IMG/VR virus record: IMGVR_UViG_3300044591_002206
Coordinates: 1 to 34,259 of that record
DNA length: 34,259 bases
From: a virus
Reading direction: 5' to 3' (one strand)
Part shown: positions 1-34,259 of the stretch, piece after piece
Position numbering within the stretch: position 1 is the first letter of the stretch
How the letters are laid out: the number at the start of each line of letters is the position of its first letter
The notes under the pieces: model-generated
The model's database searches: none
What the model was told of the DNA's origin: nothing
The model's input: the letters and a program-made list of their open reading frames with translations, nothing else
Program-made: the position numbers and the translations under genes

Positions 1-37
1 CATCAGCCAGAGCTCTCGGGCTTGGGTTGCTGATGCC

Positions 38-952
38 ATGAGCCGGAGGTTCGATCACTTGCGGGACGGAGCTGATCTGAAGACCTCGGCCCCGATTCTC
101 AGGGGTGAAGAAGTTATCGGCCGGGCCACTCAGCTGGTCACCGCCTTGGAGCTGGCCCCGAGGCGCTATGGCAGCTGGATCCCTCGTGGCCATCTTCTGC
201 AGCTGGCGGTGCATAACGCCCTGGCCCTTTCTCGCCTCAATGACAATGAGACTCGGCTGAAGATCTCTCAGGAGCGGGCATTCAACGCCTTGGTTGCCTT
301 CATCACTCAGGCTAGGGATCAGGCCCACTTTGATTTGCTCGAAGAGTTGGCTGATCCTTTCCATGACAGCTCGGCCGAGTCGATCCGAGGGCAGCTGATC
401 GAGCAGCTTTCTGAGATGCATGAAGAACGCCTTGGAGATCATCGCCGGATGGCCAGCGATGCCCTCTATTACTTTCTGCTGAGCGTCGGCCATCAATGGG
501 CGGTTGAGAATGAGGTCGCCCCTGATCCGGACTTGCTCAGCCTCGAGGATCTGCGAACGATTGGGCTGGCCGCTGATCTCGGGATCTTTGAAGAGATGCC
601 CCGGCCATTCTTTGACGGCCTGTCGGTGATTGATCAGGCCATCGGGCCCGATGATCTCGACCTCTCAGATCAGGACTGGTTCGAACTGATCCTCGGCCGG
701 ATTCAGGCCACCTTCTTTGATGATGATGAGCTCCTGGGCTATCTCGACAACACCTTGATCAGGCAAGACTCCCAGCTGGTGACAACGGCCTGGGCCAATA
801 CCGAGGCCGGGTGCTTGCGGGTCTTGATGGCTGAGCGCTGGGCTGCTCGGCGAAAGCCCGGCTACTTCCCCTGGGGTGAGCCGGCCGTTTGTCCGATTCC
901 CGATCCCCTCCGGCCGGGATCGGTCAAGCAGCTCCCGCCCCTGTTTCTTTGA
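38..952 (+). CDS. Hypothetical protein, possibly 5'-truncated by window edge
   Basis: I do not recognise this 304-residue protein. It is acidic and looks mostly helical, with many Asp, Glu, Leu and Ile residues and no signal peptide or membrane segment. The same frame is open upstream of the ATG at 38 to the left window edge, so the real start may lie outside. It is convergent with the integrase gene, and the two 3' ends overlap by 29 bp. Its base usage resembles the rest of the window: GATC is very frequent, about 21 copies in the first 960 bases. The even codon use and long open frame argue for a real gene. No function can be assigned. Confidence 0.75.
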   Translation: MSRRFDHLRDGADLKTSAPILRGEEVIGRATQLVTALELAPRRYGSWIPRGHLLQLAVHNALALSRLNDNETRLKISQERAFNALVAFITQARDQAHFDLLEELADPFHDSSAESIRGQLIEQLSEMHEERLGDHRRMASDALYYFLLSVGHQWAVENEVAPDPDLLSLEDLRTIGLAADLGIFEEMPRPFFDGLSVIDQAIGPDDLDLSDQDWFELILGRIQATFFDDDELLGYLDNTLIRQDSQLVTTAWANTEAGCLRVLMAERWAARRKPGYFPWGEPAVCPIPDPLRPGSVKQLPPLFL

Positions 953-2183
953 TCGGCGAGTAGAGATCGGTGATGTCGGCCTGGTCAGCCTCGTGGCGCT
1001 TGAATATCGAGGCGTAGATCCGCATGGTCGTGGCCGGGTTGGCGTGGCCCATCAGATAGGCGATCTTGGTGATCGGAACGCCCTGGGCGATCAGCTCCGA
1101 AGCAAAGGTATGCCGAAGTGAATGCGGGGTGAAGGTCAGCGGGACTCCGGCCCCGGCCAGGGTCGGCCGCCAGATGTCGCGGCGAAAGTTGCCCTCGCCC
1201 CGGATCTTGCCTCGGCTGTTTGGAAAGAGCAGCGTTGGCTGGCCGACCTTGTGCCGGAGCTTGGCCCGAGCCTCTTGCCGCTCCAGCCGGTTCATCAGAT
1301 CCTCGGAGATCTTCAAGACCCTGAAGCCTGAGCCGGTCTTCGGGTAGCTGTTGATCACCGTTGAGCCCTTCTTGGTGCTCAGGGTTCTCTGGACCGTGAC
1401 CGAGCGCTCCTTTTTGTTCAGGTCATTGATGTCGAGCGCTAGGAGCTCGCCAAGGCGAAGGCCCAGGGCGGCCAGGGTCATCAGCATTGTCTCCCGCTCT
1501 TCGTCGCCGGATTGCTCGAGGATCGAGATCACCTGCTCTTGCTCCATCGGCTTGATCTGCTTCTTCTCGCGCGGGTTGGTGCTGATCTCGACCAGCTCGG
1601 CCGGATTGTCAGCGACCAGGCCTTCACGCTTGGCCCAGTTGAAGATCTGCCGAAGTACGGAGAGCTGCTGCTGAATGGATCGGACTCCGACCGGCTCCGG
1701 CCGAGAGGCGGCTACCTTGCCCTGGACTGGAACGGCGCCGGGCTCGCCGGGAGCCAGAGTCATTTTCTTGGCCACATAGCGCTCGATGTCGGAGACCGAG
1801 ATCTGGTGGAGGAACTGCCCGCCAAAGGCCGGCAGGAGATGGCAGTCAAGGGCCACTTCGAGAAGCTCTTGGGATCGAGTCGAAAGGCCGCGCATCGCTA
1901 CCTGATTGCGCTGCCATTCCTTGGCGACAACATCGAACGGATGGCCAAGGAACTGAGCGCCCTGGCCCCGGCCGATAGTGACCAGCCTTTCCATCAGGGC
2001 GTGCTCGGCCACCTCTTCAGTGACTCCGGCCGCCTCGGTCCCGATGGTCTCCCAGACTCGCTTGCCGCCGGGTATGGGGTGGTAGGCGATCTGCCATGAG
2101 CCGTTGCGGTTGCGAACCGTGCCCTGGCCATACTTGCGCCGATTACCCAAGGCGCTGACCTCGACTGTCAGGGTCTTGCTCAT
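924..2183 (-). CDS. int: Tyrosine-family site-specific integrase
   Basis: This 419-residue protein is a phage integrase of the tyrosine recombinase family, which cuts and rejoins DNA at attP and the host attB. The catalytic set is visible in order: Arg243 (GLRLGELLAL), Lys282 in PKTGSGFR, His354-x-x-Arg357 (HSLRHTF), His380 (MGHANP) and nucleophile Tyr390. Residues about 15-45 look like an N-terminal arm-binding domain, and about 80-190 like the SAM-like core-binding domain. The start ATG directly follows the TAA stop of the small helix-turn-helix gene, so the two are probably translated together. The candidate attP lies just upstream of that pair, the usual int-xis-attP arrangement. All catalytic residues are present, so it should be active. 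Confidence 0.95.
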   Translation of the reverse strand: MSKTLTVEVSALGNRRKYGQGTVRNRNGSWQIAYHPIPGGKRVWETIGTEAAGVTEEVAEHALMERLVTIGRGQGAQFLGHPFDVVAKEWQRNQVAMRGLSTRSQELLEVALDCHLLPAFGGQFLHQISVSDIERYVAKKMTLAPGEPGAVPVQGKVAASRPEPVGVRSIQQQLSVLRQIFNWAKREGLVADNPAELVEISTNPREKKQIKPMEQEQVISILEQSGDEERETMLMTLAALGLRLGELLALDINDLNKKERSVTVQRTLSTKKGSTVINSYPKTGSGFRVLKISEDLMNRLERQEARAKLRHKVGQPTLLFPNSRGKIRGEGNFRRDIWRPTLAGAGVPLTFTPHSLRHTFASELIAQGVPITKIAYLMGHANPATTMRIYASIFKRHEADQADITDLYSPIKETGAGAA

Positions 2184-2471
2184 TTACCAGGCCAGGCGTG
2201 AGCGGTTGGCGCGGGCCTGCTGAGCGGCAACGATCTCGGCCGGGGTTAGCTCGCGGGCCGGGTTCTCGGTCTGGGAGACAAAATCGAAGATCGACTCGGT
2301 GAGGATCCTGACCCCGCCTTTCTTGCCGGGGCTGAGCTTGATCGCTCGAAGCTGGCCGGACTTCACCAGGGCGTAGATCTGAGAGCGGGAGCAGTCGAGC
2401 ATTGCTGCTGCCTTCTCCGGCTTGACAACCAGTTGCTCCCCGGTCGATGTGGTGAGAGTGGAGGTGTCCAT
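2184..2471 (-). CDS. Excisionase-like MerR/HTH_17-type DNA-binding protein
   Basis: This 95-residue protein carries a winged helix-turn-helix of the excisionase (HTH_17) type at about residues 15-66. Visible features are KPEKAAAMLDCSRSQIYALV, then a basic wing (KLSPGKKGGVRI) and FDFV. Proteins of this size next to an integrase usually act as Xis, bending attachment-site DNA to favour excision, or repress the integrase operon. The stop codon abuts the integrase ATG. No Shine-Dalgarno is clear. GACATT lies 6 bp before the ATG, like the leaderless pattern elsewhere in the window. The role as Xis is inferred from family and position. Confidence 0.85.
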   Translation of the reverse strand: MDTSTLTTSTGEQLVVKPEKAAAMLDCSRSQIYALVKSGQLRAIKLSPGKKGGVRILTESIFDFVSQTENPARELTPAEIVAAQQARANRSRLAW

Positions 2472-2497
2472 GGCCCAAATGTCGGGCGTTTTTTCTC

Positions 2498-2786
2498 TGA
2501 CACCGGAAAATCTTTGGCCAATCCTTTGACACAGTTCGTGACACCAAACCCAGCTAGATCTATGCGATCTCTGGACGATATCAGCCCCCAGGCCGAGGGC
2601 AAATCGGGCCTTTTCCTAGTTATAGAGCCAAATCACTTTTGGCCGGTCGGTTGCTGAAATCGTGGGCGCTCAAGTGTGAAGCGAGCGCTCTTCCGCTGAG
2701 CTACGCGCCCGAAATGGCTTGGTTAGTGGCTTTGCCGCTTTCCTGAGCCAAACGGAGTTGCCCGCCTGACACAGTCTTGACACCAA
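2498..2786. other. Candidate attP attachment region
   Basis: The gap upstream of the int pair has the architecture of a lambda-type attP. A composite repeat, TGACACAGT then 2-3 bp then TGACACCAA, occurs at 2527-2547 and again at 2767-2786 in the same orientation. A further TGACACC is at 2498-2504. These flank a core at about 2661-2710 that matches the 5' half of a tRNA gene. Inside the core, GCGCTC (2666-2671) and GAGCGC (2683-2688) form an inverted repeat around an 11-bp centre containing the anticodon loop, as expected for core-type sites around a crossover. The repeats and core are seen in the sequence; their use by this integrase is inferred. Arms on both sides indicate attP rather than attL or attR. 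Confidence 0.75.
2674..2710 (-). pseudogene. tRNA-Val(CAC) 5' half within attP core
   Basis: On the minus strand this reads as the first 37 nt of a tRNA: acceptor 5' strand GGGCGCG, TA, D-stem GCTC and GAGC closing loop AGCGGAA, base G26, stem CTCGC, then loop TTCACAC with anticodon CAC (valine). After position 38 the sequence stops matching a tRNA. The 3' anticodon strand is TTGAG rather than GCGAG, and no T-arm follows. It is therefore a half gene, most simply the phage copy of a host tRNA-Val attB. After integration the phage would supply the 5' half of the restored tRNA, less usual than supplying the 3' half. Confidence 0.7.
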
Positions 2787-2921
2787 GTCGGTGCAAAACC
2801 TGTGATCTGTGGGCATCCATGGACGGCATTCTAGGCGGTCGAGGGCCACCGAAAGCACGCCCCCGCCAGAGCCCTATGCGAAAACGAACATGCGCTAGTT
2901 GGCGTCCCCGATGTTCGGGGC

Positions 2922-3488
2922 ATGTCCAACCAAGCAACGGCAAAAATGCGCGTCGGGGGTCACCGATCTGGTGCGCCTAGCCGTTATGCAAAGGTGAGCC
3001 GGGAAGACCTCTCCCGGCTGAAGCAGTCTCGGTACTCGCTTCACCCAACTGGTTATGCCACCAGGTCCGACTGGATAGACGGCAAGCGCGTCACCGTATA
3101 TCTCCATCGAGAGGTGATGGGGCTGGAGTACGGCGACAACCGGGTGGTCGATCACAAGAACGGCAATCCGCTCGATTGCACTCGGGAGAACCTCCGGGTG
3201 CTGGACGATGCTGGGTTCAACGCCCAGAATGTCCGAACCAGGGGCGGCAGCTCTCGCTTTCGCGGGGTCTCTGCCTCGGGCTCCAAGTGGCAGGCCCGCG
3301 TTCATCACAAAGGCCAAGGCCACTACCTCGGCACCTTCGAGCAAGAGCTCGATGCCGCCATTGCTGCTGAGCTCAAGCGCCAGCAGCTCATGCCCTACGC
3401 CGAGCCAGATCCAGCCCTGGCCAAGATCATGGGCGACAAAGTGAAGCTCCTGCTGCCTCGGGATTTGGATTTCCCGGTCGCGGCCTAG
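2922..3488 (+). CDS. HNH endonuclease with AP2-like DNA-binding domain
   Basis: This 188-residue protein resembles free-standing phage homing endonucleases. An HNH nuclease motif spans about residues 60-93, with His62 in LHREVMG, Asp77-His78 in VVDHKNGNPLD and Asn90 in RENLRV. An AP2-type DNA-binding fold follows at about 111-150 (SRFRGVSASGSKWQARV, then YLGTFEQELDAA). Such enzymes cut DNA lacking their own gene and so spread. It lies on the plus strand between attP and a secreted-protein gene and has its own terminator. Just before the ATG, CCCCGA (2906-2911) and TCGGGG (2915-2920) form a tight hairpin that could hide the start. An alternative start is Met9. Confidence 0.9.
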   Translation: MSNQATAKMRVGGHRSGAPSRYAKVSREDLSRLKQSRYSLHPTGYATRSDWIDGKRVTVYLHREVMGLEYGDNRVVDHKNGNPLDCTRENLRVLDDAGFNAQNVRTRGGSSRFRGVSASGSKWQARVHHKGQGHYLGTFEQELDAAIAAELKRQQLMPYAEPDPALAKIMGDKVKLLLPRDLDFPVAA

Positions 3489-3509
3489 CAAGTTGTCACG
3501 CCGCAATAT

Positions 3510-3541
3510 GGCCCGCCTGGTGTTTTCTAGGCGGGCCTTTT
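3510..3541 (+). terminator. Intrinsic terminator after HNH gene
   Basis: A 9-bp perfect stem, GGCCCGCCT (3510-3518) and AGGCGGGCC (3529-3537), with a 10-nt loop is followed by TTTT. It lies about 20 bp after the HNH stop codon on the same strand. Confidence 0.85.
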
Positions 3542-3557
3542 GCTTGCCGAAAACCGG

Positions 3558-3586
3558 CCGGCAGCTCCAGGGCGGTCCAGTACTTT
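3558..3586 (+). promoter_or_regulatory. Leaderless-type promoter for secreted protein gene
   Basis: CCGGCA (3558-3563), 17 bp, TACTTT (3581-3586), then 6 bp to the GTG at 3593. This is the same arrangement seen before many minus-strand genes here, and it supports the GTG start. There is no convincing Shine-Dalgarno sequence. Confidence 0.5.
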
Positions 3587-3592
3587 CGGGAA

Positions 3593-4018
3593 GTGAAACC
3601 TCTGTCAGCGCTCCTCGCCCTCTTCAGCCTCTGCCTCTACCTATTTTTGGTGATCGGCCCGGCCAAGGGATCAACGGCCACTGACACGGAAAAATCGACC
3701 CTGACTCTGACTATCCAGCCGGCCGTTGAGATTGAGGTGATCAAGGCTGATCCGCTGGTTGATGTCGATCAGGCCTCGGCCAGCTTCTCGATCAACCTCT
3801 GGGCCAACACTGCCTGGGCCATCTCGGAGCCAACGATCTCCTCGGGCCTGGTCGATGACGGCTCCTGTGTTGCCTCTCAGCTTCGGGGATCTCGGAACCT
3901 CGACAACCGGCCGCAAGAGATCGGGGTTGTTTGTCTCCAGCCGATGAGCTGGGCCAATGACTCAGGGGCATATGAAGTGACCCTCGATCAGGTCATTGCC
4001 TCGACCCTTACCGAGTAG
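3593..4018 (+). CDS. Secreted protein of unknown function (signal peptide)
   Basis: This 141-residue protein starts with a clear signal peptide: basic MKP, a hydrophobic stretch to about residue 22 (LLALFSLCLYLFLVIG) and a plausible cleavage near AKGSTA. The mature part is a Thr, Ser and Val-rich sequence likely to be beta-rich, with two cysteines (in GSCVAS and VVCLQP) that could form a disulphide. A GTG start at 3593 is chosen because the promoter-like TACTTT is 6 bp upstream. It stands alone on the plus strand, and its 3' end overlaps the convergent zinc-ribbon gene by 11 bp. An exported phage protein with its own promoter could act in lysogenic conversion or superinfection exclusion, but that is inference. 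I do not recognise the family. Confidence 0.75.
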   Translation: MKPLSALLALFSLCLYLFLVIGPAKGSTATDTEKSTLTLTIQPAVEIEVIKADPLVDVDQASASFSINLWANTAWAISEPTISSGLVDDGSCVASQLRGSRNLDNRPQEIGVVCLQPMSWANDSGAYEVTLDQVIASTLTE

Positions 4019-4202
4019 CCGGGCCGCCGCCATGAGCTCCAGGCACGGTGGCGTAGAACTTCTGGCCATGCCAGAGACGCTTGGCCGCTTGCCCGCAATC
4101 AGGGCAGGGCACCTCGGCCGGGGTCGGGTCGGTGATCCGGCCGGTCTGCTCGATGATCAGCGGCTCGGGGTGATTGCTGCAGCTGTATTGATAGAGCGGC
4201 AT
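4008..4202 (-). CDS. FmdB-like small zinc-ribbon protein
   Basis: This 64-residue protein resembles FmdB-type putative regulatory zinc ribbons. It begins MPLYQYSC, has possible metal ligands Cys8 and His11, and a second knuckle Cys33-Pro-Asp-Cys36 followed by KRLW, close to the family pattern although the second ligand is His rather than Cys. The function of such proteins is poorly known. The ATG overlaps the stop of the lysozyme gene (ATGA), so it is the last gene of the lysis operon. Its C-terminal tail is Gly, Ala and Thr-rich. Family call is fairly safe; role in the phage is unknown. Confidence 0.75.
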   Translation of the reverse strand: MPLYQYSCSNHPEPLIIEQTGRITDPTPAEVPCPDCGQAAKRLWHGQKFYATVPGAHGGGPATR

Positions 4203-4834
4203 CAGAGTCCGAGGAACATTTCGCGCTCAGCCAAGCGGCGGCGCTGAAGACCGGGGAGGACCCGGCCCGAGGCATAGACCCAGCGCATCAGCTGATTGCC
4301 CGCGCCTTGGTAGTCACCGGCATTGAGCTTCTTAAGCAGCGTTGATTCGGCAAAGGCCGTGGCCCCGACATTGAAGACAAAGGACACCAGGGCATCGAAC
4401 TGAGCCTGATTGAGCGGCACCTTGACGCCGTCATTGATCGCCTTGATTGCCACCGCTGCATCCTGCCGGAGCAGTTCGAGCCCTTTTTGCTTGCTGATTT
4501 GTCCCCATTCCTGGCGATCAGAGGCCGTGCAAGGCCCGTGGTGGATCAAATGGCCATATCCAATCGTGCAGTGGCCAACAGGGTCGTTATAGGGCTTCTC
4601 ATACCAGCCCTCAAACTCGGCGATGAACTTGACCCCGGCATCAGATAGCTCGGTCGGGGCGGTCTCCTTGGCAGCCAGCTTGTCCTTGATCTTGTTGATC
4701 CGGCGCTGAGCTACTCGAGCCACCCGCTGGCTGTCGCCGATCTTGATCCGGAGCTTTTGCAGCCGGGCCTCACGCTTGATCAGGCGACGCTTCCAGCGGT
4801 TCAGAGAACGCTTGGCCAAGGCCAGCTTGCTCAT
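4202..4834 (-). CDS. Endolysin: GH24 (T4-type) lysozyme with basic coiled-coil N-terminus
   Basis: This 210-residue protein is a muramidase of the GH24 family that cuts the glycan strands of peptidoglycan. With the start at 4834, Glu75, Asp84 and Thr90 (FEGWYEKPYND, then GHCTIGYGH) have exactly the spacing of the T4 lysozyme triad Glu11, Asp20, Thr26. The downstream half carries the expected LNQAQFDALVSFVFNVG. Residues 1-57 are very basic and coiled-coil-like (KRSLNRWKRRLIKREARLQK), perhaps for envelope binding or self-association. ATG 4834 is preferred over ATG 4843 because it overlaps the M15 stop (ATGA) and has GGGAG 9 nt upstream. It forms a tandem muralytic pair with the M15 gene. Confidence 0.93.
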   Translation of the reverse strand: MSKLALAKRSLNRWKRRLIKREARLQKLRIKIGDSQRVARVAQRRINKIKDKLAAKETAPTELSDAGVKFIAEFEGWYEKPYNDPVGHCTIGYGHLIHHGPCTASDRQEWGQISKQKGLELLRQDAAVAIKAINDGVKVPLNQAQFDALVSFVFNVGATAFAESTLLKKLNAGDYQGAGNQLMRWVYASGRVLPGLQRRRLAEREMFLGL

Positions 4835-5442
4835 CCCCACCATCTCCCACGGCCCCAGCCCATCCTCTGGCGGTTATCGACATGGACAAAGCCAGATCCG
4901 GGGTAGATGCCAACGCCTCCGGCCCCGAGCTTGTCGAGAAAGGCTCCCCACTCAGCCGGAGATCCTGAAGCGCAAGTGATGTCAGCGGCAACGGCCTGGC
5001 CGGTTCGACCCGGCTGGTCATAGATATGGACGCTGTTCGGCTCCCCGCCAACCTGCCGGTTATAGGCGGTATGGCGATAACCCGAGGTGATTGAGACCGG
5101 CCCGAACTTGGCCCGCAGCGGCTCTAGGTAAGTGGTGCAGAGATGATCCAAGCCGTCATAGGCCATCGGGGGGACCGGGGTGCCGTCCTTGGTATTGAAC
5201 TCGGCGTAGCTGAAGTGCTCAGAGGGCCGGCCAGTTGTTGCTTCTTTCTTCAGACGGGCCACCCGCTTTTTCAGCGTTGAGACCTTGTCCCGCGCTTGTA
5301 GGGCATCTTCGCTGGCCTCTTCGAGGCTCTGCCTCAGTCGCTTGACTCGGTTGAGGGCTCCATCCCTGACCCCCCGCCAGTAGGAAAGGCGCTCCTTGAG
5401 CGTGCTCCCAGTCGGCGGTTCCTTGATCTGATCATCACTCAC
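4831..5442 (-). CDS. Second lysis enzyme: M15-type peptidoglycan peptidase
   Basis: This 203-residue protein looks like an M15 zinc peptidase (D-Ala-D-Ala carboxypeptidase or L-Ala-D-Glu endopeptidase type), which cuts the peptide part of the wall. Likely zinc ligands are His139 (NSVHI), Asp154 (AVAADI) and His187 (FVHVD), with SITSGYRH upstream. The usual SxHxxGxAxD motif is stretched by an insertion (YDQPGRTG). Residues 12-68 form a charged coiled coil, as in the neighbouring lysozyme. It begins with GTG and overlaps the lysozyme start by 4 bp. Having both a muramidase and a peptidase suggests two-enzyme lysis. The start is supported by a promoter-like CACTTT 6 bp before the GTG. Confidence 0.88.
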   Translation of the reverse strand: MSDDQIKEPPTGSTLKERLSYWRGVRDGALNRVKRLRQSLEEASEDALQARDKVSTLKKRVARLKKEATTGRPSEHFSYAEFNTKDGTPVPPMAYDGLDHLCTTYLEPLRAKFGPVSITSGYRHTAYNRQVGGEPNSVHIYDQPGRTGQAVAADITCASGSPAEWGAFLDKLGAGGVGIYPGSGFVHVDNRQRMGWGRGRWWG

Positions 5443-5448
5443 CTCCCG

Positions 5449-5477
5449 AAAGTGCTCGGGCCGGGGCTATCTGCGCC
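5449..5477 (-). promoter_or_regulatory. Leaderless-type promoter for M15/lysozyme operon
   Basis: Minus strand: GGCGCA (5477-5472), 17 bp, CACTTT (5454-5449), 6 bp, GTG at 5442. The last bases before the GTG are GGGAG, which is too close to act as a normal ribosome site. Confidence 0.45.
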
Positions 5478-5504
5478 ATCGTTTTTCTTTTCCTTGGTTA
5501 TGTC

Positions 5505-5535
5505 GCCAGCAGAGCCGTCGGGGACGGCTGCTGGC
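5505..5535. other. Strong hairpin upstream of lysis genes
   Basis: GCCAGCA (5505-5511) pairs with TGCTGGC (5529-5535) and GCCGTC (5514-5519) with GACGGC (5523-5528), leaving a GA bulge and a GGG loop. There is no T-run on either side in the minus direction, so it is not a classical intrinsic terminator. It lies between the holin candidate and the lysis-enzyme promoter. Confidence 0.5.
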
Positions 5536-5550
5536 TTCCGCAGAAAATGC

Positions 5551-5562
5551 TTTAGCGCTAAA
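5551..5562. other. 12-bp perfect palindrome TTTAGCGCTAAA
   Basis: A perfect palindrome in the 150-bp gap between the holin candidate and the M15 gene. It could be an operator. No second copy was noticed. Confidence 0.35.
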
Positions 5563-5592
5563 CAACCGGGAGGGTGGATTGAACGCCCAGCT

Positions 5593-5892
5593 CTAAAGCG
5601 ATTGAGCAATCAGGGTGGCGATGACCCCCAGGCTGGTCGAGACGATCCCCAGGGCCATCTTGGCCATCGTGGTCATTCCTTCAACTGAGGTCTGCGATGA
5701 GTTCTCCAGGGTCTCTAGGCGCTGCTCGGTTCGGCCCTGAAAGACGGCCATGCGCTGCTGGCTTTCTTCAATATGGGCGATCCGGCTCTTGAGCTCTGAG
5801 AAGCCTGAGTGCTGATCCTTGCCGAGCTGCTCCAGACGATGGAGGATCAGCTTCAGCTCGCCTTCTAGATTCGTGGTGCTTTCGGGGCTCAC
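5593..5892 (-). CDS. Small coiled-coil membrane protein, holin candidate
   Basis: This 99-residue protein has a long coiled coil (about residues 8-66, with heptad-like Leu, Ile and Met) and a single C-terminal hydrophobic segment (about 76-97, MAKMALGIVSTSLGVIATLI). It lies just before the two lysis enzymes. A tail-anchored protein of this size and place is a reasonable holin or lysis regulator, although no holin family signature is recognised. The start is GTG, with TACCTT 6 bp before it. A second membrane protein at 30001-30312 is a rival holin candidate. Confidence 0.6.
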   Translation of the reverse strand: MSPESTTNLEGELKLILHRLEQLGKDQHSGFSELKSRIAHIEESQQRMAVFQGRTEQRLETLENSSQTSVEGMTTMAKMALGIVSTSLGVIATLIAQSL

Positions 5893-5898
5893 CAGGCC

Positions 5899-5927
5899 AA
5901 GGTACTCAGCTGCGTGCAGTCTGGCGG
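5899..5927 (-). promoter_or_regulatory. Leaderless-type promoter for holin candidate
   Basis: Minus strand: CCGCCA (5927-5922), 17 bp, TACCTT (5904-5899), 6 bp, GTG at 5892. Confidence 0.45.
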
Positions 5928-5933
5928 CACCTT

Positions 5934-5965
5934 GCTAGCTCGGCGCGGCCCCGTCGCGGGCTAGC
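5934..5965. other. Hairpin overlapping the end of the tail-protein gene
   Basis: GCTAGC at 5934-5939 and again at 5960-5965 pair, with a few further GC pairs inside, making a stem over the TAG stop of the 5961-6443 gene. There is no T-run, so termination is uncertain. Confidence 0.35.
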
Positions 5966-6443
5966 GTGCCAGAACGATGACCCGGTATTCAGCACCGCTG
6001 GCCGGGGCGGTATCCCAAGTGATGGTCACCGCGTTTGTGCTCGTGTATTCGAGGGCATATCCGGCTTGGATCAGGGCCCAAGGGCTGGCGTTTTCCCGAA
6101 CGGCCACGATGCAATCGCGGGTGCCCTGGTTATGAGTCACGGTGAAGACCGTCTCGACGGCATCCCCGGTGATTGTCTCGGCATAGGAGGTTGGCAAGCC
6201 ATTGACTGTGCTGGTCAGGGCATCGAGGTCGCCTTGTTCAGCAGCGCCAATGTCGGCCGGGTCGAGGGGGTCTGATCCGTCGATAGCGTGGCTCGGGGCA
6301 TGGCCGGCCACTCCAGAGGCGCTCCAGGTCGAGGACTGGCCCCGGCGTTCTATTCCGGCCAAGCGCTGTTCAAGCGACTTCAGGCGCTCGAGGAGCCTGT
6401 CTTCGCCGCTGCGGGGAACTCTGTTGGGGCTTTGTCCGTACAT
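5961..6443 (-). CDS. Minor tail/fibre tip protein
   Basis: This 160-residue protein has a short coiled coil (residues 13-34), a linker with SHAIDGSDPLDPADIGA (a motif common in phage fibre proteins), and a C-terminal beta domain. The domain, about residues 86-160, shows FTVTHNQGTRDCIVAV and ending ITWDTAPASGAEYRVIV, a module found repeatedly at the ends of phage tail and baseplate proteins. It follows the baseplate-hub-like gene after 3 bp and is probably translated from the same message. It may trimerise and form part of the tail tip. The structural role is well supported; the exact part is not. Confidence 0.75.
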   Translation of the reverse strand: MYGQSPNRVPRSGEDRLLERLKSLEQRLAGIERRGQSSTWSASGVAGHAPSHAIDGSDPLDPADIGAAEQGDLDALTSTVNGLPTSYAETITGDAVETVFTVTHNQGTRDCIVAVRENASPWALIQAGYALEYTSTNAVTITWDTAPASGAEYRVIVLAR

Positions 6444-6446
6444 GCT

Positions 6447-7613
6447 CTATTCCATGTATAGGCCCAGCTCAGCCTTTTCCTCTCCGGTCTCGCTCCAGCT
6501 GATGTCAATCGAGTAGATCCGCACGGCGACATCCCAGCGCAGCCGGTCGGCGTAATAGATCCGAGCCCGAACCCGGTCGCCCTGGGCGTAGTCGATCAGC
6601 GGGATGGGGATTGATCCAACGGTCGAGGGCAGATCTGATCTCTGCGGGGTGATTTCAAAAAGGCGGCGGGGCTTCGACCTCAGGGCCTTGTTCAACTTGA
6701 CCCACGATTCGCGGAGCCCGACATCAATCAGATCGCCATCAGCGACAACCTCAAAGACTCCGTTTTGAATGATCGAGGCCGGGCTGGTCTCCTTGATCAC
6801 ATAGGGGCTGTTTCCTGATGAGACATGGTTGATGACATTGGCCAGGTTCTCTAGAGATCGAGAACGGAAAGCCGAGGTGACATTGTTTCGGCCGATCCCA
6901 TACTCAAAGATCACCGAGCCGGTCAGATCAGCTCCGATTAGCGGGGAGCAGGTCCATTCGCCAAGAACCAGGCCCTCGCCATCTTCTTCGAGCTTGGGGA
7001 CAACGGCCCAGTCAAAGCCGTTCATGGAACCCTCGCCCGATAGGTCAGAAACGGCCTGTGAGATGGTCCGGAAGCCTCCCCAGTTCTTGATCTCCACCTC
7101 ATCGGTTTCGCTGATCCCGGCCTCTGGAGCCCTGAGCCAAGAGTTGCCGGTCAGGGTGTTGGTGTCCCTGATCAGCTGAGCGGCGATCTGGCCCCGCTGG
7201 CCGGAGATCGACAGGCCCGCCTCAGAGCGGCCATCGCCGCCAGCGTTGTCAGCGATCCGGGTTCCCATTCGCCAGAACGGCCCGGCACAGGTGAAACTGG
7301 CCGTGGCTTCATCGCCCTCGTTGGCTCCGTCTCGGGCCAAGAGGATCGGCCCAGAGAAGAGGAGCTCCAGATCACCGGTATAGGGGTTGTCCCGGTACAG
7401 GGAGACAATCCGAAAGTCAGTCGGCTGGTAGTGGGTCAGCAGGGAATCGGCGGCCTCGAACAGCTCATCGGCCAGGGGGTTGTCTTGCAGCGGCAGATCA
7501 AAGCTCAGGGAGGGGGTGCGATTGAGGCCAACGGACAGGCGGCGGTTGCGGGCGCCGTTTAGCTCTCCGAGAACTTGGCCATCCCAGTTATGGAGAAAGA
7601 GGCGGGCGGCCAT
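6447..7613 (-). CDS. Baseplate/tail-tip protein (siphovirus Gp37-like)
   Basis: This 388-residue protein resembles the minor tail proteins that follow the distal tail protein in siphoviruses of Gram-positive hosts (ReqiPepy6 Gp37-like family). It begins with LFLHNWDGQVLGELNGARNR and RLSVGLNRTPSLSFDLPL, a beta-rich hub-like start, and ends with an oligosaccharide-binding-like segment (GDRVRARIYYADRLRWDVAVRIYSIDISW). The start is placed at ATG 7613, 5 residues inside the longest frame, because GGGAG lies 5 nt upstream and the preceding gene stops 2 bp before. The protein probably caps the tail tube and carries the fibre proteins. Confidence 0.8.
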   Translation of the reverse strand: MAARLFLHNWDGQVLGELNGARNRRLSVGLNRTPSLSFDLPLQDNPLADELFEAADSLLTHYQPTDFRIVSLYRDNPYTGDLELLFSGPILLARDGANEGDEATASFTCAGPFWRMGTRIADNAGGDGRSEAGLSISGQRGQIAAQLIRDTNTLTGNSWLRAPEAGISETDEVEIKNWGGFRTISQAVSDLSGEGSMNGFDWAVVPKLEEDGEGLVLGEWTCSPLIGADLTGSVIFEYGIGRNNVTSAFRSRSLENLANVINHVSSGNSPYVIKETSPASIIQNGVFEVVADGDLIDVGLRESWVKLNKALRSKPRRLFEITPQRSDLPSTVGSIPIPLIDYAQGDRVRARIYYADRLRWDVAVRIYSIDISWSETGEEKAELGLYME

Positions 7614-7615
7614 GC

Positions 7616-8428
7616 TTACTCCCAAGCCGACTGCCAGCGGGTGACCAGTCGGGTGTTTGCTCCATCACCTGAAGCGCCAAAGACAATCGGCACCCCGGCC
7701 GACATCGGCGGGATGGTGAAGAAGGTCGAGGCCGAGAAGTCCAGGCCGCCATAGGCGTTCTGGCCGCCATTCAGGAGAACCGTGCGCCGGGCGGTGTCGA
7801 TCTCCAGGTAGTCGCCATCATCAACGGTCCCGGTGTAAATCAGCTCTTCGCCGGTATCGGAGTTGGTGATCAGGAAATCATCGAACGGGCCATAAATCCA
7901 AAACTTGGTAGAGGCCGGAGCGGTGCCGCCGTTGAACAGCTCAGTCGATCCCCCGGCCGTGCTGATCTCGCGGGAATGAACTTCAACCGACTTGATGAAC
8001 GGATCGCCGGTCTTCAGCGACAGCTGAACCTCTTTGGGCCAGGCATCGCTCACGGTGATATAGGCCGCCGGGCGGAGGTTGGTGACCTCCTTTTCCCAGC
8101 CGGTGGCCTCGGTCCAGGAAAGGGTTAGGCCCTCGGTGCCTCTGAGCAGTCCATTGATCCTGGTCAGCCACTCGATCTTTCTGGCCCGCTCGAGCTGGTC
8201 ATGCTCAGCGATCAGGAGATCAAGGACAACTGAGCGGCCGCCCCGGAACATATCGCCGATCAGGGCGCCGTCTCCAGCGGCAACCTGAGTATCGGAAAAA
8301 TCAAAGGCGACATCGGTGGTGATCCGGGTCAGGTGGGCCAGGAAGTCATGCTCGCTTGAATCGGGGCCGACAATCCGTGAAGAGCCGCTCGGCAAGGTCA
8401 GCTTGTAGGGAAGGCTGGTCTGAAGCAT
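7616..8428 (-). CDS. Distal tail protein (Dit-like)
   Basis: This 270-residue protein lies immediately after the tape measure gene, the usual place of Dit in siphoviruses. The N-terminal part (LTLPSGSSRIVGPDSSEH, then GRSVVLDLLIAE) fits the tail-tube-like domain of Dit, and the C-terminal half is beta-rich with IYTGTVDDGDYLEIDTARRTVLLNG, a pattern recurrent in siphovirus tail components. It should form the hexameric ring joining tube and baseplate. The start ATG is preceded by a conserved promoter-like block rather than a Shine-Dalgarno site. Two bases separate its stop from the next ATG. Confidence 0.82.
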   Translation of the reverse strand: MLQTSLPYKLTLPSGSSRIVGPDSSEHDFLAHLTRITTDVAFDFSDTQVAAGDGALIGDMFRGGRSVVLDLLIAEHDQLERARKIEWLTRINGLLRGTEGLTLSWTEATGWEKEVTNLRPAAYITVSDAWPKEVQLSLKTGDPFIKSVEVHSREISTAGGSTELFNGGTAPASTKFWIYGPFDDFLITNSDTGEELIYTGTVDDGDYLEIDTARRTVLLNGGQNAYGGLDFSASTFFTIPPMSAGVPIVFGASGDGANTRLVTRWQSAWE

Positions 8429-8436
8429 CTCCAGCG

Positions 8437-8477
8437 ATCTTGCCCCGGCTGGCCTTGGCCGCGCCTTGGCTTCGCTT
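8437..8477 (-). promoter_or_regulatory. Leaderless-type promoter for Dit gene, with AAGCGAA box
   Basis: Minus strand: AAGCGAA (8477-8471), 5 bp, GGCGCG (8465-8460), 17 bp, CAAGAT (8442-8437), 8 bp, ATG 8428. Nearly the same block precedes the gene at 28703. Confidence 0.6.
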
Positions 8478-8478
8478 T

Positions 8479-10923
8479 CTAGGCCAGGTTGTTAGCCAGC
8501 TGGTAGCTCAGCGACCGAACCGAGCTGTGCGGGTCATTGGCATCGAGCTTGAACTCGCCATTGAGGACAACGGTGGTGCCGCCCGGCCCCTTGGCCAAGG
8601 TCCGGCCGCCCTGGCCGAGGCCCATCTGCATGGCGTTAGAGCCAAAGGAGCTGAACGCCTCATAGCGCATTTCTGATGCCCGGCCCAGCTGCTCAATGAA
8701 GCTCATACCCGAGGAGCCCGAGCCAAGGCCCGATAGCTGGCCCAGGGTGTCCTGGATAGCGTCTTGAAGAATCGAGATCTGGGTCTTGTTCTTGGTCTTG
8801 CCGAGGCGCCCCCGGAGCAGGTTCAGCTTGGCCTCCAGCTTGGTCTTCATCTTGGCCCGGATTGACTCGACATCGCCGCCGTATCCCCCCTCGGCCAAGG
8901 CCAGCTCAGTCTCAAGGGCGGCCAGCTGCTGATCGATCCCCGGTGTCGTTCCATAGGCATCACTACGGATCCCCAGGCGCTCCTTTTCCATCTCCCGGCG
9001 GTCGAGCTGAGCTGAGCGCAGGGCCTGGCGGGCCTCTCTTCTGGCCTGTCCCTTGGAGACCTGAACCAGCTTGAGCATCTGCCGCTCGATCTTCTTGTTC
9101 ATCGAGATCAAGACCCCGTACTCGGCCGAGGTGATCTGGCCTCCGGAAAGCTCAAAGGCTCGGCGTTTCAGATCCATGTCGGCCTGGAGGTTGGAGATCT
9201 TGCTGTTCAGGCGGTTGGAGCGCTTGACCCGGCCGCCCTTGGCAAACATCGGAACACCCAGGGCCGAGGCGGCCTCCATCAGATAGCGCTGGTTGGCCTG
9301 GCGGTTGCCCTCTTGGCTGATCACCCATTCATCCTTGCCGCCCTCACCAGCAACGAAGAGTTGAGCCCCGCCAGAGTTCGGGCCGACCCGGCCGCCCTCT
9401 GAGAAGCCGAGAGCACCGCCAACGGCGCCGATAGCTCCGCCGACCCCGGAGATCACGCCCTTGACTTTGCCGATTGCCCCTTCAAAGACCCCGATGATCT
9501 TGTCGAGGACCGCCTTGATCTTTCCGTAGGCCCAGGCAAAGGGGCTGAGGATGGCCTGGCCAAGGCCGCGTAGGGCTCCGGCGATCTTGCCCGGCACATC
9601 GCGGAAGAAATCAACGATCCGGCGCCAGTTGCTGAGGATCCAGGGGATCGGGCCCAAGAAGCCCTTCTTGGCCATCTTGACAACGAAATCAGCGACATCG
9701 CCAAAGGCCTTCTTGATCCAGTTCCAGACCTTGCCGAGGAAGCTCTTGACCTTGTCCCAGTTCTTGATGATCAGGATTGCTGCGGTGACCAAGACAGCCA
9801 GGGCGATGCCAACCGGACCGGTGAGCATCGGGGCCAGGCGCAAGAAAGTGAAGAGGCTCTTGGCCACGGTAAAGAGGGTCTTGAAGACCTTGACAACGCC
9901 AAAGAGCTTGATGCCAATGGCCAGGAAGCCAGCCACCCCGGCGATGGTTGCCTGAACCGGGCCGGGGAGACCGGCAAAGGCCTTGACTACTCGAGCGACA
10001 GCGATGCCGACCCCCTTGACAACCGGCCAGAGCTTCTTGATGACCGTCCAGACATCTTCGAGGAAGTCACGGAACTGCCCGCCCGATCCGGTGCCTTTTT
10101 GCATCTCGGTGATGAACTTCGAAAGGGCGGTGACCCCCTTGTTGAGGATCGGGAGGAGCCTGCCGCCAATGTCTTCAAGGAAGTTTTTCCAAACCATCTG
10201 CAGCCGCTGAACTGGGTCAGCCTGAGAAGCGGCCGAGCCACCAAACTGGCTCATCACCTCATCAAGGATGACTCCTTGAGCTTTGACCATCTGGCCGTTC
10301 TTGACCATCCCCTCGATCTGAGCTTTTTGCTGATCGGTAAAGGTCACGCCCACGCGGGTCAGGGCGGTCAGCCCCTTGACTGGATCGTTGAGGGCCTTGC
10401 CGAGCTGGATCGATGAGGACTTCATGTCCTGGCCCATTGCCGCTGACATATCGACAACCGCCTGTGTGGTCTGGTTGAAGATGTCCTTGCCCTTGCCGCT
10501 TTCGTTGCGGATGTTCTTGAAAGTCAGGAGCAGATTGCCAGCAGTCTGGATCTGCTCATCATCAACGGCCGTTTTGTTCGAGATCGCCGTGCTCAGCTCT
10601 TCGAGATCCTTGGCAGTGACCTTGGCCACCCCGCCGGTGCTCTTGATCACTGCTTCGGTCTGTTTGGTGACCTTTTCGGCTTCGCGGGCCTCGGTGATTG
10701 CTGTCTTCAGTGAGACAGCTAGGCCAGCTCCGATTGCTGTGCCGGCGGCGGCCGCTCCTACCTTGAGGCCAGATTTGAGTTTCGATCCCAGGGCCGATGA
10801 GCGCTTCTCCAGCTTGCCCATGCTCCCCTCGGCCTGGCGCATGTCCTTATCTAGGGAGGTGAGGCCCTTGGAGTCATAGGTGAGTTTGACTCGCCCTTCA
10901 ATAGTGCCGACATCGAACGCCAT
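8479..10923 (-). CDS. Tape measure protein
   Basis: This 814-residue protein is the tail tape measure, the longest gene of the tail module, directly after the frameshifted chaperone. The N-terminus (about 1-290) is charged and helical. Residues about 300-390 are strongly hydrophobic (GVAGFLAIGIKLFGVV, then GPVGIALAVLVTAAILII), typical of the part that enters the host membrane. A Gly-rich stretch (GVISGVGGAIGAVGGALGF) precedes FVAGEGGKDEWVIS, a motif common in tape measures of Gram-positive phages. The C-terminal third is again coiled-coil-like. By the usual 0.15 nm per residue the tail would be near 120 nm. No lytic transglycosylase or peptidase domain is seen. Confidence 0.93.
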   Translation of the reverse strand: MAFDVGTIEGRVKLTYDSKGLTSLDKDMRQAEGSMGKLEKRSSALGSKLKSGLKVGAAAAGTAIGAGLAVSLKTAITEAREAEKVTKQTEAVIKSTGGVAKVTAKDLEELSTAISNKTAVDDEQIQTAGNLLLTFKNIRNESGKGKDIFNQTTQAVVDMSAAMGQDMKSSSIQLGKALNDPVKGLTALTRVGVTFTDQQKAQIEGMVKNGQMVKAQGVILDEVMSQFGGSAASQADPVQRLQMVWKNFLEDIGGRLLPILNKGVTALSKFITEMQKGTGSGGQFRDFLEDVWTVIKKLWPVVKGVGIAVARVVKAFAGLPGPVQATIAGVAGFLAIGIKLFGVVKVFKTLFTVAKSLFTFLRLAPMLTGPVGIALAVLVTAAILIIKNWDKVKSFLGKVWNWIKKAFGDVADFVVKMAKKGFLGPIPWILSNWRRIVDFFRDVPGKIAGALRGLGQAILSPFAWAYGKIKAVLDKIIGVFEGAIGKVKGVISGVGGAIGAVGGALGFSEGGRVGPNSGGAQLFVAGEGGKDEWVISQEGNRQANQRYLMEAASALGVPMFAKGGRVKRSNRLNSKISNLQADMDLKRRAFELSGGQITSAEYGVLISMNKKIERQMLKLVQVSKGQARREARQALRSAQLDRREMEKERLGIRSDAYGTTPGIDQQLAALETELALAEGGYGGDVESIRAKMKTKLEAKLNLLRGRLGKTKNKTQISILQDAIQDTLGQLSGLGSGSSGMSFIEQLGRASEMRYEAFSSFGSNAMQMGLGQGGRTLAKGPGGTTVVLNGEFKLDANDPHSSVRSLSYQLANNLA

Positions 10924-10931
10924 CTCGGTTG

Positions 10932-10960
10932 AGTATCTGGCCGGCCTTAGGCGCCGCGCC
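10932..10960 (-). promoter_or_regulatory. Leaderless-type promoter for tape measure gene
   Basis: Minus strand: GGCGCG (10960-10955), 17 bp, GATACT (10937-10932), 8 bp, ATG 10923. The -35-like hexamer lies inside the last codons of the chaperone extension. Confidence 0.5.
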
Positions 10961-12004
10961 TATCAGCGCGCATCCGATCCCTCAGGGCCTTGGCCTTTCT
11001 CATTGCTGCATGGCGCTGCTGGATCTGTCCAGCTGTGAAGCCATCCGGGATCTCTTCAGGGTCAAATACCGTTTGCGGTAGCTCGATTCCCTGCAGCTGA
11101 GCCTGAAAGCGCCGCTCGGTGTCCTCGTTCTTGGCCACTAGGTGCAAGAGGCGCTTGACCTCTTCCCAGGGGGTCTCATAAAGGACTTCGCGCCGGGTGA
11201 GGTTCAGTCCAAAAGAGGATCTGGTGAGCTGGAAGACGATGCCGGATCTGATGTCTCGGAGCTCGTCGAGCTCGGCGTTTCCTCTTCGGGCTGGCTCGGT
11301 TCGTTGCTCGAGGTCTCCACGAGCCCGCCGAGCTGGCTCTGGATGGTCTTGAGCGTTTCGCCCAAAGGGCCGCCTAGATCCCTCAGCTCTCCAATGACAT
11401 AGGCAACAACCTCGGCTGCCAGGTGGATGAAGTCGGCCGGCTTGAGCTTCTGGGTCAGCTCGGCTCGGTAGTCGAGCAGCTGAGCCTCAACCGTGTTTGT
11501 TTTGACTGCCTTCTCTAGGCGACCGGCCGGCATCATGGTCACGGCCACGGCCATGATGATCTCGTTGGCGCAAGCGTCATAGACCTCGGGGAAGACCTTG
11601 CCGAGAACAGCCAGCATCGGGGCTTCGCTGGGGAATGAGAACTGGATCGGCTCCTGCTTGAGCGTCTCCGGCGTGATGTCGAGGGCAGATATGGCCTCCT
11701 GATCTTCTGAGCTCAGGTCCTCGTAAAAAGTCCATTCCTGAAAGTCAGCGCTGAGCCGTTCGGTCAGGGCGGTCTGCTCCTCTTCGCTCAGGCCTTCGTA
11801 ATAGGCCTTGGAGACAAAGCCCTGGGCCTCGCCTTTCAGATAGTCGATCCGGGCATCATTGACCGTCTCCATCAGATCGGGAACGCGGTTCAGTACGCCC
11901 TTGGCCAGCCTGATCAGCTGGAGGACCTGCTCGGTGGAAAGCTCAGGAAGTTCTACTGTGCGGCCATCGCTCGGAAGGGTGACCTGTTTTGTTGTTTCGC
12001 TCAT
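10947..12004 (-). CDS. Tail assembly chaperone, long form (GT-type, -1 frameshift fusion)
   Basis: The chaperone gene continues in the -1 frame. The slippery heptamer is at 11369-11363, and the -1 frame is then open to the TAA at 10947, giving about 214 + 138 = 352 residues. The extension includes GNAELDELRDIRSGIVFQL, GLNLTRREVLYETPWEEVK and RLLHLVAKNEDTERRF, which look like true protein sequence, with no good ribosome site of its own. In siphoviruses the short (G) and long (GT) forms both bind the tape measure and recruit tail tube subunits, and the ratio is set by frameshifting. Position between tail tube and tape measure genes fits exactly. Confidence 0.85.
11204..12004 (-). CDS. Tail assembly chaperone, short form (G-type)
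   Basis: This is the zero-frame product, 266 residues: acidic and helical, with QVLQLIRLAKGVLNRVPDL, FSFPSEAPMLAVLGKVFPEV and KPADFIHLAAEVVAYVIGEL. It ends in a low-complexity Ser, Glu and Pro-rich tail (SSTSSETSDPASSSSSPD), all of it downstream of the slippery site. The same bases encode the more ordered -1 extension, so the zero-frame tail may be little constrained. The ATG is preceded by a leaderless-type promoter and sits within an inverted repeat of GTTTCGCT. Confidence 0.88.
   Translation of the reverse strand: MSETTKQVTLPSDGRTVELPELSTEQVLQLIRLAKGVLNRVPDLMETVNDARIDYLKGEAQGFVSKAYYEGLSEEEQTALTERLSADFQEWTFYEDLSSEDQEAISALDITPETLKQEPIQFSFPSEAPMLAVLGKVFPEVYDACANEIIMAVAVTMMPAGRLEKAVKTNTVEAQLLDYRAELTQKLKPADFIHLAAEVVAYVIGELRDLGGPLGETLKTIQSQLGGLVETSSNEPSQPEEETPSSTSSETSDPASSSSSPDPLLD
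11363..11369 (-). promoter_or_regulatory. Programmed -1 frameshift site CCCTTTG
   Basis: On the minus strand the zero-frame codons are CCT TTG preceded by C, that is C CCT TTG, fitting the canonical X XXY YYZ pattern (CCC, TTT, G). Slippage re-pairs the tRNAs on CCC and TTT. No stop lies in the -1 frame from here to 10947. A later TCTTTTG near the zero-frame end does not fit the pattern. Confidence 0.75.
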
Positions 12005-12010
12005 AAAGCG

Positions 12011-12051
12011 AAACTAGGCCGGGGGCCCCTGGTCTGACACTCGTTTCGCTT
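12011..12051 (-). promoter_or_regulatory. Leaderless-type promoter for tail chaperone, with AAGCGAA box and repeated GTTTCGCT
   Basis: Minus strand: AAGCGAA (12051-12045), 5 bp, TGTCAG (12039-12034), 17 bp, TAGTTT (12016-12011), 6 bp, ATG 12004. The -35-like hexamer is poor. GTTTCGCT occurs on the plus strand at 11994-12001 and 12043-12050, and its complement AGCGAAAC at 12007-12014, so the central copy can pair with either neighbour. Confidence 0.5.
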
Positions 12052-13099
12052 AGGAGCCGACAACCGGGGCCGAGTCATACTCATCGGCATCGGTGTTCTT
12101 GTGCTCGACGGTCAGAGCGGCCGTTCCATCATCGGCCTCTTCGACAGCGCCAGCAATCGAGATCTCAGCCGCGCCGCCTTCAGGGCTCGGGGTGATCTCA
12201 TCATCGGTGGTCATGGTGACATTGGCCAGCGTGTAGGAAGCGCTACGGAGAGCCGAGGTGGCGCCATAGCTCCAAGACCAGGCCAGGGCGCCCTTGAGTT
12301 CATCGCGGGTGATGCCATCGCCTTCAGCCGGGACGGCCGATCCATACTGGATCTGGTTCCAGAGGGCCAGGCCGTCTTCATCAACTAGGAAAGTGCCGGC
12401 CACTTCGATGCTCGGCTCGCCGCTCACGATGTCATAGGCCGAGACATCATCGGAGAAGTACAGCTCCTCACCAGTAGCCACGGAGAGGGCCAGCTGGGAG
12501 ACATTGCGGAAAGTGTCGCCATTGACCTCAACCGAGCCAGCGATGTCGGTCCAGACATAGGGCTCAGACTCATCGGCCGGGTCATCGGTCGGAGTCGGGT
12601 CAGCGGCCTGGGCGGCCTCAACGGTCAGGCCAATCACGGTGGCCTTGATCGTGACCGGGTCATCAGAACCGGCCGAGCCCTCGAGCTCGTAGCCGACAAC
12701 GCGGCAGTCAATGAACTTGTCGCGGAGAACCGTGTCCCCGGTGCCGATCCGCTGCACGAAAGTCAGCCAGGCCGAGTCATCAGCCTCAGAGGTCAGGGTG
12801 TGGGTATAGGGGGCGCTGGATCCGGTGACCGTGTCGTTGGTGTGGATGCAGCTCTCAACGAAGGCCAGGGCCTCCGGAGTGGCTAGAAGGGTGATCTCGC
12901 CGCCAACGGCCGTGGTCTTCTTGAAAGAGATCTTCTTGCCGAAACGCTTGCCATCGAGGAAGCGGCGCATGGCCGATTCGCTCTTGGGGGAGATGCCGCC
13001 CTCAATCAGCGGGAGCCTCTTCTGCATGTCGGTTGCGGCAACACCCTTGGTGGTCTGCTTGCCTACCCAGAGTGCTCCTGCGTCGCGTCGTAGTGCCAT
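12050..13099 (-). CDS. Major tail (tube) protein
   Basis: This 349-residue protein is placed between the tail terminator and tail chaperone genes, where siphoviruses encode the tail tube subunit. The N-terminal region (MALRRDAGALWVGKQTT, then PLIEGGISPKSESAMRRF) and the middle (FIDCRVVGYELEGSAGSDDP, WTDIAGSVEVNGD) fit tube proteins of the lambda V and phi-type families. The sequence is Thr, Ser, Asp and Ala-rich and beta-like with no coiled coil. The C-terminal part (SIAGAVEEADDGTAALTVEH) could be a small decoration domain. Hundreds of copies would polymerise around the tape measure. Confidence 0.85.
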   Translation of the reverse strand: MALRRDAGALWVGKQTTKGVAATDMQKRLPLIEGGISPKSESAMRRFLDGKRFGKKISFKKTTAVGGEITLLATPEALAFVESCIHTNDTVTGSSAPYTHTLTSEADDSAWLTFVQRIGTGDTVLRDKFIDCRVVGYELEGSAGSDDPVTIKATVIGLTVEAAQAADPTPTDDPADESEPYVWTDIAGSVEVNGDTFRNVSQLALSVATGEELYFSDDVSAYDIVSGEPSIEVAGTFLVDEDGLALWNQIQYGSAVPAEGDGITRDELKGALAWSWSYGATSALRSASYTLANVTMTTDDEITPSPEGGAAEISIAGAVEEADDGTAALTVEHKNTDADEYDSAPVVGS

Positions 13100-13106
13100 C
13101 CCGGTG

Positions 13107-13135
13107 ATCTTGCAGGGGCGGCCACGGTCTGCCGG
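13107..13135 (-). promoter_or_regulatory. Leaderless-type promoter for major tail protein gene
   Basis: Minus strand: CCGGCA (13135-13130), 17 bp, CAAGAT (13112-13107), 7 bp, ATG 13099. The CAAGAT hexamer recurs at 8442-8437 and 28716-28711. Confidence 0.5.
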
Positions 13136-13138
13136 GGA

Positions 13139-13615
13139 TCAGTCCTCGATCAGATAGTCAGAGCGCCGAAGGCCGACCCGGAAGCTCATTGTGTAGGTCA
13201 CGCCGGGGCCGGGGTAGCGCCAGGGCACGCGGGTCGGCTGCTCAATCAGGGTGCAGTTAGAGACCAGGAGATCTCCGAGCAGGGCGTGGATCTTGTCATC
13301 GAGGGCCTCGGCAATCTCTTGGCAGAGGTCGATTCCGGTCTTGGCATCGGCCGAGCGAACCTCGATGCCGATCCCCCGGACTTCTCGGAAGCCCTCAAAG
13401 CTCTGGGTTGGCTCGCCGCCCTGGTAGGTGACATTGACAACGGCCGAGACCTCTTCGCCGTTGTTCTTGGCCACATCGTCTGGAGCCGGGCAGCCTTCGG
13501 GCGCTTCAACAAAGCAAGGGGGCAGGGGGGCTAGCTCGACATTCTCCGGGGCGCGGGTGATCCCCTGGTCGATCAGCTCTTGCCGGATCTCGTTGGCCAA
13601 GTAAAGGCGGGTCAT
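13139..13615 (-). CDS. Tail terminator-like protein
   Basis: This 158-residue protein lies just before the tail tube gene and after the HK97 gp10-like gene, the usual position of the tail terminator, which caps the tube and joins it to the head. It shows VNVTYQGGEPTQSFEGFREVRGIGIEVRSADAKTG, then a helix (EIAEALDDKIHALLG) and a C-terminal strand (YTMSFRVGLRRSDYL), consistent with that alpha-beta fold. The ATG at 13615 is preferred to 13663, since the upstream gene stops at 13623 and the extra residues are low-complexity. Confidence 0.75.
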   Translation of the reverse strand: MTRLYLANEIRQELIDQGITRAPENVELAPLPPCFVEAPEGCPAPDDVAKNNGEEVSAVVNVTYQGGEPTQSFEGFREVRGIGIEVRSADAKTGIDLCQEIAEALDDKIHALLGDLLVSNCTLIEQPTRVPWRYPGPGVTYTMSFRVGLRRSDYLIED

Positions 13616-13622
13616 GGATTGA

Positions 13623-14012
13623 TCATGTCCTCCGCTTGAGCTGTTGCTGGATTGCCCGTTCAATGAACTGGCGGTACTTCAAGGCGTTGTCCTTCAGCGG
13701 CTGCTCGAGGTATTTGGCCTGGCCGTTGATGTGCTTGAAGTCGGTGCGCTCGTGCTGCACCTCGGCATAGGGGACATCAAAGATCACATTGACCGCTACC
13801 TGGGCTGACATTGTTCCCGGCCGTCCGGCCTTGAAGCCAACGGCGTTTTCGATCTCCCAGCGGGCAGATTCTCGGAGCGGTCCGTGCTTCTTCGGGGCCA
13901 AGCGCTGAGCCTTTCCGGTCAGGTCAGCTCCAACGATCTCTAGAGACTGGACGATGCCTTCTTTGATGGCCCGGTCGGCCGGGTCGATCCCTCGGTAGGG
14001 CTTGCTTGCCAT
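13623..14012 (-). CDS. Head-tail connector (HK97 gp10-like)
   Basis: This 129-residue protein resembles HK97 gp10-type neck proteins: an N-terminal helix (AIKEGIVQSLEIVGADLTGKAQ), LAPKKHGPLRESARW, the typical VPYAEVQHER and KYLEQPLKDN, then a terminal helix. Such proteins help attach the tail to the filled head. TAGCTT lies 6 bp before the ATG, so the gene may also be transcribed from its own start. The preceding gene stops 17 bp upstream. Confidence 0.85.
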   Translation of the reverse strand: MASKPYRGIDPADRAIKEGIVQSLEIVGADLTGKAQRLAPKKHGPLRESARWEIENAVGFKAGRPGTMSAQVAVNVIFDVPYAEVQHERTDFKHINGQAKYLEQPLKDNALKYRQFIERAIQQQLKRRT

Positions 14013-14018
14013 AGCCCG

Positions 14019-14047
14019 AAGCTAGGCGCCTAGAGGATCGCTGCGGG
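14019..14047 (-). promoter_or_regulatory. Leaderless-type promoter for gp10-like gene
   Basis: Minus strand: CCCGCA (14047-14042), 17 bp, TAGCTT (14024-14019), 6 bp, ATG 14012. It overlaps the end of the preceding gene. Confidence 0.4.
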
Positions 14048-14851
14048 GGTCAGGACACAGCGGCAGCTCGGATGAAAGGGCGGCAGATCATCCAAAACCT
14101 CATAGCCAGGGGTGGCCCCGTCTAGTGAGTAGGTGTTGCCATTGAACTCGGCACAGATCTCACAGGCCCCCTGATGGTCATCAACTGTGTAGAGGTCAAT
14201 GCCATTGGCCCGGAGCCGGTTGGCCATCCCTTGCGTTGCTGCCTCTCGGGTCGTGGTTCGGGCAACCATTCGGGCGTACTTGTCGAGCTGATAGTTGCGG
14301 CCGTTGATCGGAACCAGGCGCAGCCCGCCATCGACCCTGGTGATCCCGGCACGGGTCAGGGCCCGCTCCAGCCGATCAGATAGGTCCAATCTGGCTTCGC
14401 CCGCAGCAAGTGAGGCGGTGGTCTGCTCAAGGGCAATCGAGCGCAAGGCATCATCAACCCGGCGGCCGACCAAGATCTCGGTCTGCTCAAACTTGCTGAC
14501 AATGTTCTCGGCCAGGATCCGCACGGCGTCAGAGTCACGCGGGCCGATCAGGGCGTTGAGCTGGCTGTTGCTTAGGCCTTGCTTGCGGAGCTTGCGGAGG
14601 ATGAAGTCAGCCCCGGCCTCGTAGCCCTTAGCGGCAAGAGCAACCAGGGCTGGCCGGGCCTGCTGCTGAGCCTTGGCAATCAGCACGGCAACACGGGCCT
14701 GGCGCTTTTGCAGATCGGCAACGGTGTCCCCCAGAAACCCGGTCGAGGCAGCGGCATCGATCTCGGCTTGGAGATCCTTGTCCAACTGGGCGTAGATCTT
14801 CACCAGGTAGGCGGCAGCCCGATCCGAGGGCAGAACAACAGGCTTGGCCAT
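14030..14851 (-). CDS. Minor capsid / MuF-like head morphogenesis protein
   Basis: This 273-residue protein resembles phage minor capsid protein 2 and Mu gpF-like proteins. The C-terminal signature is clear: ARTTTREAATQGMANRLRANG, then VDDHQGACEICAEFNG with a Cys pair and PPFHPSCRCVLTP with a second Cys pair and His, which could bind zinc. The N-terminal half is helical (LQKRQARVAVLIAKAQQQAR). Such proteins are usually encoded next to the portal. Here it sits among the connectors, downstream of capsid, which is unusual. The ATG overlaps the upstream stop (ATGA). Confidence 0.85.
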   Translation of the reverse strand: MAKPVVLPSDRAAAYLVKIYAQLDKDLQAEIDAAASTGFLGDTVADLQKRQARVAVLIAKAQQQARPALVALAAKGYEAGADFILRKLRKQGLSNSQLNALIGPRDSDAVRILAENIVSKFEQTEILVGRRVDDALRSIALEQTTASLAAGEARLDLSDRLERALTRAGITRVDGGLRLVPINGRNYQLDKYARMVARTTTREAATQGMANRLRANGIDLYTVDDHQGACEICAEFNGNTYSLDGATPGYEVLDDLPPFHPSCRCVLTPAAIL

Positions 14852-15228
14852 CAGCTGACCTCGATCTGCAGCTCATATGACTGCCCGGCCCCCAGTTCGA
14901 CCCCTTGGCCATGCAAGGAAACGCCGGCCACTTTCCAGATTTGCTCTTCGCCCTGATAGGTCACCTCGACGATGTCCCCGATCTCGATCTGGCAGACGGT
15001 AGGGCAGATCAGGCGTTTCTCCTCGAGCTCATCTCGGCCGTCCGATGAAGACTCCAAGCGCTCATTGATTGCCGTGACCCAGGCCCCGCGCTGACCCTCC
15101 CATTTGCTGACTAGCTCTTCGGGGCCATCGCCTGAACCGGAAAAAGAATCAGTGAAAGAGTCGCTGAGAACCGGAGCGGCGGAAACCTTGGTCAGCGTGG
15201 CATTGGCCTGAGAAAGAACCCCGGCCAT
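14851..15228 (-). CDS. Head closure / connector protein candidate
   Basis: This 125-residue protein has a variable N-terminus and a small beta domain (QIEIGDIVEVTYQGEEQIWK, then YELQIEVS). By size and place between the adaptor and the minor capsid gene it is probably a head closure protein. It starts 3 bp after the adaptor gene and overlaps the next ATG by 4 bp, so it lies in a tightly coupled connector operon. GAGG lies about 10 nt upstream. The fold is not recognised with certainty. Confidence 0.65.
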   Translation of the reverse strand: MAGVLSQANATLTKVSAAPVLSDSFTDSFSGSGDGPEELVSKWEGQRGAWVTAINERLESSSDGRDELEEKRLICPTVCQIEIGDIVEVTYQGEEQIWKVAGVSLHGQGVELGAGQSYELQIEVS

Positions 15229-15230
15229 GT

Positions 15231-15683
15231 CTAGAAGTCCTCGAACTTCAGCTCTTTGAACTCTTGCCAGCTCAAGCGGCGACCCGATCCGATCCGGCGG
15301 GTTGGGGTGAGTCCGGCCTGGCGCAGATATTCCTTGGCCGTGTCGGCGTACTTTGGCCGGCGACCCTTGCGGGAAAAGCCCTCGCCGCTGGCCTCCTTGT
15401 ATTCCCGAACGGCCATGAACTCCTCGGCATTAGGACCAAGCAACCGGCGATAGCGGATCTGCTCAGCAACCGCCCGAGCGAGCAGGGCCCGCGCCTTGAC
15501 TCCCAGGGCATCCGGGTTGAGCTTCAGGCCGGTGGCTTCCTGAAAAGTAGAGACGGCAACCAAGACCAGATCGGTATCGAGCTCAGCCAGCCTGATCTCT
15601 TCATTGGTGCAGGTCCCCTCAGGGTCTCCTAGGTAACCATCGACAGCCTCTGGCTCTGCATAGGTGGGCGAGTACTCCGGCAT
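15231..15683 (-). CDS. Head-tail adaptor-like protein
   Basis: This 150-residue protein follows the capsid gene. Its helical body (LDTDLVLVAVSTFQEATGLK, then ALGVKARALLARAVAEQIRYR and EFMAVREYKEASGEG) fits the head-tail adaptor (gp6 or gp15-like) that binds the portal. The start is set at ATG 15683. A longer frame beginning at 15794 would start within the transcribed remains of the capsid terminator and would cover the promoter-like block. The C-terminus is basic and may contact DNA or portal. Confidence 0.7.
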   Translation of the reverse strand: MPEYSPTYAEPEAVDGYLGDPEGTCTNEEIRLAELDTDLVLVAVSTFQEATGLKLNPDALGVKARALLARAVAEQIRYRRLLGPNAEEFMAVREYKEASGEGFSRKGRRPKYADTAKEYLRQAGLTPTRRIGSGRRLSWQEFKELKFEDF

Positions 15684-15690
15684 CTGTCTG

Positions 15691-15719
15691 AAGTTATGCC
15701 GGCCCCTGAGAGGCGCGCC
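15691..15719 (-). promoter_or_regulatory. Leaderless-type promoter for connector operon
   Basis: Minus strand: GGCGCG (15719-15714), 17 bp, TAACTT (15696-15691), 7 bp, ATG 15683. The same two hexamers with the same spacing precede the portal gene. Confidence 0.6.
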
Positions 15720-15796
15720 GATGCCTCTTCGACCGGATAGGCGAACATCGGCCAGCCGGGGGCTCTCAGGGCCTCTCAGCCCCCGGAATGGCAAAG

Positions 15797-15818
15797 AAAA
15801 GGCCGCCCGAAGGCGGCC
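15797..15818 (-). terminator. Intrinsic terminator after capsid gene
   Basis: Minus strand: GGCCGCC (15818-15812), loop TTCG, GGCGGCC (15807-15801), then TTTTC. It lies 24 bp after the capsid stop codon. Confidence 0.9.
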
Positions 15819-15841
15819 CTTTCAGTGCTTGTTCCGATAGA

Positions 15842-16777
15842 TCAGGAACCCGAGGGGATCACGATCCGGCGGAAGGCGCGGGGGTCAGTGGCATACACGT
15901 TTCCGTAGGAACGGAACTTGGCGTACACGCGGTCGGTCTCGAAACCGGAGACCCCGTCCATGCTGGCGACCCGAGACAGCTCGGACTCGACATCAGCGTG
16001 GATCAGGACCCGGAGGGTCGAGAAGTCACCGACAACCATGACGGTGCTGCCGCTCTCCTCGTCGCCAAGGCGGGCGAGGTTGTGCGAAACGGCCGAGTTC
16101 AGCCCATACAGGGCGTCAGCGGCCTGGTAGAGAGGCGCGTTGGTGGTGGTGACACCGCCTGCCTCGGTCGAAGCAACGCGGGCATCCCGGAGGGCCTGCG
16201 GAGCATCGGCGGGGATGAGGACACTGTTGGCCTGAAGGCCGGTCTCCTCGTAGATCTCACCCATCGCCTGCGAGACAGCCTGTCGGATGCCATCGCCGGT
16301 GTCGGTGAGCTCGACCTCGTCCGAGACGCTCGACGCAAAGTCGAACTCAAAGGACGAAGCAGCGGCTGAGCCGTTCTCCAAACCAAGGAGGTTGGAGTCC
16401 CAGGCCTTGCCAAAGGCACGATCAACACGCGCCTGGATCTCGGCATCAACGCCAGCGACGCTCTTCACCGAGCGGAGGAACTCATCGGTCCAAGAAAGGG
16501 CGAGCCCGATCTTGACCAGTTCCACCGTCTCAGCGTCGAAATCGACGCCCTGCAGCGAGTATGCCGAACCCTCGGAAACGGTCGAGGCCGAAACCTCTCC
16601 CGTGATCTTCGGGTAGTTGAAGGTCTGCAGCCCGGTACGAACAACGCCTCCAGCCTGTTGGGCCAGAGTGATTGCACCTACCTCGTGCAGAACCGAAGGG
16701 CTGATGAGTTCGAGATCTACCCGACGGACGACAGCCCCACCGTCCTCAGGATTACTGATCTGCTGTGGTATTCCCAT
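15842..16777 (-). CDS. Major capsid protein (HK97-fold type)
   Basis: This 311-residue protein is the likely HK97-fold capsid subunit: AGGVVRTGLQTFNYPKITG and VKIGLALSWTDEFLRSV fit the typical N-arm and E-loop/spine region, and VMVVGDFSTLRVLIHADVES, GFETDRVYAKFRSYGNVY and DPRAFRRIVIPSG the P-domain and C-terminus. ATG 16777 (MGIPQQ) is chosen. The longer frame starts at 16837 inside a terminator stem. No protease gene is seen nearby, so maturation may depend on the separate scaffold alone. A terminator follows the gene and another separates it from scaffold, suggesting a message of its own. Confidence 0.9.
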   Translation of the reverse strand: MGIPQQISNPEDGGAVVRRVDLELISPSVLHEVGAITLAQQAGGVVRTGLQTFNYPKITGEVSASTVSEGSAYSLQGVDFDAETVELVKIGLALSWTDEFLRSVKSVAGVDAEIQARVDRAFGKAWDSNLLGLENGSAAASSFEFDFASSVSDEVELTDTGDGIRQAVSQAMGEIYEETGLQANSVLIPADAPQALRDARVASTEAGGVTTTNAPLYQAADALYGLNSAVSHNLARLGDEESGSTVMVVGDFSTLRVLIHADVESELSRVASMDGVSGFETDRVYAKFRSYGNVYATDPRAFRRIVIPSGS

Positions 16778-16784
16778 AGACCTG

Positions 16785-16813
16785 AATGTGTGCCGGGCCT
16801 CTTGGTCTGCCCG
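16785..16813 (-). promoter_or_regulatory. Leaderless-type promoter for capsid gene
   Basis: Minus strand: CGGGCA (16813-16808), 17 bp, CACATT (16790-16785), 7 bp, ATG 16777. It lies just after the scaffold terminator, as expected for a separately transcribed gene. Confidence 0.45.
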
Positions 16814-16820
16814 GCCAAGA

Positions 16821-16843
16821 GAAAACGCCCCGGTCAAGGGGCG
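16821..16843 (-). terminator. Intrinsic terminator between scaffold and capsid
   Basis: Minus strand: CGCCCC (16843-16838), loop TTGACC, GGGGCG (16831-16826), then TTTTC. It lies 33 bp after the scaffold stop. Confidence 0.8.
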
Positions 16844-16875
16844 CTCTCTCTGGGCTTTGGGCTGTGGGTCTGGGC

Positions 16876-17454
16876 TTACCGGCCGACGAACTTCAAGGCG
16901 TCGGAAAGGATTGCCTGGGCAGCGCTGGCACCATCGGCCGGCTGCTCAGCGTTGGAACCATCGCCAACGCTGCTGGTCTGCGCGGGTCCCTTAGGCGCTT
17001 CGGCCTTCAGGTAGTCACGCTCGTTGAGAACAGTCGAGACTGCCTCGGTGATGTCCTCCGGGGTCAGATCTCCAGAGAGATCAACGAACCTGAGGGCATC
17101 GCTGGGGTCGCGGTAGCCCGCAGTTGATGCCGCCGCTAGGGCGACCTGCTTGCGCTGCTCCTGCACCAGCTGAGTCTGGAGGGCTTCGGCCTGAGCCTTG
17201 GCCTCCTGTGCTTCCAGCTTGGCCCGCTCGACCTCGTCAAGCTCGGACCGCTTGCGCTCCTCTTCGGCCGCCTGGATCTGCTCCAGTCGGGCCTCGAGAT
17301 CCGAGATCTTGGCCGAAGCCTTCTCCCGCTCCTTTTGCAGGGCGCTCACCGGGACCGTGTGCTCAGCAACGGTCTCAGTGTTGGTCTCCTCAGAGACTGG
17401 CTCAGGCGCAGCTTCGCTGGCCGGGGCCTCATTGTTTGTCACTTCTTCAGACAT
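16876..17454 (-). CDS. Scaffolding protein
   Basis: This 192-residue protein is directly upstream of capsid, where siphoviruses encode the scaffold. It has an acidic disordered N-terminus (residues 1-35), a long charged coiled coil (about 38-105, KEREKASAKISDLEARLEQI and ELDEVERAKLEAQEAKAQAE), and a C-terminal part with GYRDPSDALRFVDLSGDLTP, a motif typical of these proteins. It would guide capsid assembly and then leave the head. The ATG is preceded by TAGGAC at 6 bp and AGCGAA 17 bp further upstream, a variant of the promoter pattern. Confidence 0.88.
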   Translation of the reverse strand: MSEEVTNNEAPASEAAPEPVSEETNTETVAEHTVPVSALQKEREKASAKISDLEARLEQIQAAEEERKRSELDEVERAKLEAQEAKAQAEALQTQLVQEQRKQVALAAASTAGYRDPSDALRFVDLSGDLTPEDITEAVSTVLNERDYLKAEAPKGPAQTSSVGDGSNAEQPADGASAAQAILSDALKFVGR

Positions 17455-17653
17455 GCTCTTGTCCTATTTCTTTGGCCTCTTGTTTCGCTCTTGATTTCGG
17501 GAAGCGACTCCCGCCGGAGGGCCAAGGCCCGGACACCCGCTCTATCGCTCGCGGTCAGCTAAAGCCACAGTGCCCGCAACAAGAAGGGTTGCGCCGTTGT
17601 TGTGCATATCCTCTGGCGCGCTTACGGAAAGGCAAGAGCAAAGAGGAGGAAGC
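17455..17653. promoter_or_regulatory. Divergent regulatory region between scaffold and plus-strand gene
   Basis: This 199-bp gap has no gene. On the minus side, AGCGAA (17489-17484), 17 bp and TAGGAC (17466-17461) precede the scaffold ATG by 6 bp. On the plus side, AGGAGGA (17644-17650) is a strong ribosome site for the ATG at 17654, and TATCCT near 17607-17612 is a possible -10. An inverted repeat CGCAAC (17575-17580) and GTTGCG (17588-17593) could be an operator. Confidence 0.4.
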
Positions 17654-18166
17654 ATGGGCGGCCAAACGATGGCTCAATGGACAACCAACTGGTTCCCGGT
17701 CTTTGACCAAGAGAAGTTCCTCAGCTCAAATGCCAGCGGTCAAATCATGGGCAGCGCGGAAGGCCACAATGGCCTGGTCCGAATCTTCGACCCGCCCGCC
17801 CTCGATGACTTTCGGCCGGTATATGGCTGGTGGAACGATCCCGACCCCCTAGAGCTCTGGGACCTGCACGAGACGGTCTCAACCGGAGGAGGAAAACTGA
17901 CCGAGGCTTGTCAGGACGAACAGTACGAGCCGAACGCTTTTGAGTTTCTTGAATGCTTTGTCCCGGCCGGGACCCCGCTGCTCCTGATCGAAGAGAGCTG
18001 GCTGCCCCTACGAGATGGAGGGGTGACCGATTACTCATGCGCTGGAGCCCACTGGCTGGTTGGAGACGATGAGGATGACATCATCGACACCGGCGGATCT
18101 CCTCGGGAAATAATCGAAGAAGCCAAGAAGCGCTGGCCCGATAAAGAGATCCACCCGCCCCGCTAG
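17654..18166 (+). CDS. Hypothetical plus-strand protein, moron candidate
   Basis: I do not recognise this 170-residue acidic protein. It is rich in Trp (about eight, for example QWTTNW and YGWWNDPDP) and in Asp and Glu (GDDEDDIIDT), with no signal peptide. The start at ATG 17654 has AGGAGGA 3 bp upstream, far stronger than any signal before the longer frame from 17570. It stands alone, opposite to all late genes around it, between scaffold and portal, and ends at a hairpin. This independent unit inside the head module suggests a moron: a cargo gene expressed on its own, possibly in the lysogen. Confidence 0.8.
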   Translation: MGGQTMAQWTTNWFPVFDQEKFLSSNASGQIMGSAEGHNGLVRIFDPPALDDFRPVYGWWNDPDPLELWDLHETVSTGGGKLTEACQDEQYEPNAFEFLECFVPAGTPLLLIEESWLPLRDGGVTDYSCAGAHWLVGDDEDDIIDTGGSPREIIEEAKKRWPDKEIHPPR

Positions 18167-18169
18167 AAC

Positions 18170-18200
18170 GAAGAAACCCGGCTCATTGGCCGGGCTCTTC
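18170..18200 (+). terminator. Terminator-like hairpin after plus-strand gene
   Basis: GAAGA (18170-18174) and CCCGGC (18177-18182) pair with GCCGGG (18189-18194) and TCTTC (18196-18200). There is no long T-run, so efficiency is uncertain. Confidence 0.5.
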
Positions 18201-18204
18201 GGTG

Positions 18205-18220
18205 AAACCCCTAACTGGGG
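18205..18220 (-). terminator. Terminator-like hairpin after small minus-strand gene
   Basis: Minus strand: CCCC (18220-18217), short loop, GGGG (18211-18208), then TTT. It lies 15 bp beyond the stop of the 18236-18481 gene. Confidence 0.4.
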
Positions 18221-18235
18221 GAGGGGAAATCTGGT

Positions 18236-18481
18236 CTAGCGATCAATCAAGAGGCCGTTGTCCTCGAGCCATTGAAAGGCCTCCATCCTGACGGCCGTGT
18301 CATCGGCCTCGATGAACCGGGACTCGAGGTTGATCAGGGCCTGGCGGACCTGGTACGGCTCAACCGGGCCGCGTCGGGTCAGCTCGCGGAGAGTGTCTCC
18401 AACGGCCTCGTTGCCAGCATCGCTGAACATGGCGAAATCGTCTGACAAGTAGGTCTTCTTTTCGGTGGTGATCTGCATCAT
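18236..18481 (-). CDS. Small hypothetical protein
   Basis: This 81-residue protein is not recognised. It looks helical, with TLRELTRRGPVEPYQVRQAL and AVRMEAFQWLEDNGLLIDR. The start is ATG 18481 (or the next ATG at 18478), with AAGGAG about 8-9 nt upstream, better than the TTG at 18538. It has a leader with a possible TACGGT -10 (18526-18521). It lies after the portal gene but is separated from it by 149 bp, and it converges with the plus-strand gene at 17654-18166. Confidence 0.7.
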   Translation of the reverse strand: MMQITTEKKTYLSDDFAMFSDAGNEAVGDTLRELTRRGPVEPYQVRQALINLESRFIEADDTAVRMEAFQWLEDNGLLIDR

Positions 18482-18630
18482 GGGCTTGAGCTCCTTTTGG
18501 TTAGTGGTCTTCACAGAGACACCGTAGGTCACCCCCAACTAGCGCACGGCGTTTTTCAGCTTGGGCAGTATTCGTCGCCTTGAGGGGTCTAATGCGCGGT
18601 ATTCCTCACCGAGTTCTTGAAGGCGGCCGC

Positions 18631-20130
18631 TTAGAACCCGAGGTCGGCCAGGATCGAGGCGGTATCCGGGGCAGCAGCATTGGCCTGGCTGGCGGCCTCT
18701 CTGACTACCTCGCCCTGTTCGTCCTTGATCCGTTCGATCTCGGCCGAGATGGCGTCCTCTTCGGCATCGCCCATGACCATCCGGACCGCCTCATCAATCG
18801 AGATGGCTCCGGCCGAGCGGAGATCCCGGACGGCCGTGGCGACTTCCCTGATGTCCTCGGGCATGCCATCGGCCAGAGAAACGGTCAGCGGGGCGGCCAG
18901 GTCATTCCATTGGGCGGCCGGCTTGCCCTCGTAGTTCTGAGCATCAAGAGAGCGGGCCACGCTCAAGAGCTGCCTCAGCCCGTCTTCCCAGAGCATGGCC
19001 TTGCCAGCGTGCTCAACCAGGGTGTGATGCATCATCAGCCGCCGGGCCGTTCCCGACTCAGCGCCGCCCTGGACATTCCGGCCGAGAGACTGCGGAGCAA
19101 AGCCAGCGGCCTGCAAGGTCAGGTCAATCAAAAAGTCCTGGTACTTGGCAAAGGTCTCGGCCCTTACCTGGGGCTGGATGACCTCGAGCAGCGGCTTGTC
19201 ATCATCGCCGCCCTCTTCCAGGGTCACCGGAACAACGCGGGTGCCCTCGGCCAGATTGCCGGTTTCGGAGAGGAGGTCCTGGCGGGCAAAGATGGTCGCC
19301 GCTGAAGCGCGGGCATCATCCTGAGCCATGGTCAGGGCCTCGTTGGTAGCAAGCAGGAGATCCTCGATCCCGGAAAGGTCAGAAATGCCCAGCGGGCTGT
19401 TGGCTCCCAAATGGTTCGGGATATACACGGCATCCAGCTCCTCGATCCCGGTTAGAAGCTCCGAGGCCAGCCCGGCCGTCTGCGGTAGTGACTCAAGGCC
19501 GACCTGCTTGCCCAGTTCAGTACGCGTGCCCCGGTAGAGCTCATTGATGATCCGGCCAGGCTCATGGCGCTCAAGCAGGCGCCAGACTTCAGCGGTCCCG
19601 TCCTTGCCGCCCTCAGAGAACTCCGAAACAAAGGTCACGGCCACTAGCTCGTCATCGTTGGCGAACTCGGGAACGGCCCGGCGCTCAGAGATAAAGCGAA
19701 CCAAGGCCCCCTTCTGGCCACGCGGGGTGCGGGTATCGACATAGGCCAGGCCATAGATCCCGCCAACACAGCTGGCCCCCTCGGCCGCCCTCTTCAGCTT
19801 CGAGTAGAGCCGGTTCAGCTCGACCAGCTCTTGTAGCCGCTCCTGATCAGCCTCATCCTCAACAGTGATCCGGGGCGTCTCACCAAACAGGAGATTGGCC
19901 GAGGTGCGGTTGATCCTCTGGGCTAGAGGCACGGTCAGGTATTGCGGGGTGCTGCCGCCAATGCCCTCTGCCCGTTCCCGCCAATAGTCCTTGTCATCAG
20001 AGGCCAGGCGCTCATAGTGCTCAGCAAACTCCCAGCGGGCCACGATCTGAGGCGGGGCCCAAGAATGCCAAGTGTTCCGGCCGAGGAGCTGGTTATTCAC
20101 CCAGCCGATAGAGCGTTCAACGATTGCCAT
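18631..20130 (-). CDS. Portal protein (SPP1 gp6-like)
   Basis: This 499-residue protein is the portal, the dodecameric ring through which DNA enters and leaves the head. Typical parts are visible: WEFAEHYERLASDDKDYWRER, VPLAQRINRTSANLLFGETP, then GASCVGGIYGLAYVDTRTPR, and a late helical region with FAKYQDFLIDLTLQAAGFAPQ followed by ESGTARRLMMHHTLVEHAGK. Length is normal for the SPP1 gp6 family. A promoter-like block with GGCGCG and TAACTT precedes it. It is separated from TerL by the methyltransferase and two other genes, rather than adjacent as usual. Confidence 0.93.
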   Translation of the reverse strand: MAIVERSIGWVNNQLLGRNTWHSWAPPQIVARWEFAEHYERLASDDKDYWRERAEGIGGSTPQYLTVPLAQRINRTSANLLFGETPRITVEDEADQERLQELVELNRLYSKLKRAAEGASCVGGIYGLAYVDTRTPRGQKGALVRFISERRAVPEFANDDELVAVTFVSEFSEGGKDGTAEVWRLLERHEPGRIINELYRGTRTELGKQVGLESLPQTAGLASELLTGIEELDAVYIPNHLGANSPLGISDLSGIEDLLLATNEALTMAQDDARASAATIFARQDLLSETGNLAEGTRVVPVTLEEGGDDDKPLLEVIQPQVRAETFAKYQDFLIDLTLQAAGFAPQSLGRNVQGGAESGTARRLMMHHTLVEHAGKAMLWEDGLRQLLSVARSLDAQNYEGKPAAQWNDLAAPLTVSLADGMPEDIREVATAVRDLRSAGAISIDEAVRMVMGDAEEDAISAEIERIKDEQGEVVREAASQANAAAPDTASILADLGF

Positions 20131-20137
20131 CCCCCCG

Positions 20138-20166
20138 AAGTTATGGCCGGGACCAGGGGGCGCGCC
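20138..20166 (-). promoter_or_regulatory. Leaderless-type promoter for portal gene
   Basis: Minus strand: GGCGCG (20166-20161), 17 bp, TAACTT (20143-20138), 7 bp, ATG 20130. Same hexamers and spacing as at 15691-15719. Confidence 0.6.
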
Positions 20167-20179
20167 TAGGCCTGGCTTA

Positions 20180-20638
20180 CTAGCTGAAGATGCCCTTGAA
20201 GTCCTTGAGAAGATCGACCATCTGTTCGTGGCTTACGCCCGACTGCCTGACAACCGTGAAGTCCGGGCCATCCCCGTTGCTGAACAGCAAGAACTCGTAC
20301 TCACCTGGCAGAACCTGCTCCCAGTGGTAGAGCAAGTTGGCTGGCCCGTCCTTAAGAAAGAGGTTCAACAGGCCAAAGCCCGAAGGGTTCTCAAGCCAAT
20401 CCAGACCCGGTTCATCAATCCCGGTCTTGGCAGCCAGGTACTCGGCCATGTCGGCCAGCTCGTCCCGGTCTTCACGGATCAACGGGCAGACGGCATCGAC
20501 CTGACCAGAAACCAACACCATCGGATCGCCAACGGTGATCTCAACCCCGGCATTGGGACCAAGAAGCAAGCCCAGCACTTGATCAGCAAACAGCTGCCCC
20601 TCAATCTCGGGCTGCAAGATCCCAAAAACCGACGCCAT
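20180..20638 (-). CDS. Hypothetical protein between methyltransferase and portal
   Basis: I do not recognise this 152-residue acidic protein. It looks alpha-beta, with VEITVGDPMVLVSGQVDAVC near residue 40, DRDELADMAEYLAAKTGI, and a C-terminal GEYEFLLFSNGDGPDFTVVR. There is no signal peptide or membrane segment. It begins 33 bp after the methyltransferase with GGGGGAG just upstream of the ATG, so it probably shares the methyltransferase message. It could be a regulator or anti-defence partner of that enzyme, but nothing in the sequence shows this. Confidence 0.75.
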   Translation of the reverse strand: MASVFGILQPEIEGQLFADQVLGLLLGPNAGVEITVGDPMVLVSGQVDAVCPLIREDRDELADMAEYLAAKTGIDEPGLDWLENPSGFGLLNLFLKDGPANLLYHWEQVLPGEYEFLLFSNGDGPDFTVVRQSGVSHEQMVDLLKDFKGIFS

Positions 20639-20671
20639 CGTCTCCCCCTTTTCGACTGAACGGCGGGGAGC

Positions 20672-22357
20672 CTACTTGCTTTGAGTCTTCTTCTTCCTCT
20701 TGGCCTCAGCCGCCAGGATCTCCTTGGTCTCGCCTGACTTATCGGCCCACCAGGCCATCCGGGCCTTGGCGATCTCCATGTATTCAGACTCCCGCTCAAT
20801 GCCAATGAACTCGAAGCCCTCAAGACCAGCAGCAATCCCGGTAGTGCCTGAACCCAAGAAAGGCTCGAGCACCGTTCCCCCCGGAGGAGTGACCAAGCGG
20901 CACAGATAGCGCATCAAGTCAATCGGCTTGACCGTGGGATGAGCGTTCTTATCTGTGCCAGCATTCCTCTCACCCTTGCTGGCCTTGGCTGAGTAGAAGA
21001 ACCGAGAAGCGCCGCCAGAGTCTGTTCCGCGCTTTGGATTAGCGTCCGCCTGCCCCGAAAACTCACCGTATGCGGTCCGGCTAGTGTCACCGCCTCGCCG
21101 CTTGGGATTGGCCCCGCTCTTCCGTTCCCCGCTCTGCTCATCGAGTAGTTCTCCAGCCTCTTCATCAAAGATCACATTGGCCGGCCACCGACCGTTCTCC
21201 TTGTAGGTGCCTATCTCAGTCCCGATGAGCGCAGCGGCCCCGAAGGCCCCCTTGACGGCCCCATCGCTATGTTGCTGCCGCTGCTTTCGGTCGAAGCTCA
21301 CCTCCCCGTCCTCGTAGGGCAGGCGGCACCCGTCAATGTTCAGCGCCCCGGTGCCGTGCTCTTGGACATTCTCAGCCACTGTTCCCTTGAACGGCTTACG
21401 GGCCACAACGATTGGCTCATGCGCGGGCTTCAACGCCGTGCCCCAGCCCTCCCACTCCTTAGCCGCCTCAGTCGCCGGGGCGGTCAGATTTAGATCTACT
21501 TGCGAGCGGTCTTTGCCTTGTCCGGGAGCGACTGCCAGCTTTGCTTGCGTCTTCTTTCCGGTCACCTCTCGTTTGAACCAGTTTTCGCCGGGTTGGCCTT
21601 TCCGGCCGTTGAGCTCATAAAGGAGGCGCTGGATGTCTTCGGGGACTTCTTCTGGCTTGACGCCGAGAACCTCTAGAAGCTTTGGCACTTGCTCAAGGGT
21701 TGGAACGGCAGGTGGCCTACCCGGAAGGTCATCAATGTTCAGCCAGCCTTGGGCGATGTTCTTTGCATCAAATGCTTTGTCTAGATCAGATCTTTTGAGC
21801 CCGCTTTTCGTGAATGCCTTATAAAGCCAGCCCACTACTTTGAGGATCTCTTTCTTGTCGTCTCGCTTCTTGTCGATGGCCTTGCCGACATTGAGGGATT
21901 TTGGGAAACCAGATCCGTAGAGCCACATGATCTGGTCGCGGATCTCGAAGCCCGCGTCCTCGACCCCGGCGGCCAGGCGGTGATAGGTGCGTGCGCCGCC
22001 AAAGGCCAGGAGATATCCGCCGGGCTTTAGAACTCGAAAGGCTTCAGCGGCCCAGAGGCTGCACCATTCCTGGAACTCATTGCCGCCTTTGACTGGCCCG
22101 GCATAGTGGGCCGCGCTTCCGAAGGCTGAAGATGAGCGGGCCTGTTTCCGGCCGGGCCTTGATGCGCTGTCTGGGCCGAGATCCTTTCGGGTCTCTTTGT
22201 CCTTTTCGGCGGCCTCTTTGATTGCCTTGCCGTCCCACTCTTTGCCCATAAAGCCGATGCCATATGGGGGGTCAGTCACGATGGCATCCACTGAGGCGTC
22301 AGGCAGCTTGGCCATCTCCTCGATGCAATCGCCTTGAAGTAGTCGGGCCTTGCTCAC
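20672..22357 (-). CDS. DNA methyltransferase, DPPY type (N6-adenine or N4-cytosine)
   Basis: This roughly 561-residue enzyme is an amino-methyltransferase. The catalytic DPPY (VTDPPYGIGF) is near the N-terminus, and the AdoMet-binding EPFLGSGTTG is near the C-terminus, the beta-class order. VKPIDLMRYLCRLV precedes the latter, as in the family. A long middle section (about residues 150-350) probably holds the target-recognition domain. GTG 22357 is preferred to TTG 22372 because its promoter-like CAGGTT is 6 bp upstream. No restriction enzyme is adjacent, so it is an orphan methylase that may protect phage DNA. The C-terminus is lysine-rich. Confidence 0.92.
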   Translation of the reverse strand: MSKARLLQGDCIEEMAKLPDASVDAIVTDPPYGIGFMGKEWDGKAIKEAAEKDKETRKDLGPDSASRPGRKQARSSSAFGSAAHYAGPVKGGNEFQEWCSLWAAEAFRVLKPGGYLLAFGGARTYHRLAAGVEDAGFEIRDQIMWLYGSGFPKSLNVGKAIDKKRDDKKEILKVVGWLYKAFTKSGLKRSDLDKAFDAKNIAQGWLNIDDLPGRPPAVPTLEQVPKLLEVLGVKPEEVPEDIQRLLYELNGRKGQPGENWFKREVTGKKTQAKLAVAPGQGKDRSQVDLNLTAPATEAAKEWEGWGTALKPAHEPIVVARKPFKGTVAENVQEHGTGALNIDGCRLPYEDGEVSFDRKQRQQHSDGAVKGAFGAAALIGTEIGTYKENGRWPANVIFDEEAGELLDEQSGERKSGANPKRRGGDTSRTAYGEFSGQADANPKRGTDSGGASRFFYSAKASKGERNAGTDKNAHPTVKPIDLMRYLCRLVTPPGGTVLEPFLGSGTTGIAAGLEGFEFIGIERESEYMEIAKARMAWWADKSGETKEILAAEAKRKKKTQSK

Positions 22358-22363
22358 CCCCTG

Positions 22364-22404
22364 AACCTGCAAGAGGGACGGCCGGCCGGGCCATCGTTTC
22401 GCTT
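22364..22404 (-). promoter_or_regulatory. Leaderless-type promoter for methyltransferase, with AAGCGAA box
   Basis: Minus strand: AAGCGAA (22404-22398), 5 bp, GGCCCG (22392-22387), 17 bp, CAGGTT (22369-22364), 6 bp, GTG 22357. Confidence 0.45.
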
Positions 22405-22464
22405 ATTCCTGGCCGGCCGTTATTGGCCAATGGGCGCAAATGCGACAACCGTTGCGAAATCGTT

Positions 22465-22493
22465 CCGGTATGGCCTTTGGGCCGACCTACTTT
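22465..22493 (+). promoter_or_regulatory. Promoter-like signal for plus-strand gene, with structured leader
   Basis: CCGGTA (22465-22470), 17 bp, TACTTT (22488-22493). The leader of about 45 nt holds CCCC-AAT-GGGG followed by a further CCCC, so GGGG can pair either way. AAGGA lies about 4 bp before ATG 22544. GGCC-TTTG-GGCC sits between the two hexamers and could be an operator. Confidence 0.45.
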
Positions 22494-22543
22494 TCGGGCA
22501 CTGAAACCCCAATGGGGCCAAAGAGCCCCGGAAAGAAGGAAAA

Positions 22544-23122
22544 ATGATCGAAGTAAGTCAGAAGCGGATCAATCAGGTCATGAATGAGCTGATCGACACC
22601 GAGGCGGTTGCCAGTGTTTGGCAGGTGCTTTCACAGGACAGCTTCAAGTCGGCCGGCCATCGGGTCCCTGATGGCGTCAGGCTGACTGGAGAAGCATTCA
22701 GTGACCCCGTCCGGGCGACTATCAGCTGTGCTTTGGCTGCCCAGGCATTCCAGGAGATCCTCAGGCATACGGCCAAGAAGCTCAAGAAGGGCAAAGTGCC
22801 TCTGGATACCGGGGTTGCCATGTATGTCTCGGTTTTGGATCCATCCGGGAAGACCAGCCAGTCTGGAATGAAGCCGATTCAGGCCAGTGAGCTTCTCCGA
22901 TGCGTCAGCAACCGGAAGGCCAGGATCTTGTCTGAGTCCTTGGTCAGTGACCTGCTGAGCGATTACCTGGGGGACTTCTCCGAGATCGGGGTTGTCACTG
23001 TCGTGATCGAGCCTCACAGCGAAGAGGACCTCGAAAAGCTCGGGCAGCATTTCTCGGTGATTGACATGCAGGTCATCGAACAAGATGCTGATGAAGCAAC
23101 CGTTGAAGAGGCCCTGGCCTAG
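22544..23122 (+). CDS. Hypothetical plus-strand protein, moron candidate
   Basis: I do not recognise this 192-residue protein. It appears alpha-beta, with an N-terminal helix (KRINQVMNELIDTEAVASVW), a middle with AAQAFQEILRHTAKKLKKGK, and a hydrophobic strand (IGVVTVVIEP) before an acidic C-terminus. It has a good ribosome site and a promoter-like signal of its own. It is opposite to its neighbours, and its stop shares a CTAG with the stop of the large terminase on the other strand. Position between terminase and methyltransferase and independent expression suggest a moron or accessory function. Confidence 0.8.
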   Translation: MIEVSQKRINQVMNELIDTEAVASVWQVLSQDSFKSAGHRVPDGVRLTGEAFSDPVRATISCALAAQAFQEILRHTAKKLKKGKVPLDTGVAMYVSVLDPSGKTSQSGMKPIQASELLRCVSNRKARILSESLVSDLLSDYLGDFSEIGVVTVVIEPHSEEDLEKLGQHFSVIDMQVIEQDADEATVEEALA

Positions 23123-24774
23123 TCAGCCTGGCGGTGGGCGTTTTCCCACTGCTTGCGGATCAGATTGACGGCGGCAATGAGACTGTCGAGGGTGTGTTGC
23201 TCATCGGCTTTCTCAAGGCCGCCGTCTTTCCCGACTTTGGCCTCTTTCATCTGCTCGATCAATAGGGCAGCATCATCGGGGCAGATCCCCAAGACGCCAT
23301 AGCGCTCTTCGGCCGGTAGGTCAGCCTGCTCGGCCGTTCTCCTGACCAGCGTTCTGATGAACTCGACATTGCGCCGTTTGTTCTTGGAGAAGCTCACGGC
23401 ATAGGACTGCCGGACCTCTTTGCGGTAGATCCTCTTGAAGCTCTGGTGAGCCTGGGCCCCTGATCCTCCGGGGTCATAGAGGACTCGATCAACGGCCGGG
23501 CCGAGGTTGGCCGCCTCGTTCATCATCTCGTTGCTGGCCGACTCAGCATCCATGTTGGTTAGCTGATCAGCTCGAGCGATATAGATCTGAAAGCGGGCCA
23601 GGTCCCAGCGAAGACACCAGCCCGTACCAGCGAAGCCCCAGTCAATCCCGAGGTCTTGGAGATCGTCTTTCGGGGTGAGCTTCCCGGCCTTGCGCTCCTT
23701 GGTCCATTCCCGGCCGAGGTTGGCCACGGCCAAGACTCCATCGGGATCGAAGGCCGCCCCGCTGAGATCGCCCTGCATTGCCTCTTCTGGGGTCTCCGGG
23801 TACTCGGTCTGAGCGGTGGCCAGGCCATAGATGGCCACTTGCTTTTCGAACCAGTCCTGATCTCGGCCGGGTCGAGCGCTTCGGGGAATGAATAGGGGGT
23901 GAAAGCCATTTCTGCCCTCTTGGGCGTTGTCCCAGATATTGGCGAAGTGCGCCCCCTTCCCGTGTCGGCCGCCGGAGCTAGAGCCGATGATCAACCGGCC
24001 GCCGCCCTCAATCGTTGGCATCGCTGCCTGAGCAACCTTCTCCGGATCGGCCGAGCCCTCATATCTGGCGAACTCGTCAAGGAAGAGGACCGCAACGGTC
24101 TCTGATCGGGCGGCCTCGTTAGGCGGTAGGGCCACAATGGATGAACCCCGCTCGGCCAGCTGAAACTCTTTGGCAGTGTCCAGTCCTGGCCGGCCCTTGG
24201 CGTCCTTTGACTCCGAGCCAATCGGAACGGCCAGCCAAGGGGCCTGATCCTGCAGATAGGTGAAGATCGAGCGGATATCCCGGAGCAGCTTGCTGGCGTT
24301 ATCCATGCGGTTAGAGATGGCCACCAGGCGGCTATTCCGGCCGGCGTCAGAGTAAGCGGCCAGCCAGGCGAAGTAGTGCAGCACTAGGAGGGTGAAGCCA
24401 TAGCGCCTGGTCTTGAGGACGATCAGCTTGTCGTGCTGATTCAGGGCCGGGGCCAGCTGGTCTTGCTGAGCGGGCCACATCTCTAGGGGCAAGCGCTCTC
24501 CACCCCCGGCCGGGACATGGCTCCCGTAGTTCTCGATGAAGTAGGCCCAGCCGGTTATCGGGTTCGAGACCCTCGAGCGCTCTTCTTCAGCGAAAGCCAG
24601 ATATGCCATCGGATCAGAGCGCAGCAGGTCAAGTTCAGCGGGACCCATCTTCAAGACCCGGTTGGGGGGTAGGGATCCGGCCGACATCCCGGCCGTTATG
24701 GACGATGCCTGATCTGGCTTATCGCTCCCAGTAGACGCGTTCGAGCTGAAAACCTGAGCAGCTCCAGGGTTCAT
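23119..24774 (-). CDS. terL: Large terminase subunit
   Basis: This 551-residue protein is the DNA-packaging motor and nuclease. The ATPase part has KLIVLKTRRYGFTLLVLHY (a Walker A-like region with unusual spacing), and AVLFLDEFARYE is a clear Walker B. The RNase H-like nuclease part begins near LGIDWGFAGTG and continues with VDRVLYDPGGSGAQAH and a late acidic region (EKADEQHTLDSLIAAVNLI). Its start overlaps the small subunit stop (ATGA). Its stop overlaps that of the convergent gene at 22544-23122. Confidence 0.93.
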   Translation of the reverse strand: MNPGAAQVFSSNASTGSDKPDQASSITAGMSAGSLPPNRVLKMGPAELDLLRSDPMAYLAFAEEERSRVSNPITGWAYFIENYGSHVPAGGGERLPLEMWPAQQDQLAPALNQHDKLIVLKTRRYGFTLLVLHYFAWLAAYSDAGRNSRLVAISNRMDNASKLLRDIRSIFTYLQDQAPWLAVPIGSESKDAKGRPGLDTAKEFQLAERGSSIVALPPNEAARSETVAVLFLDEFARYEGSADPEKVAQAAMPTIEGGGRLIIGSSSGGRHGKGAHFANIWDNAQEGRNGFHPLFIPRSARPGRDQDWFEKQVAIYGLATAQTEYPETPEEAMQGDLSGAAFDPDGVLAVANLGREWTKERKAGKLTPKDDLQDLGIDWGFAGTGWCLRWDLARFQIYIARADQLTNMDAESASNEMMNEAANLGPAVDRVLYDPGGSGAQAHQSFKRIYRKEVRQSYAVSFSKNKRRNVEFIRTLVRRTAEQADLPAEERYGVLGICPDDAALLIEQMKEAKVGKDGGLEKADEQHTLDSLIAAVNLIRKQWENAHRQAD

Positions 24775-25409
24775 TGGTCATCCCCGGCCTCGATCTCGAC
24801 AACCTCAGCGTCAATAGGCTGATTTGCCTCTTTTGAGTCATCGCCAGAGGCCAGTTCCGGGGCCTGAGAGCCGCTGTGAAGTGCCCGCGCCTGCTCCAAC
24901 CTCCGCTGGGCCGCCTCGATCTGCTGAGGGGTCTGAGGCAGCAGCTGATGCTCATGGCCAATCGAGCCCTCATGAGTGACCTTTTCAGTCTTGCCCCAAC
25001 GGTCTTTGAACTTTCGCTCCAGGTACCAGGCCGCCGCCTGCCAAGTTCCCTCATTGGCCGCGCTCTGGATCATTCCGATGGCCTCGGCCTCAGCAACCGC
25101 TTCGGCTTTTTTGACCTCCTGCCAGAAGAGCCAGAAGGGCAGCTCCCGCTCATCAGGGGCTGAGCTCCAATCCGGGCGAAGATCCGGCCGGGCTCGACGC
25201 TGACGGTCGGTCAGCTCGTTCCACTCATCAACCGCGTCATCCCATTCCTCGCAGGCCTGGCTGACATCTTCGCCACGCTTCATCCAGCGAAAAAAGGTCC
25301 GGGTGCCAATGCCTGCCGCCCCGGCCGCCGTTGATGCGTAGTTGCCCTCGCGGATCAACCTGACGATCCGGTCTTGCTTGTCCTCGTTCAGCTTGCTTTC
25401 TCTTGGCAC
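24771..25409 (-). CDS. terS: Small terminase subunit
   Basis: This 212-residue protein has an N-terminal helix-turn-helix (about residues 10-48, DRIVRLIREGNYASTAAGAA then IGTRTFFRWMKRGED) that would bind the packaging site, and a central helical part (FWQEVKKAEAVAEAEAIGMI, then GTWQAAAWYLERKFKDRWG), the typical terminase small-subunit signature. The C-terminus is acidic and likely binds the large subunit. It begins with GTG, with promoter-like TAGTTT 6 bp upstream, and is translationally coupled to the large subunit. Confidence 0.9.
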   Translation of the reverse strand: MPRESKLNEDKQDRIVRLIREGNYASTAAGAAGIGTRTFFRWMKRGEDVSQACEEWDDAVDEWNELTDRQRRARPDLRPDWSSAPDERELPFWLFWQEVKKAEAVAEAEAIGMIQSAANEGTWQAAAWYLERKFKDRWGKTEKVTHEGSIGHEHQLLPQTPQQIEAAQRRLEQARALHSGSQAPELASGDDSKEANQPIDAEVVEIEAGDDQ

Positions 25410-25415
25410 CTTCCG

Positions 25416-25444
25416 AAACTAGGGGCCAGAGGTCTATTGGCGCA
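25416..25444 (-). promoter_or_regulatory. Leaderless-type promoter for terminase operon
   Basis: Minus strand: TGCGCC (25444-25439), 17 bp, TAGTTT (25421-25416), 6 bp, GTG 25409. Confidence 0.5.
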
Positions 25445-25471
25445 GGTATTCACCTAGGAGCCGAAAAACGC

Positions 25472-25500
25472 GGCGCGCCTCCACATACCCTTGGCACGCT
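25472..25500 (+). promoter_or_regulatory. Leaderless-type promoter for plus-strand gene
   Basis: GGCGCG (25472-25477), 17 bp, CACGCT (25495-25500), 6 bp, ATG 25507. This carries the late-gene pattern on the opposite strand. No Shine-Dalgarno is present. Confidence 0.5.
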
Positions 25501-25506
25501 CAGCCA

Positions 25507-26070
25507 ATGGACATCAGCCCGAAGGATGAGCTGGAGCACCTGCTGAAAAGGGTGGCCATCAGATCAGCAACCAAGCTGCCGTGCTCAGTGATGCTGGACC
25601 GGGGAGCGCTTGATGATCCGGGCCGAGAGTTTGAGACCTTTGATCTGTTCTTCGCTATGCCAGCCGCTGTTGGAGATCGGATTGACCCCGACACCGTTGA
25701 TGGCCATGAGCTCTTGGACTCATTGATTGAAGGCTCGTGTGAGCTGATCCTTGATCGCTTCAAGCAGCTCTTGCCGGGCTTTGATGGCCCGATCAGCACT
25801 ATCGGCCTATCAACTGAGGTTGAGTGGGCCTTTGGCTCTGAAGTCCTCGAGGCTGAAGCGATGCTCGGGGATTTCTGGGACGAAACAGCCATCCCCGGCC
25901 GCCTGACCTTTTACGCCCGCTATGTCGCCCCGATTGATCAGCAAGCCGGCCGATGCCGAACCGCTCCGCCGCCCAAGCTGCCAACCCCTACCCGGCCAGC
26001 CCCCTGGGCGCGGGAAAGTGAAGCCGAAGAAGAACTCAGAGACCCGCCGCTCAGCTGGTTCGAGCCCTAG
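25507..26070 (+). CDS. Hypothetical plus-strand protein, moron candidate
   Basis: I do not recognise this 187-residue acidic protein. The first 140 residues look globular (DELEHLLKRVAIRSATKLPC, then DGHELLDSLIEGSCELILDR), and the last 45 are Pro, Ala and Glu-rich and probably disordered. There is no signal peptide. It is divergent from the small terminase gene, with the two starts 97 bp apart, and convergent with the fibre gene at 26077. An antisense frame of 130 codons covers part of it, but the plus frame is longer and has the promoter pattern. It may be an accessory or moron gene. Confidence 0.75.
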   Translation: MDISPKDELEHLLKRVAIRSATKLPCSVMLDRGALDDPGREFETFDLFFAMPAAVGDRIDPDTVDGHELLDSLIEGSCELILDRFKQLLPGFDGPISTIGLSTEVEWAFGSEVLEAEAMLGDFWDETAIPGRLTFYARYVAPIDQQAGRCRTAPPPKLPTPTRPAPWARESEAEEELRDPPLSWFEP

Positions 26071-26076
26071 GCCAAC

Positions 26077-27393
26077 TCAGGCAGCGGTCTTGGCAATGAC
26101 CAGGGACTCATTGGCCTGAGAGCCGGTATCCGGGATCCGCTCGGTAAAGACCAGGTGCGCGGCCCCGCCCCAGAACTCGATCTGAGTCACGCCGCCGGGG
26201 CTCTGAAGAGTTTGGCCGATTCCAGGAAATGTGTAGGTCGAGGTGCCAGATCGGGCCGATCCACCGCCAAGCATGGTCCAAGAGCTCCCGTCCTTCCGGT
26301 AAAGCCAGATACCAGCTTGGTTGATGCTCATCCCTGGTCCTTGGCCGCCAAGGGCAATGAACTCTTTGCCGTCGTATAGGCGATATCCCGACTGTCTGGC
26401 ATTTGACCCGGCCTGGGGCCGGTCGTATCGAACTCGATCCCAGGTCGATCCGCTCGTGTTCTTGGCGATGTAGAAGTACTGCTGATCATCGGCATAAGAG
26501 ACTGGAAGGCCTTGCCGGTATCGGCTGAAAGCAAATGCCCCGACTCCATCAACAACCCGCAAGCCATTCATCACCAATCTCAGGTTCGAAGACTCAGCAG
26601 AAGAGCGAAACCAATCCGTATCCGATGAAGCCACAGTCGAAAAACCTGACCCTGGCGCGTAGGTATAGGTGATCCCGGCCGCTATTCCAGATTGAAAAAG
26701 CCAAGCCTTGCTGCCATTCGAAACAATCTGCTTGGGTCCATCGGCATTGATTGCGAAGTCCGGCATGCGGGTCCAGCTGTTGCCGTCCAGTCTGGCCACG
26801 GACAGGCGCTCGGCCTGGGGGTACTTGTCCTCATTCCAAAAGAAATACAGCGAGCCGTTGATCTCAGCAAAGTTCTGCTCTGAGAATGAGAGGTTGTCGC
26901 GCCGCCAGGGTGAGGTTGAACCCAAGCCGCTCGGAGTCATGTCAGTCCAGGTTGTCCCTGATCCTGAGTAGCGGTAAATCTTGACCCCTAGGGGTGAGAA
27001 AGATGAAGCGCCGGTCCATATCCCCCCGCTGGCTGCAAAGTAGAGATCACCATTCCAGCTAAATAGCTGGCTGAAACCAGAGACCGAGTGATTGAGATCT
27101 CTCTGGAATGTTGAGTCCTCGGCTATCTCCTCCCAGGACCCATCTCCTTTTTGACGACAGATGATTGGGATCTGCAGCTGCTGGTAGCTGCCGCTCACTA
27201 GGCGATAGCTCAAGGCGATTAGCTGGCCAGCGTTTCTAGTGATCACCGGGCTGTTGATAGCCGGCATCGGGTTGATCTCCGAAGCGCTCCCAGATCCTTG
27301 AAGCGTTGTCCGACTGACAACTGACCAAGAGCCCGAGGGAGCCGGATCAAACTCCTCTTCATGGTCATGAACGACTGGCAAGACCAGCGCCAT
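26077..27393 (-). CDS. Tail fibre / receptor-binding protein, beta-propeller-like
   Basis: This 438-residue protein is rich in Ser, Gly, Trp and Tyr, and repeats a pattern of short strands such as LFSWNGDLYFAASGGIW, INGSLYFFWNEDKYP and SSWTMLGGGSA, suggesting a beta-propeller or similar repeat fold. The gene follows a collagen-like fibre gene after 3 bp in the same orientation, so it is probably the distal receptor-binding part. The C-terminus (GVTQIEFWGGAAHLVFTERI) could be a cap or trimerisation domain. The fold is inferred from pattern only. Confidence 0.65.
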   Translation of the reverse strand: MALVLPVVHDHEEEFDPAPSGSWSVVSRTTLQGSGSASEINPMPAINSPVITRNAGQLIALSYRLVSGSYQQLQIPIICRQKGDGSWEEIAEDSTFQRDLNHSVSGFSQLFSWNGDLYFAASGGIWTGASSFSPLGVKIYRYSGSGTTWTDMTPSGLGSTSPWRRDNLSFSEQNFAEINGSLYFFWNEDKYPQAERLSVARLDGNSWTRMPDFAINADGPKQIVSNGSKAWLFQSGIAAGITYTYAPGSGFSTVASSDTDWFRSSAESSNLRLVMNGLRVVDGVGAFAFSRYRQGLPVSYADDQQYFYIAKNTSGSTWDRVRYDRPQAGSNARQSGYRLYDGKEFIALGGQGPGMSINQAGIWLYRKDGSSWTMLGGGSARSGTSTYTFPGIGQTLQSPGGVTQIEFWGGAAHLVFTERIPDTGSQANESLVIAKTAA

Positions 27394-27396
27394 GAG

Positions 27397-28299
27397 CTAG
27401 GCCCTTTCTGCCTTGTATCCCAGATAGCAGCGGCCGGAAACGCCCTCGACCCTGACTTCATAGAGATCGCCGTTGGCCAGGGTGACTGGGAGTGATGCTG
27501 AGCTGCCGTTCTTGCGCCGCCATTCAACCGTGCCGGTGCCGTCTTTGAGCTCGTTGCTGAGAACGATTGAGAAGCCGGAGCGATTGAGGAAGCCCAGGGT
27601 GCGGGCCTCGGTCCAAGGGCCAAGGGATAGGCCAACAGGGGCATCAGCGCCGTCAGCGCCTGCAGAGCCGTTGCTCCCGTTCGCCCCGTTTGTTCCTCGG
27701 GGGCCTTGCTCTCCTTGCGGTCCAGCCGGGCCGGTGTTGCCGCGCTCGCCCTGCTCGCCTCGAGGGCCAGCCGGGCCAGTTGCTCCCTTCTGAGCAAAGA
27801 GGCCCCACTTGCCCGCCCCTGATCCCGGCTTGTTCGAGTTCGAGGCGGTATGGGGATCGGCACAGATATAGGTCGAGCCCTCGTAGCGGACCAGATCGTT
27901 GTCTGAGTAGGAGGTGCCGGAGTTCCAAGCGCCGCGCCAGACTCCGACTTCAACCGCTGAGGTCATGTCCTCGCCGCCGGGGCCTTGCGGGCCTTCAACA
28001 GCTTGAACGATCATCGCCCAGTAGCTAGGAGAGGCGGCCGGGGGCTGGTTGGTGTTTGCCTGCAGACAGATATAGGCCGAGCCATCGCCATCATCGGCAG
28101 TGGTATGGACAACGACATCGAGCTCTGCATAGGCAGTAGCGCTGTCCCATTCTCCGGCCGGGTTCCAGCCCGGAGCGCTCTCACCAGCAAGGCCAACGCC
28201 GGGATCACCTTTCTCGCCGAGATTGCGGCCAACGACCTGGATGACCTCCTCGGTCTGGATGACCAGGTGCTTGTCGTTTTGCCGTGATGCTTCAGCCAT
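27397..28299 (-). CDS. Collagen-like tail fibre with two carbohydrate-binding-like modules
   Basis: This 300-residue protein has two copies of a module resembling chitin-binding-type (CBM5/12) domains, at about residues 47-97 (WDSATAYAELDVV, AYICLQANTNQ, SYWAMI) and 121-168 (WNSGTSYSDNDLV, STYICADPHT, GKWGLF). A collagen-like Gly-X-Y stretch of about 15 triplets follows at 172-218, then a beta-rich C-terminal domain. Collagen repeats form trimers in phage fibres. The Trp and Tyr-rich modules may bind cell-surface sugar. The ATG overlaps the upstream stop (ATGA), and the receptor-binding candidate follows. Confidence 0.85.
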   Translation of the reverse strand: MAEASRQNDKHLVIQTEEVIQVVGRNLGEKGDPGVGLAGESAPGWNPAGEWDSATAYAELDVVVHTTADDGDGSAYICLQANTNQPPAASPSYWAMIVQAVEGPQGPGGEDMTSAVEVGVWRGAWNSGTSYSDNDLVRYEGSTYICADPHTASNSNKPGSGAGKWGLFAQKGATGPAGPRGEQGERGNTGPAGPQGEQGPRGTNGANGSNGSAGADGADAPVGLSLGPWTEARTLGFLNRSGFSIVLSNELKDGTGTVEWRRKNGSSASLPVTLANGDLYEVRVEGVSGRCYLGYKAERA

Positions 28300-28703
28300 C
28301 AGTCCTCGGCCCTTGCGTATTCCCGCTCGACCTTCAAGGACCAGCGATAGGAGCTCACCTGGCCGGAGACCGTCTCGGTGATGTCAAGCTCGGCCCAGAC
28401 CTTCTTGGCGTTAGTGCCTGACACCGCTGCCCTGGTGGTCTCGGCATCAATAGTGATTGTCACTGTGCCATCTCCAAGAACAACGCCATCCAGATCGGTC
28501 AGGCTGACCAGGGCCGGGGCCCCGCTATCAACTGTCCCGGCTCGGATCTGAAACAGGGCCTCGTAGGCAACTGGATCGTCGCCAGATCCGACTGATGCTC
28601 CGGTGAGGTCAATCGGATCTCCTGAAGAGTCAGCAAGGTTGAGCTGTTCCGAGTAGTCAGATCCTTGGCTGAGGGTTCCTTCGTTTAGATATGCAGCCGC
28701 CAT
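28299..28703 (-). CDS. Baseplate upper-protein-like (BppU N-terminal type)
   Basis: This 134-residue protein begins YLNEGTLSQGSDYSEQLNLA then SGDPIDLTGASVG and ends VWAELDITETVSGQVSSYRW, resembling the baseplate-anchoring domain that in lactococcal-type phages attaches receptor-binding proteins. It is beta-rich with no membrane part. It is the first gene of a three-gene fibre operon, coupled to the collagen-like gene by an ATGA overlap. A promoter-like block almost identical to that of the Dit gene precedes it, so the two tail-tip operons may be co-regulated. Confidence 0.7.
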   Translation of the reverse strand: MAAAYLNEGTLSQGSDYSEQLNLADSSGDPIDLTGASVGSGDDPVAYEALFQIRAGTVDSGAPALVSLTDLDGVVLGDGTVTITIDAETTRAAVSGTNAKKVWAELDITETVSGQVSSYRWSLKVEREYARAED

Positions 28704-28710
28704 CCCCCTG

Positions 28711-28750
28711 ATCTTGGTTCGGGGGATGGCGGCCGCGCCTGAGTTCGCTT
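28711..28750 (-). promoter_or_regulatory. Leaderless-type promoter for fibre operon, with AAGCGAA box
   Basis: Minus strand: AAGCGAA (28750-28744), 4 bp, GGCGCG (28739-28734), 17 bp, CAAGAT (28716-28711), 7 bp, ATG 28703. The block begins beside the TAG of the metallophosphoesterase gene, just as the Dit block begins at the TAG of the tape measure gene. Confidence 0.6.
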
Positions 28751-28751
28751 C

Positions 28752-30017
28752 CTAGGCTGAGGGGCGATGAACCTGGCCGCGCCACATCAGCTGCCCGTTC
28801 TGCCAGGTAGCCAGGTCCATCGAGTAATGCCCGGTCGGTTCGCCGTCCTTGTCGAGGTCGAGCTCAACCGAGGCAAAGCCCGGCTGCCAATCGGGGTGGC
28901 GGGTGTAGGTCGGGAAGCCGCTGGCCTCCTTGACACACATCGCGCCGCATTCGCCGCCCTGATAGACCCGCGTGGAGCCATCGGCCAGCCAGACCGTCCG
29001 TCCAACGATGGACTGCCTGTGGGTATGCCCGTGGATCTCGGCGAAATCCTTGCCAGCCATTGAGGCCAGCGGGGAAGCGCCAGAGCCCTTGCGGGCGACA
29101 TCGCCGTGATGCACGATCAAGTGCGGAGTCAGAACGATGTTTGCCTGGGGCCAGGTGTCAGGCTCGCCAATGAGATTGACGCCCAGCTCCTCGAGCCTGA
29201 ACAGCTTCTCGAACGACCAGACCGGCTTGCTTTCGCCATAGGCGGTCAGATCGTAGATCGAGGAAACCTCGCTCAGGATCTTGTTTGACAGCCACTGATC
29301 GTGGTTGCCGGGGATCAGGTCGATCTGGCAATCACTGGTGGCTGCTGCCCGGAGGTCGGCCAAGACCTTTCCCCCGGCTTCGATGCACTCTGAGACTGAA
29401 GCCTGGCATCGAGTGGTGGTTTGACGATGGCGGCCAACGGTCGGGAAATCGACCAGATCGCCATTGATGATGATCCTCTGTGGCTGGTTCTCAGCGATTA
29501 GCTGAAGGCTGGCCTCGTGCAGCTCCCAATCCACATAGGGGGCGTGGTAGTCCGAGAGGATCAGCACCAGATCGGTCTTGGTGTTGGCCCTCTTGGTCCG
29601 CTTGCGCGGCTTGATGTTGATCGGCCGCCCGCCAAATGCTGGCTCAGGCAGCTTGATCTTTGGAGCAACTGACACCGAAATCGTGTGACTGATCTTCGGG
29701 TCCTTTGCCGTGCCAGCATCACGCTTGCTGACATCGACCTTGACGACATCCCACTCGGAGTCGCTCAGGCCGTATTCGTGGAGCAGCTCGTCAGGCTGCT
29801 TCAGGTCCCGGTCTTCAAGAGATCCGGGGGTGTTGATTGCGTCGGTTAGCTTGCGCTTGGCCGGGCGTTCAACGGTTCCTTCGCCTTGGCTGTCATTGAG
29901 CCAGGTCGAAAGGGTGGTCCTCGGAACTCCGAGGATCTTGGCCGCTCCGGCCACGGTGCCAGCCGCAGCTAGAGCGTCCTGGATCTGGGCCTCTGATGGC
30001 TTAGTTCTCGCCGCCAT
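28752..30017 (-). CDS. Calcineurin-like metallophosphoesterase with N-terminal HTH
   Basis: This 421-residue protein has a helix-turn-helix at about residues 12-42 (AGAAKILGVPRTTLSTWLND) and, after a linker, a metallophosphoesterase domain. The five-motif metal centre is visible: LILSDYHAP, IINGDLVDF, LIPGNHDQW, LIVHHGDV and EIHGHTHR. Such enzymes hydrolyse phosphoesters, and the HTH suggests action on DNA. The ATG at 30017 is chosen over a frame starting 56 codons earlier, which runs antisense-like through the membrane-protein gene. It overlaps that gene by 17 bp. Finding it between membrane-protein and fibre genes is unusual; its job in the phage is unknown. Confidence 0.88.
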   Translation of the reverse strand: MAARTKPSEAQIQDALAAAGTVAGAAKILGVPRTTLSTWLNDSQGEGTVERPAKRKLTDAINTPGSLEDRDLKQPDELLHEYGLSDSEWDVVKVDVSKRDAGTAKDPKISHTISVSVAPKIKLPEPAFGGRPINIKPRKRTKRANTKTDLVLILSDYHAPYVDWELHEASLQLIAENQPQRIIINGDLVDFPTVGRHRQTTTRCQASVSECIEAGGKVLADLRAAATSDCQIDLIPGNHDQWLSNKILSEVSSIYDLTAYGESKPVWSFEKLFRLEELGVNLIGEPDTWPQANIVLTPHLIVHHGDVARKGSGASPLASMAGKDFAEIHGHTHRQSIVGRTVWLADGSTRVYQGGECGAMCVKEASGFPTYTRHPDWQPGFASVELDLDKDGEPTGHYSMDLATWQNGQLMWRGQVHRPSA

Positions 30018-30312
30018 CTTCGTGGGCCTTTCTCCGGTTACGCCGCACGAGGTGCTTACGCTCCTCAGGCGGTAGAGGGGTGACTGCCCCTCGAGCGCTG
30101 GCCGCAGAGACCAGCAAGACGATGACCAGAACAATCGAATCAACTCGATTGAGGTCAGCGTCGGTGAGCTCCAGAACCCCGGCACTCACTAGGAGCCCGA
30201 GAACTGTTCTCACGATGACCGGCTCGGCTTGGATCTTGGTCCAGATGCGGGTGGCAACCGTCTTGACCAAGGCCAGAAAACCGGGCCGGTGTTTGTTGGT
30301 GTTTGTACTCAT
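30001..30312 (-). CDS. Small membrane protein, holin-like
   Basis: This 103-residue protein has two hydrophobic segments, about residues 33-50 (VRTVLGLLVSAGVLEL) and 56-76 (VDSIVLVIVLLVSAASARGA), and a basic C-terminus (RKHLVRRNRRKAHED). The design, a hairpin membrane protein of about 100 residues with a basic tail, is common among actinophage holin-like proteins, although it lies far from the lysis enzymes. ATG 30312 is preferred over ATG 30351, since TACCTT is 6 bp upstream and the extra residues (MCPCPIPRAYLRR) look non-coding. It overlaps the metallophosphoesterase start. Confidence 0.7.
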   Translation of the reverse strand: MSTNTNKHRPGFLALVKTVATRIWTKIQAEPVIVRTVLGLLVSAGVLELTDADLNRVDSIVLVIVLLVSAASARGAVTPLPPEERKHLVRRNRRKAHEDGGEN

Positions 30313-30318
30313 GCGGCG

Positions 30319-30358
30319 AAGGTAGGCCCGAGGAATAGGGCATGGGCACATTTCGCTT
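30319..30358 (-). promoter_or_regulatory. Leaderless-type promoter for membrane-protein gene, with AAGCGAA box
   Basis: Minus strand: AAGCGAA (30358-30352), then TACCTT (30324-30319), 6 bp, ATG 30312. At 17 bp spacing the -35 hexamer would be GCCCAT, which is poor. Confidence 0.4.
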
Positions 30359-30361
30359 AAC

Positions 30362-30382
30362 CGCCGAGCACGGCGTTTTTTT
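30362..30382 (+). terminator. Plus-strand intrinsic terminator without a plus-strand gene
   Basis: CGCCG (30362-30366), loop AGCA, CGGCG (30371-30375), then seven T (30376-30382). No plus-strand gene is seen near it, so it may stop antisense transcription. In the minus direction there is no T-run. Confidence 0.6.
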
Positions 30383-30386
30383 GGCT

Positions 30387-31187
30387 CTATTCCTCGGGAT
30401 TTTCTAGGGCTTCTCTGAGCAAGCGAAGCGCACGCTCTTCCCGCGCGGCAAACAGCTGAGTCAGCACGCGGGTTTTTTGCAGGTTGTCTTCTCGCTGCAC
30501 TCGATCCCGCTGCTCGGGGGTCAGCTTCTCGAGGTCATGCTCACGGGCCATCGAGTAGGGCGGATTTGCCCTGAGCAGAAAGAGCACCCCAGCCAGCTCT
30601 TCCTCGGTGAGGTCGGCCAGCTCGGGAACTTCTTGGCGCAAGGGCTTGAGCAGTTTTTCTTTGGCCTCCCTGGGCAGCTTGGTCGGGATCTTGCTCTCGC
30701 CTTGCCGCCAGCGTCTTTCACTTGAGTGGTAGGGGGTGCGGCCACACCAGCCACGCTCGGGGAGTTCGTAGGGCTGAAGGCCGAGACGCCAGAGCAGCTC
30801 TTCAAGGCTTTCCCGCTTGATCGGTAGGAGCTTCTTGGAGAACTTCAGCTCATCGCCCGAGCCTGACCGATCAGACAACCCGATCCAAGATCTGATCCGG
30901 GCGTCCCAGTTACCGCCGGGCTGCTCATCAGAGCCCATAAAGACCGCCCGGCGCTGAAGCAGGGCATCGCGCTCATCCTTTCGGCTGGCGGCAATGACCT
31001 TGGGCGGATCAGAGCAAGCCCGGACCAGTGAGGTTGTTGGCTCTTTCAGGGCCAGATAGCGGCGGAAGACATCAGAGAACTCGTTGGCCTCATTGAACAG
31101 CGGCCAGGCTAGATAGTGAGTGCCCGAGACATAGTTGGCTTGGACCCAACCGTTGGGCAGTTCTGGTGGCAGGTGTTCGTAAAGCAT
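30387..31187 (-). CDS. Hypothetical protein
   Basis: I do not recognise this 266-residue protein. It is highly charged and helical in its C-terminal half (LPREAKEKLLKPLRQEVPEL, LEKLTPEQRDRVQREDNL and TQLFAAREERALRLLREAL). The N-terminal half has a few aromatic residues (NYVSGTHYLAWPLFNEANEF) and GWCGRTPYHSSERRWRQGE near the middle. It contains no metal-binding or nuclease motif I can identify. A promoter-like CAGGGT lies 6 bp before the ATG. It belongs to a cluster of small unknown genes next to an XRE-type regulator. Confidence 0.75.
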   Translation of the reverse strand: MLYEHLPPELPNGWVQANYVSGTHYLAWPLFNEANEFSDVFRRYLALKEPTTSLVRACSDPPKVIAASRKDERDALLQRRAVFMGSDEQPGGNWDARIRSWIGLSDRSGSGDELKFSKKLLPIKRESLEELLWRLGLQPYELPERGWCGRTPYHSSERRWRQGESKIPTKLPREAKEKLLKPLRQEVPELADLTEEELAGVLFLLRANPPYSMAREHDLEKLTPEQRDRVQREDNLQKTRVLTQLFAAREERALRLLREALENPEE

Positions 31188-31193
31188 GCCCTG

Positions 31194-31222
31194 ACCCTGC
31201 AGGAGCCTTACTCAGTCCCGCC
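31194..31222 (-). promoter_or_regulatory. Leaderless-type promoter for the 266-residue protein gene
   Basis: Minus strand: GGCGGG (31222-31217), 17 bp, CAGGGT (31199-31194), 6 bp, ATG 31187. Confidence 0.35.
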
Positions 31223-31226
31223 AGAT

Positions 31227-31526
31227 CTATGCAAAGTGGCCGAGAGCAATATCGGCGCCATCGGCCAAGACCTCAGCCAGGGCTACCGAGTAATGGCGGC
31301 GAAAGACAAACAGCTCGCCGGTGACCGGGTGGCGGTCAAAGTTCTCTTCTAGCCAGGCCATCGCCCGGCGGTGAATCTCGATCACTTCAGACTTGGAATA
31401 GCCCCGGCGCATCAACTCGGCCCAGCGCTGCTCCTGGTAGCCCTGGTCAAGCGGCTGGCATCTAGCGACTAGGAGGGTGGTGTCCATTTCCCCATCGTTC
31501 CCGAAGAAAAGAGGGGCAACAGACAT
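31227..31526 (-). CDS. Small hypothetical protein downstream of XRE regulator
   Basis: I do not recognise this protein of 99 residues from ATG 31526, or 86 from ATG 31487 (MDTTLLVARCQPLDQGYQEQ). It has helical RWAELMRRGYSKSEVIEIHR then AMAWLEENFDRHPVTGELFV, and a short C-terminal part. The later start has AACGAT 6 bp upstream and TGCGAA 44 bp upstream, matching the spacing seen at other leaderless starts, so it may be the true one. It follows the XRE gene by 17 bp, an arrangement like antitoxin plus toxin, but no toxin signature is seen. Confidence 0.65.
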   Translation of the reverse strand: MSVAPLFFGNDGEMDTTLLVARCQPLDQGYQEQRWAELMRRGYSKSEVIEIHRRAMAWLEENFDRHPVTGELFVFRRHYSVALAEVLADGADIALGHFA

Positions 31527-31543
31527 TTCGCATAACGGCCGAG

Positions 31544-31819
31544 CTAGTAGAGAAGGCTTGTCGGATCAGTCGAGGATCGCCGTGAGGCCTTGCGGGTTCT
31601 GATCGGCGGGCCCACGACCGGCTGCGGCCCGGCACTCAGCTCAAGCTGATCGCCCATGGCCTTCAGCAAGCGCTCCAGGGTCGAGATGCTCGGGGATATT
31701 GCTCCACGCTCGATCCGGGAGATCTGCCCCTGGCTGGTCTTGGCCAGCTGGGCCAGCTGCTTCTGGTTCAGGCCATGAAGCTCACGGCGCTGGCGGAGGA
31801 GTTTGCCCGGATCGTTCAT
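31544..31819 (-). CDS. XRE-family HTH regulator (Cro/CI or HipB-like)
   Basis: This 91-residue protein has a clear Cro/C1-type helix-turn-helix at about residues 6-60 (LLRQRRELHGLNQKQLAQLA, then KTSQGQISRIERGAISPSIS and TLERLLKAMGDQLEL), the pattern of small phage repressors and HipB-type antitoxins. The C-terminal tail (from about 65) is basic and likely flexible. It reads in the same direction as the late genes. No divergent partner is seen, so it is not obviously the lysogeny switch. TACTTT lies 6 bp before the ATG. An unknown small gene follows it. Confidence 0.85.
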   Translation of the reverse strand: MNDPGKLLRQRRELHGLNQKQLAQLAKTSQGQISRIERGAISPSISTLERLLKAMGDQLELSAGPQPVVGPPIRTRKASRRSSTDPTSLLY

Positions 31820-31825
31820 GGCTCA

Positions 31826-31831
31826 AAAGTA
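31826..31831 (-). promoter_or_regulatory. -10-like hexamer before XRE gene
   Basis: Minus strand TACTTT (31831-31826), 6 bp before ATG 31819. No good -35-like hexamer is seen at 17 bp, so this is weaker than the others. Confidence 0.35.
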
Positions 31832-31837
31832 GGGCGT

Positions 31838-32221
31838 TCAGTCCTCAAAACCGGGCGGCGGGCCGTGCTGCCAAACCGGCCGGCCCTCAAGCTCACACCA
31901 GAGCTCATAGAAAGTGAAGTTGAGGTCATAGCGGCAGAGAAAGGCATCAGCCTTGTCTAGATTCGGGGTTACCCCTTCCCTGCGCCAGCGGTACAGGGCT
32001 CGGGTGTCGCTGCCCGAGACCGGCATACCATCGACTCTGATCCCCTCTTGTTCATCCTCGGTGATCAGCTCAGCTAGATAGGCCGGCCAGCTTTCGGAAT
32101 GCACTGCATACCTACGGCGATGAGGACGATGGGGCCGCCGGGCGCCTCTTGATGTTTCACCTCCTCTCGCTGGGGTACTCGTTGCCCGGCGGCCCTGTTG
32201 TCCTATGGCTTTTTCGGCCAT
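31838..32221 (-). CDS. Hypothetical protein, possible DNA-binding
   Basis: This 127-residue protein has a strongly basic, probably disordered N-terminus (residues 1-38, with RRPHRPHRRRYA) and a compact C-terminal part. The stretch SGSDTRALYRWRREGVTPNL then DKADAFLCRYDLNFTFYELW resembles a helix-turn-helix regulator body, so it may bind DNA, but I do not recognise the family. It is 18 bp upstream of the XRE gene and could share its message. GATGTT is 6 bp before the ATG, consistent with the leaderless pattern. It follows the adhesin gene. Confidence 0.65.
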   Translation of the reverse strand: MAEKAIGQQGRRATSTPARGGETSRGARRPHRPHRRRYAVHSESWPAYLAELITEDEQEGIRVDGMPVSGSDTRALYRWRREGVTPNLDKADAFLCRYDLNFTFYELWCELEGRPVWQHGPPPGFED

Positions 32222-32293
32222 GCGGGAAACATCGGACCTTTTGACCGAGGCACAGAACTTTTTGCAAAGAAATCCGGAGAGGCCTGATCTGGC

Positions 32294-34198
32294 CTAGAGA
32301 GCGCCGCTGACCATCAGGGCTCCAGCGATAGCTGCAGTCGAGCCCCGGCCAGCAATCCGAACCGGATCTGAAGCGGCAACGGCCGTGCCGGCCTCGTTGG
32401 TCGCGGTAACAACAACCCGGACCCAGAAGCCTCTGACCTCGCTGGTGACATTTAGCAGCTGATCGTTGTTGCCAATATCAATCCAGCCGGTGCTTCCGGT
32501 CAAGCTCTTTTCCCAGGCATAGGTGAAGGTGGGATAGGCGAAGCCCTCCCAGTCTCCGGAAACGCCAACCAGCTGCTCAGGCCCGGCTTCAATGAACGGA
32601 GCCGAGATCAGCTCCGGGTCTTCAGCCACATATCCAGTGGTTGGCGAGTAGGCGACATCGGTGCCGATTGAGTTTGTGCCAGTCACCCGCACTCGGAGGT
32701 ACTTGCCGCCGTCAGCTTCGGTCGGCGTGTAGGTCGAAGAAGTCGCCCCGCTGATGTCGCTCCAAGGGGTTGTTCCCTCATCAGAGCGCTGCCACTGGTA
32801 GTCAAAAGCCAAGGCCGGGTAGCCGTTCCAGCCGCCTTGGAACGCGGTCAGCTCGTTGCCGACTTCAAGCACCCCGGCATAGTTGATCGACGGCTGAACG
32901 GTATTAGCCGGAGCCCAGTTGATCGGCCCGGTCACGGTGCTGAAGCCAAGGGCCGAGCCGACCGAGTTATTGCCAGCTGCCCGGAGCCGGAGAAACTTGC
33001 CAGCGTCCTGCCAGGTGGTCGTGTAGTTCAGAGAGGTTGCCCCGCTGATGACTTCCCAGCCCCCTAGACCATCGCTTGATCTGAACCATTGGTAAGTCAA
33101 GGTTGGTGTCGGGAAGCCGGTCCAGGTCCCGGCCGTTCCGGTCAGCTCAACGCCAACCTCCAGCGGGCCGGAATAGCTGACCGATGGGGCCTCGGTATTG
33201 GCCGGGCTCCAGTTAATGACATCAGTAGCCCCAGTCAAGGCGGTCTGAGATCCAAGGAGGTTGGTGGCCTGAACTCTGGCTCGGAGGTACTGGCCAGCGT
33301 CGGCCGGGTCGAGCGTGTAACTAGAAGCTGTTGCCCCGCTGATTGTCGTCCAGCCGGTTGAGCCATTAGCCGAGCGCTCCCACTCATAGGCATAAGTGAT
33401 CGGCGTGGTTCCGCTCCAAGTGCCGTTGCTGGTGCTCAGGCTCTGACCGACCAGCCTAGTCCCGGTGATCGAGGGCAGTGAAGTGTTGGCCACGGCAAAG
33501 GCGCTGCCATATTGGTAGTGAGCGGCGATCCGGGCAGCTGATAGGGCCGTGCCATAAATCGCGGCCTCATCAATCTGCAGAGAGTAGGTCCGGTTGGTAT
33601 GGCCAATCTGGACTGTTGATGCGGTGGCCCAGGCCAAAATGTCGGTGATGCCTGAGGCCGTACTGGTTCCAGCCAAAACGCCATCAACATAGGTCTGAGC
33701 CCGAACCGAGCCGCCAAGATCTTCGATGACTCCCACCAGGTGGTAAGTCTGGTTCAGGCTGACCGGGACAGTCGAGGGGTAGGTCGTGCTGCTGGACGAG
33801 GTGTTGAGATTGACTCGCGTGCCGAGGTAAAGAACGCTGTTTGAGACCGTGAGGGCCAGTCCCTGGTTGCCGTTGAGCTTGAGAATGTCATGAGAGCTAG
33901 TGGTCGGAAGAGTCCCGCCAAAGCGAACCCAGGCCTCAAAGGTCAAACCGCTTCGCCCAGTGGTCAAATCGCCAACGGTTGCAGTGGCGACTGAGTTAGT
34001 AGTCACTGCCGGGAGGATCGCTGAAGCTCCAGCCGGGTTGCTGTTGAGCAGAGAGCTCTGCCCCTTCTGCACCGCTGTTGCTGCCCAGGTGGCCGTCCGG
34101 TTATTGCCCGAGCTGTCGGCAACGGTGTTGCCCGAGGTCTCATCGAGCCGGTAATAGACGAGAGGGTTATCGGCAAGGACTTGTGCTGAGTAGGCCAT
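32294..34198 (-). CDS. LamG-like lectin plus four Ig-like repeats: adhesin or tail fibre
   Basis: This 634-residue protein has an N-terminal concanavalin/LamG-like domain (about residues 8-230; LVYYRLDETSGNTVADSSGN, LTFEAWVRFGGTLP, AQTYVDGVLAGTSTA and IDEAAIYGTALSAARIAAHY), then four tandem Ig-like repeats to about residue 615. The repeats share patterns such as YQWQRS, ISGATSSTYT and KYLRVRVTGTNSIGT, with linkers like INWAPANTVQPS. LamG domains often bind sugars, and such repeats are typical of actinobacterial surface proteins. There is no signal peptide, so a virion fibre is more likely than a secreted protein. The C-terminus ends in a short Ala and Gly-rich tail. Confidence 0.85.
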   Translation of the reverse strand: MAYSAQVLADNPLVYYRLDETSGNTVADSSGNNRTATWAATAVQKGQSSLLNSNPAGASAILPAVTTNSVATATVGDLTTGRSGLTFEAWVRFGGTLPTTSSHDILKLNGNQGLALTVSNSVLYLGTRVNLNTSSSSTTYPSTVPVSLNQTYHLVGVIEDLGGSVRAQTYVDGVLAGTSTASGITDILAWATASTVQIGHTNRTYSLQIDEAAIYGTALSAARIAAHYQYGSAFAVANTSLPSITGTRLVGQSLSTSNGTWSGTTPITYAYEWERSANGSTGWTTISGATASSYTLDPADAGQYLRARVQATNLLGSQTALTGATDVINWSPANTEAPSVSYSGPLEVGVELTGTAGTWTGFPTPTLTYQWFRSSDGLGGWEVISGATSLNYTTTWQDAGKFLRLRAAGNNSVGSALGFSTVTGPINWAPANTVQPSINYAGVLEVGNELTAFQGGWNGYPALAFDYQWQRSDEGTTPWSDISGATSSTYTPTEADGGKYLRVRVTGTNSIGTDVAYSPTTGYVAEDPELISAPFIEAGPEQLVGVSGDWEGFAYPTFTYAWEKSLTGSTGWIDIGNNDQLLNVTSEVRGFWVRVVVTATNEAGTAVAASDPVRIAGRGSTAAIAGALMVSGAL

Positions 34199-34206
34199 CT
34201 CGGTTG

Positions 34207-34235
34207 AAAGTAGGCCTGACGGCCGGGGCCGCGCA
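34207..34235 (-). promoter_or_regulatory. Leaderless-type promoter for LamG adhesin gene
   Basis: Minus strand: TGCGCG (34235-34230), 17 bp, TACTTT (34212-34207), 8 bp, ATG 34198. The bases CAACCGAG before the ATG are identical to those before the tape measure ATG. Confidence 0.5.
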
Positions 34236-34259
34236 TATCTCGATTGCCGGGGCTGAGAG

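What the first reader, a model, noticed from the sequence alone, without database searches (positions are those of the whole stretch)
5442..34235. A recurring leaderless promoter: GGCGCG-type box, exactly 17 bp, nAnnnT, 6-8 bp, start codon
Seen: before genes starting at 8428, 10923, 15683, 20130, 28703 (minus) and 25507 (plus), GGCGCG is followed by exactly 17 bp and then CAAGAT, GATACT, TAACTT, TAACTT, CAAGAT or CACGCT, and the start codon comes 6-8 bp later. Close variants precede 5442 (GGCGCA), 25409 (TGCGCC) and 34198 (TGCGCG). A second set has CCGGCA-like hexamers at the same spacing (13099, 16777, 14012, 5892, and plus-strand 3593). In the second set I read the hexamer off at 17 bp, so only the GGCGCG set is independent evidence. 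A -10 at this distance puts the transcription start on the start codon. Leaderless genes with TANNNT are known in Actinobacteria; the GC-rich -35 is unlike TTGACA and may reflect a phage or alternative sigma factor.
Basis: partly seen in the sequence, partly recalled or inferred. Interest (0 to 1): 0.85.

Follow-up and report, generated by a model that had tools for sequence, protein, structure and literature searches.

The report
Private leaderless late promoters of phage
This virus of an actinobacterium appears to start its structural and lysis genes from about sixteen similar control signals placed one promoter-length in front of each start codon, so the messages would begin at the start codon itself and carry a GC-rich signal that the likely host bacteria do not use.

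Summary
All six GGCGCG-N17-NANNNT matches in the window end 6-8 bp before a gene start; other spacings almost never do. A matrix built only from the one relative (G001, 36 kb) puts 12 of its 13 best window hits just before gene starts. Identity between the two phages is 80% in the box against 46% upstream. Core-bearing promoters serve mainly capsid, tail, packaging and lysis genes; regulatory genes lack the core. The attP tRNA-Val half and TANNNT-N6/7-start in Thermoleophilia point to a host there that uses leaderless genes but not the GC -35. So the leaderless geometry is host-typical and the GC-rich -35 is phage-specific. Best reading: a private late-promoter class read by host RNA polymerase redirected by an unidentified factor. 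No transcript has been mapped, and only two phages carry it.

The parts
8437..8465 (-). Promoter GGCGCG-N17-CAAGAT before distal tail (Dit-like) gene 7616-8428; AAGCGAA at 8471-8477 upstream
   Evidence: ortholog in G001 has both elements
10932..10960 (-). Promoter GGCGCG-N17-GATACT before tape measure gene 8479-10923
   Evidence: near-identical in G001
15691..15719 (-). Promoter GGCGCG-N17-TAACTT before gene 15231-15683
   Evidence: matrix rank 2
20138..20166 (-). Promoter GGCGCG-N17-TAACTT before portal gene 18631-20130
   Evidence: matrix rank 1
25472..25500 (+). Promoter GGCGCG-N17-CACGCT before plus-strand gene 25507-26070 (unknown)
28711..28739 (-). Promoter GGCGCG-N17-CAAGAT before gene 28299-28703; AAGCGAA at 28744-28750; inverted repeat CCATCCCCC...GGGGGATGG around the -10, conserved in G001 as CATCCCCC...GGGGGATG
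5449..5477 (-). Promoter GGCGCA-N17-CACTTT before lysis gene 4831-5442
   Evidence: matrix rank 3, although the gene has no G001 ortholog
25416..25444 (-). Promoter TGCGCC-N17-TAGTTT before terminase small subunit gene 24771-25409
   Evidence: rank 9; site not in the training set
34207..34235 (-). Promoter TGCGCG-N17-TACTTT before laminin-G/Ig-like gene 32294-34198
13107..13135 (-). Promoter CCGGCA-N17-CAAGAT before tail tube gene 12050-13099
14019..14047 (-). Promoter CCCGCA-N17-TAGCTT before gene 13623-14012
16785..16813 (-). Promoter CGGGCA-N17-CACATT before major capsid gene 15842-16777; terminator-like hairpin CGCCCC-TTGACC-GGGGCG-TTTTCTCT just upstream
3558..3586 (+). Promoter CCGGCA-N17-TACTTT before plus-strand gene 3593-4018; preceded by an intrinsic terminator-like hairpin at 3510-3537
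12011..12051 (-). AAGCGAA-N28-TAGTTT promoter (no GC core) before gene 11204-12004
   Evidence: conserved in G001
30319..30358 (-). AAGCGAA-N27-TACCTT promoter (no GC core) before the holin-like gene, restarted at ATG 30312
22364..22404 (-). AAGCGAA-N28-CAGGTT promoter before the DNA methylase gene, whose start is better placed at GTG 22357 than TTG 22372
31838..32221 (-). Early-region gene (127 aa), possible helix-turn-helix protein by eye; start has a -10-like box but no GC core; one candidate regulator
   Evidence: (low-confidence model)
30387..31187 (-). Early-region gene (266 aa, 78% identical in G001, no family); another candidate late regulator, inference only
   Evidence: low-confidence model
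2674..2710 (-). attP core: 5' half of a tRNA-Val(CAC) gene, used to place the host

Best explanation
The sites are promoters of the phage's late genes. RNA polymerase contacts a [T/C]AnnnT -10 box and, 17 bp upstream, a GC-rich -35 box with a G-C-A/G core; transcription would start on or next to the start codon 6-8 bp after the -10, giving leaderless mRNAs that the host ribosome accepts. Most late units (capsid, portal, tail tube, tape measure, Dit, terminase small subunit, lysis) get their own promoter instead of sharing one long operon. The -10 and the leaderless start use ordinary host machinery. The GC -35 is not seen as a host element, so I infer that it is read by a phage-supplied or phage-induced factor (an activator, a sigma-region-4 replacement or an alternative sigma) made from the early region, which limits late transcription to the lytic phase. 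AAGCGAA, about one helical turn further upstream, is probably a second protein-binding site that can assist or replace the GC box. Shown: sequence architecture, conservation, absence from likely hosts. Inferred: transcription start, timing, factor.
For: Spacing and position. Unified -35 core, G 27/29 and C 27/29. Phylogenetic footprint: box 80% and core 90% identical, against 46% upstream and 60% in the spacer. Cross-genome matrix: 12 of the top 13 window hits except ranks 8 and 12 taken together with rank 13, i.e. 11 of the top 13, lie at gene starts, including 5442 and 25409, which were not in training. Second element AAGCGAA at 27-28 bp only. Functional split: 13 of 22 starts with a -10 box carry the core, and none of excisionase (2471), HNH (2922), HTH (31819), 32221 or 31187 does. 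No Shine-Dalgarno at core-bearing starts. Host: tRNA-Val attP half mostly in Solirubrobacterales/Thermoleophilia, whose own genes show TANNNT at spacer 6-7 (33 cases) while their internal control starts do not (5), but no GC -35.
Against: No RNA data. Only two related phages, so the pairs of sites are not fully independent. No sigma factor or activator was identified; models of two early proteins had low confidence. Several -10 boxes are weak (CAAGAT, CACGCT, GATACT). The late/early split is inferred from gene function, not timing. The host is inferred, and some Rhodospirillales carry the same tRNA half.
Confidence: 0.68

Rival explanations
1. Leaderless promoters read by the host's own housekeeping or an alternative sigma factor, whose -35 preference happens to tolerate nnnGCR (as a GC-shifted form of TTGACA: CCGGCA shares G3, C5 and A6); no phage factor is needed.
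For: The -10 and start geometry are those of host leaderless genes. CCGGCA resembles TTGACA at three positions.
Against: The strict GGCGCG-N17-TANNNT-start pattern is not enriched in 20 candidate host genomes (21 places listed, no more than for the reversed control pattern), and 48 host leaderless starts show no GC core at that position. Regulatory genes of the same phage lack it.
Confidence: 0.25
2. The GC box is mainly an operator: a phage repressor or silencer binds over the -35 of late promoters to keep them off in the lysogen, and the -35 role is secondary.
For: Temperate phage with integrase and HTH proteins; some sites contain palindromes (GGCGCGCC; CCATCCCCC...GGGGGATGG at 28703).
Against: The core (SSGCR) is not palindromic in general (CCGGCA, TGCGCG, GGCGCA); spacing to the -10 is rigid at 17, which operators do not need; the sites face one way with respect to the gene.
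Confidence: 0.12
3. A translation-linked start motif comparable to the Start Associated Sequences of Cluster K mycobacteriophages.
For: Always directly before start codons, repeated through the genome.
Against: SAS sits at the ribosome-binding position; here the conserved parts lie 12-36 bp upstream with -10/-35 spacing, and there is no Shine-Dalgarno at the start.
Confidence: 0.04
4. Chance or base composition.
For: The raw count of GGCGCG-N17-NANNNT (6) is inside the range of shuffles (mean 1.7, max 7).
Against: Placement at starts (p = 2.5e-10), single spacing, conservation and cross-genome prediction.
Confidence: 0.01

Closest known systems
Leaderless TANNNT genes of Actinobacteria and Deinococcus-Thermus (PMC3160421)
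   Same: -10-like TANNNT about 12 bp before the start codon, so transcription starts at or near the start codon; no Shine-Dalgarno.
   Different: In the passages read, that signal is described without a GC-rich -35; here most late units add a fixed-spacing nnnGCR box, and often C instead of T at -10 position 1.
T4 middle promoters (AsiA/MotA sigma appropriation; PMC7403470)
   Same: A phage-specific box replaces the normal -35 while the host -10 contact is kept.
   Different: No MotA or AsiA relative found; box sequence and host unrelated; leaderless starts here.
Thermus phage P23-45 middle/late promoters (PMC7403470)
   Same: Phage-redirected host RNA polymerase; leaderless phage mRNAs (the latter from general knowledge).
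   Different: P23-45 uses extended -10 promoters; here the -35 position is the most conserved feature after the -10.
Start Associated Sequences of Cluster K mycobacteriophages and Cluster EF Microbacterium phages (PMC3203893, PMC7302621)
   Same: Short motif repeated before many genes of an actinophage, rare or absent in the host, conserved between relatives, sometimes with a second linked element.
   Different: SAS lies at the ribosome-binding site; this element has -35/-10 spacing.

Membership tests
Actinobacterial leaderless promoter (TANNNT class) | TANNNT-like -10 ending about 6-7 bp before the start codon | tested here: met
   22 of 36 gene starts have [TCG]AnnnT at 6-8 bp; spacers mostly 6-7
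Actinobacterial leaderless promoter (TANNNT class) | No Shine-Dalgarno before the start | tested here: met
   None of the core-bearing starts has GGAG/GAGG/AGGA at SD distance; 4 of 36 genes overall do
Actinobacterial leaderless promoter (TANNNT class) | Transcript 5' end on the start codon | not testable with these tools
   needs dRNA-seq or primer extension
Phage-specific -35 replacement (MotA/AsiA type) | Conserved phage box at the -35 position with fixed spacing to the -10 | tested here: met
   GC core at N17
Phage-specific -35 replacement (MotA/AsiA type) | Phage genes for the activator and sigma remodeller | tested here: inconclusive
   No family match for candidate early genes in Pfam/PHROGs; structures low confidence
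Sigma-70 TTGACA/TATAAT promoter | TTGACA-like -35 | tested here: not met
   2 + 2 matches in the window against 3.3 + 3.9 in shuffles; -35 is nnnGCR
Start Associated Sequence (Cluster K) | 13-bp motif at the ribosome-binding site | tested here: not met
   conserved positions lie 12-36 bp upstream of the codon

The most novel reading that the evidence does not exclude
This phage lineage of Thermoleophilia carries its own unrecognised transcription factor that re-aims host RNA polymerase at a GC-rich -35 (nnnGCR) and an AAGCGAA site, turning on about sixteen separate leaderless late units at once: a sigma-appropriation or sigma-replacement system unrelated to MotA/AsiA or gp39.
Probability: 0.45. 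Interest if true: 0.68.

Novelty: new variant of a known kind. Interest (0 to 1): 0.55.

Why it matters
Phage-specific promoters are often the sign of a phage protein that takes over host RNA polymerase. This one is defined well enough from sequence alone to be tested, in a host group (Thermoleophilia) for which I found no phage transcription work in the held library. It also shows a phage that pairs leaderless translation with one promoter for most late units, and it gives a way to annotate start codons in such phages.

Tried and rejected
Reading GGCGCG as the motif itself: rejected for the GCR core. Raw pattern counts as proof: shuffles reach 7, so only placement was used. More relatives: portal, TerS, tape measure, tail tube and early-protein scans of viral contigs gave only G001 or nothing. 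Two promoter-pattern scans of viral contigs gave 88 and 111 stretches (not all were listed or held), none with several sites except G001 pieces. Distant prophages in Thermoleophilia and four actinophages lack the class. A sigma factor gene in the window: no match beyond a weak Sigma70_r4 hit (E 3e-4, below cut-off) inside a plain HTH_3 protein. Structure predictions of 30387-31187 and 31838-32221: mean pLDDT 44 and 50, not used. The early protein in 399 Thermoleophilia genomes: none.
Full report
What the window is. The window is a complete IMG/VR virus record of 34,259 bases, 61% GC. It encodes an SPP1-type portal, terminase, capsid, tail tube, tape measure, Dit-like and lysis genes, an integrase, an excisionase and HTH proteins, so it is a temperate tailed phage, probably a siphovirus. 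Nearly all late genes run on the minus strand. One close relative was found, G001 (IMGVR_UViG_3300044591_002907, 36,234 bp), which has the same gene order in circular permutation and aligns at 64-83% nucleotide identity. The window seems to lack about 1.6 kb that G001 has between the two ends, and its first plus-strand gene is cut.

The observation. All quoted sites are present as written. GGCGCG-N17-NANNNT occurs six times in the window and each match ends 6-8 bp before a gene start. G001 has seven, six of them before starts; other spacers from 10 to 25 give 0-3 matches, almost none before starts. The count alone is not decisive, because shuffled sequence gives 1.7 on average and up to 7; the placement is.

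Unbiased tests. Aligning upstream regions on the -10 box only, without choosing the -35, shows G at -20 (27 of 29) and C at -19 (27 of 29) before the box, followed by A or G, in both phages. Of 20 gene starts with a -10-like box, 12 carry the core at N17 against 4 of 149 other RTG codons (p = 2.5e-10). Between the two phages the -35 box is 80% identical and its core 90%, while the DNA upstream is 46% and the spacer 60% identical. A weight matrix trained on G001 alone and run over both strands of the window puts its seven best hits, and 11 of its best 13, at 6-8 bp before gene starts; the two others (ranks 8 and 12) are not at starts. (Where the summary says 12 of 13, read 11 of 13.) Two of the hits, 5442 and 25409, have no counterpart in the training set. 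Four actinophages and the distant prophages show nothing comparable.

A second element. AAGCGAA occurs at exactly 27-28 bp upstream of a -10 box that precedes an open frame at five places in the window (8428, 12004, 22357, 28703, 30312), and its core AGCGAA at no other spacing between 10 and 44; in G001 five of seven such cases fall at 26-28. Three of the window sites lack the GC core, so the two upstream elements can occur together or apart. This element also suggests moving the start of the methylase gene to GTG 22357 and of the holin-like gene to ATG 30312.

Which genes. Of 36 genes, 22 have a -10 box at 6-8 bp. Thirteen of these have the GC core, mostly before virion, packaging and lysis genes. 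The starts with a -10 box but neither upstream element are excisionase (2471), HNH (2922), 31187, HTH (31819), 32221 and the small 5892 gene, that is, mainly regulatory or early genes. Terminator-like hairpins stand just before the promoters of the capsid gene and of 3593, in line with separate units. The temporal class is inferred from gene function.

Host. The attP region carries the 5' half of a tRNA-Val(CAC) in both phages. Exact matches to it come mostly from Solirubrobacterales and other Thermoleophilia, with a minority of Alphaproteobacteria, mainly Rhodospirillales. In DNA around those tRNAs, Thermoleophilia frames show TANNNT at 6-7 bp from the start (33 cases; 5 at internal control codons), whereas the alphaproteobacterial set shows no such peak. 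Portal relatives are in actinophages and Thermoleophilia prophages. The host is therefore probably a Thermoleophilia bacterium that itself uses leaderless genes. Host leaderless starts show no GC core at -20/-19, and the strict composite pattern is not enriched in 20 candidate genomes.

Mechanism. Shown: two boxes at promoter spacing, no Shine-Dalgarno, start codon where transcription should begin, conservation, and a phage-private -35. Inferred: leaderless late transcription by host RNA polymerase whose -35 contact is supplied or altered by a phage-linked factor. T4 MotA/AsiA works in this manner by replacing the -35 contact, and Thermus phage P23-45 gp39 displaces sigma region 4 (PMC7403470). 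No candidate factor is established: the early genes 31838-32221 and 30387-31187 match no family and their models are poor. Host sigma reading an unusual -35, or a repressor operator over the -35, remain possible.

Comparison. The leaderless half matches the known TANNNT leaderless genes of Actinobacteria (PMC3160421). The repeated start-linked motif recalls Start Associated Sequences of Cluster K phages (PMC3203893), but those lie at the ribosome-binding site. My few searches of the held library found no paper describing a GC-rich -35 for phage late promoters; the library is partial, so this is weak evidence of novelty.

Noticed in passing
2674-2710 (minus): 5' half of tRNA-Val(CAC) next to the excisionase and integrase genes: attP core in the 5' rather than the usual 3' half of a tRNA; conserved in G001.
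   Followed up: partly
28696-28728 (minus): Inverted repeat CCATCCCCC...GGGGGATGG spanning the -10 and start codon of gene 28703, largely conserved in G001; possible operator private to this promoter.
   Followed up: no
12005-12051 (minus): AAGCGAAAC ... GTTTCGCTT inverted repeat flanks the promoter of gene 12004; partly kept in G001.
   Followed up: no
2472-2490, 2903-2921, 32222-32240: Early or regulatory genes (excisionase, HNH, 32221) share a different start region, roughly CCGAYnTTY before the ATG, with no GC core: a possible second (early) promoter class.
   Followed up: partly
1-952 and 34236-34259: Compared with G001 the window lacks about 1.6 kb at its joint, and the plus-strand gene at 38 is cut at its start; the record may be incomplete.
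   Followed up: partly
20672-22357 (minus): N6/N4 DNA methylase gene between portal and terminase genes; start better at GTG 22357; no full-length match by tblastn in G001.
   Followed up: partly
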